In this document: positions 1 through 58,777 of the stretch, piece after piece
Position numbering within the stretch: position 1 is the stretch's first letter
Layout of the letters: the number at the start of each line of letters is the position of its first letter
NCBI GenBank assembly: GCA_017483805.1
Contig: JAFUUL010000161.1
Location: 1-58,777 of the forward strand
Length of the DNA stretch: 58,777 bases
Direction of reading: 5' to 3'
Origin: Prevotella sp.
GTDB lineage: Bacteria; Bacteroidota; Bacteroidia; Bacteroidales; Bacteroidaceae
Position numbers and translations under genes: made by a program
Notes under the pieces: generated by a model
Database searches by the model: none
Told to the model about the DNA's origin: nothing
Seen by the model: only the letters and a program-made list of their open reading frames with translations

Positions 1-15
1 CAGGTCTTTCATCAT
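1..15 (-). CDS. First codons of a gene leaving the window on the left
   Basis: Two adjacent in-frame ATG codons on the minus strand (15-13 and 12-10) are followed by AAA GAC CTG up to the window edge, giving MMKDL. A good Bacteroidales promoter lies just upstream at 38-45 with a leader of about 17 bases, so a gene probably begins here. Nothing can be said about its product. Confidence 0.35.
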
Positions 16-37
16 AACAATGAATCTTAATCCGTGG

Positions 38-45
38 CAAAGTTA
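38..45 (-). promoter_or_regulatory. Promoter -7 box TAACTTTG for the gene at the left edge
   Basis: On the minus strand the sequence reads TTTG, 20 bases, then TAACTTTG. This fits the Bacteroidetes consensus TTTG-N19-21-TAnnTTTG. It lies downstream of the C10 protease gene and faces left, toward the start at 15. Confidence 0.5.
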
Positions 46-81
46 ATAAATAACTGAATAACAACCAAATACAAAGACTAT

Positions 82-104
82 TTTCTAATGGCGGTCATTA
101 GAAA
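82..104 (-). terminator. Hairpin just beyond the C10 protease stop
   Basis: TTTCTAATG and CATTAGAAA form a perfect 9-bp stem around a 5-base loop, about ten bases past the minus-strand stop codon. No strong U-run follows, so it is either a weak terminator or a 3'-end hairpin. Confidence 0.35.
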
Positions 105-114
105 TGGCTAAAAT

Positions 115-2454
115 TCAGTCTAACGACCGATTTGGGTTTATGGTTTTACTACCCTCTGCTACTGGAACAATAGATGGTTTATCAACAACAAAAGTGTTCA
201 CTTCATAAGATACGATATCAGATTGAAGACCATCTTTGATTGCTATTGCCTTGGCTATTCCGTTCCTTGTAAGTGATACGGGTTCCGTATACTTCAGGGA
301 AGAAACAGACGGCTCAACCCCATTGGCACTATAGGTATAGTAGATAGAAGCATCTTTGTCTGCACAGTTGATAGTCAGAATGTGCTGCTCGCTAACATTA
401 ATCGCAGGATTGGGGATGACAATATCATCCTCTTTCGGCTCTGTGAATTTCGTCTCATGATATTTTGAAACCACATTTCCAGTTACGGTCTCAACAACAC
501 CCCAGTAACCTATAATCTCCATAAGATTCTGAGAGGGGTATGTGATTATCTCTATGCTGTCAGCACTTGAGAAATTGTTCAGTTCATAGTTGTCCCCAAC
601 TATTTGCCTGTTGGCAAGTTTAAGTTTCCCATCTGTGTCTATTGTTCCACTTACATCTTTAATTGCAATGTTTCTGTTACTGAGCGCAGAATCTATGTTG
701 CTGAAATAGTACAATGTTGTATCTGCCATATCACGTGTTATCGTAATTTTCCATTTAGCACTCTCCCCATTTTGATTCAGTGCAGTGACATTGTATAGAC
801 CTTCTCGAATACTAGGATAAACAGGATCTGTGTGAATAACATCACTACCGTCGTCTACAATCGCTTTACGGTTCAAATACACCTTGTTGTCCTTTACAAT
901 GGCTCGATACCAATCCTTCTCACCATATTTTGTACGAACAAGTGTTGGCTTTTGGCTATTATCATGTTTTGCATATAACGCTACGTAATACTGGCTACCT
1001 TCGCTAAAAGTTGAAGAATCATAGCGGAAAGATGTTGTTTTCGTAGTAGAATTCCAATAGCCAGCAGATAAGCCGGAACCATTGAGTTGTGCTATGGTCT
1101 TTACCAAATTCCAATCTTTGTCAAATGCTCCTATTCCCAATTCTCCGGAGAAATTGTGTTGTTCATTTGAGAGGTTGCTACAACAATATGGCTGAAATAC
1201 GATCTCGGTCTTTGAATTAACAGTTACAATCGTGTCTAGTTGAAGAGTAATAGTGTAAAAAATATCTTTAGGCTCACCAATTTGTTCTGGCGTAACCCCA
1301 ATGACCATACCCTGGGTAGAATTAAAGTCGTAAGTAAGCAACCCACCTAACTGACTTGGATTAATCGCATCAACAGAAAAATAGCCGTCACAATTACCTT
1401 CCCATCCAAAATTGAAGTGGTATAGGCCATATTCATCCATTCCATCAAGAATAAATCGGTGACCTCCTTCTCCTATATTCTGACCTAAGAAAATAGTAGA
1501 ACCACTACCTCCATATAGAATGGGTCTTCCTGCTTTCAATTCATTTTCAATTAAAGTATTCCACTCCTCACTACTATAATAATCTTTAACCACATATTGC
1601 ATATTTGGGTTATAACCAAAATTGTGAATCATTGCATAGGGGATGTCTCCCGGATTTGCACTAGATGAAGTGTTATACTGCATTAATACCGAGGCACCAC
1701 AGGCATGCATCAGTTTGGCAACCTCTGTTCTCTGAGCATCTGTACTATTCTCGTCGTAGATATTAGTTATATTTTCCCAATTAAGAGTCAAGTCACTAAA
1801 ATTAAAACTATGAAACGACTTGGTTGATTTCAACCAGTAGAAAGCATTATCACCAGAACCATTTTGCGGGTACTTGTAATAATTCATAGCTTGTGCCATG
1901 GCGGTTGCAACACACCCAGATACGGATAACAGTGATTTTCCTTCGTCATCTTTGACAATAGGGCAATCTAAATTATAAGGATTATCTTGCCCCCATAATG
2001 ACTGAATGAGTGGAGCAATAGGCGTCTTTTTCCCATCTCGCTTGGCCCTATGCACTAGTTGACTCTCTTCTACTAAAGAATATTGATTGTTATACGATTC
2101 CATCAAAAAGAGCAATCCATCTGGTACATCATCTTCATCAAAAGTACCATTGTCTGAATAGCCCAAAATTTGATACATTCTTTCATCAGCAGAGACAATT
2201 ACAAAGCGGTTGTTCGCTTCGTCATTCACCACATAGAAACTAGCATTCTTTGCCTGTGCGCGTTTTGCTCCTGGGACTCTCCTCTGAATTTGAGTCCTCA
2301 CTTTCTGATTTGACACAACAGACAGTTGAGTAGACAGGCCATTCTTTCCAAAAAACTCCTGAGCGATCTGCATTGCTTCTTGTTCGCTCCTGTGCTGGGC
2401 AAACACACTACTGCTGACGATCAGCAGAAAAAGGGATAGTAATAATTTCTGCAT
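115..2454 (-). CDS. Secreted C10 (streptopain-like) cysteine protease
   Basis: Predicted exported papain-fold protease of family C10 (SpeB/streptopain type). Residues 1-20 are a signal peptide ending near VFAQ. Residues 21 to about 145 look like the Spi-type inhibitory propeptide of these zymogens (AMQIAQEFF, then a FYVVNDEANNRFVIVSADE strand). The catalytic domain has Cys181 in SVSGCVATAMAQ, His332 in GGHRFILDG and the FNFGWEGNCDGYF block around Trp351. The remaining 400 residues are beta-rich and include a chitobiase-like segment (ASIYYTY). At 779 aa it is far longer than SpeB (about 400), as usual in Bacteroidales. I see no T9SS sorting domain at the C-terminus. The gene is visibly more AT-rich than its neighbours, which suggests a different origin. 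It appears monocistronic, behind a long leader. Confidence 0.88.
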   Translation of the reverse strand: MQKLLLSLFLLIVSSSVFAQHRSEQEAMQIAQEFFGKNGLSTQLSVVSNQKVRTQIQRRVPGAKRAQAKNASFYVVNDEANNRFVIVSADERMYQILGYSDNGTFDEDDVPDGLLFLMESYNNQYSLVEESQLVHRAKRDGKKTPIAPLIQSLWGQDNPYNLDCPIVKDDEGKSLLSVSGCVATAMAQAMNYYKYPQNGSGDNAFYWLKSTKSFHSFNFSDLTLNWENITNIYDENSTDAQRTEVAKLMHACGASVLMQYNTSSSANPGDIPYAMIHNFGYNPNMQYVVKDYYSSEEWNTLIENELKAGRPILYGGSGSTIFLGQNIGEGGHRFILDGMDEYGLYHFNFGWEGNCDGYFSVDAINPSQLGGLLTYDFNSTQGMVIGVTPEQIGEPKDIFYTITLQLDTIVTVNSKTEIVFQPYCCSNLSNEQHNFSGELGIGAFDKDWNLVKTIAQLNGSGLSAGYWNSTTKTTSFRYDSSTFSEGSQYYVALYAKHDNSQKPTLVRTKYGEKDWYRAIVKDNKVYLNRKAIVDDGSDVIHTDPVYPSIREGLYNVTALNQNGESAKWKITITRDMADTTLYYFSNIDSALSNRNIAIKDVSGTIDTDGKLKLANRQIVGDNYELNNFSSADSIEIITYPSQNLMEIIGYWGVVETVTGNVVSKYHETKFTEPKEDDIVIPNPAINVSEQHILTINCADKDASIYYTYSANGVEPSVSSLKYTEPVSLTRNGIAKAIAIKDGLQSDIVSYEVNTFVVDKPSIVPVAEGSKTINPNRSLD

Positions 2455-2817
2455 AATAATTGTTTTTAGTTGTTTATAAAGTTTATTGTTTTATTGGTTA
2501 TATCTGTACACACAAAATGGCGCAGGCTTCTCGCCGTTTGCCTATCCCTCTGGTCACAGGCCTTCCCTTGCCTCTCCGTTACAGGATAGACAACGCTGGG
2601 TCGGCCCACGCCAGTACATAACCGTATATAGGAATGCCACATCGATGGATGTATCCACCCATTGACGCACGATAATGCACTATGCGCCGACGCTACGCTG
2701 CCATCTGCCTGATAACGGATCGATATTGGGAAGTTCGTGACCGTCAGGACAGACGTTTCGTAAACGTCTATTTCATCAATGTACACGCCAAGTGCCCCAC
2801 AGAGGAACATCCAAGCG
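2455..2817 (-). promoter_or_regulatory. Long structured 5' leader of the C10 protease gene
   Basis: About 360 transcribed bases separate the promoter box at 2824-2831 from the protease ATG. The leader is GC-rich, unlike the gene, and has several hairpins: a perfect 8-bp stem with a 3-base loop at 2751-2769 (AGACGTTT/AAACGTCT), a CTATCC...GGATAG pairing enclosing smaller stems, TGGGCCGACCCA, and GGCGAGAAGCC near the 3' end. A 159-codon frame crosses the region but begins upstream of the promoter and resembles no family I know, so I read it as RNA rather than protein. It could be a cis-regulatory RNA or a separate small RNA. Confidence 0.45.
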
Positions 2818-2823
2818 ATGCGG

Positions 2824-2831
2824 CAAAGATA
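2824..2831 (-). promoter_or_regulatory. Promoter -7 box TATCTTTG for the C10 protease
   Basis: Exact match to TAnnTTTG on the minus strand. It would start transcription near 2817 and give a leader of about 360 bases. Confidence 0.55.
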
Positions 2832-2976
2832 CGAATAATTATTGTTTTGGCCAAACATTTTCTGGTCTTTTTTCTTTCGGTACCCTTTTTTAGGTTGCAA
2901 AGATACCGATTGCGGATGAGTTTTGACAGTCTTTTGGATTGCCAAAACTTAGTTGCGTTTATTTGTCTTCTGCTTA

Positions 2977-3517
2977 TTTACGCTACAATGAATTTTTCGA
3001 AAAATATCTGTCACTTCTATCACTTTCCTTTGTTTATCGTGGTTTCAGGGGTGGCAGATGGGGTGATAGATGTGATAGATTTTACATTTTTTCACTAAAA
3101 AAGTGCGCTTTGGTGGGCCAAAAACTGCCATTTTTGAAAAAACAGCATTGCGGGCCGTCGCGGCACACGGGGAGCAAGCATTTGTTCCAGGCTTTGGAAT
3201 GGGGGCTTCCAGGGGGTGGAACAATTTGTTCCAAGGCCTGGAAGGTTTTGTTCCAAGGCTTGGAACATTTTGTTCCAGGGGGTGGAAGGTTTTGTTCCAG
3301 GGGGTGGAACATTTTCGGGCTATCGCGAATGCGCTCTCTAAGTGGAGCGATGATTTTGAAAAATGCGGATTTTTTGCCAAAATTACAGATATTTTATTCT
3401 TAATTTCCGTTAAATCTGTCATATCTATCACCCCATCTGCCACCCCTGAAATGCCGATAAACAAAGGAAAGTGATAGAAGTGACAGATATTTTTCGAAAA
3501 TTTCCTTGTAGGCGAAA
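2977..3517. repeat. 541-bp inverted-repeat element with internal TTCC...GGAA palindromes
   Basis: The left arm (2977-3083) and right arm (3412-3517) are inverted copies of about 105 bp with few mismatches. Both contain TGTCACTTCTATCACTTTCC, TTTGTTTATCG, TTTCAGGGGTGGCAGATGGG and a GTGATAGAT-type stretch. Between them lie about 330 bases with a cluster of short palindromes (3183-3310). No transposase and no obvious target duplication are visible. The right arm ends 16 bases from the dinB stop codon. Several reading frames cross the element, but their sequence simply mirrors the repeats. A second element of the same plan is at 42841-43111. Confidence 0.75.
3183..3310. repeat. Cluster of TTCCA-N5-TGGAA palindromes
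   Basis: Six units with the frame TTCCA...TGGAA: centres AGGCTT, AGGGGGT (three times), AAGGCCT and AAGGCTT. The unit at 3249-3267 (TGTTCCAAGGCTTGGAACA) is a perfect 19-bp palindrome about one central base. Outer bases are conserved and centres vary. Spacing is irregular, so this is not a CRISPR. Confidence 0.75.
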
Positions 3518-3533
3518 GCCGGCGACATTGCGA

Positions 3534-4634
3534 TCACCAGGGCAGGAACTCGAGTTCCAGTTCCCGCCACTCGCCGCGGGAGGGCGACGGCCTGTCTTGC
3601 TGCTGGGCGTGGCCGGAGACGCCGAGACCCAGCAGACGGACGGGGTGGGAGGCGGTGATGTCGACCTGACGGAGCAGTTGCTTGGCCAGGGGCAGGATGT
3701 CGGCCTTGCGGAGGAGCACCCGGTCCTGGGTGATGCTGCGCGTGACCTGCTGGAAGTCGGCATACTTGACCTTGAGGGTGAGCGTGCGGCCCTCGAAGCC
3801 GCTCTTGGCGATGCGGCGCTCCAGTTCCTCGACGGTGTGGTAGAGTTCGATGATGATCTGCGAGGACTTGTGGATGTCGGTCAGGAAGGTCTGCTCGCAA
3901 CTGACCGACTTGCGCTCCCACTCGGCTACGACGGGACGCTCGTCGATGCCGCGGGCGAAGTCGTAGAAGACGCGCCCCATCTTGCCGAACTCCTTGGTGA
4001 GGTGGCCCAGGGAGAAGCGCTGCAGGTCGGCCCCGATGAAGATGCCCATGCGGTGCATATGGTCGGCCGTCTTCTGCCCCACGCCCCAGATGCGCTCCAC
4101 GTGGAGTTGGTCGATGAAGGCCTGGGCGCGGTCGGGATGGATGACGCAGAGGCCGTCGGGCTTGCGGTAGTCGCTGGCTATCTTGGCCAGGAACTTGCAG
4201 TAACTGACGCCGGCCGATGCCGTCAGGCCCGTCTCGTGCTTGATGCGCTGCTTGATCTCGCGGGCGCAGTCGACGGCCAGTGGGATGGCCCGCTTGTTGT
4301 CGGTCACGTCGAGGAAGGCCTCGTCGAGCGACAGGGGCTCGATGAGGTCGGTATAGTCGTGGAAAATCTCATGAATCTGGGCCGACACCTCTTTATATAT
4401 ATGGAAGTGGGGCTCGACGACCACCAGCGAGGGACAGAGGCGGCGGGCCGTGACGAGGGGCTGGGCCGAGTGGACGCCATAGCGGCGGGCCTCGTAACTG
4501 GCTGTGGAGACGACGGACCGCGGCCCGTCGTGGGCCACCGCCACGGGCAGTCCACGGAGGGCCGGATTGTCCCGCTGCTCAACGGCAGCATAGAACTGAT
4601 CCATGTCTACATGTATGATGCGTCTCGGCTCCAT
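3534..4634 (-). CDS. dinB: DNA polymerase IV (Y family)
   Basis: Error-prone Y-family translesion polymerase, cytoplasmic. Catalytic carboxylates are Asp10 in HVDMD and Asp104/Glu105 in PLSLDEAFLD. The steric-gate position is Tyr15 (QFYAAVEQ), where E. coli DinB has Phe. SYEARRYGVHSAQP, GVSYCKFLAKIASDYRKPDG and the helix-hairpin-helix VERIWGVGQKTADHM are typical. The little-finger domain runs from about residue 235, and the C-terminus ELELEFLPW could serve as a beta-clamp-binding tail. Length (366 aa) is normal. The gene stands alone, with its own promoter box 14 bases upstream of the ATG. A 414-codon frame on the opposite strand is a GC-codon artefact. Confidence 0.96.
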   Translation of the reverse strand: MEPRRIIHVDMDQFYAAVEQRDNPALRGLPVAVAHDGPRSVVSTASYEARRYGVHSAQPLVTARRLCPSLVVVEPHFHIYKEVSAQIHEIFHDYTDLIEPLSLDEAFLDVTDNKRAIPLAVDCAREIKQRIKHETGLTASAGVSYCKFLAKIASDYRKPDGLCVIHPDRAQAFIDQLHVERIWGVGQKTADHMHRMGIFIGADLQRFSLGHLTKEFGKMGRVFYDFARGIDERPVVAEWERKSVSCEQTFLTDIHKSSQIIIELYHTVEELERRIAKSGFEGRTLTLKVKYADFQQVTRSITQDRVLLRKADILPLAKQLLRQVDITASHPVRLLGLGVSGHAQQQDRPSPSRGEWRELELEFLPW

Positions 4635-4647
4635 TCGCTTCGAGGGG

Positions 4648-4655
4648 CAAAATTA
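4648..4655 (-). promoter_or_regulatory. Promoter -7 box TAATTTTG for dinB
   Basis: Fits TAnnTTTG on the minus strand, 14 bases from the ATG, which implies a leader of fewer than ten bases. No LexA-like box was recognised. Confidence 0.4.
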
Positions 4656-4770
4656 CGAAAAAGCGACGAAAAAACCCTGAAAGGCGCGTTAATAATGCCT
4701 GATTTTGTTAAATAATCGTAAATCATGGCCCAAATTCTCAATCGTCGATTCCCAATTCTCAATTTATTAG

Positions 4771-4778
4771 TACCTTTG
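4771..4778 (+). promoter_or_regulatory. Promoter -7 box TACCTTTG for rplM-rpsI
   Basis: Exact TAnnTTTG match, 155 bases before the rplM start codon. A near-repeat of CCCAAATTCTCAAT / CCCAATTCTCAATTT lies directly upstream (about 4730-4762). Confidence 0.6.
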
Positions 4779-4784
4779 CAGTCC

Positions 4785-4932
4785 GATTATTCGGGGAGAG
4801 TCTTAGAATCCCCACGGGCGTCGTGTAAATAGTGCCTGTCTTTGGCCGGACGGCACGGTTTGTGAATCGGCGTTCAACAAAAGAAACTTTATAAAGTAAA
4901 AGAACTGTTTTTTAGTAAATTTAAACGAAGAA
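4785..4932 (+). promoter_or_regulatory. Candidate ribosomal-protein leader upstream of rplM
   Basis: The 148-base leader holds two hairpins followed by an A/T-rich stretch before the ATG: GGGGA...TCCCC (4793-4813) and GTGCC-GTC...GAC-GGCAC (4832-4856). A structured leader directly ahead of L13 suggests autogenous control by a ribosomal protein, as known for several L13 operons. The match to a specific Rfam family is not shown here. Confidence 0.4.
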
Positions 4933-5394
4933 ATGAACACTTTAAGTTACAAGACCGTCTCTATTAACAAGGAGACAGCCAAGAAGGAGTGGGTGGTCAT
5001 CGACGCTACCGATCAGGTGGTGGGCCGTCTCGCTTCGAAGGTCGCCAAGTTGATTCGTGGCAAATACAAGCCCAGTTTCACTCCGCACGTTGACTGCGGC
5101 GACAACGTCATCATCATCAATGCTGCCAAGGTGAAGTTCACCGGCAAGAAGGAGACCGACAAGGTCTACACCCGTTATACTGGCTATCCCGGTGGTCAGC
5201 GCTTCAACACGCCCGCCGAACTGCGCAAGAAGCCCAACGGCATCGACAAGATGCTGCGCCACGCAGTGAAGGGTATGCTGCCCAAAGGCCCCCTCGGCCG
5301 CAGCCTGCTGAACAACCTCTACATCTATGAGGGCACAGAGCACAAGCACGAGGCTCAGCAGCCGAAGGCTATTGATATTAACCAGTATAAATAA
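4933..5394 (+). CDS. rplM: 50S ribosomal protein L13
   Basis: Large-subunit protein, 153 aa, normal length. It starts MNTLSYKTVSINKETAKKEW and shows the L13 signature blocks VVIDATDQVVGRLASKVAK, YTRYTGYPGG and HAVKGMLPKGPLGR. It is the first gene of an L13-S9 pair that is conserved across bacteria. rpsI follows after 12 bases. Confidence 0.98.
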   Translation: MNTLSYKTVSINKETAKKEWVVIDATDQVVGRLASKVAKLIRGKYKPSFTPHVDCGDNVIIINAAKVKFTGKKETDKVYTRYTGYPGGQRFNTPAELRKKPNGIDKMLRHAVKGMLPKGPLGRSLLNNLYIYEGTEHKHEAQQPKAIDINQYK

Positions 5395-5406
5395 TAATAG
5401 GTAAAG

Positions 5407-5793
5407 ATGGAAGTAATTAACGCAATAGGTCGTCGCAAGAGTTCAGTGGCTCGTGTGTATCTGTCGGAAGGTACCGGCAAAATTACGATCAACAAGAAGG
5501 ATTTAACCGAATATTTCCCCTCTGCCATTCTGCAGTATGTGGTGAAGCAGCCGCTGAACCTGCTGGAGTGCGCTGAGAAGTACGACATCAAGGTGAACCT
5601 CGACGGTGGTGGCTTCACTGGCCAGAGCCAGGCTCTGCGCCTGGCCATCGCCCGTGCACTGGTGAAGGTGAACGCCGAGGACAAGAAGACGCTGAAGGAT
5701 CAGGGCTTCCTGACACGCGACAGCCGCGAGGTAGAGCGCAAGAAGCCGGGTCGTCCCAAGGCACGTCGTCGCTTCCAGTTCAGTAAGCGTTAA
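5407..5793 (+). CDS. rpsI: 30S ribosomal protein S9
   Basis: Small-subunit protein, 128 aa. GRRKSSVARVYL at the N-terminus, GGGFTGQSQALRLAIARAL in the middle and the basic tail KKPGRPKARRRFQFSKR (which reaches toward the P-site tRNA) identify it. Co-transcribed with rplM. Confidence 0.98.
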   Translation: MEVINAIGRRKSSVARVYLSEGTGKITINKKDLTEYFPSAILQYVVKQPLNLLECAEKYDIKVNLDGGGFTGQSQALRLAIARALVKVNAEDKKTLKDQGFLTRDSREVERKKPGRPKARRRFQFSKR

Positions 5794-5910
5794 ACAGACT
5801 GGACTACGTTTAGTATCTAAACTCCTGAGATTTCTTTACGAACTACTTGGGGGCTGATCTAACAAGATTAAAAAGAAAGTAAACAACCAAATTAAATCAA
5901 AGAGAAAAAA

Positions 5911-6759
5911 ATGGCAAGAACAAATTTTGACCAGTTGCTGCAGGCCGGCTGCCACTTCGGCCACCTGAAGCGTAAGTGGAACCCCGCCATGGCTCCCTAT
6001 ATCTACACTGAGCGCAATGGTATTCACATCATCGACCTGCACAAGACCGTCGTGAAGATTGACGATGCAGCAGAGGCCCTGAAGAACATTGCCCGCCAGG
6101 GTAAGAAAATCCTCTTCGTAGGTACTAAGAAACAGACTAAAGAAGTGATTGCCGAGAAGGCAACCAGCGTGAATATGCCCTACGTCATCGAGCGTTGGCC
6201 CGGTGGTATGCTGACCAACTTCCCCACCATCCGCAAGGCCGTGAAGAAGATGGCAACCATCGACAAACTGATGAGCGACGGCACCTTCGGCAACCTGTCG
6301 AAGCGTGAGTTGCTGCAGGTGACCCGCCAGCGCGCCAAGTTGGAGAAGAACCTCGGTTCTATCGTCGACCTGACCCGCCTGCCCAGCGCCCTGTTTGTGG
6401 TTGACGTGATGAAGGAGCACATCGCCGTGGCTGAGGCCAACCGTCTGGGTATCCCCGTGTTCGGCATCGTCGACACCAACAGCGATCCCAAGAACATCGA
6501 CTTCGTGATTCCCGCCAACGATGATGCCAAGGACAGCGTAGAGGCCGTGCTGAACGCCTGCTGCGCCGCCATCGCCGAGGGTCTGGAGGAGCGCAAGGCC
6601 GAGAAGGCCGACGAGAAGGCTGCCGAGGCTCAGGCCGAGGGTGAGGCCGAAGAGGCTAAGCCCAAGCGCACCCGTCGTGCCCGCAAGGACGAAGAGGCTC
6701 CCGCCGCTCCCGCCGAGGAGGCCGCTCCCGCCGAGGAGGCCGCTCCCGCTGCAGAGTAA
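5911..6759 (+). CDS. rpsB: 30S ribosomal protein S2
   Basis: Small-subunit protein. The conserved core covers residues 1 to about 230: LLQAGCHFGHLKRKWNPAM, IHIIDLHKT, FVGTKKQ, ERWPGGMLTNFPTIRK, GIPVFGIVDTNSDP. The C-terminal 50 residues are a low-complexity Ala/Glu/Lys tail ending in PAEEAAPAEEAAPAAE, which makes the protein 282 aa rather than about 240. Such acidic tails are common in Bacteroidetes S2. The 117 bases after rpsI contain no recognisable -7 box, so it is probably read through from rplM. The stop codon abuts a TTAAGAA repeat that fills the gap to tsf. Confidence 0.97.
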   Translation: MARTNFDQLLQAGCHFGHLKRKWNPAMAPYIYTERNGIHIIDLHKTVVKIDDAAEALKNIARQGKKILFVGTKKQTKEVIAEKATSVNMPYVIERWPGGMLTNFPTIRKAVKKMATIDKLMSDGTFGNLSKRELLQVTRQRAKLEKNLGSIVDLTRLPSALFVVDVMKEHIAVAEANRLGIPVFGIVDTNSDPKNIDFVIPANDDAKDSVEAVLNACCAAIAEGLEERKAEKADEKAAEAQAEGEAEEAKPKRTRRARKDEEAPAAPAEEAAPAEEAAPAAE

Positions 6760-6824
6760 TTAAGAGTTAAGAATTAAGAATTAAGAGTTGTCGGCTTTGC
6801 CGATTAAGAATTAAGAATTAAGAA
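6757..6824 (+). repeat. TTAAGAA heptamer repeat with hairpin, rpsB-tsf gap
   Basis: The gap between rpsB and tsf consists almost wholly of TTAAGAA/TTAAGAG units, interrupted by the hairpin TCGGC-TTT-GCCGA (6791-6803). The same block, with a compensated stem change, fills the malQ-GH97 gap on the minus strand (29532-29603). Period 7 with TAA in the unit gives stops in all three forward frames. Confidence 0.8.
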
Positions 6825-6826
6825 TT

Positions 6827-7822
6827 ATGGCAATTTCAATTGATGATATCAAGAAACTGCGCGCTATGACCGGTGCCGGTCTGGCCGACGTGAAGAAGGC
6901 CCTGACCGAGGCCGAAGGCGACTTCGACCGTGCCAAGGAACTGCTCCGCGAGCGTGGTCTGGCTATCGCCGCCAAGCGCTCTGACCGCGAGACTTCCAAC
7001 GGTTGCGTGCTCGTGAAGAAGGTGAACGGCTTTGCCGCCACCCTCGCCCTGAAGTGTGAGACTGACTTTGTGGCCAATGGTGCCGACTTCATCGCCCTGA
7101 CCCAGTCGATCCTCGACGCCGCCATCGCAGCCAAGGCTGCCGACCTGGAGGCTGTCAAGGCCCTCGACATCAACGGCCAGACTGCTCAGGAGGCTGTGAC
7201 CCAGCGCTCGGGCATCACCGGCGAGAAGATGGAACTGGACGGCTATCTGACCCTCGAGGGTGAGAACGTCGAAGTGTACGACCACATGGGCAAGCACATC
7301 CTCTGCACCATGGTTCAGACCAACAAGGAGAACGCCGAGGTAGGCCACAAACTGGCCATGCAGGTGGCTGCCATGAAGCCCGTGGCCCTGAACGCCGAGC
7401 AGGTGGACCAGAAGATCCTGGACGAGGAGTACAAGACCGCCGTCGAGAAGACCAAACTCGAGCAGGTGGAGAAGTATGTGGAGATGAAACTGAAGAAGGC
7501 TGGCATCAACCCCAACCTCGTGGACAGCGAAGACCACATCGAGAGCAACATGGCCAAGGGATGGCTCACCCAGGAGCAGGCTGACGAGGCCCGCAAACTG
7601 ATTGAGGCCTCTAAGGCTGAGGGCGAGGCCCAGTTGAAGATGCCCATGATCGAGAACATCGCCAAGGGCCGTGTGCAGAAGTTCCTGAAGGAGAACTGCC
7701 TGGTGGACCAGGAGTTCCAGTTCGGCGACGGCGACAAGGCTACCGTTGCCCAGTGGCTGAAGGCACAGGACAAGGAACTCGACATCGTGGCTTTCCGTCG
7801 CTTCACGCTCGTGGCAGAATAA
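6827..7822 (+). CDS. tsf: Elongation factor Ts
   Basis: Guanine-nucleotide exchange factor for EF-Tu, 331 aa. The N-terminal UBA-like domain reads IKKLRAMTGAGLADVKKAL, followed by the core motif ALKCETDFVANGADF. Residues 55-330 form the two EF-Tu-contacting subdomains. It follows rpsB, the classic S2-EF-Ts pairing, across a 67-base gap made of heptamer repeats. A strong terminator follows the stop codon. Confidence 0.97.
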   Translation: MAISIDDIKKLRAMTGAGLADVKKALTEAEGDFDRAKELLRERGLAIAAKRSDRETSNGCVLVKKVNGFAATLALKCETDFVANGADFIALTQSILDAAIAAKAADLEAVKALDINGQTAQEAVTQRSGITGEKMELDGYLTLEGENVEVYDHMGKHILCTMVQTNKENAEVGHKLAMQVAAMKPVALNAEQVDQKILDEEYKTAVEKTKLEQVEKYVEMKLKKAGINPNLVDSEDHIESNMAKGWLTQEQADEARKLIEASKAEGEAQLKMPMIENIAKGRVQKFLKENCLVDQEFQFGDGDKATVAQWLKAQDKELDIVAFRRFTLVAE

Positions 7823-7846
7823 TTGTAGAAATACTTTTGATACGAG

Positions 7847-7884
7847 AATCGGCAATGTCGTTTTGGCATTGCCGATTTTTGTTT
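7847..7884 (+). terminator. Intrinsic terminator after tsf
   Basis: AATCGGCAATG pairs with CATTGCCGATT (11-bp stem), followed by TTTTGTTT. It closes the ribosomal-protein unit. Confidence 0.8.
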
Positions 7885-7913
7885 AAACATTTGGTGGTAT
7901 GAATGATTTTTCG

Positions 7914-7921
7914 TATCTTTG
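7914..7921 (+). promoter_or_regulatory. Promoter TTTG-N20-TATCTTTG for the PP2C-to-M3 unit
   Basis: TTTG at 7890-7893 is followed by 20 bases and TATCTTTG, a full consensus Bacteroidetes promoter. It is the only good promoter I see before the twelve co-directional genes ending at 23655. Confidence 0.65.
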
Positions 7922-7946
7922 CACCCAAGTAGAGTAGTATTGTCAC

Positions 7947-10064
7947 TTGGACACCATCAGAACCATCCTCATTGCCATCTTAGCCATCATTTCTGCAGGC
8001 TACAGCGGCGTGGTGTTTGCCGAAGAATCGGTAAATCTACGTGATATGCTCGCTGGCGCCGAGGGGCGCCAACGGCTGGATCTGCTGGAGAAGATCTATG
8101 ACGAGAGCCTGTCCACCGACGATCTGGACTACCAGATCAGATGCCTGTATGAACTGATGGACGAAGCCCGCCATCAGAAGATGCAGCGCGAGATAGGCAA
8201 CGCACTGCTGCTGCGCACCGTGCTCTACTACAACAACAACCTGAACGACTCCATCTACCTGCTGGTGCCTCAGGACCTGGAACTCCTGCGGGAGTACGGG
8301 CTGTGGACCTACTACTACGAAGACTGGATACTGCTGGCCAACTCCTACATCTTCGAAGGCAACAGCCGCCAAGGCCTGGAAGAGGTGCAGCGTATGTTCG
8401 ACGACGCCATGGAGCGCCACAACAACTACGGCATCGGCACGGCCTACTACGGCATGGGCAATGCCTACACGCAGATGAACAACTGGGACGAGTGCATCGC
8501 CTCCTATGAGAAGAGCATCGAAGTGCTGTCGGGCATCAGGCCGCGGCCGGTCGTCCTGCCGGAAATCTACAATTACTATGGCGACGCCCTCAACGACATG
8601 GAGGCCTACGACAAGTTGGAGGAACTGACCGACAGATGGAAGGAGTTCCTCATCCAGTTTATCGAGGACAGCAACCAGTCGTTCTCCGGCAATGCCGACA
8701 TCTACTGGTCCTACTACTACATAGCCAGCACCCAGGCCAAACTGGGACTGGGAAAACTGGACGAGGCAGAGCGTATGCTGGCCGGCGCCAAGGAGCACAT
8801 CGCCTCCGACGATGACTACGTGGGCATGAGTTGGCTGTTCTACAAGGCCCAGTTGCTGCTTCAGCAGGGCCGCTACGACGAAGCCCTGACGCTGAACACC
8901 CGCCGTATGCAACTGATGGAGGAATACAACGACGAGGGCGTGTTCATCACCGTGCGCAAGCAGCGGGCACAAATCATGGAGGGCCTGGGCCGCTATGAAG
9001 AGGCCGCCCGGCTGTACAACGAGATGTACGTGCTCAACGACTCCATCAATGCCAGCGAGACCAAGCGCCAGTTGACGATAATGAACACTCAGTTCCACGT
9101 CGGCGAACTCAAGAGGGAGAAGGAGCGTGCCCAGTTCCGCTGGATCATCACCGTCGGAGTCATCGTGCTGCTCTCACTGGCCGTCTTCATGGTTTTCCGC
9201 CTGCGGGCAGCCAAGCGCCTCAAGCAGGCCCACCAGAACCTGGAGGAGGCCCATGCCAACCTGCAGGATGCCTACGACCAATTGGAAGAGACCACCACGG
9301 CCAAGGAGCGCATAGAGAGCGAACTGCGCATTGCCCGCGACATCCAGATGGGCATGGTGCCGGCCGAATTCCCCGACCGGCCGGACATAGACCTCTATGC
9401 CTCGATGACACCCGCCAAGGAGGTGGGTGGCGACCTCTACGACTTCCTGCTGCTCGACGACCGGCTCTACTTCTGCGTCGGCGACGTGAGCGGCAAGGGT
9501 GTGCCGGCCTCGCTCTTCATGTCGCAGGCCACCCGCCTGTTCAGCGCCCTGGCCAAGCAGTCGCTCATGCCGGCCGACATAGCCACCCGCCTGAATGCCG
9601 AACTGAGCGAGAACAACGAGAACGGTATGTTCGTCACCATGTTCATCGGCATGGTCGACCTGACCACCGGCCATCTCGACTTCTGCAACGCCGGCCACAA
9701 CCCGCCGGCCATTGGAGAAGCGCAGGGCACTCATCACTCATCACCCCTCACTTATCACTTCCTGGAGATGGAACCCAACGCCCCCATCGGCCTGTGGCCG
9801 GAACTGGACTACGAGGGCGAGAGCATAGATAGCATCATCGACCAGCCGCTGTTCATCTACACCGACGGACTCAACGAGGCCGAGAACGCTGCCCAGGAGC
9901 AGTTTGGCGACGACCACCTGCTGGAGGTGCTGCACCAGACGCCCTACGAGAACGCCCGTCAGTGCATAGAGGTGATGCGCGAAGAGGTGGCCCGCCATGT
10001 GGCCGGCGCCGAACCGAGCGACGATCTCACCATGATGTGTTTGAAAGTGAAAAGTGAAAAGTGA
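7947..10064 (+). CDS. TPR-transmembrane-PP2C (RsbU/SpoIIE-type) phosphatase
   Basis: Membrane-anchored serine phosphatase that would dephosphorylate a STAS-domain antagonist. Start is TTG at 7947: an in-frame TAG lies just upstream and no ATG precedes the signal peptide (TILIAILAIISAGYSGVVFA). Residues 30-380 are TPR-like helical repeats. A transmembrane helix lies at about 399-420 (WIITVGVIVLLSLAVFMVF), then a coiled coil (KQAHQNLEEAHANLQDAY). The SpoIIE/PP2C domain spans about 465-700: ARDIQMGMVP, EVGGDLYDF, VGDVSGKGVPASLFM, FCNAGHNPP, FIYTDGLNEAEN, SDDLTMM. A heptamer repeat encodes an unusual THHSSPLTYHF insert after NPPAIGEAQ, and the stop codon lies inside another repeat. It heads a partner-switching gene set with the next three genes. 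Confidence 0.9.
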   Translation: MDTIRTILIAILAIISAGYSGVVFAEESVNLRDMLAGAEGRQRLDLLEKIYDESLSTDDLDYQIRCLYELMDEARHQKMQREIGNALLLRTVLYYNNNLNDSIYLLVPQDLELLREYGLWTYYYEDWILLANSYIFEGNSRQGLEEVQRMFDDAMERHNNYGIGTAYYGMGNAYTQMNNWDECIASYEKSIEVLSGIRPRPVVLPEIYNYYGDALNDMEAYDKLEELTDRWKEFLIQFIEDSNQSFSGNADIYWSYYYIASTQAKLGLGKLDEAERMLAGAKEHIASDDDYVGMSWLFYKAQLLLQQGRYDEALTLNTRRMQLMEEYNDEGVFITVRKQRAQIMEGLGRYEEAARLYNEMYVLNDSINASETKRQLTIMNTQFHVGELKREKERAQFRWIITVGVIVLLSLAVFMVFRLRAAKRLKQAHQNLEEAHANLQDAYDQLEETTTAKERIESELRIARDIQMGMVPAEFPDRPDIDLYASMTPAKEVGGDLYDFLLLDDRLYFCVGDVSGKGVPASLFMSQATRLFSALAKQSLMPADIATRLNAELSENNENGMFVTMFIGMVDLTTGHLDFCNAGHNPPAIGEAQGTHHSSPLTYHFLEMEPNAPIGLWPELDYEGESIDSIIDQPLFIYTDGLNEAENAAQEQFGDDHLLEVLHQTPYENARQCIEVMREEVARHVAGAEPSDDLTMMCLKVKSEK
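9729..9756 (+). repeat. In-frame ACTCATC heptamer array inside the PP2C gene
   Basis: Four 7-base units: ACTCATC, ACTCATC, ACCCCTC, ACTTATC. They encode part of THHSSPLTYHF in the loop between the NAGHNPP motif and the next strand of the phosphatase domain. The coding strand carries the stop-free orientation of the boundary repeats. Confidence 0.7.
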
Positions 10065-10088
10065 TAAGTGATAAGTGAAAAGTGAAGA
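10047..10088 (+). repeat. GTGAAAA/GTGATAA heptamer array at the PP2C stop
   Basis: Six 7-base units: GTGAAAA twice, GTGATAA twice, GTGAAAA, GTGAAG. The last codons (KVKSEK) and the TGA stop of the phosphatase gene lie within it, and most of the gap to the next gene is repeat. Units contain TGA and TAA, so all forward frames close. Confidence 0.8.
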
Positions 10089-10110
10089 ATTAAAAGCCTA
10101 ACATAAGATT

Positions 10111-10524
10111 ATGACAAAAGAAATCAAAATCAAGAACCAAGTAGGTGAACTGGAGCATGTGGCCGCCTTCGTCGAGGAAATCGGCGAAGAACTGGGGCTC
10201 GACATGGAACTGCAGATGAACCTGAACCTGGTAATGGAGGAGATGGTGTCAAACGTCATCTTCTATGCCTATCCCGAAGGCTCCGATGCGACCATCGAAC
10301 TGAAGGCCGAGAGCGACGGGAAGGAACTGACATTTGTGCTGAGCGACCGCGGCCGAGAGTTCGACCCGACGCTCAAGGAGGACTTCAATGTGGATGACAA
10401 CCCTGCAGAGCGCGACCTGGGCGGCATGGGCATCTACATCGTGAAGAACATCATGAACCAGGTCAGTTATCAGCGTCTGGAGGGCAAGAACCTCCTGACA
10501 ATGAGGAAAAGCATTAAAAATTAA
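10111..10524 (+). CDS. RsbW-like anti-sigma/serine kinase (HATPase_c_2)
   Basis: Small GHKL-fold kinase, 137 aa, of the anti-sigma-factor type. It has the N box MEEMVSNVIFYAYPEG, the G1 box LSDRGREFDPT and the G2 box LGGMGIYIVKNIMNQVSYQRLEGKN. In known partner-switching systems such a kinase phosphorylates a STAS protein and sequesters a target protein. It follows the phosphatase after a repeat-filled gap and precedes a STAS gene by 28 bases. No sigma factor is encoded nearby, so its target is unknown; Bacteroidetes generally lack sigma-B. Confidence 0.87.
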   Translation: MTKEIKIKNQVGELEHVAAFVEEIGEELGLDMELQMNLNLVMEEMVSNVIFYAYPEGSDATIELKAESDGKELTFVLSDRGREFDPTLKEDFNVDDNPAERDLGGMGIYIVKNIMNQVSYQRLEGKNLLTMRKSIKN

Positions 10525-10552
10525 AAGGTTAAAACAAAAAAAACATACGATT

Positions 10553-10864
10553 ATGACACAGATACTGAAAGAAGGTGGCAAGACCATCATTAAGACCGGA
10601 CAGCGCATTGATACCATGAACGCCGGACAGTTTGAGAAAGACATCGAGCCCGCACTGACCGAGGCTGGAGTAGACCTGGAGATGGACTGCGATGAACTGA
10701 CCTATATGGCCAGTTCGGGTCTGCGCATCATTCAGAAGACCATGCGCAGCGTGATGATGAAGAAGGGGCAGTTCAAGATGACTAACGTGAGCCCCGAAAT
10801 CTACAAGGTGCTGGCCATGACCGGCTTTACCAAGTTTATGACCGTCGAACAAAAGCAAGCATAA
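10553..10864 (+). CDS. STAS-domain anti-sigma-factor antagonist
   Basis: 103-aa single STAS domain of the SpoIIAA/RsbV type. The phosphorylatable serine is expected at Ser54 or Ser55 in CDELTYMASSGLRII. It would be phosphorylated by the RsbW-like kinase and dephosphorylated by the PP2C protein encoded upstream. The next gene starts 7 bases after its stop. Confidence 0.88.
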   Translation: MTQILKEGGKTIIKTGQRIDTMNAGQFEKDIEPALTEAGVDLEMDCDELTYMASSGLRIIQKTMRSVMMKKGQFKMTNVSPEIYKVLAMTGFTKFMTVEQKQA

Positions 10865-10871
10865 CACCATC

Positions 10872-11807
10872 GTGGCAGAAGACTATCAGGCACTATTAGA
10901 GGAAAACCGCCAACTCAAGGAGCAGGTCAGCCAGATGCAGGAGGACTTCAAACTGCTGGAGGCCAACTTCGACAATATGTCGGAGGGCTACCAGGAGTCG
11001 CTGCTGCTCTACGACAAACTGGAGGAGACCTATCACGAACTGGAGGAGACCAACAAGCAGTTGGAGATTGCCCGCCGTCGTGCAGAGGAGGCATCGCAGA
11101 TGAAGACCAACTTCATCCAGCAGATTTCCCATGAGATCCGCACCCCGCTGAACATCCTCAACGGCTTCACCCAGATACTGACCACACCAGGCATGGAACT
11201 GGATGCCGCCACCCAGCAAGAGGTGACCAAGGGTATCGACGACAACACCAGCCGCATCACGTCGCTGGTGAACAAGATGCTGGAACTGGCCGATGCCAAC
11301 AGCAGCACCGAACTGGAGCGCACCGACGACGTGCCCGCCGTGCAGGTGGCGGCACAGGCTGCCGACGAGAGCGGCATCACCATGGCCCAGCACCTGACCT
11401 TCGACATCGACATGGCCGAAGGCACCGACATGGCCATGCTCCACACCAACCTGCAGCAGGCCACACGCGCCCTGTCGCTGCTGCTCGACAATGCCCGCAA
11501 GTTCACGCAGCCCGCCGAGGCTGCCGTGGGTGCCGGGGCTGAGGTGAAGCAGGGGCAGGTGATGCTGCGCCTGCTCATAGAGGGCGGTATGCTGGTCTTC
11601 GCCGTGGAGGACAACGGCATCGGCGTGCCCGCCGAGGAGGCCGAGCACATCTTCGACGAGTTCGTACAACTGGACGAATACTACGACGGCACTGGCATCG
11701 GTCTGACCGTGGCCCGCAGCATCGCCCGCCGTCTGGGTGGCGACATTGTCCTCGACACGGCCTATACTGGCGGTGCTCGCTTCGTGATGACGCTGCCCAA
11801 GGACTAG
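10872..11807 (+). CDS. Soluble histidine kinase with coiled-coil N-terminus
   Basis: 311-aa sensor-less histidine kinase with a GTG start; no in-frame ATG fits and the spacing to the STAS stop is 7 bases. Residues 1-75 are a coiled coil rich in Glu, Gln and Leu. The HisKA phosphoacceptor is His87 (QISHEIRTPLN). The ATPase domain has an N box (LDNARKFT), a G1 box (VEDNGIGVPAEEAEHIFDEF) and a G2 box (GTGIGLTVARSIARRLGGDI). There is no transmembrane segment, PAS/GAF domain or receiver domain, and no response regulator in the window. Its coupling with the STAS/PP2C genes suggests it receives its input through partner proteins. Confidence 0.88.
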   Translation: MAEDYQALLEENRQLKEQVSQMQEDFKLLEANFDNMSEGYQESLLLYDKLEETYHELEETNKQLEIARRRAEEASQMKTNFIQQISHEIRTPLNILNGFTQILTTPGMELDAATQQEVTKGIDDNTSRITSLVNKMLELADANSSTELERTDDVPAVQVAAQAADESGITMAQHLTFDIDMAEGTDMAMLHTNLQQATRALSLLLDNARKFTQPAEAAVGAGAEVKQGQVMLRLLIEGGMLVFAVEDNGIGVPAEEAEHIFDEFVQLDEYYDGTGIGLTVARSIARRLGGDIVLDTAYTGGARFVMTLPKD

Positions 11808-11819
11808 CAGACACGGCGA

Positions 11820-12449
11820 ATGAAGATATTTGCAGTCGGAATGAACTATCTGCAACACAATAAAGCGCTGCATGGTTCGTTATTTAAGACAGAGGAGCCG
11901 GTGATTTTCACCAAGGCCGACTCGGCATTGCTGAAAGACGGGAAGCCGTTTTTCGTGCCCGACTGGGCTGAGCGTGTCGACTACGAGGCCGAACTGGTGG
12001 TACGCATCTGCCGCCTGGGGAAGGGCATTCCCGAACGATTTGCCCACCGCTACTACGATGCAGTGACCGTGGGCATAGACTTCACAGCCCGCGACTGGCA
12101 GGAGAAAGCCCGACAGAAGGGACTCCCCTGGGAGATCTGCAAGGGCTTCGACGGCTCGGCTGTGATCGGTGAATGGGAAGAGTTGCCCCTGGCCTTCCGC
12201 AAGGGGGGAGGCATTCAGGATATGCACTTCCGCCTCGACATCAACGGCGAGACGGTGCAAGCGGGCTGCACGGCAGATATGCTCTATCGGGTGGATGAGT
12301 TGATAGCCTACATCTCACGCTTCTTCACCCTGAAGACGGGCGACCTGCTCTTCACAGGAACGCCAACGGGCGTGGGGCCGGTCAGTATCGATGACCACCT
12401 GCAGGGCTGGCTGGAAGACCGAAAGGTACTTGACTTCTATTGTAAATGA
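11820..12449 (+). CDS. Fumarylacetoacetate hydrolase-fold protein
   Basis: FAH-family enzyme, 209 aa, cytoplasmic. EAELVVRICRLGKGIPE supplies the metal-binding glutamates. VGIDFTARDWQEKARQKGLPWEICKGFDGSAVIG and DLLFTGTPTGVGPV are typical of the YcgM/acylpyruvase subgroup. Family members cleave acylpyruvates, decarboxylate oxaloacetate or isomerise 2-hydroxy-dienoates, and the substrate here cannot be told from sequence. It sits 12 bases after the kinase and 9 bases before porU; FAH-type genes beside porU look like operon passengers rather than secretion components. Confidence 0.85.
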   Translation: MKIFAVGMNYLQHNKALHGSLFKTEEPVIFTKADSALLKDGKPFFVPDWAERVDYEAELVVRICRLGKGIPERFAHRYYDAVTVGIDFTARDWQEKARQKGLPWEICKGFDGSAVIGEWEELPLAFRKGGGIQDMHFRLDINGETVQAGCTADMLYRVDELIAYISRFFTLKTGDLLFTGTPTGVGPVSIDDHLQGWLEDRKVLDFYCK

Positions 12450-12458
12450 ACTGACGAT

Positions 12459-15400
12459 ATGAAACGACTTCTGACCACTATCATCATGATGCTGGGGCTG
12501 ACAGCCTCAGCATCTGCTGACGATTTCTTCAATCTGACGGCAGAGGAGGTCAGAATAGATTCCATACTACCCTGTTTCTACTTTGAGAAGGAACTGGGGA
12601 AGCAGTATGCCGACTCGGTTTACGAGGTCAGCATCGATTATCCCGAGTTTATCGATATGGCAGAGGCCGACATTGCCCGCTATCATGCCATCACCACGGA
12701 GCCGTTGCCTGCCATGCCCGCAGTCAACCAACGCATAGGCGTTTCCCAGAAGAAGGGCGTACTCCATGTGTCGTTTGTTCCTCTGGTCTATCGGGATGGC
12801 CGGTATCAGAAACTCGTCAGTTTCCACCTGTCTGTTGTTGCCCATCCGGTGGCCAAGGGGCGTAGGGCGGTCGACGAATCGGCCTCCCAGCGCTATGCCG
12901 ACCACTCTGTGCTGGCCGCTGGCACCTGGGCCAAGATCAGCGTGCCCGAGACCGGCTTCTATCAGTTGACTGACGCCATGGTGCGTAAGGCTGGCTTCGC
13001 CAATCCCTCGAAAGTCAAGATCTATGGCTATGGCGGTGCCCTGCAGCCGGAGCAACTGACAGGCGACTATCTGGCGGAGACTGACGACCTGCAGGAGGTG
13101 CCTACCTGTACGCTGAACGGCCGACGACTCTTCTATGCCGTCGGTCCTGTGAACTGGAGTACCGCCACCAGCCTGACGCGCACGCGCAATCCTTACTCTA
13201 ATAATGGCTGCTACTTCCTGACCGAGAGTGACGACGAGCCCCTGACCATAGACAGTGCAACCTTCATCGGCAGCCACTATCCTTCGGCCAACGACTACCA
13301 CTCACACTACGAAGTGGACAACTACGCCTGGTATCACGGTGGCCGCAACCTCTATGAGAGTACACTGTTCGGTACAAATGTTTCTCATTCCTATACCCTG
13401 CCCGCCTACTCGGAGGGCGGAACGCTGGTCGTCTCGATGTCCTACAACGGAACCTTCGAAGCCACGGTACTGGTCAACGACTCCGTCATAGGCACCATCA
13501 AGGCAACATCCATGAACGGAAAGTCGTATCCCGACAAATACAGCACGGCTGTTGCCGACCAGTGGACTTTCGCCATGGACGACGGACTGCAATCAACCAA
13601 CACGGTGACAATCCGCCAAGAGTCTGGCAGCGATATGCGGCTGGACTATATCACCATTGTGAGCGATGAGCCTCAGCCACTGCCGGTGCTGACGCCATCC
13701 ACGCTCCCCACGCCAGACTATGTCTACCACATCATGAACCAAGACCACCATGCCGACCCACAGGCCGACATGGTCATCATCATACCCACCACGCAGAAGT
13801 TTGTCAGTCAGGCAGAGCGCCTGAAGACCCTGCACGAGACCCGCGACGGGATGAGGGTAAACATCGTGCCGGCCGACGAACTCTTCAACGAGTACTCCAG
13901 CGGCACCCCCGACGCCAATGCCTACCGCCGCTACCTGAAGATGCTCTACGACCGTGCGGAGGGCGACGATGACCTGCCCCGCTATCTGCTGCTCTTCGGC
14001 GACGGTGCCTGGGACAACCGGATGCTCTCCAGCAACTGGCGCACGACGTCGCCCGACGACTTCCTGCTCTGCTACGAGAGTGAGAACTCCTTCAGCGAGG
14101 TCAGTTGCTATGTCACCGACGACTATTTCTGCCTGCTGGACGACGGTGAGGGCAGCAATGTGCTGACAGACAAATTCGACGTGGCCGTCGGTCGTCTGCC
14201 GGCTCGCACGCTGGAAGAAGCCACCATTATGGTCGACAAGATCGAAGCCTATATTGCCAACGAGCAGGCCGGCTCATGGCAGAACCAGATATGTTTCATG
14301 GCCGATGACGGCAACAACAATCTCCACATGAGAGATGCCGAGTATGTACACGCGTCGGTATCGGCAGCATATCCAGATTTCCAGTATAAGAAGATCTACT
14401 GGGATGCCTACACGAGAGTGTCCTCTTCTACGGGCAACTCATTCCCTGATGCCACCAGGCTGATCAAGCAACAGATGCAGTCTGGTGCCCTGATCATGAA
14501 CTATTCCGGCCACGGCGCTGCCTACTGTATGTCGCACGAGCAGGTGGTCAAACTGGCCGACTTTGCCGAACCTGCAGCCATGCGGTTGCCCTTGTGGCTC
14601 ACGGCATCATGCGACATCATGCCATTCGACGGTCAGGAAGAAAACATCGGCGAGACGGCCATGCTGAACAAGAATGGCGGAGCCATCGCCTTCTATGGCA
14701 CTACGCGCACCGTCTATGCCAATTACAACCGCCCCATGAACGTGTTGTACACGACCAATGTCCTGGGCTCCACCAATGGCAAGCGCCACTCCATAGGCGA
14801 AGCAGCCCGCCTGGCAAAAAACGACTATAAGTCAGGCAACGATGTTGCCATGCAGATCAACAAGTTGCAGTTCACCCTTCTAGGCGACCCGGCCCTGGTG
14901 CTGGCAGCCCCCACCCTGCAGGCAGTCATCGACAGTATCGACGGTCAGCCCGTCGGCAATGGCACCCGCATCTTGTCTGCCGGCAGCAGTGCCCAGATCA
15001 GCGGCCACGTGGTCGGTATGGACGATTTCCACGGCGTGGCGTCAATCACCGTCTACGACGTGGAAGAAACCATCACGGGCCACCAGTATGATGCCACTGC
15101 CACCGAAGCCATAGTCTTCAGGGACCGCCCCAACGTCATCTATACCGGCAGCGACAGCATCCGCAATGGCCGTTTCTCGTTCACCTTTGCCGTGCCCAAG
15201 GATGTCAGTTATTCCGATGACAAGGGACTGATCAGCATCTACGCCGTGAACGATGCCAAGACACTGGAAGCACACGGGAAGTACGAGGACTTCACGCTGT
15301 CCGGCACGGGCGACATCAGCAATGACGGCATCGGGCCGTCCATCTACTGCTACCTGAACAGCGAGTCGTTCACCAATGGAGGCAAGACGAACGCCACCCC

Positions 15401-15989
15401 GTACTTCGTGGCTCGCCTGACCGACAACAACGGCATCAATGCAGCAGGCAGCGGCATCGGCCACGACATGGAACTCATCATTGACGGCCAGATGAGCCAG
15501 ACCTACAACCTGAACGAGTATTTCCAGTACGAATTCGGCGACTATCATAGCGGCACCGTAGGGTTCAGCATCCCGGAACTCTCTGAGGGACAGCACAAAC
15601 TGCTGTTCCGTGCATGGGACATACTGAACAACTCGTCGACTGCAGAACTCACCTTTGTGGTCGACCCGAAACTGGAGCCTACGCTCGTCAACGTCTTCTG
15701 CACCAACAATCCCACAGAGGGCAGAACCCGCTTCATCATCAGCCACGACCGCGCAGGCAGCCAGATGGACGTGACACTCGAGATATTCGACACTTCCGGC
15801 CGCAAACTGTGGGAGAAGAAAGAGTCGGGCGTGCCCACCGACCAGACCTATGTGGTCGACTGGGACCTGACCATCAGCAGCGGTTCCCGCCTTCACACTG
15901 GCGTCTATCTCTACCGCGTGCTCATCAGCAGCAACGGCAGCACTCAGGCCTCTCTGGCCAGGAAATTGATAGTGATAGGCAATAAATAG
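12459..15989 (+). CDS. porU: Type IX secretion sortase PorU (C25 family)
   Basis: Cell-surface gingipain-like (C25) peptidase that, in T9SS bacteria, removes C-terminal signals from cargo and attaches the cargo to the surface. Signal peptide 1-20 (LLTTIIMMLGLTASASA). The C25 fold is in the middle; catalytic His685 lies in MNYSGHGAAYC and Cys718 in LTASCDIMPFDG. A long beta-rich region follows, with a C-terminal Ig-like CTD from about residue 1075 (VFCTNNPTEGRTRFIISHDR ... GVYLYRVLIS). Length 1176 aa fits PorU. porV follows directly, the usual pairing. Both form one unit with the upstream signalling genes. Confidence 0.93.
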   Translation: MKRLLTTIIMMLGLTASASADDFFNLTAEEVRIDSILPCFYFEKELGKQYADSVYEVSIDYPEFIDMAEADIARYHAITTEPLPAMPAVNQRIGVSQKKGVLHVSFVPLVYRDGRYQKLVSFHLSVVAHPVAKGRRAVDESASQRYADHSVLAAGTWAKISVPETGFYQLTDAMVRKAGFANPSKVKIYGYGGALQPEQLTGDYLAETDDLQEVPTCTLNGRRLFYAVGPVNWSTATSLTRTRNPYSNNGCYFLTESDDEPLTIDSATFIGSHYPSANDYHSHYEVDNYAWYHGGRNLYESTLFGTNVSHSYTLPAYSEGGTLVVSMSYNGTFEATVLVNDSVIGTIKATSMNGKSYPDKYSTAVADQWTFAMDDGLQSTNTVTIRQESGSDMRLDYITIVSDEPQPLPVLTPSTLPTPDYVYHIMNQDHHADPQADMVIIIPTTQKFVSQAERLKTLHETRDGMRVNIVPADELFNEYSSGTPDANAYRRYLKMLYDRAEGDDDLPRYLLLFGDGAWDNRMLSSNWRTTSPDDFLLCYESENSFSEVSCYVTDDYFCLLDDGEGSNVLTDKFDVAVGRLPARTLEEATIMVDKIEAYIANEQAGSWQNQICFMADDGNNNLHMRDAEYVHASVSAAYPDFQYKKIYWDAYTRVSSSTGNSFPDATRLIKQQMQSGALIMNYSGHGAAYCMSHEQVVKLADFAEPAAMRLPLWLTASCDIMPFDGQEENIGETAMLNKNGGAIAFYGTTRTVYANYNRPMNVLYTTNVLGSTNGKRHSIGEAARLAKNDYKSGNDVAMQINKLQFTLLGDPALVLAAPTLQAVIDSIDGQPVGNGTRILSAGSSAQISGHVVGMDDFHGVASITVYDVEETITGHQYDATATEAIVFRDRPNVIYTGSDSIRNGRFSFTFAVPKDVSYSDDKGLISIYAVNDAKTLEAHGKYEDFTLSGTGDISNDGIGPSIYCYLNSESFTNGGKTNATPYFVARLTDNNGINAAGSGIGHDMELIIDGQMSQTYNLNEYFQYEFGDYHSGTVGFSIPELSEGQHKLLFRAWDILNNSSTAELTFVVDPKLEPTLVNVFCTNNPTEGRTRFIISHDRAGSQMDVTLEIFDTSGRKLWEKKESGVPTDQTYVVDWDLTISSGSRLHTGVYLYRVLISSNGSTQASLARKLIVIGNK

Positions 15990-16006
15990 AGAACTCTTGC
16001 GTTTAT

Positions 16007-17194
16007 ATGATGATGAAACAGAATATAAACAGACTCATTATGGTCTTTGGCTGCTGGCTGTTAGCCATTGGCGTGGCCAATGCCGAGGACTATAAGACCA
16101 GCACGTTCAACCCCGTTGAGCATGCCGTGATTTCGCAAACCATTGCTCCCGATGCCCGTGCCGCCGGTATGGGCGACGTCGGTGCCGCTACCGACCCAGA
16201 CGTCAACTCGCAGTACTGGAACCTGGCCAAGTATCCTTTCTGCATCAGCAGAGCAGGTGTTGCCCTCAACTATACCCCGTGGTTGCGCCAACTGGTCAAC
16301 GACATCGACCTGGCCTATGTGTCAGGCTACTATCGCGTAGGCGACTATGGTGCCCTGTCAGGTTCGCTGCGCTACTTCTCGCTGGGTGAGGTCTATACCG
16401 ACGTGACAGGCGAAGACGCTTCTACCACGGTGAAGCCCTATGAGATGTCGCTCGACGTGGCCTATTCCCGTATGCTGAGTGAGCACTTCTCGCTGGGTGT
16501 GGGCCTGCGCTGGATCTACAGCGATCTGCGCTACGACTATTCCGAGGACTCCAAGCCGGCTTCTGCCTTTGCCGCCGACATCGCCATGTACTACAACAAC
16601 TATGTGATGATGGGCAACCGCGAGTGCCAGTTGGGCTTGGGCCTGGTAACCAGCAACATCGGTTCGAAGATTTCCTACTACGGCGATGAGGAGAGCCAGT
16701 TCATCCCTGCCAACCTGCGCCTGGGTGCCTCGCTGATGATTCCCGTCGACGAATTCAACCGGTTCACCATTGCTGCCGATGCCAACAAACTGCTGGTACC
16801 TACGGTGCCTGTGCAACTGGAAGATGAGTCCAACTCCGACTATCAGGACCGTGTGCGCCGCGAGTATTCAGACATGTCGAGCATCAAGGGCATCTTCACC
16901 AGTTTCAGCGATGCCCCCGGCGGCTTCAAGGAGGAACTGGAGGAAGTGCAGTGGAGCGTGGGTGCCGAGTATGTCTACCACGACCAGTTCTCGCTGCGTG
17001 CCGGCTATCACCATGAGTCGGAGTCGAAGGGCAACCGTAAGTATTTCACCGTCGGTGGAGGTTTCCGCATGAATGTCTTCTCGCTCGACGTGGGCTACGT
17101 CATCTCTACGGCCCAGAGCAACCCGCTCGACCAGACGCTCCGCTTCACGCTGGCTTTCGATATGGATGGTATCAAGGACCTGTTTAAAAGGTAA
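16007..17194 (+). CDS. porV: Type IX secretion outer-membrane protein PorV
   Basis: FadL-like outer-membrane barrel, 395 aa, that delivers T9SS cargo from the translocon to PorU. Signal peptide 1-26, then the hallmark N-terminal segment AVISQTIAPDARAAGMGDVGAATDPDVNSQYWNPA-like (here NLAKYPF). GSLRYFSLGEV and LGVGLRWIYSDLRYD are strand pairs, with a C-terminal aromatic strand (LRFTLAFDM). Either of the tandem ATG codons at 16007 and 16010 could be used. The stop codon lies in a GGTAAAAA repeat. Confidence 0.92.
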   Translation: MMMKQNINRLIMVFGCWLLAIGVANAEDYKTSTFNPVEHAVISQTIAPDARAAGMGDVGAATDPDVNSQYWNLAKYPFCISRAGVALNYTPWLRQLVNDIDLAYVSGYYRVGDYGALSGSLRYFSLGEVYTDVTGEDASTTVKPYEMSLDVAYSRMLSEHFSLGVGLRWIYSDLRYDYSEDSKPASAFAADIAMYYNNYVMMGNRECQLGLGLVTSNIGSKISYYGDEESQFIPANLRLGASLMIPVDEFNRFTIAADANKLLVPTVPVQLEDESNSDYQDRVRREYSDMSSIKGIFTSFSDAPGGFKEELEEVQWSVGAEYVYHDQFSLRAGYHHESESKGNRKYFTVGGGFRMNVFSLDVGYVISTAQSNPLDQTLRFTLAFDMDGIKDLFKR

Positions 17195-17207
17195 AAAGGT
17201 AAAAAAC
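17190..17207 (+). repeat. GGTAAAAA octamer array at the porV stop
   Basis: Two units of GGTAAAAA; the TAA stop of porV is inside the first. The same unit occurs at 29484-29515 (reverse orientation, in the GH97 signal peptide), 33986-34020 and 50941-51000. Confidence 0.6.
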
Positions 17208-17225
17208 TTCTGACAATAGAGTATC

Positions 17226-17705
17226 ATGATGATTCGCGTAGGTTTTGGATATGATGTCCACCAGTTGGTGGAAGGCCGCGAGTTGTGGATGGGCGGCATC
17301 AAACTTGACCACACCTTAGGCTTGCTGGGCCACAGCGATGCCGACGTGCTGATCCACGCCATCTGCGACGCCATCCTCGGAGCCGCCAATATGCGCGACA
17401 TCGGCTACCATTTCCCCGACACGTCTGCCCAGACCGACGGGATGGACAGCAAGATCATCCTGAAGAAGACCATCGAACTCATTGCCACCAAAGGCTACCG
17501 CCTTGGCAACATCGATGCCACCATCTGCGCCGAGAAGCCTAAGATGAATCCCCATATCCCTCAGATGCAGCAGACGATGGCTGCCGTGATTGGCTGCGAC
17601 CCGGATCAGATATCCATCAAGGCCACCACTACCGAGAAACTGGGCTTCACCGGACGCCAGGAAGGCATCAGTGCCTATGCCGTGGCACTGATAGAGCGCG
17701 ACTAA
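17226..17705 (+). CDS. ispF: 2-C-methyl-D-erythritol 2,4-cyclodiphosphate synthase
   Basis: Cytoplasmic MEP-pathway enzyme, 159 aa, making the cyclodiphosphate from CDP-methylerythritol phosphate. Metal ligands Asp10 and His12 are in GYDVHQL and His44 in GHSDADVLIHAICDAILGA. YHFPDT, NIDATICAEKPK and IKATTTEKLGFTGRQEGI complete the family pattern. It lies between porV and the CotH protein gene, only 5 bases ahead of the latter. Confidence 0.97.
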   Translation: MMIRVGFGYDVHQLVEGRELWMGGIKLDHTLGLLGHSDADVLIHAICDAILGAANMRDIGYHFPDTSAQTDGMDSKIILKKTIELIATKGYRLGNIDATICAEKPKMNPHIPQMQQTMAAVIGCDPDQISIKATTTEKLGFTGRQEGISAYAVALIERD

Positions 17706-17709
17706 GGGA

Positions 17710-20700
17710 ATGGTAAAAAGAATACTCATTTCGCTCTCTATGGTCATGCTCGTTTGCAGTAGCATGACAGCGGCCACGTTGACTGACATCACCTCCGTAT
17801 ATGTGACCAATCCACACTTCGACGGCAACAGCATGGATGGCTGGACCCGCGAGGGCTATGCCTCGGGATGGAATGCCAGTTACGAGTGCATGGAGGTCTA
17901 TCAGGGCATCTTCGATGTCTATCAGGTTCTGACTGGTCTGCCTAAGGGCAAATACCGCCTATCGGTTCAGGCCTTTTTCCGTGAAAGGGATAACAATACG
18001 GCCTATGCCAATCACCAGAACCACACCGAGAATCTTTCGGCCGTACTCTATGCCGGCGATCAGGAGACGACACTGGCAAGCGTTTACGATGCCGCCTTCG
18101 ACTATAACATCAACTACAACTGCTGGCGTGCGCCCAACGGCTCCTACTATCCCAACGGCATGGCCTCGGCCAGCGGGGCTTTCAACTCAGGGGCATACAA
18201 CAATGCGCTGGAGTTTGAGACCAACGGCGGCGATGTGCGCATAGGACTCAGAAACGGCGTCTGGACCTCGTACAACTGGTGCATCTTCGACAACTTCAAA
18301 CTCGAATATGTAGGTACGCCCGTACTGGTCAGTCAGTTGACCATCAGCATGGACGGTGGCGAACTGGTGGTCGGTGAAACCCGTCAGATCAATGCCGAGG
18401 TGAAGCCAGACAATGCGCTGCTGAAGACCTTGACCTGGTCATCCAGCAACCAGAAAGTGGCAACGGTCGACCAGAGTGGCGTGGTCACGGGCATCGCTCC
18501 CGGCACGGCCGTCATTACCGCCAAGACTACCGACGGCTCCAACATCTCGAAGACCCTCACCGTGAAAGTCGTGAGCAACATGGCCGATGCCTCGTCGGTG
18601 GCCATCAACGAGATCATGGCGGCCAATATCGACGAGTTCGTCAGTCCTGCCTTCAACTTCGACGGCTGGATGGAACTCTACAACAAGACCAACCGGACTG
18701 CCCAGTTGAGCGGTCTCTACCTGAGCGACGATGCCGCCAATCTGAAGAAATGGAGTCTGCCGCCCTCTGTGGGCGTCTTGCCTGCCCAGGGCTATCAGGT
18801 CATCTGGTTCGACAGCAACGACATTGCTCCTCAGAATGCGCCCTTCAAACTGGATGTTGATGGCGGCACCCTCTTCCTGAGCAACGAGCAGGGAACCATT
18901 ATTGCCCAGCAGACCTATCCTGCGGCCATGGAGCGAGTGAGTTATGCACGCACGACCGACGGCGGCGATACCTGGGGCACGACCGCTACGCCCACGCCCG
19001 GTGCGTCGAATGCCGCCAGCCGCTTTGCCAGCCAGCAACTGGATGCCCCGCAGGTCGACCAGCCCTCCCGCCTGTTCAACGGTGCCTTCACGGCTACGGT
19101 GACCATTCCCACAGGTGCCACGCTGCGCTATACCACCGATGGCTCGCTGCCCACGCTGCAGCATAGCAACACATCTGCCAGCGGCATCTTCAACATCAGC
19201 AAGACCACCAACCTCCGCTTGCGCCTCTTTGCCGACGGCTGGCTAGCCTCACCCGTCACGACCCGTTCCTACATTCTGCGCGACCGCGACGGATTCTACC
19301 TGCCAGTCGTCTCGGTCGTAGCCGACAACGACTTCCTCTACAGCACCGAATTGGGCGTCTTCGAGAAAGGCCCCAACGGCCGCCCCGGCAACGGACAGAG
19401 CGATAAGTGCAACTGGAACATGAACTGGGAGCGCCCCGTCAACTTCTCCTATCTGTCAGCCGGCGGCGAGATGGTTCTCAACCAAGATGTCAATCTGGAG
19501 ATCTGCGGCGGCTGGAGCCGCGCCTGGAGTCCCAGGGCCTTCAAACTGAAGGGCAACAAGGAACTGGGCGGCAACAAGAACCTGCTCTACCCGTTCTTCT
19601 CAGAGAAGCCCTACATACGCAACCGCACCCTGCAGATCCGCAATGGCGGCAACGACAACAACTGCCGCTTCCGCGACCCTGCGCTGCAGATGATTGCCGG
19701 CTCGGCAGGCCTCAACCTCGACTATCAGGAGTATCAGCCTGTGCATGAGTTCATCAATGGCAACTACATCGGCGTGCTCAACGTGCGTGAGCCCAATAAT
19801 AAGCACTTTGTCTACGCCAACTACGGTTGGGACGACGACGAGATCGACCAGTTCGAGATGTCGCCCGATTCGGGCTACGTGCAGAAGTGCGGCACCAAGG
19901 ACAGTTTCCTCGAACTCATCGACCTCTCGGCCGACGCCGCCAATCCTGAGACCTACAGCGAGATTTGCCGTCTGCTCGACGTTGACGAATATGCCAACTA
20001 CATGGCCATCGAGTTCTATCTGCGCAACTGGGACTGGCCGCAGAACAACGTGAAGGCCTTCCGCCATCGCGATAACGGCAAGTTCCGCTTCGTGCTCTTC
20101 GACCTCGACGGTGTGTTCAGCATCAACGATCCCATCAATGGCTTCATGGGCAAGGAGACCTACACCTTCGACCAACTCTACCCCTCTTCACTGGGCCGCA
20201 TCACTGACCAGATTCGCATCGTCACGCTCTTCCGCAACATGGTCAAGAACCAGCAGTTCCGCCGCAAGTTCATCGATTCCTATTGCATGATGGGTGGCAG
20301 CGTCTACGAGGCCTCCCGCGCCGTCGCCATCATCGACAGGCTGGCTGCAGCCGTCGACCCTGCCATGGCCCTGGAGAACGGGTCCACCTATGCGACGGCC
20401 AACGCGCTGCGCAACAATCTCTCCGGCCGTTTCTCGTCATCCGTCAACGACCTGTGTGCCTACTCACCTTTCGGCTTGAAGAACAGCATGGCGCAGCGCG
20501 TGACGCTGCAGAGCAGTGTCGACGGAGCCCAGATATTGGTCAACGAGACCCAGGTGCCCACGGGCCGTTTCGATGGCTATCTCTTCGCACCCGCCACGCT
20601 GCGCGCCGTGGCTCCCGCCGGCTATCACTTCCAGGGCTGGACCAAGAACGGCAGCACCAGTTACTTCTCCACCAATGCCACCATCAGCCTGCCCACGGGC

Positions 20701-21513
20701 AGCAACCTGTCGCTGACAGCCGTCTATCGCACTCTGACCGACAGCGAGCGTCAGGCGCAGCATCTCATGCCCGTCCGCATCAATGAGGTGAGCGGTTCCA
20801 ACAGCGTACACATCAACGAGTACGGCAAGAAGAACGACTGGGTGGAACTCTACAACATCACCGACGAGGACATCGACATCGAGGGGTGGTATCTGACCGA
20901 CAATGCGGACAAGCCCACCAAGTATCAGATATCGAAGGACGGCACCAGCGTCAGCACCGTCGTTCCTGCCCACGGCCATCTGTTGGTGTGGTGTGACAAG
21001 TTGGCCACCACCGCCCAGGCCCTGCACGCCTCGTTCAAGGTCAGCGGCGAGGGCGGCTACCTGATGCTCACAAACAAAGACCGCACCTTGACCGACACGC
21101 TCACCTATAGTGCCCACGACGGCAACCACACCGTGGGCCGCTATCCTGACGGCGCAGCCGATGTCTACACCATGAACGTGCCCACCATCGGCCATAGCAA
21201 CCTGCTGACCAGTTATCTGGTCAAGGAGGACCAAAAGGAAATCACGCCGACTGGTGTGGCTCCGCTGATAGCCTCATCGGGCGACTTCCGCATCCGCTAC
21301 GGCTCACAGCAACTGTTCGTGAAGGGCGAGGATGTAGAGCAGGCCATCGTCGAGATCCATGCCACCGACGGTCGCCTCGTTGAGCGGCAGTCTGTCCTGC
21401 TCAGCCATGGCGTGGCCCGTGTCAGCGTGGCCCATCTGCCTGCCGGCTTCTACATCGGCAGTGCCATCAGCACCGACGGCACAACCGTCAGTTGTAAATT
21501 TGCAAAACAATAA
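17710..21513 (+). CDS. Secreted CotH-kinase/lamin-tail protein with T9SS sorting domain
   Basis: 1267-aa exported protein. Signal peptide 1-20. Then: a carbohydrate-binding-like beta domain (about 30-195, with WTREGYASGWNASYECMEVYQGIFDVYQ split across strands); a BIG2 Ig-like domain (about 205-290); a lamin-tail domain (295-435, INEIMAANIDEFVSP); a chitobiase-like domain (440-520, ATLRYTTDGSLPT); a CotH kinase-like domain (about 525-930, with FKLKGNKELGG, YIGVLNVREP, FVLFDLDGVFS); a repeat domain (960-1020); a second lamin-tail domain (1040-1160, VRINEVSGSN); and a C-terminal T9SS-like sorting domain (HATDGRLVERQ ... LPAGFYIG). CotH proteins phosphorylate secreted proteins in Bacillus; the substrate here is unknown. 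As T9SS cargo it sits beside porUV. Confidence 0.88.
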   Translation: MVKRILISLSMVMLVCSSMTAATLTDITSVYVTNPHFDGNSMDGWTREGYASGWNASYECMEVYQGIFDVYQVLTGLPKGKYRLSVQAFFRERDNNTAYANHQNHTENLSAVLYAGDQETTLASVYDAAFDYNINYNCWRAPNGSYYPNGMASASGAFNSGAYNNALEFETNGGDVRIGLRNGVWTSYNWCIFDNFKLEYVGTPVLVSQLTISMDGGELVVGETRQINAEVKPDNALLKTLTWSSSNQKVATVDQSGVVTGIAPGTAVITAKTTDGSNISKTLTVKVVSNMADASSVAINEIMAANIDEFVSPAFNFDGWMELYNKTNRTAQLSGLYLSDDAANLKKWSLPPSVGVLPAQGYQVIWFDSNDIAPQNAPFKLDVDGGTLFLSNEQGTIIAQQTYPAAMERVSYARTTDGGDTWGTTATPTPGASNAASRFASQQLDAPQVDQPSRLFNGAFTATVTIPTGATLRYTTDGSLPTLQHSNTSASGIFNISKTTNLRLRLFADGWLASPVTTRSYILRDRDGFYLPVVSVVADNDFLYSTELGVFEKGPNGRPGNGQSDKCNWNMNWERPVNFSYLSAGGEMVLNQDVNLEICGGWSRAWSPRAFKLKGNKELGGNKNLLYPFFSEKPYIRNRTLQIRNGGNDNNCRFRDPALQMIAGSAGLNLDYQEYQPVHEFINGNYIGVLNVREPNNKHFVYANYGWDDDEIDQFEMSPDSGYVQKCGTKDSFLELIDLSADAANPETYSEICRLLDVDEYANYMAIEFYLRNWDWPQNNVKAFRHRDNGKFRFVLFDLDGVFSINDPINGFMGKETYTFDQLYPSSLGRITDQIRIVTLFRNMVKNQQFRRKFIDSYCMMGGSVYEASRAVAIIDRLAAAVDPAMALENGSTYATANALRNNLSGRFSSSVNDLCAYSPFGLKNSMAQRVTLQSSVDGAQILVNETQVPTGRFDGYLFAPATLRAVAPAGYHFQGWTKNGSTSYFSTNATISLPTGSNLSLTAVYRTLTDSERQAQHLMPVRINEVSGSNSVHINEYGKKNDWVELYNITDEDIDIEGWYLTDNADKPTKYQISKDGTSVSTVVPAHGHLLVWCDKLATTAQALHASFKVSGEGGYLMLTNKDRTLTDTLTYSAHDGNHTVGRYPDGAADVYTMNVPTIGHSNLLTSYLVKEDQKEITPTGVAPLIASSGDFRIRYGSQQLFVKGEDVEQAIVEIHATDGRLVERQSVLLSHGVARVSVAHLPAGFYIGSAISTDGTTVSCKFAKQ

Positions 21514-21531
21514 TCAGTAAAACAAATAACA

Positions 21532-23655
21532 ATGAAACTAACCAAAGCAATGATTACACTAGGTGTTGCAACAGCCCTGATGCAACTCCCGTCCTGCAAC
21601 GGCAACCATGCCGACGAGAACCCGCTGCTGCAAGAGAGCACCCTACCCTACGGTGCCCCCGACTTCAGCCGCATCCAGACCAGCGACTATGTGCCCGCCA
21701 TCAAGGCCGGCATCGAAGAGAAGCGTGCCAACGTGCAGGCTATCGTAGACAACCCTGATGCCCCCACGTTTGAGAATACCATCGTGGCCTTCGAGGAGAG
21801 CGGCCGACTGCTGGAGCGCGTGTCCAACGTGCTCTTCGCACTGGTCAGTGCCGACAAGACACCCGAGATTGCCGATGCCGAAAAGGAGGTAACGCCCCTG
21901 CTGACCGACCTGGACAACGAACTGATGTTCAACAAAGCCCTCTTCCAGCGCATCAAGACCGTCTACGACAACGAACTGGACAACCTGGAGGGTGAAGACC
22001 GCAAACTGCTGGAAGAGACCTACAAGCAGTTCGTACGCTCCGGTGCCCTGCTCTCCGACGAGGACATGGAGACCATGAAGAAGATCAACCTGCGCATTGC
22101 CGACCTGCAGCAGCAGTGGGGCGATGCCCTGCAGGCTGCCACCAACGATGCTGCCGTCTGGGTGGACAGCGTGGAGCAACTCGCTGGACTGACCGAGGCC
22201 GACATCGCCCAGTGCAAGGAGGATGCCGCAAGCCGTGGCGGACAGGCCCCCTACTGCATCGTCATCGTCAACACCACGCAGCAGGCCATCCTGGCCAGTC
22301 TCGACAACCGCGACCTGCGTCGCCGCGTCTTCGAGGCCAGCATCCACCGTGCCGACGGCACTGGCGATCACAACACGTTTGCCATCTGCACCGAGATTGC
22401 CAGCCTGCGCGCCCAGCAGGCCCAGATCATGGGCTACCCCAACTACGCCTCCTACTCCCTGGAGAAGACCATGGCCAAGACGCCGGAGAATGTCTACGCC
22501 TTCCTGCGCCAACTCATCGGCGAATACTCGCCCAAGGCCGATGCCGAGACCAAGGCCATCGAGGCCTATGCCAAACTGAAGGAGGGCGCCGACTTTACCC
22601 TGGAGCCCTACGACCGCTTCTACTACTCGGCCAAGATGAAGAAGGAACTGCTGAACATCAGCGATGATGAAGTGAAGCCCTACTTCAATGCCGACAGCGT
22701 GCGCGAGAATGGCGTCTTCTATGCCGCCAACCTCGTCTACGGTCTCACCTTCAAGGAGCGTACCGACATTCCCGTCTACCATCCCGACGTGCGGGTCTAC
22801 GAGGTGTTCGACCGCGATGGTCAGCCCCTGGCCCTCTTCTATAGCGACCTCTACCGTCGTCCCACCAAGCGCGGCGGAGCCTGGATGAGCGAGTTCCTCA
22901 ACCAGAGCCACCTGCGCCAGCAGAAGCCCGTCATCTACAACGTGTGCAACAGCGCCAAGGCCCCTGAAGGCCAGCCATCGCTGCTCACGTGGGACGAGGT
23001 GACCACCATGTTCCATGAGTTCGGCCACGCCCTCCACGGTATGCTCTCCGACTGTCAGTACAACTCGCTGGCCGGCACCAACGTGGCTCGCGACTTCGTG
23101 GAGATGCCCTCGCAGTTCAACGAGTCGTTTGCCTCCATCCCAGAGATATTCGACCACTACGCCAAGCATGCTGTCACCGGCGAGCCCATGCCTGCGGAAC
23201 TGAAGGAGCGTATGCTGAAGAGCATCAACTTCCAGACGGCCTATGCCCTGGGCGAAAACCTGGCTGCCACCTGCGCCGACATGGCCTGGCATATGCTGCC
23301 CGCCGACCAGATTCCCACTGCCGACGAGGCCCAGCAGTTCGAAGTCAACTCCCTGCAGCAGGTAGGGCTGCTGAACCGTCAGGTGCCGCCCCGCTACAGC
23401 ACCAGTTATTTCAACCATATCTGGGGCAGTGGCTATGCCGCCGGCTACTACAGTTACCTGTGGACCGAGGTGCTGGCCGTCAACATTGCCGACTGCTTCG
23501 CCCAGCGCGGAGCCCTCGATCCCGCAGTGGGTCAGGATATGCGCGACAAAATTCTGAGCCGCGGCAACACCCGCGACCTCATGCAGATATTCACCGACTT
23601 CACCGGCATGCAGCAGCCCGATGCCTCCGGCCTGCTGAAAGCCCGTGGACTATAA
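21532..23655 (+). CDS. M3-family oligopeptidase, lipoprotein (Dcp-like)
   Basis: Zinc oligopeptidase of the thimet/peptidyl-dipeptidase Dcp type, 707 aa. HEFGH at 495-499 (TMFHEFGHALHGMLSD) gives two zinc-ligand histidines and the catalytic Glu, with the third ligand Glu in FNESFASIPEIFD. GRRPTKRGGAW-like (LYRRPTKRGGAWMSEF) is typical of Dcp. The N-terminus MKLTKAMITLGVATALMQLPSC has a lipobox with Cys22, so the enzyme is probably membrane-anchored in the envelope, where it would trim short peptides. Last gene of the long unit. Confidence 0.92.
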   Translation: MKLTKAMITLGVATALMQLPSCNGNHADENPLLQESTLPYGAPDFSRIQTSDYVPAIKAGIEEKRANVQAIVDNPDAPTFENTIVAFEESGRLLERVSNVLFALVSADKTPEIADAEKEVTPLLTDLDNELMFNKALFQRIKTVYDNELDNLEGEDRKLLEETYKQFVRSGALLSDEDMETMKKINLRIADLQQQWGDALQAATNDAAVWVDSVEQLAGLTEADIAQCKEDAASRGGQAPYCIVIVNTTQQAILASLDNRDLRRRVFEASIHRADGTGDHNTFAICTEIASLRAQQAQIMGYPNYASYSLEKTMAKTPENVYAFLRQLIGEYSPKADAETKAIEAYAKLKEGADFTLEPYDRFYYSAKMKKELLNISDDEVKPYFNADSVRENGVFYAANLVYGLTFKERTDIPVYHPDVRVYEVFDRDGQPLALFYSDLYRRPTKRGGAWMSEFLNQSHLRQQKPVIYNVCNSAKAPEGQPSLLTWDEVTTMFHEFGHALHGMLSDCQYNSLAGTNVARDFVEMPSQFNESFASIPEIFDHYAKHAVTGEPMPAELKERMLKSINFQTAYALGENLAATCADMAWHMLPADQIPTADEAQQFEVNSLQQVGLLNRQVPPRYSTSYFNHIWGSGYAAGYYSYLWTEVLAVNIADCFAQRGALDPAVGQDMRDKILSRGNTRDLMQIFTDFTGMQQPDASGLLKARGL

Positions 23656-23670
23656 TCATCTAACAAACTT

Positions 23671-23703
23671 TTTTGCCCGACAATGAAAATTTGTCGGGCA
23701 AAA
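23671..23703. terminator. Perfect 13-bp hairpin after the M3 peptidase gene
   Basis: TTTTGCCCGACAA pairs with TTGTCGGGCAAAA around TGAAAAT. The A/T tracts are part of the stem rather than a trailing U-run, so it is a strong 3'-end hairpin on both strands and possibly a terminator. Confidence 0.55.
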
Positions 23704-23705
23704 AC

Positions 23706-23969
23706 TTGCATTCGCCCGATTTATTTGTATCTTTGCAATATGAAACAGGAGGAGGCGATGGCCTTGTGGCATATGGCAACTAAAGACACCTTGAAGAAAT
23801 AGCATCTGGTAAGTGACGTCATCTAAGGGTGCTCCGAACGTCATCTTCGGCGCAAAAGTATGGCAGTTTACGGAGCAAGGTATGGCACTTTACCCTGGGA
23901 AAGTGCCATCGGAACGAGCCCGACTTCCCATCGGAACAAGCCCAAAGTGACGTTGGCTGGATTCTGACG
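23706..23969. other. Gene-free stretch with a promoter, a hairpin and direct repeats
   Basis: TATCTTTG at 23728-23735 (with CTTG 19 bases upstream) is a good plus-strand promoter. What follows is only a 20-codon frame starting at 23740 (MKQEEAMALWHMATKDTLKK), with no recognisable relative. Further on are a 9-bp hairpin TGGCACTTT/AAAGTGCCA (23883-23908) and two 16-base direct repeats CCATCGGAACRAGCCC (23906-23921, 23928-23943) that are 22 bases apart. A transcript from here would run antisense into the 3' end of the CE7 gene. It may be a small RNA or the remains of a gene. Confidence 0.4.
23728..23735 (+). promoter_or_regulatory. Orphan promoter -7 box TATCTTTG
   Basis: Consensus TAnnTTTG box between two convergent genes with no recognisable plus-strand gene after it. 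The first ATG (23740) falls at the expected start of transcription. Confidence 0.5.
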
Positions 23970-25301
23970 CTATTTCATACCCTCTTTCATCCACTGCAGG
24001 CACTTGGCCTGACTGCTGGGGAAGCGCCAGTGGCCGCTCGAAGGAGTGATGTCGCACTGCTTGGGAGCCGTGATCTCGTTCCATGCCGCCCAGACGGAGG
24101 TGGGCGAACAGGTGTCGTCGTTGTAGCCCCACGACATGAAGGTGGGCACCCGCAGGATGCGGGCGAAGTTGACCACGTCGTAGTATTGCAGGGTCTCTGT
24201 GGCCTGATCCTGAGGAATGTCTATGCGACCGTCTTTATAGAATGTGGTGAAGAACTTCGGCCAACCGCCTGCCCGCTGATGGAGGAAGCCCGTGAGGTCG
24301 CACAGTGCGGGATAGAACGGAGCACAGAGGGTGACCTTCTCGTTGAGGGCCGAGGTGATGATGGTGAGGGCACCACCCTGGGAACCGCCCGTCACGATGA
24401 CATTGCGGCCATCCCATCCCGGCAGCGAACACAGGAAGTCGACGGCACGCACACAGCCGGCATAGACATCCTTATAGTAATAGGTATCCCTCGACTCCAT
24501 GCCACGGCGCATATAGCCATCGCACTTCTCCTGCCGCATCTGGTTGTAGGCAGCATCGGGAAGCGTCTGGTCGTTGTCGTGGATCTCTATCTTCAGATAG
24601 ATGCAGCCCTCCTTGGGGAAATAGTCGCTGGGATAGATCTTCTGGCTGCCGGCACCCGGCGGACAGAGCACCACGGGGTGAAGGCCGCCGTCCAGAGGCT
24701 GGGAGAGATAGCCCTGTATCCACTTGTCCTTGCCCACACGGAGGCGCACCAACTGCGTGCGGATGCGGTCGTTGGTAGCATCGGGCACATCGCGGTATTC
24801 CGGTTCAAGAGGCACCTGGCGGGCCTCCTTCACCACCTTCTGCCAGAACTTCTCGAAGTCCTGCGGCATGGGCGTGAAGGCCTTGATCTGCTCTGGGCTG
24901 TAGGCCAGTTTCACCAGGTCGCGACAGGTCTTGCCATCGGCAGTCCTGAACCAGTACTCGCAGGCCAGGAATCCCGGCTCAAGCATGGTTCCTACGGGCA
25001 GCAGGGCCTCGCCGGCCACAAAGGTGACCGAGTCGTAGGCTTCGGGCAACCACATCTCGGGGCCGGTCTTGTAGTAGATGGTTCTGCCCTCCACCGGCAC
25101 GCCGCCCTCGCGGGCCACTACACGGAGCGTGGCCTGCTGGCCGATGCTGTAGCGGCTGTCGGGGTGGTTGGGCGTGGCCACGGTCTCCACAAACTGCTTG
25201 CGCGGATCTCCGAACTCCTGTCGGAAAGTCTGCGCCGCAGCCGTCACTGACATCAGGACGGCTACGGCGACTAATGTGTGTCGTGTGCTATTCGTCATCA
25301 T
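23970..25301 (-). CDS. CE7 (AXE1-type) acetyl esterase, exported
   Basis: Alpha/beta hydrolase of carbohydrate esterase family 7 (acetylxylan esterase / cephalosporin C deacetylase group), 443 aa. Signal peptide 1-24 (LVAVAVLMSVTAAAQ). An N-terminal beta domain of about 130 residues precedes the AXE1 domain. The nucleophile serine is in VTGGSQGGA, the acid in GYNDDTCSP and the histidine in SSGHW; the family's RGMESRDTYYYKDVYAGCVRA helix is present. It lies 18 bases after pulA and is the last gene of the malQ-GH97-pulA unit, an unexpected place for an acetyl esterase. It may remove acetyl groups from oligosaccharides in the periplasm. Confidence 0.88.
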   Translation of the reverse strand: MMTNSTRHTLVAVAVLMSVTAAAQTFRQEFGDPRKQFVETVATPNHPDSRYSIGQQATLRVVAREGGVPVEGRTIYYKTGPEMWLPEAYDSVTFVAGEALLPVGTMLEPGFLACEYWFRTADGKTCRDLVKLAYSPEQIKAFTPMPQDFEKFWQKVVKEARQVPLEPEYRDVPDATNDRIRTQLVRLRVGKDKWIQGYLSQPLDGGLHPVVLCPPGAGSQKIYPSDYFPKEGCIYLKIEIHDNDQTLPDAAYNQMRQEKCDGYMRRGMESRDTYYYKDVYAGCVRAVDFLCSLPGWDGRNVIVTGGSQGGALTIITSALNEKVTLCAPFYPALCDLTGFLHQRAGGWPKFFTTFYKDGRIDIPQDQATETLQYYDVVNFARILRVPTFMSWGYNDDTCSPTSVWAAWNEITAPKQCDITPSSGHWRFPSSQAKCLQWMKEGMK

Positions 25302-25319
25302 AACAGAAGAATAATAAAA

Positions 25320-27266
25320 TCAATGACAAAGGATGAGGGCCGACTGCGGAGCCACCTGCACGCGGCTGCCGCTGACCTCGCCGAGGCCGCTCTCGTCGAT
25401 CTGGCCGTCGCAGCACACCACGCGGTACTGACCAGCGGGAATGTCGACCATGCTGGGCTGACGGTCGGCATTGAGAATGACGATGATGTCCTGCCACTCG
25501 TCGCCACCGGCATGATCCTTCAGACGATAGGCCACGACGCAGGGAACGGTTTCGAGGAACTCCAGATGACGACGCACCAGGTCGGCACTGCCCAGACGGA
25601 AGGCGGGATGGTGCTGGCGCAGGGCGATGAGATGCTTGTAATAGGCAAAGACCTGCGGATAGCGCTCCTTGTTCTGCCAGTCGAGGCGGTTGATGCTGTC
25701 AGGCGACTCGAAGGAGTTGTGCACGCCCTGCTTGGTGCGCAGCAGTTCCTCGCCGCTGAGCATGAAGGGCACGCCCTGGGAGGTGAAGACGGCAGTCTGG
25801 GCGAGAAGGTCGAGGCTGATAAGTGATGAGTGATCAGTGATGAGTGATGAGTTCTGCAATCCAGGAATCGAGGCCTTGAGGCGGTCGACCAGACACATAT
25901 CGTCGTGGCACGACACGTAGGCCATCATCTGCGTGGGCTCCAGGGCGAAGGGGGCGTCGCTGTAGTTCACCAGCGAGTAGTCCACCTGCGGATGCTCAAT
26001 CATGCCGGCGATGCCGGCTTTCAGGCTCTCCTTGGCCTCCACCACACCCTCTGAGAGGAAGGGAGCCGCCAGCCAGCCGGGCTTGGTATCGTCGCTGAAC
26101 GGGCCGCGCAGGGCGTCGCGCATATCGTCGGAGAAGGCGGCGATGCGAGGCATCTGTGGGATGTTGGCCTTCATGGCCAGTTGTTCGCGGGGCAGCGCAC
26201 AGTCGCCGGCGCTCCAGCCCTCGCCATACATAAAGATCAGGGGGGCGATGTCGTCGAGGGCCTGACGAATCTGGTTCATCGTCTCGATGTCGTGGACACC
26301 CATCAGGTCGAAGCGGAAGCCGTCGATGTGATATTCGTTGACCCAGTATTTCACGCTCTCGATCATGAAGCGGCGCATCATCTCCTGCTCCGATGCCGTC
26401 TCGTTGCCACAGCCGCTGCCGTTGCTACCCACCCGATAGTAGTAGTCAGGATAGGTGCGCTGGAAGTTGGAGTGCTCGATGTCGTAGGTATGGTTGTAGA
26501 CCACATCGAGGATGACGGCGATGCCGGCCTGATGGAGGGCCTGCACCATCTGCTTGAATTCGCGGATGCGGCACTGGGGGTCGGAGGGGTCGGTGCTGTA
26601 GGAGCCTTCAGGCACGTTGTAGTTCACAGGGTCGTAGCCCCAGTTGTACTGCGGCAGGTCCAGACGGGTCTCGTCCACCGAGCCATAGTCGTAACTGGGC
26701 AGGATGTGCACAGCATTGATGCCCAGGTCCTGCAGGTGCTCCAGGGCCCACGGCTCGGTGAGCGCCAGAAACTTGCCAGGATGCTGCGCATCGGCGCGGC
26801 CCACGGAGAAGTCGCGGTGGTGCATCTCGTAGACCACGATGTCCTGATAGGGTCGGCGCACGGGCTGGTCCTGATCCCAGCCGTCGGGGTCGGTGTCGCG
26901 CATGTCGACCACCACGCCCTTCTGGCCGTTGATGGTCACCGCCTTGGCAAAGACGCCTGGCGATGCCTGTCCGTTGACCACAAACTCGTAGGTCTTGCCC
27001 TTCAGGTCGCCCTTCACCACCGCCTTGTAGATGCAGCGGGTGTCATCGACGGTGGGCTTCCACACCATGGGGATGCTGTCGCCGTCGACCACCACGCAGA
27101 CGCCAGAGCGGTCGCTGGTGCTATAGGGCGACTCAGGTGCAAAGACCTTGAACACAGTCTCCTGAGGCGAATAAGTCACCTCGTCGAACACAAAGGCAGC
27201 ATCCTTCGGGGGATCGCAAGCCAGGAGAATGGGCACTGCTACTGCTGCCATCATCAGTCGTTTCAT
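25320..27266 (-). CDS. pulA: Type I pullulanase lipoprotein (GH13)
   Basis: Alpha-1,6-debranching enzyme for pullulan and branched maltodextrins, 648 aa. The N-terminus MKRLMMAAVAVPILLACDPP has a lipobox (Cys16), so it is membrane-anchored. An N-terminal CBM48-like region (25-150) precedes the GH13 barrel. The type I signature YNWGYDP is present. Catalytic residues are Asp320 (GFRFDLMG), Glu349 (GEGWSAG) and Asp455 (VSCHDDM). A heptamer-repeat array (25818-25852) encodes an extra NSSLITDHSSLIS segment after KASIPGLQ, just past the third catalytic motif. The window has no SusG-type amylase, so this enzyme may carry much of the local starch-trimming activity. Confidence 0.93.
   Translation of the reverse strand: MKRLMMAAVAVPILLACDPPKDAAFVFDEVTYSPQETVFKVFAPESPYSTSDRSGVCVVVDGDSIPMVWKPTVDDTRCIYKAVVKGDLKGKTYEFVVNGQASPGVFAKAVTINGQKGVVVDMRDTDPDGWDQDQPVRRPYQDIVVYEMHHRDFSVGRADAQHPGKFLALTEPWALEHLQDLGINAVHILPSYDYGSVDETRLDLPQYNWGYDPVNYNVPEGSYSTDPSDPQCRIREFKQMVQALHQAGIAVILDVVYNHTYDIEHSNFQRTYPDYYYRVGSNGSGCGNETASEQEMMRRFMIESVKYWVNEYHIDGFRFDLMGVHDIETMNQIRQALDDIAPLIFMYGEGWSAGDCALPREQLAMKANIPQMPRIAAFSDDMRDALRGPFSDDTKPGWLAAPFLSEGVVEAKESLKAGIAGMIEHPQVDYSLVNYSDAPFALEPTQMMAYVSCHDDMCLVDRLKASIPGLQNSSLITDHSSLISLDLLAQTAVFTSQGVPFMLSGEELLRTKQGVHNSFESPDSINRLDWQNKERYPQVFAYYKHLIALRQHHPAFRLGSADLVRRHLEFLETVPCVVAYRLKDHAGGDEWQDIIVILNADRQPSMVDIPAGQYRVVCCDGQIDESGLGEVSGSRVQVAPQSALILCH
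25818..25852 (-). repeat. In-frame ACTCATC heptamer array inside pulA
   Basis: Five 7-base units, on the coding strand ACTCATC, ACTCATC, ACTGATC, ACTCATC, ACTTATC. They encode the serine/leucine-rich insert SSLITDHSSLIS in the pullulanase. It is the same unit, in the same stop-free orientation, as at 9729-9756. Confidence 0.75.
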
Positions 27267-27286
27267 CGTGCTATGAGTGATTCTTT

Positions 27287-29603
<2,317 letters not shown>

Positions 29604-32009
29604 CTATCTGTTTCCTTGTTTAATCAATATGGTGACCTCGCGGTTGAAGTCATCGGCCTGCATGAGTTGCTCGATGGTGAGGTGCATGCGGTAGCGCCAG
29701 TAGTGGCGCGGATTGGCCGGGATGTTGATGCGCTCGGCATTCTCGTCGGGCAGACGCAGGTGCTCGTCGATGGAGAGCCAGTCTTGCAGCGAGAGCAGAC
29801 AGAGCATGGAGGGCGACATCAGATGGCGGGCCACTACCTCCTTGCAGAGCCAGCCGGGCATGGGATGAGGAGCCTCGCCGCTGTAGCGCAACTCGTTGTT
29901 GAAGTAGTCTTGCGTGCGCTCAGGGTCTTCGTCCCACCACTGGCGGAGCGTAGACATGTCGTGCGTGGAGATGGTACACACGGAGCGATAGGGATTGCGC
30001 TGCAGTTGGCCGAAGCGGACGCTGGGGTCTTTCGGCATGGACTGGATTTCGAGCGACAAGATGCGCAGTTCGTTCATCACCCAAGGCACGCAGTCGGGCA
30101 CCATGCCCAGATCCTCGGCACACACCAGCATGCGGGTGGCCTGGGTCAGGCGAGGCAGTTTCTTCATGGCCTCGTTGTACCAGAACTGATTGTTGCGGCG
30201 GTAGAAGTAGTCGTTGTACAAGCGGTTGAAGGCATCCTTCTCACCGTCGTTGAGCGACTGGTAGGCCTCCTGATACTGCACGGCGATGCGGGGATGCCAG
30301 CGGTCGCTGCGCTTGTGGTCGACCAGGAACAGGTCTTCGTGGCCATAGATGCCGTAGGCCTCTATCTCCTCGCGGCTCATGCCCAGGGCAGGACTGAACT
30401 GTCCCATGAGGCCCGACTTATAGGGCACGGGAATCTCCCAGATGCGGAAGAAGCCCAGCACGTGGTCGATGCGGTAGGCATCGAAGTATTCGGCCATCTT
30501 GCGGAAGCGGCGCACCCACCACGAGCAGCCGTCGCTGAGCATCTCGTCCCAGTTGTAGGTGGGGAAGCCCCAGTTCTGGCCGTCGGTAGAGAAGGCGTCG
30601 GGCGGCGCACCAGCCTGACCGTTCAGGTTGAAGTAGCGCGGCTCCACCCAGGCCTCCACGCCGTCGCGGCTGATGCCGATAGGGATGTCGCCCTTCAGGA
30701 TGACTCTGCTCTGACGGGCATGCTCGTGGGCGGCCCGCATCTGCTGGTCGAGGTTGTACTGCACGAAGTACCAGAACTCTATGTCTTTGGTCTTTGGCTT
30801 TTCAGTCTTCTCTGGCCATTGGCGGAAGTCGGCCGTGCCGTAGGTGTCGCGATTGACGCAGAACTGGGCATAGGGCTCCAGCCAAGCCTTGTTGTCGTCG
30901 AAGAACTTCTTGTAGGTGGCGCGGCGCTTGATGGCCGTCCACTCCTGCTTGAAGACAACCTGCAGATAGTTCATCTTGGCCGTGTTCACCCGCTCGTAGT
31001 CAATCTGAGGCAGGGCGTTCAGTTCTTGGCGCAGGGCCTCGAACTGTGCCCGCAGGGCCTCGTCCTTGATGGCCGGCAACTGGCGCAGGTCGGTGTACTG
31101 GGGGTGCAGGGCGTAGATGCTGATGGAGTTGTAGGGATAGGAGTCCTGCCAGGTGTGGGTGATCGTCGTATCGTTGATGGGCAGGATCTGCAGCACGTTC
31201 TGGTTGGTCTTGGCACACCAGTCGACCATCAGCCCCAAGTCGCCGAAGTCGCCCACGCCGAAACTGCCCTCGCTGCGCAGCGAGAAGACAGGGATGACGG
31301 TGCCGGCTCCCTTCCACTGGGGGATGGAGAACCAGGCCTGCTGCAACTCGTAGACCACCACCTCGCCGTGCTTCATGGCCGGACGGACAAGCGTGCGGTT
31401 CTGACAGTTCTCCCAGACGGGGGCAAACTGAGGATGGAGGATGACGAACTTAAACTCGAACACATCGGGCAGACGGTCGGCATCGAGGCTGACCACCCAC
31501 TCGTGGCACTCGTGCTCGGCCATGGGGATGGCCTTGGCGCAGTCCCAGCAGCCCAGACTGTCAGCCGAGCCCACCAGGGCCAGCCGGTCGTCGTTGCGCA
31601 ACTGCGGGGCACGCACCTTCAGGCGGATGGTGCTCTGATACTCGGTGGCCGTGCTCAACTGCCGCTCGCGGGCCATCACGCAGTCGGTGAAGGCCGACGA
31701 GTACATATAACTGTCCTCTGGCGTGTCGAGCCAGTGGTCGAAGACCGTATAGTGGGCCCCACGCACAGCAGCCAGTTCCAGCCGGTGGGGCTCCACCAGC
31801 CACTCGTGGCGCACCTCTTTCTCGCCACGCATCACACTATAGTAGTAGTCCAGACAGGTGCCGCTGGGCTTGCTACACGAGATCTCCACCGACCAGTGCA
31901 GGCCGTCGAGCGTCGACATGGCATGGGCGTTCACCTTGTCGCCCATCACATTCAGCACCAGTTGCTCGCCGAAACTGGCCTGATACTCGATGTTAAATTG
32001 CAACTTCAT
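29604..32009 (-). CDS. malQ: 4-alpha-glucanotransferase with N-terminal CBM20-like domains
   Basis: GH77 amylomaltase/disproportionating enzyme, 801 aa, cytoplasmic (no signal peptide). Two starch-binding CBM20-like domains occupy about 1-120 and 125-245 (VRAPQLRNDDRLALVGSADS is the second). The GH77 barrel follows: VIPVFSLRSEGSFGVGDFGD, nucleophile Asp515 (YRIDHVLGFFR), acid/base Glu632 (VCAEDLGMVPD), and STHDMSTLRQWW. It converts imported maltodextrins to longer glucans plus glucose. First gene of the leftward unit malQ-susB-pulA-CE7, with its own promoter and an upstream LacI-type operator. Confidence 0.95.
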   Translation of the reverse strand: MKLQFNIEYQASFGEQLVLNVMGDKVNAHAMSTLDGLHWSVEISCSKPSGTCLDYYYSVMRGEKEVRHEWLVEPHRLELAAVRGAHYTVFDHWLDTPEDSYMYSSAFTDCVMARERQLSTATEYQSTIRLKVRAPQLRNDDRLALVGSADSLGCWDCAKAIPMAEHECHEWVVSLDADRLPDVFEFKFVILHPQFAPVWENCQNRTLVRPAMKHGEVVVYELQQAWFSIPQWKGAGTVIPVFSLRSEGSFGVGDFGDLGLMVDWCAKTNQNVLQILPINDTTITHTWQDSYPYNSISIYALHPQYTDLRQLPAIKDEALRAQFEALRQELNALPQIDYERVNTAKMNYLQVVFKQEWTAIKRRATYKKFFDDNKAWLEPYAQFCVNRDTYGTADFRQWPEKTEKPKTKDIEFWYFVQYNLDQQMRAAHEHARQSRVILKGDIPIGISRDGVEAWVEPRYFNLNGQAGAPPDAFSTDGQNWGFPTYNWDEMLSDGCSWWVRRFRKMAEYFDAYRIDHVLGFFRIWEIPVPYKSGLMGQFSPALGMSREEIEAYGIYGHEDLFLVDHKRSDRWHPRIAVQYQEAYQSLNDGEKDAFNRLYNDYFYRRNNQFWYNEAMKKLPRLTQATRMLVCAEDLGMVPDCVPWVMNELRILSLEIQSMPKDPSVRFGQLQRNPYRSVCTISTHDMSTLRQWWDEDPERTQDYFNNELRYSGEAPHPMPGWLCKEVVARHLMSPSMLCLLSLQDWLSIDEHLRLPDENAERINIPANPRHYWRYRMHLTIEQLMQADDFNREVTILIKQGNR

Positions 32010-32037
32010 ATTCTGATATAGTTTTGGTTTCTAGCGT

Positions 32038-32045
32038 CAAAGATA
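32038..32045 (-). promoter_or_regulatory. Promoter -7 box TATCTTTG for the malQ unit
   Basis: Exact TAnnTTTG match on the minus strand, 28 bases before the malQ ATG. The LacI-type palindrome lies 55 bases upstream of it. Confidence 0.6.
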
Positions 32046-32100
32046 ATACTTTTTCAGGCACAAGCCTATGAATCGTCAGGCAATCATGAAGGAAAAACAA

Positions 32101-32114
32101 TGCAAACGATTGCA
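32101..32114. promoter_or_regulatory. LacI-type operator TGCAAACGATTGCA (malQ side)
   Basis: Near-palindrome with TGCAA/TTGCA half sites and a central CG, the form bound by LacI-family regulators. Thirteen bases (GCAAACGATTGCA) recur exactly at 35141-35153 upstream of susC. A lacI-family gene lies nearby. Confidence 0.7.
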
Positions 32115-32119
32115 TCCAT

Positions 32120-32671
32120 CTACCACCTGACCGCCACCTCGAGCGACTGTCCTGTGAAGACCACGTCTACGTTGTCCGACTTGATACACCTCTTTTTTAT
32201 ATAGTAGGTCAGTTCGGTGCTCAGCGTACCGATGGCGGCACCAGCCACCACATCGTGCACGTAGTGGCGGTCGCGACGCACACGGTCGGCAGCCACCAGG
32301 ACCGCCAGGCTATAGCCGCCCACGGTCACCCACGGCGACAGATGGCCATACTCGTGGCGAAGCGTGGTGGCACCGGCAAAGGCAAAGGTGGCATGGCCCG
32401 AGGGGAACGAACGGCGGTCGCTGTCGTCGGGCCGCCATTCGTGGATGGTATGCTTGAGGGTGTAGGTGGTTCCTGCAGCAACGACATAGGAGGCAGCCGC
32501 CGTGGCAGCCAGTTCAGTCCATGAGGCGGACTGGCTCTCCACGCCACAGGCACGCAGCACGAAGACCGAGGCCATGGGTGCATGCTGCATCACATCGTCG
32601 AGGGCATCCTGGGCTTGTCCACCCGTAGGCAGGGCAAGCACCAAGAGCAGGAGTCCTACAATCCGCCTCAT
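32120..32671 (-). CDS. PAP2-family phosphatase, exported or membrane-bound
   Basis: Acid phosphatase/lipid phosphatase of the PAP2 superfamily, 183 aa from the ATG at 32671 (MRRIVGLLLLVLALPTGGQA, signal peptide). Motif 1 is KHTIHEWRPD, motif 2 PSGHA and motif 3 ADRVRRDRHYVHDV, all with the catalytic Arg/His residues. A longer frame exists, but the chosen ATG overlaps the transporter's TGA as ATGA, which signals translational coupling. Its substrate is not evident. It could act on undecaprenyl pyrophosphate or on a sugar phosphate in the periplasm. Confidence 0.85.
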   Translation of the reverse strand: MRRIVGLLLLVLALPTGGQAQDALDDVMQHAPMASVFVLRACGVESQSASWTELAATAAASYVVAAGTTYTLKHTIHEWRPDDSDRRSFPSGHATFAFAGATTLRHEYGHLSPWVTVGGYSLAVLVAADRVRRDRHYVHDVVAGAAIGTLSTELTYYIKKRCIKSDNVDVVFTGQSLEVAVRW

Positions 32672-33972
32672 TTCCGATCCTTGATCAAGAACACGCAAAC
32701 GGCACCTACGGCCAAGAGCCCACCAGCCACATACATCATGTGGCTCTGGTCGCTGCCTACGATGTGGAGGATGCTACCGCCACACAGGGCAGCGACAATC
32801 TGCGGCAGACAGATGGTGCCATTGAAAAGACCCAGATAGGCACCCATGTGACCATAGCCCTGCAAGGCATTGGTGACAAAGGTGAACGGCATGGCCAGCA
32901 TCGCTGCCCAGGCGCAGCCGATAAGGATGAAGGGAATGAACTGCAGATAAGAATCGGGGCAGAAAGGAATGAGCGCAAAGCCCAGTCCGCCCAGCACGAG
33001 ACTGACCGTATAGGCCATCTTGCGGTTGCCGAAGCGTGGCAGGATAGTAGCCCAGACCACACTGCCAACGGCCTGCACGGCATAGAGAATGCCCGTCCAG
33101 TTGGCAGCCTCCTGATAGGCTTCGGTCTTCGGGTCAGCCGTTCCCCATACGGTCAGCGACACGGCGTCGACCACGTAGGTCCACATATAGAGGAAAGCAG
33201 CCCAACAAAAGAACTGCACCAGCCCGACGGTCCAGAAGGCAGAGGGAGCATTCTTCAGCAGCGTGAACCAGTTGGCCTTCTCCTCTTTCTGTGCCGTCGA
33301 GGGGTTATACTCGGCATACTCCTTCGGCGGCCACTCCTTCACCTTCAGCGTCGTGTAGAGCACGCAGAGAATCAGGATGATAGCCCCCACGTAGAACGAC
33401 CACACCACCGTGTCGGGCACGACGCCGTCGGGAGCCACGTTCTTCAGGCCTATCCAGGCGAAGAGGAAGGGGAACACGAAGCCGACCACCGAACCAGCGT
33501 TGCACAGGAACGACTGGATGCTGTAGGCCTTGGCCTTCTGCTCCTCGTTCACCATGTCGCCCACCATCATCTTAAACGGCTGCATGGCCATGTTGATGCT
33601 GGTGTCGAGCAGCATCAGGGCAAAGAGGCCGAAGATGAGCACATAGGTGACACTGCGCAAGCCCAGTGAGCCGGCATTGGGCAAGAGGCACATGACTGCC
33701 ACAGCCACAGCGGCTCCCACAAACAAGTAAGGTATGCGGCGTCCGAAACGGGTCCAGGTCTTGTCGCTGAGCGTACCCACAATGGGTTGCACCAGGATAC
33801 CCATCAGCGGCGGCAGGATCCAGAAGAAACTCAGGTCGTGAGGGTCTGCACCCAATGTTCTAAAAATGCGCGAGATGTTTGCGCTCTGGAGTGCATAGGC
33901 TATCTGCACCCCGAAGAATCCGAAACTCAGGTTCCAGAGTTTCCAAAAACTTAGATTAGGTTTCTGTTTCAT
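32668..33972 (-). CDS. MFS sugar transporter, SLC45/MalT-like
   Basis: Inner-membrane transporter of 434 aa and about twelve helices, in the glycoside/SLC45-like branch of the major facilitator superfamily. The N-terminal helix reads LSFGFFGVQIAYALQSANISRIF, and the loop QPIVGTLSDKTWTRFGRRIPYL carries the signature D-K-x-x-x-R-x-G-R-R pattern. Lacking an ABC system, Bacteroidales use such carriers to import maltose and short maltodextrins, which fits its place between lacI and the starch enzymes. It is separated from lacI by an A-rich repeat and coupled to the PAP2 gene by ATGA. Confidence 0.9.
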   Translation of the reverse strand: MKQKPNLSFWKLWNLSFGFFGVQIAYALQSANISRIFRTLGADPHDLSFFWILPPLMGILVQPIVGTLSDKTWTRFGRRIPYLFVGAAVAVAVMCLLPNAGSLGLRSVTYVLIFGLFALMLLDTSINMAMQPFKMMVGDMVNEEQKAKAYSIQSFLCNAGSVVGFVFPFLFAWIGLKNVAPDGVVPDTVVWSFYVGAIILILCVLYTTLKVKEWPPKEYAEYNPSTAQKEEKANWFTLLKNAPSAFWTVGLVQFFCWAAFLYMWTYVVDAVSLTVWGTADPKTEAYQEAANWTGILYAVQAVGSVVWATILPRFGNRKMAYTVSLVLGGLGFALIPFCPDSYLQFIPFILIGCAWAAMLAMPFTFVTNALQGYGHMGAYLGLFNGTICLPQIVAALCGGSILHIVGSDQSHMMYVAGGLLAVGAVCVFLIKDRK

Positions 33973-33985
33973 TGATATATCTTTT

Positions 33986-34020
33986 TTACATTTTTACTTT
34001 TTTTTACCTTTTTACTTTTC
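33986..34020 (-). repeat. GTAAAAAG-type repeat in the lacI-transporter gap
   Basis: On the minus strand AAAAGTAAAAAGGTAAAAAA is followed by more GTAAAAA units; these fill most of the 51-base gap. Stop-rich orientation relative to transcription. Confidence 0.55.
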
Positions 34021-34023
34021 CCC

Positions 34024-35049
34024 TTATCTTGTTGTTCCTCTAATAATCAATCGGGTGCGGACGATGCGACGCTCGGCCTTGTCCATGGGTATCGTGCCCT
34101 CCACATGGCCGATGAGGATGCTGGCCGCCTCCTCGCCCACCATGGTGCCACGCTGCTCGACAGTGGTCAGCATGGGGTCGCAGGCGATGGCACGCTCACC
34201 ATTGGTAAATCCGCAGATGCTGATATCCTCCGGCACCCGCAGGCCCATGCGCTTCACGGTGTAGAGGATGCCGATGGCCGTATCGTCGTTCACGGCGAAG
34301 AAGGCATCGGGATAGTAGTCGCCGTCGAACAGGTCGGGCGTAATCATCTCTGCATCCATACGATTGTCGCAGATGCGCGTCAGGCTCTCGTCGAAGGGCA
34401 GACCGTGCTTCAGCAAGGCATCCTTGTAGCCGTTGAAGCGGTTCTTGGCAATCTCCAGATTCATCTGCGAGCCGTAGAAGGCGATGCGCTGACAGCCCGT
34501 ATTGATGAGGTGGCTCACGGCGTTGAAGGCCCCAATATAGTCGTCCACCACCACGCGGCTCGCGTTCACGCCCGTACATATTCTATCATAGAACACCAGT
34601 GGCACGCCGGCATCAATCAGACGCTGGAAGTGGTCGTAGTGGTGGGTGTCCTTGGCCTGCGAGACGATGATGCCGCACACCTTGTTCTCATAGAACGACT
34701 GGCAGAGGCGCACCTCGCGCTCATACTGCTCGCCGCTCTGGGCCACCATCACGCGGTAGCCGTGGGCAGAGGCCTCCTCCTCTATCCCCTTCAGGATGGT
34801 GGAGAAATAATAGTGGACAAATTCGGGCACGATCACCCCGATGACCTTCATCGGCTGCACACGACTGTGGCGCAGCGACTCGGCTATGGTGTTCGGCGTG
34901 AAATGATGCTCGCGGGCATACTGCTTCACCCGTTCCCGCTGCTCAAGCGAGATGTGCGGCGAGTCCTTCAGGGCACGCGACACCGTAGCCACGGAAACGC
35001 CCAGTTCCCGTGCGATATCCTTCATTGTCAGCGTCGTCTTCTCGTTCAT
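34024..35049 (-). CDS. LacI-family transcriptional regulator of the starch locus
   Basis: DNA-binding regulator, 341 aa from ATG 35049 (MNEKTTLTMKDIARELGVSV). The longer frame upstream is hydrophobic and out of keeping with the family. The helix-turn-helix and hinge are at about 8-60 (MKDIARELGVSVATVSRALKD, then FTPNTIAESLRHSR). The periplasmic-binding-protein-like effector domain covers 65-335 (VIGVIVPEFVHYYFSTILKGIEE, GIIVSQAKD, PLVFYDRI, DDYIGAFNAVSHLI, FFAVNDDTAIGILY). The likely effector is maltose or a maltodextrin. Its probable operators are the identical GCAAACGATTGCA sites at 32102 and 35141. They lie far upstream of both promoters, so activation is as likely as repression. Confidence 0.92.
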   Translation of the reverse strand: MNEKTTLTMKDIARELGVSVATVSRALKDSPHISLEQRERVKQYAREHHFTPNTIAESLRHSRVQPMKVIGVIVPEFVHYYFSTILKGIEEEASAHGYRVMVAQSGEQYEREVRLCQSFYENKVCGIIVSQAKDTHHYDHFQRLIDAGVPLVFYDRICTGVNASRVVVDDYIGAFNAVSHLINTGCQRIAFYGSQMNLEIAKNRFNGYKDALLKHGLPFDESLTRICDNRMDAEMITPDLFDGDYYPDAFFAVNDDTAIGILYTVKRMGLRVPEDISICGFTNGERAIACDPMLTTVEQRGTMVGEEAASILIGHVEGTIPMDKAERRIVRTRLIIRGTTR

Positions 35050-35076
35050 CAGGTCTTTATTTATTGGATGGCATTG

Positions 35077-35084
35077 CAAATTTA
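35077..35084 (-). promoter_or_regulatory. Promoter -7 box TAAATTTG for lacI-transporter-PAP2
   Basis: Fits TAnnTTTG on the minus strand, 27 bases before the lacI ATG. The shared operator at 35140-35153 lies 55 bases upstream of this box too, so it sits midway in the lacI-susC divergent region. Confidence 0.45.
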
Positions 35085-35139
35085 GATAAAACTTTCCTAT
35101 CACGATGCGCCTGACAAGAATAATTGACAAACGCAACAG

Positions 35140-35153
35140 CGCAAACGATTGCA
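35140..35153. promoter_or_regulatory. LacI-type operator GCAAACGATTGCA (susC side)
   Basis: Identical over 13 bases to the site upstream of malQ. It lies 54 bases before the susC -7 box, nearly the same as the 55 bases at malQ, and 55 bases before the lacI -7 box. It may serve both divergent promoters. Confidence 0.7.
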
Positions 35154-35207
35154 CAATCATAATAACGATTTTTATGCAAAAAAAGTACAAGAGAAGCAAA
35201 ATAAACC

Positions 35208-35215
35208 TACCTTTG
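35208..35215 (+). promoter_or_regulatory. Promoter -7 box TACCTTTG for susCDEF
   Basis: Exact -7 box, with no TTTG at the expected -33 position, which is compatible with a promoter that needs an activator. The leader to the susC ATG is about 70 bases. Confidence 0.55.
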
Positions 35216-35287
35216 CACTCGAACTAAGGCCTAAAAGACCAATCGAGATATAACAATACTAACTAATTTTAAACCTAATTAAATGTA

Positions 35288-38200
35288 ATGATGAAGCAGG
35301 TAAACATTAAATTACCATTCAGGATGTTGGCCCTCATTGTGGGCTTATTCCTGTCTGTGGGAGCCTTTGCGCAGATTACTGTGAAAGGCCATGTGAAAGA
35401 TGCTGCAGGCGAACCCATCATCGGAGCCACCGTACGCGTGCTGGGCACCCAGAACGCTGCGCTGTCCGACTTTGATGGTAACTTCACCGTACAGGCCAAT
35501 CAGGGAGCCGACATCCAGGTGACCTACATGGGTTATCAGGCTGCCACGGTGAAGGCTGCTCCCAATGTAGTGGTGACGCTCCAGGAGGATGCCGCCATCC
35601 TGAACGATGTGGTGGTCATCGGCTACGGTCGCGCCAAGAAGAGCGACCTGACCGGTTCTGTCACCGCTATCAAGCCTGATGAAAAGAACCACGGCTTGCA
35701 GGTGAACGCGCAGGACATGATTCAGGGCAAGATTGCCGGTGTGAGCGTGACTTCCAACGACGGTGCTCCCGGCGGTGGTGCAACCATCCGCATTCGTGGT
35801 GGCTCTTCGCTGAATGCCTCCAACGACCCTCTGATTGTGATTGACGGTCTGGCCATGGACAACTATGGTGTGCAGGGCCTATCCAACCCTCTTGCAATGG
35901 TGAACCCGAACGATATCGAGTCGTTCACAGTTCTGAAAGATGCTTCTGCAACAGCCATCTATGGTAGCCGCGCTTCTAACGGTGTGATCATCATCACCAC
36001 CAAGAAAGGCTTGAAAGGTCAACCCCTGAAGGTCAGTTACAATGGCAACATCTCTATTGCCACGAAGAAGAACACAATTGATGTGCTCGATGGCCCTACC
36101 TACAAGCAGATGATTACCGATATGTATGGTGAGGACAGCGATGCATATCGTGCTCTGGGCTGGAGAGACGACGCCGGCAACCAGTACTTTGAAGACACCG
36201 ACTGGCAGGATCAGATTTATCGCACTTCCGTTTCAACTGACCAGAACATCACGCTGACTGGTGCCACGAAGAACATGCCTTATCGCGTGTCTCTGGGTCT
36301 GACCAGCAACAACGGTATCATCAAGACTACCAGTTTCCAGCGTTACACGGCCAGTTTCAACCTGTCACCTTCACTGCTGAAGGATCACCTGAAACTGAAC
36401 ATCAACGGTAAGGGTATGTACTCTAAGAACCGCTATCAGGCTGGTGTCGTGGGCGAGGCTGTCAACTCAGACCCCACCAAGCCCATCAGAGCAAACAACA
36501 CACCCTACAACCAGAGTTTCGGCGGCTACTTCCAGTGGTATCAGAATGCCGACTATGGCGATCCCACATGGGCCTACAAGCCCAACAACAACGCACGTCC
36601 GAATCCCGTGGCATTGCTGAACCTCAATCACGACATCGGCCGCTCCAAGGCTTTCATCGGCAACATTGAGGCCGACTATGCCATCCATGGATTTGAAGAC
36701 TTGCACCTGCATGTCAATGCCGGCATGGACTATTCGACGGGTAAGTCAAAGTACGACGTCGATCCTTCTATCGCTTGGTACACTGGCGGCTACAACCGCA
36801 ACTATTATGGCTACAAGGGTTGGAGCACAAAGGATTCCTACAATCTGCAACTCTCTGCCTACGCCCAGTACATGAAGGAGATCACCAAGGCCCATCACAT
36901 TGACATCATGGCCGGTTATGAGTGGCAGCGCTTCCATCAGGAGACTGATTGGGACGGCTCTGGCTACTATCCCTCCACTCACCCCACGATGGCCGGTGAA
37001 CGCTACAACGCACCTGCCTCAGAGACTGAGTACAAGAGTGAGAACTATCTGGTTTCATTCTTCGGTCGTCTGAACTACTCTCTGCTGGATCGCTATCTCA
37101 TCACCTTCACCCTGCGTGATGACGGCTCGTCTCGCTTCTCGAAGGGCAACAAGTGGGGTCTCTTCCCCTCAGTCGCTCTCGCATGGCGCATGAAGGATGA
37201 AGCATTCCTGAAGAATGTAAATGCTGTGAGTGATGCTAAGATTCGTCTGGGCTGGGGTAAGACTGGTCAGCAGGAGGGTATCGGCGACTACACCTACATC
37301 GCCACCTACACCCCCAACCAGGATCACGCTTACTATCCGCTGGTCGGCAATGGTGCCACCACGCGTCCCGATGCCATCAATCCCGACCTGACTTGGGAGA
37401 AGACGACCACCTACAATGCAGGTATCGATCTGGCATTCCTGAACAACCGTCTGGAGTTCAACCTCGACTGGTACTATCGTAAGACTACCGACCTGATCAA
37501 CACCGCTTATATCGATCCGGGTAGCAACTTCCGCAACAAGTTGACACAGAATATCGGTGAACTGCACAACACGGGTATCGAGTTTGCCACCATCCTTCGT
37601 CCTATCGTGACCAACGACTGGCGTTGGGAAGTCAACTACAATGTGACCTACAACAAGAACAAGATTGACAAACTGACCAGTGGCAGTGGCGAGGGCTACT
37701 ACGTTGAGACGGGTAGTATCTCCGGTGGTCTGGACAACACTATCCAGGCACACACCGTGGGTCAGGCCACCAGCACCTTCCTGGTCTACCAGCAGGTCTA
37801 CGACCAGAATGGCAAGCCCCTGGTCAACACCTTCGTAGACCGTAATGGCAATGGCATTATCGATGCCGGCGACCGTTACTACTACTACAATCCTGCTCCC
37901 GACGTGACCATGGGTCTCGGCAGCAAACTGCAGTACAAGGGCTGGGACTTCAGTTTCAATATGCGTGCAAGCCTTGGCAACTATGTATATAACAATGTGG
38001 AGAGTGAGCGTTCTAACATGGGAACTGGCGAAATCTGGCGCAATGAGTTCCTGCTCAACCGCACCAAGGAAGCCTATCGCATGGGCATGAGCGGCAACCT
38101 CACCGAACAACTGATGAGCGACTACTGGGTGACCAATGCCTCGTTCCTGAAACTTGACAACATCACACTGGGCTACTCGTTCGACCGCCTGCTCGACACG

Positions 38201-38350
38201 AAGATCAACGGCCGCATCTATGCCACCGTACAGAACGTGTGGACTTGGACCAAGTACGACGGCCTTGATCCAGAGGTTGCCGGTGGTATCGACAACAATA
38301 TGTATCCGCGCCCATTCACCACAGTGCTGGGTCTGAACCTGAACTTCTAA
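35288..38350 (+). CDS. susC: SusC-like TonB-dependent outer-membrane maltodextrin porter
   Basis: 1020-aa TonB-dependent transporter that imports starch oligosaccharides together with SusD. Signal peptide 1-29 (ending VGAFAQ). Carboxypeptidase-regulatory-like domain 30-110 (GHVKDAAGEPIIGATVRVLG). Plug domain about 115-235 (VVVIGYGRAKKSDLTGSV, IRIRGGSSLNASNDPLIVID, IYGSRASNGVIIITTKKG). Beta-barrel to the C-terminus (TTVLGLNLNF, terminal Phe). ATG 35288 or the adjacent ATG at 35291 may be used. First gene of susC-susD-susE/F, under the LacI-type operator. Confidence 0.95.
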   Translation: MMKQVNIKLPFRMLALIVGLFLSVGAFAQITVKGHVKDAAGEPIIGATVRVLGTQNAALSDFDGNFTVQANQGADIQVTYMGYQAATVKAAPNVVVTLQEDAAILNDVVVIGYGRAKKSDLTGSVTAIKPDEKNHGLQVNAQDMIQGKIAGVSVTSNDGAPGGGATIRIRGGSSLNASNDPLIVIDGLAMDNYGVQGLSNPLAMVNPNDIESFTVLKDASATAIYGSRASNGVIIITTKKGLKGQPLKVSYNGNISIATKKNTIDVLDGPTYKQMITDMYGEDSDAYRALGWRDDAGNQYFEDTDWQDQIYRTSVSTDQNITLTGATKNMPYRVSLGLTSNNGIIKTTSFQRYTASFNLSPSLLKDHLKLNINGKGMYSKNRYQAGVVGEAVNSDPTKPIRANNTPYNQSFGGYFQWYQNADYGDPTWAYKPNNNARPNPVALLNLNHDIGRSKAFIGNIEADYAIHGFEDLHLHVNAGMDYSTGKSKYDVDPSIAWYTGGYNRNYYGYKGWSTKDSYNLQLSAYAQYMKEITKAHHIDIMAGYEWQRFHQETDWDGSGYYPSTHPTMAGERYNAPASETEYKSENYLVSFFGRLNYSLLDRYLITFTLRDDGSSRFSKGNKWGLFPSVALAWRMKDEAFLKNVNAVSDAKIRLGWGKTGQQEGIGDYTYIATYTPNQDHAYYPLVGNGATTRPDAINPDLTWEKTTTYNAGIDLAFLNNRLEFNLDWYYRKTTDLINTAYIDPGSNFRNKLTQNIGELHNTGIEFATILRPIVTNDWRWEVNYNVTYNKNKIDKLTSGSGEGYYVETGSISGGLDNTIQAHTVGQATSTFLVYQQVYDQNGKPLVNTFVDRNGNGIIDAGDRYYYYNPAPDVTMGLGSKLQYKGWDFSFNMRASLGNYVYNNVESERSNMGTGEIWRNEFLLNRTKEAYRMGMSGNLTEQLMSDYWVTNASFLKLDNITLGYSFDRLLDTKINGRIYATVQNVWTWTKYDGLDPEVAGGIDNNMYPRPFTTVLGLNLNF

Positions 38351-38390
38351 GTTTTTCACAACAAGACAACATTTTAAAGCATATAAGACT

Positions 38391-40013
38391 ATGAAACTAA
38401 GAAATATTATTCCGGCAGTGGCCATGGCTTGCCTCACACTCGGTTTCTCCTCTTGTGTCGGTGATCTGGATGTAGACAACATCAACCCACAGCAGGATGC
38501 CAACTATAGCCAGGACGCACTGTTCAATAAGATGTATGCCAACCTGTCGCTTACAGGCCAGAAAGGTCCTGACGGCAGCGGCGACCTGGACGACATTGAC
38601 GAAGGCTTCTCTGGACTGATCCGTAACTTGTGGAACGCTAACGAGTTGTCTACCGACGAGGCAAAGTGCATCTGGGGCGACCCTGGTATCCCCGAGTTCA
38701 ACCACAACTCTTGGAGCGATGCCCATCCTCTGATGCAGGCCATGTATTATCGCTTGTTCTTTGGCGTGACACTCGCCAACTATTTCCTGCAGGAGACCGA
38801 GGGTGCTGACGATGCCAACACGCTGACCATGCGTGCAGAGGCCCGTTTCATCCGTGCCCTCCACTATTACTATCTGATGGATCTCTACGCCAATGTTCCC
38901 ATCATCACCACGATGAGCAAGGACCTGGCTACGCAGTCCAGCCGCGCAGAGGTATTCAGTTTCATTGAGAGTGAGTTGAAAGACATCATCGGTGAAGGCA
39001 ATTCCACCGAAGTGCTTGCCGACTCGAAGAGCAACACCTATGGCCGCGCAGACAAGACGGCTGCCGAGATGCTGCTGGCTCGCCTGTATCTGAATGCCGA
39101 GGTCTACACCGGCACTGCCCGTTGGGCTGACGCTCAGACTCGCGCCAACAATGTCATCAACTCACAGTACAAACTGAACACCACCGGTGCCGGCAAGTAC
39201 AGCGCATTCCAACTGCTCTTCATGGGTGACAACGACACCAATGGTGCACAGAACGAGATCATCCTTCCCGCCCTCTATGACGGCGAGCAGACACAGAGTT
39301 GGGGCGGCACACTCTTCGTCATTGCTTCTACGGCCAACTCTAAGGTCACCGACCCTGCACTGGGCAACTATCCCCTTGGCACCGGTCAGGCATGGGGCGG
39401 CAACCACTGCACCAAGCAGTTCGTTCAGAAGTTCTTCCCCAACGACGATGCTCCTCAGGGCAACCCCTTCGACCTGACAGCCGCTGCCGGTGATGACCGC
39501 GCCCTGTTCTACACGCTCAATCACGAACTGGAGATTTCCGATGAAGGTGACTTCGAGAAGGGCCACACCTATCTGAAGTTCCTCAATGTGCACAGCGACG
39601 GTTCAGCCCCCCACCATGCAGACTATGTCGACACCGACTTCCCCCTGCTGCGTGTGGCCGAGGCCTATCTGACCTTCGCCGAGGCTGATGCCCGCCAGAA
39701 TGGCAACAACTGTACCGCTGCCGGTCTGGAGAAGATCAATGCCCTCCGCACTCGTGCTCACGCCAACACCGTATCTTCATTCTCACTCGACAACATCTGT
39801 GATGAGTGGTCCCGTGAGTTCGCCTACGAAGGCATGCGCCGCGTGGTGCTGATTCGTCACAACAAGTTTGGCGGTCAGAGCAACTACAAGTGGGAATGGA
39901 TGGGTGGCACTGCCGCCGGTTCGTCGTTCGACGCCCACTTCAACATCTATGCTATTCCTGTCAGCGCTCTCAACGCCAACGAGAATCTGAAGCAAAATCC
40001 TGGTTACGAATGA
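38391..40013 (+). CDS. susD: SusD-like starch-binding outer-membrane lipoprotein
   Basis: 540-aa RagB/SusD protein forming the lid of the SusC porter. The signal peptide has a lipobox (FSSC, about residue 22), followed by acidic residues (CVGDLDVDN) typical of surface export. The SusD TPR region includes EARFIRALHYYYLMDLYANVP-type segments, and the C-terminal region has LLRVAEAYLTFAEADARQNG and ALRTRA. EWSREFAYEGMRRVVLIRHNKF is the conserved C-terminal helix. Follows susC by 40 bases. Confidence 0.95.
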   Translation: MKLRNIIPAVAMACLTLGFSSCVGDLDVDNINPQQDANYSQDALFNKMYANLSLTGQKGPDGSGDLDDIDEGFSGLIRNLWNANELSTDEAKCIWGDPGIPEFNHNSWSDAHPLMQAMYYRLFFGVTLANYFLQETEGADDANTLTMRAEARFIRALHYYYLMDLYANVPIITTMSKDLATQSSRAEVFSFIESELKDIIGEGNSTEVLADSKSNTYGRADKTAAEMLLARLYLNAEVYTGTARWADAQTRANNVINSQYKLNTTGAGKYSAFQLLFMGDNDTNGAQNEIILPALYDGEQTQSWGGTLFVIASTANSKVTDPALGNYPLGTGQAWGGNHCTKQFVQKFFPNDDAPQGNPFDLTAAAGDDRALFYTLNHELEISDEGDFEKGHTYLKFLNVHSDGSAPHHADYVDTDFPLLRVAEAYLTFAEADARQNGNNCTAAGLEKINALRTRAHANTVSSFSLDNICDEWSREFAYEGMRRVVLIRHNKFGGQSNYKWEWMGGTAAGSSFDAHFNIYAIPVSALNANENLKQNPGYE

Positions 40014-40032
40014 TTAAATGAACAAAACGATT

Positions 40033-41226
40033 ATGAAAAAGATAAGTATTTTGGCTACCATGCTGCTGGGATTGTTCGCTTTCACAGCTTGTGAGACCGA
40101 CAATGACGACAACCCCACACTGGCTGTGCCACAGTCCTTCCAAATCAACAACCCCGTTGTTGGCAATCAGGTGGTCGACCTGAGCCCTGCCAGTTCCTCT
40201 ATCGAACTGAAGGTTCACGCTGCTCCTGCCTATGGTTTCCCGACCGCAGTTTCCTATGGTGCACAGATGTCGCTTGACGGCAACTTCACCGAGGCTGACA
40301 CTTACACGCTGGACGGCACAACCACCAGTATGACCTATCAGGCCCTTACCTATGATATCGAAAAGGGTATCCAGACGCTTCGCGGCGTAGAGGACGAAAA
40401 TGGCTTCAACACTCTGATTACCGAGGCTGAGCGCACCAACGGCATGCCCGTCTACCTCCGCATGACGGCTAACCTGCTCAACGCTCAGGACAGCAGCAGC
40501 CTTGTCACCTCCAATGTGGTGAAGGTCAATGTGCTGCCCTACTACTATGAGTTGAAGGATGCCGATCCGGAGATCTGGTGGATGACAGGCGCTATCATTG
40601 CTGATGGCTCATGGTCTAACTCCGAGTCTGCTCTGGGTACTGGTATGACCCCGCTCTACACCAAGAAGGGTGAGGAATACGACAAGGTGACCGGTACTGG
40701 CGTACTGGAATACACTGGCTGGTTCGAGGCTGGTTCGTTCAAGATCATCGCTCCTGCCGGCATCGGCAACTGGAACTATGGTATGTGCGGTGGCACCGAA
40801 GAGGGTGGCCACGTCTACCGCGACGGCGGCGACGATCCCGGCGATATCAGCATCACCGTGGCTGGCTACTACACGCTGACTCTCGACACCAAGGCTCATG
40901 AACTGAAGATCACGCCTTACACGGATCCCGTCTCTGTATTCACCACCATCACACTGCCCGGCAGCCATAATGAATGGGATGCAGCAGCCGATGCTCTTAC
41001 CGGCATAACGACTGTGGCCGAGAACCACGACTGGACCACCGAGGTGACCTTCACCAAGGAAGAAGAAGTGAAGTTTGCCATCGGCAACTGGGATACCAAC
41101 TGGGGTGCCGCAACCTTCCCATGGGGACAGGGTGTAGGCGGCGGAGCCAACATTCCCGCTACGGCCGGAACCTACAAGGTCTACTTCAACGACATCACTG
41201 GCCAGTATATGTTTATTGCAAAATAA
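40033..41226 (+). CDS. SusE-like starch-binding outer-membrane lipoprotein
   Basis: Surface starch-binding protein of the SusE/F type, about 397 aa from ATG 40033 (MKKISILATMLLGLFAFTAC). An ATG 15 bases earlier is possible, but the GATT-ATG context matches other genes here. The lipobox Cys is followed by acidic ETDNDD, suggesting surface display. An N-terminal SusE domain (QSFQINNPVVGNQVVDL) precedes two carbohydrate-binding domains: the middle one with ADGSWSNSESALGTGM, the last with FAIGNWDTNWGAATF and YKVYFNDITGQYMFIAK. The last domain is clearly homologous to the end of the next protein. Confidence 0.88.
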   Translation: MKKISILATMLLGLFAFTACETDNDDNPTLAVPQSFQINNPVVGNQVVDLSPASSSIELKVHAAPAYGFPTAVSYGAQMSLDGNFTEADTYTLDGTTTSMTYQALTYDIEKGIQTLRGVEDENGFNTLITEAERTNGMPVYLRMTANLLNAQDSSSLVTSNVVKVNVLPYYYELKDADPEIWWMTGAIIADGSWSNSESALGTGMTPLYTKKGEEYDKVTGTGVLEYTGWFEAGSFKIIAPAGIGNWNYGMCGGTEEGGHVYRDGGDDPGDISITVAGYYTLTLDTKAHELKITPYTDPVSVFTTITLPGSHNEWDAAADALTGITTVAENHDWTTEVTFTKEEEVKFAIGNWDTNWGAATFPWGQGVGGGANIPATAGTYKVYFNDITGQYMFIAK

Positions 41227-41251
41227 GTAATATCAATAAGGAGACATAACT

Positions 41252-42724
41252 ATGAAGTTTAAATCATATTTCCTGTTAGGCTTTGCAGCCTTGGCGCTGG
41301 CAGCCTGCGATAAGGACTTTGGCGACTGGACAGAACAGGCTGTCAACGAGCAAGATGCCATCACGGAGTTCACGGCTGCAAACATTACAGTCTCAACCGA
41401 GGCTGCCGCCGGCATCGACTTTGCCAACGTCAACGAAGGAGACCTGATCAAGGTTGCCAATGTGACCGCTCCACAAGCATCGGTAGAGGGCTATACGCCC
41501 TCCTACCAGATTGTCTTGGGCGGCACCCACACCTACGACCTGACGGCCAATGGCGAGATCAAGGCAGAAGACCTGAAAGCCTACATCGAGGAAGTCTATG
41601 GCAAGGCTCCCGACGTGCGCACCATCTCAGCCGTGGTCATCACCACCTTCGGCAGCAGTGCACTTGCTACTCGCTACACTTCAAATCCGTTTGACATTAA
41701 GGCCAATCTGCTGGCTCCCCACATCTCTGAGAACTACTACGTAGTGGGTGGTGCTCTTGAATGGGGTCCATCTGCAGCCTCCAAGGAGCAGAAGTTCAAG
41801 CACAGCGATCAGAACGTCTACGACGATCCTATCTTCACCATCACCATCCCTGCCTCATTCGATGCCGACGGCAATCGTACTGACACATGGTTTGCCATTG
41901 GTGACGACGAGGCTTGCGATGCCATTACCAACAACGATGATTGGAGCAAACTGCTCGGCACCACAGCCGGAAACGGCATGAACGGCTATACCGGCAATCT
42001 GGCTCCCCGCACCGAGATTGGCAACGACGGCAGCCTGATGCTGCCCGCCAGCGATGAGGCCGTGGCCTACAAGATCACCCTCAACATGATGGACTATGCA
42101 TTCAGCATCGAGCCTGTCAGCGCAGCACCTGAGACTTGGTATCTCGTTGGCGGTTGCATCGGCGACGGCTCTTGGGGCAACGCTCCCGAGAATATCGGCA
42201 CTGCCATCTTCCCGTTGGCATACATCGGCGACAAGAAGATTGCCTACACCGGCTACTTCACCACCGACGGCTTCAAACTCATTAAGACCCCCGGCTCATG
42301 GGACGACCAGTGGGGCTGGAACAACGGTTACGTGAAGAACGACGGCGGTTCAGGCAACCTCTGGGTGGAGACTGCCGGCTGGTACACCGTGACGCTCGAC
42401 TACGTGAACGACGTGCTGACCATCGAGCCTGCTGCTGAGCCCACTGCCACTTACGAGGTAGGTATCGCAGGCAGTTTCAACGGCTGGAGTTTCCAGGCCA
42501 TGACCAAGTGCACTGGCAGCGACCACCTGTGGAAGATTGACCTCACCGCCGACGGCGATCAGAAAGGCAAGTTCCTCATCGACGGCTGGAGCGTCAACTG
42601 GGGTGCAGCCGACTTCCCCTCGGGCATCGGTACCCAGAATGGTCCTGACATCCCCATTGCTGCTGGCAACTATGTAGTGGTCTTCAACGACATCACTGGC
42701 GGCTACAACTTCATCAGCAAGTAA
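41252..42724 (+). CDS. SusF/SusE-like starch-binding outer-membrane lipoprotein
   Basis: 490-aa lipoprotein (LALAAC, Cys20) with acidic residues after the cysteine. An N-terminal SusE-like domain (about 30-150) is followed by three binding modules. The second has ETWYLVGGCIGDGSWGNAPEN and the third VGIAGSFNGWSFQAMT ... FNDITGGYNFISK, which parallels the end of the preceding protein. It closes the susCDEF unit and is followed by a clear terminator. No susG-type amylase follows. Confidence 0.88.
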   Translation: MKFKSYFLLGFAALALAACDKDFGDWTEQAVNEQDAITEFTAANITVSTEAAAGIDFANVNEGDLIKVANVTAPQASVEGYTPSYQIVLGGTHTYDLTANGEIKAEDLKAYIEEVYGKAPDVRTISAVVITTFGSSALATRYTSNPFDIKANLLAPHISENYYVVGGALEWGPSAASKEQKFKHSDQNVYDDPIFTITIPASFDADGNRTDTWFAIGDDEACDAITNNDDWSKLLGTTAGNGMNGYTGNLAPRTEIGNDGSLMLPASDEAVAYKITLNMMDYAFSIEPVSAAPETWYLVGGCIGDGSWGNAPENIGTAIFPLAYIGDKKIAYTGYFTTDGFKLIKTPGSWDDQWGWNNGYVKNDGGSGNLWVETAGWYTVTLDYVNDVLTIEPAAEPTATYEVGIAGSFNGWSFQAMTKCTGSDHLWKIDLTADGDQKGKFLIDGWSVNWGAADFPSGIGTQNGPDIPIAAGNYVVVFNDITGGYNFISK

Positions 42725-42747
42725 GTCACCGTCAATACAACTCATCA

Positions 42748-42784
42748 AGAGGCGAGCCAATCACACTGGCTCGCCTCTTTCTTG
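42748..42784 (+). terminator. Intrinsic terminator after the SusF-like gene
   Basis: AGAGGCGAGCC pairs with GGCTCGCCTCT around AATCACACT-like loop bases, followed by a T-rich run (TTTCTTG). Confidence 0.85.
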
Positions 42785-42840
42785 TTAGGCTCTCATGCCC
42801 TGCGGGCGTTAACACATTTTAAAGATTGCATCATCTATAC

Positions 42841-43111
42841 TTACCCAAAACAAGGTGCACTTACTGCACTTTCTGCACCTAAAGCCAGTCAGACCAACCA
42901 TGCCGTTCATCGCAACTACGACCATCCTGGTTTGCTTCGGATAACAGTTCCCTGTTGTTCCTCCTGTGGGAACTGACTGTTTCTCCCATGGGAACAAAGT
43001 GTTTCTCCAGGAGAAACAAACTGTTTCCATAGGAGAAACAAATCGGAAACAGTTTTCCTTTGGAAACGACCAAGTGTAGAAAGTGCAGTTAGTGCACCTT
43101 GTTTTGGGTAA
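42841..43111. repeat. 271-bp inverted-repeat element with internal TTCC...GGAA palindromes
   Basis: Arms 42841-42874 and 43078-43111 are 34-bp inverted copies with one mismatch (TTACCCAAAACAAGGTGCAC, then TTACTGCACTTTCT). The arms contain a 9-base tandem, GCACTTACT GCACTTTCT. Between them is a palindrome cluster (42946-43069). The right arm ends 18 bases from the stop codon of the minus-strand GH43 gene. The layout matches the element at 2977-3517, including CACTT-N4-CACTTTC in the arm. No protein or transposase is evident. The 55 bases between the susF terminator and the element show nothing. Confidence 0.75.
42946..43069. repeat. Cluster of GTTTCTCC/GTTCC palindromes
   Basis: Units include GTTCCTCCTGTGGGAAC, GTTTCTCCCATGGGAAC, the perfect palindrome GTTTCTCCAGGAGAAAC (43001-43017), GTTTCCATAGGAGAAAC (43023-43039) and TTTTCCTTTGGAAAC. 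Ends are conserved and centres vary, as in the cluster at 3183-3310. Confidence 0.75.
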
Positions 43112-43129
43112 CTATTATATGTGGATTTG

Positions 43130-44581
43130 TTAATGAGTCCTAAAGTTCCACTTGGAGTTGTCGGTCGAGAAGTCGTAGGGGGCCAGCGTGGGGGTGCTGT
43201 CGCCGGCCGAGTAGAGGCAGAGCGAAGTGTTGAGTCCCTCTTGGCCGGGCACGGCGTAGGGCATGATGCGATAGGTGCCGTCGGTCAGTTGCTCGATGCG
43301 CCAGAGTTGGTTGGTGGCGCCGTCGACCAGAGAACTGGCGATGACCTCCAGGCGGTCGGTGGCCGTCAGGGCACGACGGGTGCCGGCAATGCGAATCACG
43401 TAGAGCGGACCGCAGAGGGTGCCGCCGGCCTGGGGAGCAGGCTCTACCTGCCAGCGCTGCCAGGGACGACACATGTAGTCGCTGCAGCGCACGGCGACGT
43501 CGCCCTCTGGCCATGTGCCCTCGACATCGGCCAGCGTCTGCTGGGGCAGTGGCACGACGGGCTCGTTGGGGTCGAGACGCCAGAAGGGCTTGCGCTCCTG
43601 GGGGATGCGCACGAAGTCGACAGCCAGTTCGAGGCTGTAGCCGCGCCGTTCGCTCTCTATCTCGTAGGTGCCTTCACGGAAACGCTGGCCAGCCACGGGC
43701 CAGCCGTTGCGCCAGAGCAGGGGCCGAAGGGCGAGCACGGAGCGCCCGCCCTGGTCAAAGTCGGCCTCGTAGTGGCACGACATCACCTCGACGCCCTCGT
43801 CGACGATAGTGCGTCCGAAGTGGCCAGGTCCGCAGACACGTTCGCCAGCGGCGATAACCATTCGTCCGCCGCCCTGCATCATGTCGCGTCCCACGTTGTC
43901 GAGATAGGGGCCAGTGACACTTCGCGAGCGTCCCACAACAATATTATAGGTCGAGTTGACGCCGTCGCAGCAGGTGCCGTGGGTGCCCAGCAGGTAGTAC
44001 CAGCCATCGCGGTAGATGAGGTCGGTGGCCTCGCAGTCGATGGCGATGTCCTGCTCGATGTTCCCCTCCTTGCGCAGACCTGTGGCGGGGTCGAGTTCGA
44101 TGAGTCGGATGCTGCCGAAGTAGGTGCCGTAACTCACCCAGAGACGGCCCGTGGTGGGGTCGAGCAGTAGCGAGGGGTCGATGGCGTCCTGATCCTCCAT
44201 GCCGTCGCTGGAGGCCACCTCGACGGGCTCCGTCCAATGGAAGTCGGGCGACTGGGGATCGAGTGTTTTGTTCCACATGGTCAGGATGCGCCCGTTGTGG
44301 CCGCCACCGAGTCCGCCGCCCGTGGCACCATAGATGCAGAGGTAGCGGTCGCCTATCTTGAGCACATCGGGGGCAGCGCCGCGTCCTGGGCGGTCGGCAC
44401 CGCCGTGCCACGACCAGCCGTCCTCGGAGATGAGTCCGCCGCCACCTGTGCCGAAGGTGTAGTATTTGCCGTCGCACTGGGCGATGGTAGAGGGGTCGTG
44501 GATGTAGGGAGTGCCCGTCTGGGCGGTGGCAGTGATGAGTGATAAGTGAAAAGTGATAAGTATGGCTAATGACTTCTTCAT
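43130..44581 (-). CDS. GH43 arabinanase-like protein with C-terminal lectin-like domain
   Basis: Exported five-bladed beta-propeller glycosidase, 483 aa from ATG 44581 (MKKSLAILITFHLSLITATAQ). The longer open frame overlaps the upstream gene in another register and is rejected. The signal-peptide core is encoded by four heptamer repeats. GH43 residues: base Asp29 in YIHDPST, the Asp of AIDPSLLLD and the Glu of DCEATDL. The endo-arabinanase-like GGGHNGRIL loop is present. Residues about 350-483 form a beta-trefoil-like region (RWQVEP, QLWRIEQLTDGTYRIMP, KWNF), probably sugar-binding. Its start is 1 base from the stop of the upstream GH43 gene, so the two are coupled. Confidence 0.87.
   Translation of the reverse strand: MKKSLAILITFHLSLITATAQTGTPYIHDPSTIAQCDGKYYTFGTGGGGLISEDGWSWHGGADRPGRGAAPDVLKIGDRYLCIYGATGGGLGGGHNGRILTMWNKTLDPQSPDFHWTEPVEVASSDGMEDQDAIDPSLLLDPTTGRLWVSYGTYFGSIRLIELDPATGLRKEGNIEQDIAIDCEATDLIYRDGWYYLLGTHGTCCDGVNSTYNIVVGRSRSVTGPYLDNVGRDMMQGGGRMVIAAGERVCGPGHFGRTIVDEGVEVMSCHYEADFDQGGRSVLALRPLLWRNGWPVAGQRFREGTYEIESERRGYSLELAVDFVRIPQERKPFWRLDPNEPVVPLPQQTLADVEGTWPEGDVAVRCSDYMCRPWQRWQVEPAPQAGGTLCGPLYVIRIAGTRRALTATDRLEVIASSLVDGATNQLWRIEQLTDGTYRIMPYAVPGQEGLNTSLCLYSAGDSTPTLAPYDFSTDNSKWNFRTH
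44532..44559 (-). repeat. Heptamer array encoding the GH43 signal-peptide core
   Basis: Four 7-base units on the plus strand (GTGATGA, GTGATAA, GTGAAAA, GTGATAA), read on the coding strand as ACTTATC-type units. They encode LITFHLSLIT. Slippage by one unit would shift the frame. Confidence 0.85.
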
Positions 44582-44582
44582 A

Positions 44583-46148
44583 TTATTGCAGTTTAATGGA
44601 GTAATTCGTAATGGGGTTGTTGTTCGCGTCGAGGAAACGCACGCACATGTCGCTGAGACCTGGGCCATTGATGACGGCGCAGCGCAGCACGTTGCGGCCC
44701 TTCCTGAGGGTGAGGCGGGCCGACATACCATCGTCTACCACCATGCGGCGGTCGCCACTGAGCAGGAGCACCTGCTGGCCGTTGAGCCACCAGCAGGAGG
44801 CACCGTTGGAGCCGGCTGCCAGGCGGACGTCCGTCATCTCCTCAGGACAGTCGATGATAGTGACACCCCAAAAGAGCGAGCCGTAGGTCTGCTGGCCCCA
44901 CTTCTCGGCGAAGCGGAACAGACGGGCGTTGTAGGTGCGGCTGTCCAGCGCACGCCAGACGAGCGTCTGGTCGGCGACGCGCACTTTCTGTCCGTCGCGT
45001 GGAATGAGCGTCAGTTGGTCCTTGAAGTAAGGTTTTGCAAAGGCCTGCTCCAGCCACGAGTCGGTGAAGATGACGTTCGTGCGGATGTCCTGACGGATGG
45101 GCTCCAGGAGCAGCCAGCGGCGTATGAAGCCGTCGAGAGTGGGGCGCAGGGCCTGTGCCCCCTTGCCTACGGGACGGAAGTACTGGCGGTCGAAGGTCTT
45201 GGGGTTGGACGCGCCCTGTGGTGTGGGCGTGATGAGGGGTATGGTGCCGTCGGCATTGAAGTTGAACGGCTCGATGCAGACGGAGCGGCGCTTGTCGTCG
45301 CGGGGCGAGAAGTGGTTGTTGTGGTAGAACAGATACCACTGGCCGCAATACTCCACAAACGAGTGGTGGTTGGTCCAGCAGCCGTTGTCGTGCTCGGCCA
45401 TGAAGATGCCCTTGAAGTCCCAGGGGCCGAGGGGCGACTTCGACATGGCGTAGGCAAGCGTCTCGGTGGGGTTGGCTCCGTTCTCCTTGCTGCCGCGCAC
45501 CCAGGGGAAGGTGAGGTAGTACCAGTCGCCGCGACGGAAGGCGAAGGGCCCCTCCTTGAAGCCCTCGGGCAGCCCCTGCATGACGACAGACTCGCCGTCC
45601 ACCTCCTTCATATTGTCCTTCAGACGGGCACCGCGGATGCCCATGCCGCTCCAGTAGATGTAGGCCTGACCATCGTTGTCGACCAGCACGCAGGGGTCGA
45701 TGCCCATCACACCCTGGATGGGCTCCGGCTCGCAGGTGAAGGGTCCCTCAGGACGGTCGGCAGTGGCCACGCCGATGGCGAAGCCGCGACCAGAGCGAGG
45801 GGCATCGGGGAAGTAGAAGTAGTACTTACCACCCTTCTCCACGCAGTCGGGGGCCCACATCGAGTAGCCGTCGGGCTTGCCCCAGGGCACCTGCGTCTGC
45901 GAGAGAATCATGCCGTGATCAGTCCAGTCGGTGAGATTCTCTGACGAGAAGACGTGGTAGTCCTCCATGCAGAACCAGTCCTGCCGCTGGCCCTCGGGCG
46001 GAACGATATCGTGCGAGGGATAGAGGTACACCTTATTATTAAATACGCGAGCAGTGGGGTCGGCCGTAAACTGGTCGCGGATGACGGGATTCTGGGCCGC
46101 CAGCGTGAACGGCAGTGCCAGTAGTAATGCAGTTAAGGTTTGTTTCAT
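44583..46148 (-). CDS. GH43 beta-xylosidase/arabinofuranosidase-like protein
   Basis: 521-aa exported GH43 enzyme. Signal peptide 1-19 (MKQTLTALLLALPFTLAAQ). Catalytic base Asp30 in FTADPTARVF. The middle Asp is in GIDPCVLVDNDGQAYIYW and the acid Glu probably in FKEGPFAFRRGDWYYLT. NHHSFVEYCGQWYLFYH is typical of GH43 enzymes acting on xylan or arabinoxylan. The C-terminal 140 residues look like a galactose-binding-like beta-sandwich (RLFRFAEKWGQQTYGSLFWG, LRKGRNVLRCAVIN). First gene of a two-gene leftward unit divergent from GH3. Confidence 0.88.
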   Translation of the reverse strand: MKQTLTALLLALPFTLAAQNPVIRDQFTADPTARVFNNKVYLYPSHDIVPPEGQRQDWFCMEDYHVFSSENLTDWTDHGMILSQTQVPWGKPDGYSMWAPDCVEKGGKYYFYFPDAPRSGRGFAIGVATADRPEGPFTCEPEPIQGVMGIDPCVLVDNDGQAYIYWSGMGIRGARLKDNMKEVDGESVVMQGLPEGFKEGPFAFRRGDWYYLTFPWVRGSKENGANPTETLAYAMSKSPLGPWDFKGIFMAEHDNGCWTNHHSFVEYCGQWYLFYHNNHFSPRDDKRRSVCIEPFNFNADGTIPLITPTPQGASNPKTFDRQYFRPVGKGAQALRPTLDGFIRRWLLLEPIRQDIRTNVIFTDSWLEQAFAKPYFKDQLTLIPRDGQKVRVADQTLVWRALDSRTYNARLFRFAEKWGQQTYGSLFWGVTIIDCPEEMTDVRLAAGSNGASCWWLNGQQVLLLSGDRRMVVDDGMSARLTLRKGRNVLRCAVINGPGLSDMCVRFLDANNNPITNYSIKLQ

Positions 46149-46164
46149 AGTCGCAAATTTTCGG

Positions 46165-46172
46165 CAAAGATA
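46165..46172 (-). promoter_or_regulatory. Promoter -7 box TATCTTTG for the GH43 pair
   Basis: Exact TAnnTTTG match on the minus strand, 17 bases before the ATG. The TGAAACAT motif of the divergent GH3 promoter is about 71 bases upstream and not in the 36-base register seen elsewhere. Confidence 0.55.
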
Positions 46173-46242
46173 GGCAATAATTTCCGAACGGCATCACCGT
46201 CGGACCGCCAGTTTGGCGCCATGTTACAAGCAACAAAGCATC

Positions 46243-46287
46243 TGAAACATGCCGACAAACCCATTATGCGGGAATGTGCTACCTTTG
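46243..46287 (+). promoter_or_regulatory. TGAAACAT operator plus TACCTTTG promoter of GH3
   Basis: TGAAACAT (46243-46250) precedes TACCTTTG (46280-46287) with GAAACAT starting 36 bases before the box. An inverted partner, CATGTTACA (46220-46228), lies upstream. No TTTG is seen at -33. The same geometry recurs at 48941 and 53252. Confidence 0.6.
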
Positions 46288-46305
46288 CAAGCAAAAACCT
46301 AAGGC

Positions 46306-48900
46306 ATGATGAAGAGAATCTTAATTGTGGCGGTATGGGCACTGACGGCCTGTCCGCTGGTGAAGGCACAGACGCTGCCTTATCAGAATCCTGAGTTGTC
46401 GGCCCACGAGCGGGCCGTGGACCTCTGCTCGCGGCTCACGCTGGAGGAGAAGTCGCAGTTGATGCTGGACGAGAGTCCGGCCATTCCCCGTCTGGGCATC
46501 AAGAAGTTCTACTGGTGGAGCGAGGCCCTGCACGGCGCTGCCAACATGGGCAACGTGACGGTGTTCCCAGAGCCGGTGGCTATGGCGGCCTCGTTTGCTC
46601 CAGGCATGGTGTACAAGTGCTTCGACATCGCCTCGACCGAATTCCGTGCACAGTACAACGAGCGTATGCTGCGCGGCAGCGGTGAGGACGAGAAGTTTCA
46701 CAGCCTTTCTGTGTGGACACCGAATGTAAATATCTTCCGCGATCCGCGATGGGGACGCGGGCAGGAGACCTACGGCGAAGACCCCTTCCTGACCAGTGAG
46801 ATGGGAACGGCAGTGGTCAAGGGCCTGCAGGGCCCTGAGACCTCGAAGTATCGCAAACTGTGGGCCTGCGCCAAGCACTACGCGGTGCACAGCGGCCCTG
46901 AGTACACCCGCCACTCGGCCAATCTGACCGACGTGTCGGCCCGCGACCTGTGGGAGACCTACATGCCGGCCTTCAAGACGCTGGTGCAGGACGCCAAGGT
47001 GCGCGAGGTGATGTGCGCCTATCAGCGGCTGGACGACGATCCGTGCTGCGGCTCGCAGCGCCTGTTGCAGCAGATCCTGCGCGACGAGTGGGGATTCAAG
47101 TATCTGGTGGTGAGCGACTGCGGTGCCGTGAGCGACTTCTACACCTCGCATAAGTCGTCGAGCGACGCCGTACACGGTTCGGCGAAGGCGGTGCTGGCCG
47201 GCACCGATGTGGAGTGCGGCTACGGCTATGCCTACAAGAGCATTCCTGAGGCCGTGCGTCGCGGGCTCCTCTCTGAGGCCGAAGTCGACAAGCACGTCGT
47301 CCGTCTGCTGGAAGGCCGCTTCGACCTGGGTGAGATGGACAATCCGTCGCTCGTGGAGTGGTCGAAGATTCCCTATAGCGCGATGTCGTCGAAGGAGAGT
47401 GCCAACTGGTCGTACCAGATGGCACAGAGGAGCATCGTGCTGCTGCAGAACAAGCAGGACGTGCTGCCGCTGAAGAAGAATGCTGAGCGGATAGCCGTCA
47501 TCGGGCCGAATGCTGACAATGCCCCGATGATGTGGGGCAACTATAACGGCATGCCCAACCACACGGTGACCATACTCGACGGCATCAAGAAGAAGCAGAA
47601 GAAGGTGCTGTATTTCCCTGGCTGCGACCTGACCTACGACAAGGTGATGGACTGCCTGCTGGGCTCGCAGTGCAGTTTTGAGGGCAAGAAGGGCCTGAAG
47701 GGCACGTTCTGGAACAACCGCGAGATGGAGGGACGGCCCGTCACCACGCAGTACTACACCACGCCGCTGGCTGTCACCACGGCCGGTATGCACAACTTCG
47801 CCCCGGGCGTCAACCTGGAAGCCTTCTCGGCCAAGTACGAGACGGTGTTCACGCCGCAGGAGGCTGGCGAGTATGTGGTGAACGTGGACGGTTGCGGACA
47901 CTTCGAACTCTACATCAATGGCGAACGGCAGTATCGGCACCACATCTGGCGCACCACGCCCAACCGCACGGTCATACAGGCCGAGAAGGGCAAGAGTTAC
48001 AACATTGAGGTGCGCTTCTCGCACGTACATACTTATAATGCTGACCTGAAGATCAATGTGGCCAAGGAACTGCCCATCGACTACGACGGCATGATTGCCC
48101 AACTGAAGGACATCCAGAAGGTGGTCTTCGTGGGTGGCATCTCGCCCGCTCTGGAAGGTGAGGAGATGCCCGTGCAGATTGAGGGCTTCAAAGGGGGCGA
48201 CCGCACCTCGATAGAACTGCCACGTGTGCAGCGCGACTTTCTGAAAGCACTGAAGGCGGCCGGCAAGACCGTCATCTTTGTCAACTGTTCTGGTTCGGCC
48301 ATCGCCCTCACGCCGGAAACCGAGACGTGCGACGCCATCGTGCAGGCATGGTACCCAGGACAAGAGGGCGGTACGGCTGTGGCCGACGTGCTCTTTGGCG
48401 ACTACAACCCCTCAGGCAAGTTGCCCGTCACCTTCTATCGCGACGACAGCCAACTGCCCGACTACGAGGACTATTCGATGAAGGGGCGCACCTATCGCTA
48501 CTTCGACGATCCGCTCTTCGCCTTCGGCTTTGGCCTGAGTTACACGCAGTTTGAGGTGGGCGAGGCCCAACTGAAGGAGATAGAGAACGGCCGGCTGCTG
48601 AAACTCACCGTGCCCATCACTAACAAGGGACAGCGCAACGGTACGGAGACCGTGCAGGTCTACATCCGCAACCTGCAAGACCCCGACGGCCCGCTGAAGT
48701 CGCTGCGCGGCTTTGCCCATGCAAACCCAGAAGCAGGAAAGACGGAGAACTGCGACATCCTGCTCGAGAGGAAGAAGGCCTTTGAGTTCTGGGATGCCGA
48801 GACCAACACGATGCGAGTCAAACCCGGTCAGTATGAACTGTACTATGGTACCAGTTCGCGAACCGAAGACCTGAAGAAAATGACATTTGCCTTGAATTAA
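46306..48900 (+). CDS. GH3 beta-xylosidase/beta-glucosidase with PA14 insert
   Basis: Exported GH3 exo-glycosidase, 864 aa (signal peptide 1-22, ending VKAQ). N-terminal barrel: GRGQETYGEDPFLTSEMG, KHYAVHSGPE and nucleophile Asp271 in VVSDCGAVSDF. The second alpha/beta domain (IAVIGPNADN) is split by a PA14 domain at about 460-590 (LKGTFWNNREMEGRPV ... YIEVRFSHVHTYN-like). A fibronectin-III-like C-terminus closes it (YTQFEVGEAQL ... GTETVQVYI). This layout is that of Prevotella Xyl3-type beta-xylosidases. First gene of the rightward xylan cluster; ATG 46306 or 46309. Confidence 0.93.
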   Translation: MMKRILIVAVWALTACPLVKAQTLPYQNPELSAHERAVDLCSRLTLEEKSQLMLDESPAIPRLGIKKFYWWSEALHGAANMGNVTVFPEPVAMAASFAPGMVYKCFDIASTEFRAQYNERMLRGSGEDEKFHSLSVWTPNVNIFRDPRWGRGQETYGEDPFLTSEMGTAVVKGLQGPETSKYRKLWACAKHYAVHSGPEYTRHSANLTDVSARDLWETYMPAFKTLVQDAKVREVMCAYQRLDDDPCCGSQRLLQQILRDEWGFKYLVVSDCGAVSDFYTSHKSSSDAVHGSAKAVLAGTDVECGYGYAYKSIPEAVRRGLLSEAEVDKHVVRLLEGRFDLGEMDNPSLVEWSKIPYSAMSSKESANWSYQMAQRSIVLLQNKQDVLPLKKNAERIAVIGPNADNAPMMWGNYNGMPNHTVTILDGIKKKQKKVLYFPGCDLTYDKVMDCLLGSQCSFEGKKGLKGTFWNNREMEGRPVTTQYYTTPLAVTTAGMHNFAPGVNLEAFSAKYETVFTPQEAGEYVVNVDGCGHFELYINGERQYRHHIWRTTPNRTVIQAEKGKSYNIEVRFSHVHTYNADLKINVAKELPIDYDGMIAQLKDIQKVVFVGGISPALEGEEMPVQIEGFKGGDRTSIELPRVQRDFLKALKAAGKTVIFVNCSGSAIALTPETETCDAIVQAWYPGQEGGTAVADVLFGDYNPSGKLPVTFYRDDSQLPDYEDYSMKGRTYRYFDDPLFAFGFGLSYTQFEVGEAQLKEIENGRLLKLTVPITNKGQRNGTETVQVYIRNLQDPDGPLKSLRGFAHANPEAGKTENCDILLERKKAFEFWDAETNTMRVKPGQYELYYGTSSRTEDLKKMTFALN

Positions 48901-48940
48901 TCGATGTTTTGCAGCATATTGCAACCTCCTGCAAACATTC

Positions 48941-48985
48941 TGAAACATGACAAGGGCGATATTAGACAATTATTTCGTATCTTTG
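48941..48985 (+). promoter_or_regulatory. TGAAACAT operator plus TATCTTTG promoter of the CE6-CE1 gene
   Basis: TGAAACAT (48941-48948) and TATCTTTG (48978-48985), with the same 36-base register as at GH3 and GH98. The flanking ATGTTTTGCA and TGCAAACAT upstream also form an inverted pair. Confidence 0.6.
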
Positions 48986-49008
48986 CACCCAGAAAACTAA
49001 ATAACTGA

Positions 49009-51000
<1,992 letters not shown>

Positions 51001-51007
51001 ATATTAG

Positions 51008-53215
<2,208 letters not shown>

Positions 53216-53251
53216 CAGATTCCCTTCGCAAGGCGGAAAAGCAAAAGACTT

Positions 53252-53296
53252 TGAAACATATTGAAAAGTAGGGTCGCTGTAATTGTTGTACCTTTG
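53252..53296 (+). promoter_or_regulatory. TGAAACAT operator plus TACCTTTG promoter of GH98
   Basis: TGAAACAT (53252-53259) and TACCTTTG (53289-53296), again 36 bases between the start of GAAACAT and the start of the box. CAAAAG precedes the motif, similar to CAAAG and CAAAC at the other two sites. Confidence 0.6.
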
Positions 53297-53325
53297 CAGG
53301 CGAAATCAAAACAAAGCCAACAACA

Positions 53326-56300
53326 ATGAAGCGATTACTACTTTTTTTTGCATTAACGATTCTCAGTCTGTCATTCAGCAGCGTGTCCGCACAGGAGCGC
53401 CGCCCCATAGACAACCAGCACCCCATGTGGCTCATCCACATTGACGTATGGAACTCTGCCGACCCGCAGAAGATTATCGACCTGATTCCTGCCGACATCA
53501 AGCCCTATGTGGTGATGAACCTCTCGTTGTCATGTCAGTACGACGAGGCAACAAAGATGTACCGCATGCCGCGCAATGCCGTTCGCACCTACAAGTCGTG
53601 GGCATCGGTCTGTCAGTTAAACAATATGTGGTTCACCTGCCAGCCTGCCTCAGGCGGCCACACCCATATACAGGACAGCGACCTGGAGACCTTCGAATAT
53701 TTCTTCAAGACCTACCCCAACTTCCTCGGTTGGAACTATGCCGAACAGTTCTGGGGCTTCAACGTGGCCAACAACGAGAGTTCGATGACCGAGACCTCGC
53801 GCTGGGCTCTCTTTGCAAAACTGGTGGAGATGTCCCACAAGTATGGCGGCTTCCTCACCGTCAGTTGGTGCGGCGGCACCTATCACATGGGTACCAATCC
53901 CATTGCCGAGTTGAAACTCAACAAGGACTTCATGGCCGCCTGCCAGAAATATCCCGAGGCCATTCTCTTCCTCTATAAGTACACCCACGCCAGCAGTTTC
54001 TACAACAACGAGAGCGTCTGCTGGGGCCCCTTCGTGTCTGGACTCACCAAAAACTATGGTGTGCGCTACGACAACTGTGGTTGGAACGACACCATGTCGA
54101 AGTTACTGGGTGAGAATCATGGAAAGAAATATCCCGGCTCAGCCGGTATCGGCACTGTGATGGAACAGACCTGCGTCAACGGCGGTGCCGTGTGGGACGG
54201 CCCGGAACTCATCTGGACCGAGGACTTCCAGAACCTCAGCAATTCGACCGTCGACGGCTACACACGCCGCAACTGGGGCACCTTCCCCAACTTCAAGGGC
54301 ATCTGGCTCGACATGTGGCGCGAGATCATCAAGGGCAATATGTATATCCCCTCGCGCGAAGAGGTTGTCAACAAGACAAAGATTGTCGTAATCAACGACC
54401 TGGGCAACGAATACAACGGCTACACGGCCTGGGACGATCTCTACAACGGGCTCTACCTGCAGACCGACCCCTTCAACCAGAGGAAGGAGACGCAATGGAA
54501 CTACGGCCAGTGGTATAACAACTTGTGCTACTTCAAGTCTACGGGCCGCTATAGTGCTGTGCCCATCGTGACCGGGCTCTACGATGACCTGGCAAAGAAG
54601 ATTCCCGTACAGGTGAAACGCTCGAACTATACCTCACGCTGGGGCACTCAGGCCAAGAAGGTGGCCGACTTCAACGAACAGTATCCTGAAGTGAGCACGG
54701 GCGACCTCTATGTGAATCGCTACCGCAACCAACTGGTCACCTATACCCCATACTCCTACCTGAACAGCAAGAAGAAGGCCTCGGCCGACGTGCCCCTGCA
54801 GTACAACACCTGTGAGTCCATGCGCCTTGTTTGGGGCAAACTCTCCAGTGGCGTCATCCGCGAGTATGCCGACCATATCGACTTCTATCTGAACAACTAC
54901 CGCAGCGACTCCACGAGCATGCAGACCGACTCCATCATGATCTATGGCTCTACTGAGCAGCCCACCTTTACCAGAACAAACCACACAACTGGCGCTACAG
55001 GGCAGTCTGTTTCACTCGTCGGCAACTACGATGCCGAGAATCATGCCTACAAGTTGGCCGTGAAGCACATGGGCCCCATATCCCTGACCATCAAGTGTAC
55101 CGGTGCAGCCACGGAGCGTCTCACCGACGTGCTCCCTGCCGAGGCCCTGCCCACGCCCAAGCAGCCCGAAGCCTTCCGCGGCCCCTACATCATCGAGGCT
55201 GAGAACATGGACTACAAAGGTGGCATCAACGTGTCGCTCACCCACTCTGGCTGGTGGGCACAGGACATGAAAGACTTTGCCGCCATGGGCTATGTCACCA
55301 CAGGCACCTCCGCATCGGCTGCCCTGCGCCATCAGTTGAAACTGGCAGAAGGCGGCGAGTATGACATCTGCGTGCGCTACTGCAACTCGTCGAAGGCAGG
55401 CAACATCACCGCTACCGTCAATGGTACTGCCTCTACGATGGCCATCGAAAAGACCGACAAAAACGACTGGCGCATCGCTCGTGTGAAAGCCACCCTGAAG
55501 AGCGGCACCAACGACCTTGTGCTGACCAACACCAGCAGCATCAACATGATCATCGACCAGGTCATCTACGAGCCGACGGGCACCGAAGCCGAGAAGTTCC
55601 AGGTCACCGTCCGCGATGCCGAGCACGGAACCGTCACCCCGAGCACCACCGCTGCCGCCAAGGGCGAGACCGTCACGCTGACCATCCGCCCCGACGAGGG
55701 CTATGGTGTACGCGAACTGCGCGTGGTCAATTCCGTCTTCTTCACCCAGGGCTGGTACATCAACGTACCCGAGGGTGCCGAAGAAGTCACCTTCACCATG
55801 CCCGATGACAATGTGACCATTCAGCCCGCCTTCTATGACAAGTCTGCCGTCTATGTGCTCGACTTCACGTCAGTGCTCAACGGCGGTATGCCCGAAGGCT
55901 GGCGCACCACCGACGGCAACGATGTACACGAGTACCCCAACACGTTCGGCTCCGGTTCACGCACCTTCGTCGGCTTCACCGGCTATCAGGGTAAGGCCCT
56001 CTACTGGCGCAACACCACTGCCGACTATGGTCGCCAGACTGACTATCCGCTCACGCTGGAGCCTGGACAATACAAGTTGACCTATGCCATGGCGGCCTGG
56101 AAGGGCTCACCGCAGTATAAGGCACGCATCATCAGCCCGGATAACAAACTGCTGGCCTCATCGGATGTCTACACCGCTGCCCCCAACGCCAACGGCAACA
56201 CTTCGGCCAACCTGACCACCACCGTCAAGCGCGAACTGAACTTCACGGTCACTCAACGTGGCAACCACATCATCAGTTTCTACAGGACGAGCAGCGGCTT

Positions 56301-56493
56301 CGATGAGTACCTCCTGCTGGAGTGCCGCGTCAACAATGTCACGCCCACTGCCATCTACGACCTGCAGGCACCTGCCATACAGCGTCCTGCCGGCATCTAC
56401 GATCCCTCCGGACGCCGGCTCAACGCACCGCGCCACGGCCTGAACATCATCGTCGATGCCGATGGCACCGCACGCAAGGTGATGGTCCAATAG
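53326..56493 (+). CDS. GH98-like secreted glycosidase with CBM and T9SS tail
   Basis: 1055-aa exported protein. Signal peptide 1-23. Residues about 30-350 resemble the GH98 catalytic barrel (HPMWLIHIDVWNSADPQKII, LGWNYAEQFWGF, GGFLTVSWCGGT, GVRYDNCGWND), followed by the GH98 C-terminal beta region (to about 615). Then a CBM6/35-like domain (620-750, YIIEAENMDYKGG), a bacterial-repeat (BR/InlB-B-like) domain (755-840, DAEHGTVTPSTTAAAKGETV), a further beta-sandwich, and a short T9SS-type tail (GIYDPSGRRLNAPRHGLNII). GH98 includes blood-group endo-galactosidases and the Bacteroides ovatus glucuronoarabinoxylan endo-xylanase. Position here and the shared operator favour xylan. Confidence 0.82.
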   Translation: MKRLLLFFALTILSLSFSSVSAQERRPIDNQHPMWLIHIDVWNSADPQKIIDLIPADIKPYVVMNLSLSCQYDEATKMYRMPRNAVRTYKSWASVCQLNNMWFTCQPASGGHTHIQDSDLETFEYFFKTYPNFLGWNYAEQFWGFNVANNESSMTETSRWALFAKLVEMSHKYGGFLTVSWCGGTYHMGTNPIAELKLNKDFMAACQKYPEAILFLYKYTHASSFYNNESVCWGPFVSGLTKNYGVRYDNCGWNDTMSKLLGENHGKKYPGSAGIGTVMEQTCVNGGAVWDGPELIWTEDFQNLSNSTVDGYTRRNWGTFPNFKGIWLDMWREIIKGNMYIPSREEVVNKTKIVVINDLGNEYNGYTAWDDLYNGLYLQTDPFNQRKETQWNYGQWYNNLCYFKSTGRYSAVPIVTGLYDDLAKKIPVQVKRSNYTSRWGTQAKKVADFNEQYPEVSTGDLYVNRYRNQLVTYTPYSYLNSKKKASADVPLQYNTCESMRLVWGKLSSGVIREYADHIDFYLNNYRSDSTSMQTDSIMIYGSTEQPTFTRTNHTTGATGQSVSLVGNYDAENHAYKLAVKHMGPISLTIKCTGAATERLTDVLPAEALPTPKQPEAFRGPYIIEAENMDYKGGINVSLTHSGWWAQDMKDFAAMGYVTTGTSASAALRHQLKLAEGGEYDICVRYCNSSKAGNITATVNGTASTMAIEKTDKNDWRIARVKATLKSGTNDLVLTNTSSINMIIDQVIYEPTGTEAEKFQVTVRDAEHGTVTPSTTAAAKGETVTLTIRPDEGYGVRELRVVNSVFFTQGWYINVPEGAEEVTFTMPDDNVTIQPAFYDKSAVYVLDFTSVLNGGMPEGWRTTDGNDVHEYPNTFGSGSRTFVGFTGYQGKALYWRNTTADYGRQTDYPLTLEPGQYKLTYAMAAWKGSPQYKARIISPDNKLLASSDVYTAAPNANGNTSANLTTTVKRELNFTVTQRGNHIISFYRTSSGFDEYLLLECRVNNVTPTAIYDLQAPAIQRPAGIYDPSGRRLNAPRHGLNIIVDADGTARKVMVQ

Positions 56494-56516
56494 TCAGACA
56501 CCCCACCACACCCCAT

Positions 56517-56566
56517 AGTGACACCCGCTCGGAGAAACCTTTTCCTGAGCGGGTGTCACATTTTTA
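56517..56566 (+). terminator. Intrinsic terminator after GH98
   Basis: GTGACACCCGCTC pairs perfectly with GAGCGGGTGTCAC (13 bp), followed by ATTTTTATG. Confidence 0.88.
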
Positions 56567-56599
56567 TGTGAAATATTTGGCTGTTTCCCGAAAAAACGC

Positions 56600-56607
56600 T
56601 ACTTTTG
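56600..56607 (+). promoter_or_regulatory. Promoter -7 box TACTTTTG for prmC-recX-comF
   Basis: Fits TAnnTTTG and ends only 4 bases before the prmC ATG. Transcription would begin at or near the start codon, implying a leaderless or nearly leaderless message. Confidence 0.5.
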
Positions 56608-56611
56608 CATT

Positions 56612-57433
56612 ATGACATACCAAGCATTCTGGCGACCACTGACAGCGATCTACCCCGAGGGCGAGGCCCAATGGATAGGGCGGCTGGTCATGGAGATGGT
56701 CTACGGCCTGACGCAGAGCGACATCATCATGGGCCGCGTGGAGGCGTTGGACGAGTCCGTGCTACTGGCCATCCAGCAGCGTCTGCTGAAGGGAGAGCCC
56801 GTGCAGTATGTGGTGGGCATGGCCGACTTTGGCGACCACCAGTTTCTGGTCAGCCCAGCAGTGCTCATCCCCCGCCCGGAGACGCTCTGGCTCTGCCGAG
56901 CCGTCAGCGAAGGCATCGGCGCCATGCCGCAGGCCGTGCTCGACATCGGCACGGGCAGTGGCTGCATTGCCATCACCATTGCGCTCAGCAGGCCCACGGC
57001 AATGGTCACCGGCTGGGACATATCCAACGAGGCACTCGACCTGGCCCGCCGCAATGCCCTCAGGCTGGAAGCCAAGGTGGACTTCGAGCACCAGGATATG
57101 CTCTGTCCACCCGACGACCACAACACGTGGAACGCCATCGTGAGCAACCCGCCCTACATCTGCCTGAAGGAGCAGGCCGCGATGGAGGCCAACGTACTGG
57201 AGCACGAGCCTCACCTGGCCCTCTTCGTGCCTGACGACGACCCACTGCTCTACTACCGCAGCATCGCCCGCTATGCCATCCAGGCCCTGACCGCCGACGG
57301 TGCACTCTATCTGGAGATCAATCCGCTCTATGCCAGTCTGCTAGGTGACCTGTTGCTGGACACGGGGTTCAAGGAAGCAAATATCTACCAGGACGACTAC
57401 GGCAAAGACAGATACATCATAGCATGGAAATGA
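56612..57433 (+). CDS. prmC: Release-factor glutamine methyltransferase
   Basis: N5-glutamine methyltransferase acting on the GGQ motif of RF1/RF2, 273 aa. The N-terminal helical domain (MTYQAFWRPLTAIYPEGEAQ) precedes the SAM-binding fold: DIGTGSGCIAITIAL and the catalytic NPPY at 179-182 (IVSNPPYIC), with IPRPETLWL before it. The start is fixed by the family's conserved N-terminus and lies 4 bases from a promoter box. The last 10 bases overlap recX. Confidence 0.95.
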   Translation: MTYQAFWRPLTAIYPEGEAQWIGRLVMEMVYGLTQSDIIMGRVEALDESVLLAIQQRLLKGEPVQYVVGMADFGDHQFLVSPAVLIPRPETLWLCRAVSEGIGAMPQAVLDIGTGSGCIAITIALSRPTAMVTGWDISNEALDLARRNALRLEAKVDFEHQDMLCPPDDHNTWNAIVSNPPYICLKEQAAMEANVLEHEPHLALFVPDDDPLLYYRSIARYAIQALTADGALYLEINPLYASLLGDLLLDTGFKEANIYQDDYGKDRYIIAWK

Positions 57434-57912
57434 AGAAAGAGACAACCGCCCTGCAGGCCTACCAGAAACTATCGGCCCTCTGCGCCCGCAGCGAGCACTG
57501 CCAGCAGGAGATGATAGACAAGATGCGGCAGTGGGGCGTCAGCGATGAAGACCAGGCCCAGGTCATGGCCCGCCTCATCAAGGAGAAATACGTAGACGAT
57601 GCACGCTTTGCCCGCGCCTTCGTCTACGACAAGATACGCTATAGCAAATGGGGCCGCCGCAAGGTGGAGCAGGCCCTCTGGCAGAAACACATCGACGAGG
57701 CCATCGGCCGCGAAGTGCTCGACGGGGTGGACGACGAGGAGTACCTGCAGAACCTGCGCCCCATGCTCCGGCAGAAGCGGCGCAGCATCAAGGCCCAGAG
57801 CGAATACGAACGGACGATGAAACTCATCAAGTTTGCCCTGGGACGGGGCTTCACAATGGACCTGATTAAGCAGTGCATAGAGGTGGACGATGAAGACGAG
57901 TTTTCTGACTGA
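57424..57912 (+). CDS. recX: RecX-family regulatory protein
   Basis: 162-aa three-helix-repeat protein that modulates RecA filaments. ALQAYQKLSALCARSEHCQQEM, YVDDARFARAFVYDKIRYSKWGRRKVEQAL and FALGRGFTMDLIKQCI are the three repeat segments. It overlaps prmC by 10 bases and comF by 23, so all three are translationally coupled. RecA is not encoded nearby. Confidence 0.92.
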   Translation: MEMKKETTALQAYQKLSALCARSEHCQQEMIDKMRQWGVSDEDQAQVMARLIKEKYVDDARFARAFVYDKIRYSKWGRRKVEQALWQKHIDEAIGREVLDGVDDEEYLQNLRPMLRQKRRSIKAQSEYERTMKLIKFALGRGFTMDLIKQCIEVDDEDEFSD

Positions 57913-58588
57913 CCTGTTCGACCTCATTGCGCCCCGCTCGTGTGCCATCTGTGGCAAGCGGCTCTCGGCTGCCGAGTCTGTCATCTGCGGGGTCTGCCAT
58001 CTCAGGATGCCGCTCACCGGCTTTGCCCAAAGCCCTCTCGACAACCCGATGGCGCGCCTCTTCTGGGGACAGTTCCCTATTGAGAAGGCGGCCGCCTACT
58101 TCTACTACCAGCCCCACTCCGACACCAGCAGCATCATCTACCACCTGAAATACCACAGTCAGCCCGACATCGGCGAGAACATGGGCGGGATCATGGCCCG
58201 TGAACTGAGCCGTAGCGAGTTCTTCAGTGGCATCGATGCCATCGTGCCCATCCCCATCACCCGGCGTCGACGCTGGCAGCGAGGCTACAACCAGAGTCTA
58301 GAGATTGCCCGCGGCATCAGCGAGGTGACCCATCTGCCCATCCTCAAGGATGCCGTCCGTCGCACTCGTTTCGATACGTCGCAGACCAAGAAGAAAGGCT
58401 GGCAGCGACAGGAGAACGTGGCCGACGTGTTCCAACTGCGCCAGCCAGAGGCCATCAGCGGCCGCCACCTGCTGCTGGTAGACGACATAGTCACCACCGG
58501 TGCCACCATCAGAGCCTGCGCCCTCGAACTCTGCAAAGCCGGCGACGTGCGCATCAGCGTCGTCTCGCTCGGCTTCACCAAAAAGTAG
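57890..58588 (+). CDS. comF: ComF-family phosphoribosyltransferase-like protein
   Basis: 232-aa ComF homologue. A zinc-ribbon-like N-terminus with Cys18, Cys21, Cys33 and Cys36 (CAICGKRL, CGVCH) is followed by a type I PRTase fold with the PRPP loop LLVDDIVTTGATI (Asp198/Asp199). YHLKYHSQPDIGENMG and PIPITRRRRWQRGYNQSLEIARGI are standard ComF blocks. In competent bacteria ComF handles incoming single-stranded DNA; its role in Bacteroidales is unproved. Confidence 0.92.
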   Translation: MKTSFLTDLFDLIAPRSCAICGKRLSAAESVICGVCHLRMPLTGFAQSPLDNPMARLFWGQFPIEKAAAYFYYQPHSDTSSIIYHLKYHSQPDIGENMGGIMARELSRSEFFSGIDAIVPIPITRRRRWQRGYNQSLEIARGISEVTHLPILKDAVRRTRFDTSQTKKKGWQRQENVADVFQLRQPEAISGRHLLLVDDIVTTGATIRACALELCKAGDVRISVVSLGFTKK

Positions 58589-58649
58589 GCTTTTTATTCC
58601 GCCTCGGCAAAAAAAGAATGAATTCTTTTGTTTTGCTCTCGACTTTTCG

Positions 58650-58657
58650 TAACTTTG
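58650..58657 (+). promoter_or_regulatory. Promoter -7 box TAACTTTG near the right edge
   Basis: Fits TAnnTTTG, with TTTG/TTTTG sequences 20-30 bases upstream. It would drive a gene beyond the window. No start codon followed by a convincing frame is visible in the last 120 bases. Confidence 0.4.
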
Positions 58658-58777
58658 TAATAAATTGCAGGATTTCTTTATATAAAGGCAGTTTGGGGAA
58701 TTGAGGAAAAATGGGGTTACGATTTGGAGACCGTTCTCAATTCTACGTTCTGCTACAAATTGCATTCAATGAACTCC

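Follow-up and report, generated by a model that had tools for sequence, protein, structure and literature searches.

Gene-less inverted-repeat elements of a Prevotella genome as probable derivatives of an origin-like module of primase-helicase mobile elements

The window analysed here, a stretch of 58,777 nucleotides from contig JAFUUL010000161.1 of Prevotella sp. (GCA_017483805.1), a rumen bacterium, holds two elements, E1 beside dinB and E2 beside a GH43 gene, in each of which inverted arms enclose a cluster of palindromes, and the question raised by this locus is what such elements are and from what they derive. We propose that E1 and E2 are probably gene-less copies of an origin-like module of small Prevotella primase-helicase mobile elements, whose protein, as judged from its sequence, joins a BT4734-type archaeo-eukaryotic primase to a VapE-like helicase.

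E1 (2983..3511, unstranded, 529 bp) has the ends CTACA...TGTAG, and an outer boundary of this type was seen again in many other family-B copies. Its left arm (2983..3085, + strand) carries iterons CTGTCACTTCTATCACTTTC plus the inverted GGTGGCAGATGGGGTGATAGATGTGATAGATTTT and recurs inverted as the right arm (3409..3511, − strand), the two 103-nt arms being 92% complementary. Between them lies an unstranded array (3181..3315) of six dyads (T)GTTCC-N7-GGAA(CA) with a 22-bp period. The neighbours, assigned by Pfam, are a C10 peptidase gene (115..2454, − strand), whose 5' end faces E1 from 528 bases off, and dinB, encoding a Y-family polymerase (3534..4634, − strand), whose 3' end stops 22 bases short of E1. 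The whole of E2 measures 279 bp and comprises a left arm (42837..42878, + strand) with iterons GTGCACTTACTGCACTTTCTGCAC, an unstranded array (42948..43060) of four to five dyads TGTT(T/C)C-N7-G(A/G)AACA, also with a 22-bp period, and a right arm (43074..43115, − strand) which is the left arm inverted (42 nt each, complementarity 93%). Pfam identified its neighbours as a SusE/SusF-like outer membrane protein gene (41252..42724, + strand), with the 3' end towards E2, and a GH43 glycoside hydrolase gene (43130..44731, − strand), with the 3' end 14 bases from E2.

The outer inverted arms which the sequence-only reading had described in both elements were confirmed, as E1 and E2 gave the top two inverted repeats among 166 overlapping 700-bp segments of the window (scores 78.8 and 35.4; next 19.8). 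The motif CACTT-N4-CACTTTC, said to characterize the arms, matched three times in the window and not once in 100 shuffles; it occupies three of the four arms, the right arm of E2 lacking it. A strict array scan (at least four dyads, 5-bp stems, 20-24 bp spacing), which gave nothing in three shuffled copies, found E1 (6 dyads, 3185-3311) and E2 (5 dyads, 42957-43058) alone in 253,433 bases of the genome. Looser settings flagged a few further places, and upon narrowing the dyad spacing to 21-23 bp E1 was listed and E2 was not, a half-site count giving E2 four 22-bp units. Neighbouring units were 22 bp apart in 98 of 102 pairs from this genome and its sister; the corresponding 38 of 38 pairs in other genomes constitute no evidence, since those loci were mostly picked by a fixed-22-bp pattern. 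E1 and E2 share one architecture, but their arms belong to two sequence families, each of them multi-copy. Likewise, the palindromes do prove to be dyads with variable centres at 22-bp spacing, but these centres are 7-base spacers between conserved half-sites. Self-matched cores were rejected for both this genome and its sister, where 11 of 12 core-pair tests were without covariation (the single positive test gave p 0.005), and the proposal that each copy homogenizes its own cores was not supported by within- and between-array core distances, which were alike in each of the four groups tested (p 0.55, 0.50, 0.40 and 0.20).

It had also been claimed that the right arm ends 16-18 bases beyond a stop codon and that gene 3' ends are targeted. 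The distance is close to this and not exact, E1 ending at 3511 with the dinB stop starting at 3534, and the E2 arm ending at 43115 with the GH43 stop starting at 43130. A preference for 3' ends was not borne out by 21 hand-chosen gene-less elements or arrays, 17 of whose 39 called sides were 3' sides as against 50 of 122 intergenic control sides; counting by the longest ORF gave 16/38, and 47% of length-weighted control sides were 3'. Genes were called on 39 of the 42 sides (the exceptions being left of E1, right of C69 and right of the sister C69), the codon model missed GH43 beside E2, so that this side was counted as the 3' side of a farther gene, and one gene call, at C171, is doubtful.

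E1 has a relative in the same genome, the 2.8-kb unit of contig C196, which consists of an arm, a DUF6078 gene, an array, a primase-helicase gene and a further arm. E1 is close to this complete unit: over 107 bp its arm shares 91% identity with one C196 arm, and over 80 bp 82.5% with the other, and its array is 77% identical over 111 bp to that of C196. The same unit occurs as C91 in the sister genome, with 94.5% identity over 2786 bp from arm to arm and unrelated flanks, and therefore appears to have moved, as read from one pair of units with neither an empty site nor a target duplication. Inspection of E1, C196 and C91 by eye revealed no target site duplication, and Pfam recognized no recombinase or transposase among six ORFs scanned in the C196-type unit. 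No clean empty site was found for E1, the nearest relative examined carrying a different gene beyond dinB, nor for C95 and C25. As 529 and 279 bp leave no space for a gene of at least 622 codons, E1 and E2 are regarded as gene-less derivatives; a Pfam scan of three overlapping E1 ORFs (123-154 aa) was without a match. On these alignments, E1 is best read as an origin-like, gene-less derivative of the C196-type primase-helicase unit.

An arm-array-arm layout like that of E1 and E2 was also found upstream of BT4734-type primase genes fused to a VapE-like helicase, and E1 has iteron arms and a dyad array like the modules of these PF08800 genes. Seven arrays are situated no more than about 500 bp from PF08800 domains (G126:C14, G325:C57, G000:C100, G008:C14, G000:C26, G000:C196 and G169:C91), which corresponds to 7 of 39 PF08800 matches in eight genomes, all seven having been known beforehand and the genomes having been chosen for holding arrays. 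PF08800 and PF05272 were both detected in five of six translations, the sixth being an antisense frame. Seventeen upstream regions were scored, which derived from 14 of 20 stretches hand-chosen from the 39 PF08800 matches and from three plasmid or phage records; left out were L321, identical in sequence to L320, L333, which nearly duplicates L325, L323 and L334, whose strands had been confused, L326, in which the gene is broken, and L336, which was too short. Within 620 bp upstream of the primase-helicase genes, the inverted-repeat score exceeded those of all 8 shuffles of the region itself in 16 of 17 cases and those of all 20 control regions in 15, with an arm spacing of 199-361 bp in 11. 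At least three dyads in 22-bp register were present in 8/17 regions compared with 0/19 controls, the 22-bp chain being absent in four of the 17 and reduced to just two dyads in five. The arms of L325 and L333 enclose a two-gene unit and not the array alone, the inverted repeat measured at L324, L325, L338, L339 and L340 is short-range (42-71 bp apart), and none above shuffles was found at L337, which on inspection by eye was also the clear exception among 15 loci to the rule that the repeats adjoin the putative initiator gene.

When seven arms of gene-less modules were compared with 13 primase modules, clear matches were obtained for E1 (E 6e-34) and for two arms from other genomes (E 2e-16 and 3e-9), and the matches of three further arms were weak (E 6e-4 to 2e-3). 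None of the 13 modules proved to be a parent for the E2-type arms (best E 0.31), and E2 is therefore assigned by architecture only. DUF6078, recognized by its Cys motif in 6 of 21 loci, is therefore not a constant partner. Proteins related to that of C196 were found in phage records (409, of which 7 match over at least 80% of the C196 length) and in plasmid records (90, of which 2 do so), and PADLOC returned PrimPol and RT-associated VirE-like matches only. In viral contigs neither family's arm pattern matched and no C196-protein relative was confirmed; plasmids gave no DNA match to E1 or E2.

At the E2 site, the same arms in the sister genome enclose a different, unrelated TTTTAC..GTAAAA array. 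Because the left flank aligns over just 109 bp (91%), a larger rearrangement is possible there. The arms consist of short iterons that form two clusters in inverted orientation and differ from one element family to the next, and the array forms a lattice of dyads every 11 bp with units every 22 bp, or about two helical turns. In the mechanism that we propose, the primase-helicase would bind the inverted iterons, open the DNA between them, prime there and copy the element, and the array may be a docking site for another protein. Copying of gene-less elements such as E1 would then happen in trans, and recombination through shared arms could swap the arrays. It is conceivable, though on the whole doubtful, that these elements represent a class of mobile DNA with the primase-helicase as its only enzyme, in which a 2-3 kb unit with inverted iteron arms copies itself, enters new chromosomal sites in the absence of any known transposase, integrase or HUH nuclease and spawns origin-only derivatives such as E1 and E2, with arrays exchanged as cassettes.

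Other origins have to be weighed against that from a primase-helicase element. Inverted ends, many copies, no recognized gene and the enclosure of four family-A copies in a larger repeat, itself bounded by terminal inverted repeats, could all point to IS-derived, BrickBuilt-like MITEs with an internal minisatellite, whose mobilization would depend on a DDE transposase working at the arm ends. This is unlikely, as the ends of E1 match a primase-helicase unit with no transposase recognized by Pfam among six scanned ORFs, inspection by eye showed no target duplication, and the BrickBuilt terminal repeat is absent from E1 and E2. Spread of REP/BIME-like palindromes by a Y1 (RAYT) transposase is hardly tenable: these elements are likewise palindromic and multi-copy, and Y1 genes were counted by hand in 24/47 array-positive genomes, but they are nearly as frequent without arrays (107/252 genomes), no Y1 match was obtained in G240 and G261, which are rich in arrays and 92-93% complete, and the candidate was rejected upon examination of 17 Y1 loci, none of which is flanked by a TTYC-dyad array, their dyad-like matches being isolated and single. 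Two low-scoring chains of other sequence were flagged at the Y1 loci L181 and L184.

That the arrays are host-factor binding sites on the chromosome, used by or near insertions of primase elements, is a quite improbable reading which draws on arrays found without arms. Of the 42 arrays examined, 7 were flanked on both sides by an inverted repeat at up to 300 bp (one of them weak) and the other 35 were not, so that the suggested link of arms and palindromes stands for the two families and for the modules upstream of primase-helicase genes, but not for arrays at large. Gene-less family-B loci of this genome have a single arm in four of six cases, one array sits in frame within a U32 peptidase gene, a placement that may resemble that of the Rickettsia palindromic elements, and TGTTTC arrays are found in this genome beside no fewer than three types of iteron (E2, C100 and C73; by eye). 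However, arrays recur upstream of primase genes and belong to the C196/C91 unit itself, TTCC arrays of this genome track family-B arms, and AATTCTCTAGAGAATT arrays in G126 and G180 track similar iterons (by eye). Transcribed structured RNAs or terminators at gene ends, retained for their hairpins, seem a decidedly poor explanation in view of the lack of 3'-end preference, the fixed 22-bp register, the prevailing lack of covariation in this genome and its sister, and the failure of E1 and E2 to match Rfam at gathering scores, where the sole window match was an L13 leader (4793-4868); in its favour, arms and dyads could fold, some copies are near stop codons (22, 14, 19 and 9 bases), and, with the other genomes pooled, covariation is seen in two of the three core pairs, whose complementarity exceeds that of shuffled pairs (p below 0.001 and 0.013).

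If E1 and E2 do derive from primase-helicase elements, the uncharacterized BT4734/BF3469 family of Bacteroidales from gut and rumen would gain a working hypothesis, namely that of a mini-replicon initiator with a cognate, testable origin, and MITE-like repeats would have an unusual origin, arising from a primase-helicase and not from a transposase. A dyad lattice with a strict 22-bp period would be added as a putative protein-binding array, and the array exchange at the E2 locus would provide a natural experiment separating the roles of arms and arrays. The new class of element that the sequence-only reading had envisaged is thus possible, but on grounds other than those given there, namely the relation to primase-helicase elements.

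Among known systems, BrickBuilt of Porphyromonas gingivalis is a Bacteroidales intergenic MITE whose ends are inverted and whose interior holds a tandem array with a period of 23 nt (PMC4596501), and is similar to E1 and E2 in its ends and in the period of its array. Unlike BrickBuilt, E1 and E2 have units that are 22-bp dyads and relatives that are primase-helicase elements; its terminal repeat GAGACCTTTGCA, with up to two mismatches, matched three times in the window (5.2 expected by chance) and never in E1 or E2. The parent primase-helicase genes are members of the BT4734-like family (PF08800), which is listed as an AEP family without a clade assignment (PMC5862659), and a search of a limited literature collection brought up neither an iteron/dyad module nor a mobile unit nor gene-less derivatives for it. 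In L318, the VapE domain has a match to PDB 7pds, named as similar to D. nodosus vapE (E 1.6e-9). In P4, SaPI Rep and SCCmec Cch2, a helicase, alone or primase-fused, recognizes short iterons beside its own gene, and Cch2 requires AAGTG iterons (PMC7581432; PMC7145576); read on the opposite strand, AAGTG corresponds to the CACTT core found in E1 and E2. In contrast to P4, SaPI and SCC, the 2.8-kb unit described here is without a recognized integrase, carries a lattice of 22-bp dyads between its inverted iteron clusters, and is accompanied by gene-less copies dispersed through the genome.

E1 (2983-3511, beside dinB) and E2 (arms 42837-42878 and 43074-43115, beside a GH43 gene) each consist of an array of dyads flanked by two inverted arms in the window, contig C126 of a 3.6-Mb draft genome of 199 contigs. 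The sequence-only reading had ascribed to both elements inverted arms and, within them, a CACTT-N4-CACTTTC tandem, and both features were confirmed: E1 and E2 ranked first and second as inverted repeats among 166 windows scored, and a search of the contig found the tandem in their arms only. The third-ranking inverted repeat (9728-10077, arms 9728-9760 and 10045-10077) scored 19.8, and an L13-Bacteroidia ribosomal protein leader (Rfam RF03127) lies at 4793-4868. The array unit is TGTTYC-N7-GRAACA or a near variant, and adjacent units in this genome and its close sister G062 are spaced by 22 bp in 98 of 102 cases and by 44 bp in the other four. Judged by its coordinates, G062 (RGIG4792) is one and the same genome as G169.

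A BLAST search of the genome with each element, followed by reading of the copies, defined two multi-copy arm families, and the earlier proposal of a single family holds for the common architecture but not for the arms. Family A (E2-type arms, GTGCACTTACTGCAC iterons) comprises nine arm pairs, of which C171 and C139 are a single locus on duplicate contigs, and single arms in C40 and, degraded, in C75. Contigs C51/C142, C171/C139, C32/C138 and C100/C158 of this draft are identical over 1.7-5.4 kb, so that family copy numbers can count one locus twice. Family B (E1-type arms, CTGTCACTTCTATCAC iterons) comprises the two-armed E1, a gene-carrying member in C196, four single-armed loci that also hold an array (C25, C46, C72 and C104) and an arm alone in C6. 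The contents between family A arms vary by copy: TGTTTC dyads in E2 and C95, TTTTAC dyads in C195, TATCTC dyads in C13, C69, C71 and C78, which sit within a larger repeat bearing its own terminal inverted repeats, and, in C171, TATCTC dyads beside a deaminase-like gene (PHROG dCMP deaminase match; L365:2660-3400), an arrangement that looks like capture of a passenger gene. The named records with an E2-type arm are four contigs, which belong to three Prevotella MAGs; goat and roe deer stomach are the sources of two of these.

Comparison with the sister genome, whose shared flanks are 88-96% identical, suggests an array exchange between retained arms at the E2 site. There the right flank is 95.6% identical over 1511 bp, 109 bp of the left flank align at 91% (farther left differs) and the arms are alignable, but the interior is unrelated to the E2 array; it is a TTTTAC array that matches the C195 interior, in inverted orientation, at 94.7% over 114 bp, and the C195 interior in turn has 83.5% identity to the array found upstream of the C96 primase gene. 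Other arrays common to both genomes are nearly unchanged (C104 and the U32 peptidase gene array) or have diverged or gained one unit (C72 and C125). In both sisters the U32 peptidase/DUF3656 gene carries a three-unit TGTTTC array in frame (C81:44075-44137 and L080), and nearby substitutions mostly fall inside it.

The putative parent of E1 is the C196 unit, which reads arm, DUF6078 gene (Pfam), TTCC array, 622-codon primase-helicase gene, arm; E1 is 91% and 82.5% identical to its two arms and 77% to its array. Pfam matched both genes but none of the four overlapping frames scanned with them. The C196 unit and the C91 unit of the sister genome share 94.5% identity across 2786 bp, which run from CAGAAAGTTTTT at one end to TAG at the other, whereas the flanks (TrkH side in C91; AAA-ATPase fragment and acetyltransferase in C196) are unrelated over the 1.2-1.5 kb compared. 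As identity runs from arm to arm between unrelated flanks, and a like outer boundary recurs in other family B copies, the unit appears, from this one pair, to have moved as a segment with defined ends. By eye, neither unit showed a target duplication, and no parent with E2-type arms was found among 13 primase modules compared.

A search for PF08800 in eight genomes selected for holding arrays gave 39 matches, seven of which adjoin already known array places; five of six proteins scanned combined this primase domain with a PF05272 helicase. By eye, the upstream regions of most of 15 genes, L337 being the clear exception, carry inverted iterons as well as tandem iterons, dyads or hairpins; at L325 and L333 it is the two-gene unit that the arms enclose. 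The inverted-repeat score of the upstream regions exceeded that of their own shuffles in 16 of 17 and the best of 20 control regions in 15 of 17, with arms 199-361 bp apart in 11 of 17. Throughout, the loci were selected rather than random, and drafts or MAGs make up many of the genomes. Of the 17 regions, eight had at least three dyads in 22-bp register, five had two and four none; among 19 control regions, none had three or more. Dyad pairs were spaced by 22 bp in 33 cases (one in controls), 33 bp in 24, 44 bp in 17, 55 bp in eight and 66 bp in ten; the linkers between units are also dyadic, giving dyads every 11 bp. Iterons were gene-specific among the primase genes compared.

Of 299 genomes examined in the genus, 47 hold the two-unit pattern (at most one mismatch), against four for the reversed control (G008, G028, G089 and G172); its 59 matches in G172 are possibly another 22-bp array family. 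Inverted repeats within 300 bp on both sides accompanied 7 of 42 arrays tested (L143, L146, L148, L154, L155, L163 and, weakly, L261), L143 and L148 lying upstream of primase genes; the proposed arm-palindrome link is real for families A and B but not general for arrays. Nor did the supposed preference for gene 3' ends hold (17 of the 39 sides that could be called for 21 elements vs 50 of 122 ordinary intergenic sides), and four groups gave no sign of concerted evolution of cores within copies. De novo scanning of array-positive genomes (440 kb) flagged six arrays, of which four were clear and two, from G035, belonged to new sequence types; pattern-negative genomes (360 kb) gave three, none convincing by eye, and 20 other families of the order (256 kb, many short stretches) none, against 1.6 per shuffled copy of that set. 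In two genomes an array, of a different type in each, immediately precedes the gene for trigger factor on its upstream side (L370:2270-2700, gene identified by Pfam Trigger_N; L171, about 1501-1585, by similarity), which suggests a recurrent array site. Another species (G298) has a AAAATAGCCTATTTT palindrome array, about 22 bp apart, near dinB (L218:1245-1327). In the window genome, GGCTGGAGCC-type repeats of 22-bp period in C2 and C14 (L123:5099-5177 and L135:255-329) resemble the repeats that lie upstream of the primase gene in C125.

We infer the functional steps, namely iteron binding, opening, priming and the partner of the array. On the model of the satellite and SCC initiators treated in passages of PMC7145576 and PMC7581432, the primase-helicase would bind both inverted clusters of iterons, melt the DNA that separates them and prime replication. 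For the array, a protein lattice is likelier than an RNA, since half-sites and register are fixed and the cores, in two close genomes, lack covariation; a host protein may serve as its partner, because TGTTTC arrays are common to elements with different iterons in the window genome. According to passages of the same sources, the SCCmec helicase Cch2 requires AAGTG iterons (PMC7145576, PMC7581432), the complement of the CACTT core in the E1 and E2 arms, which we take as a resemblance only.
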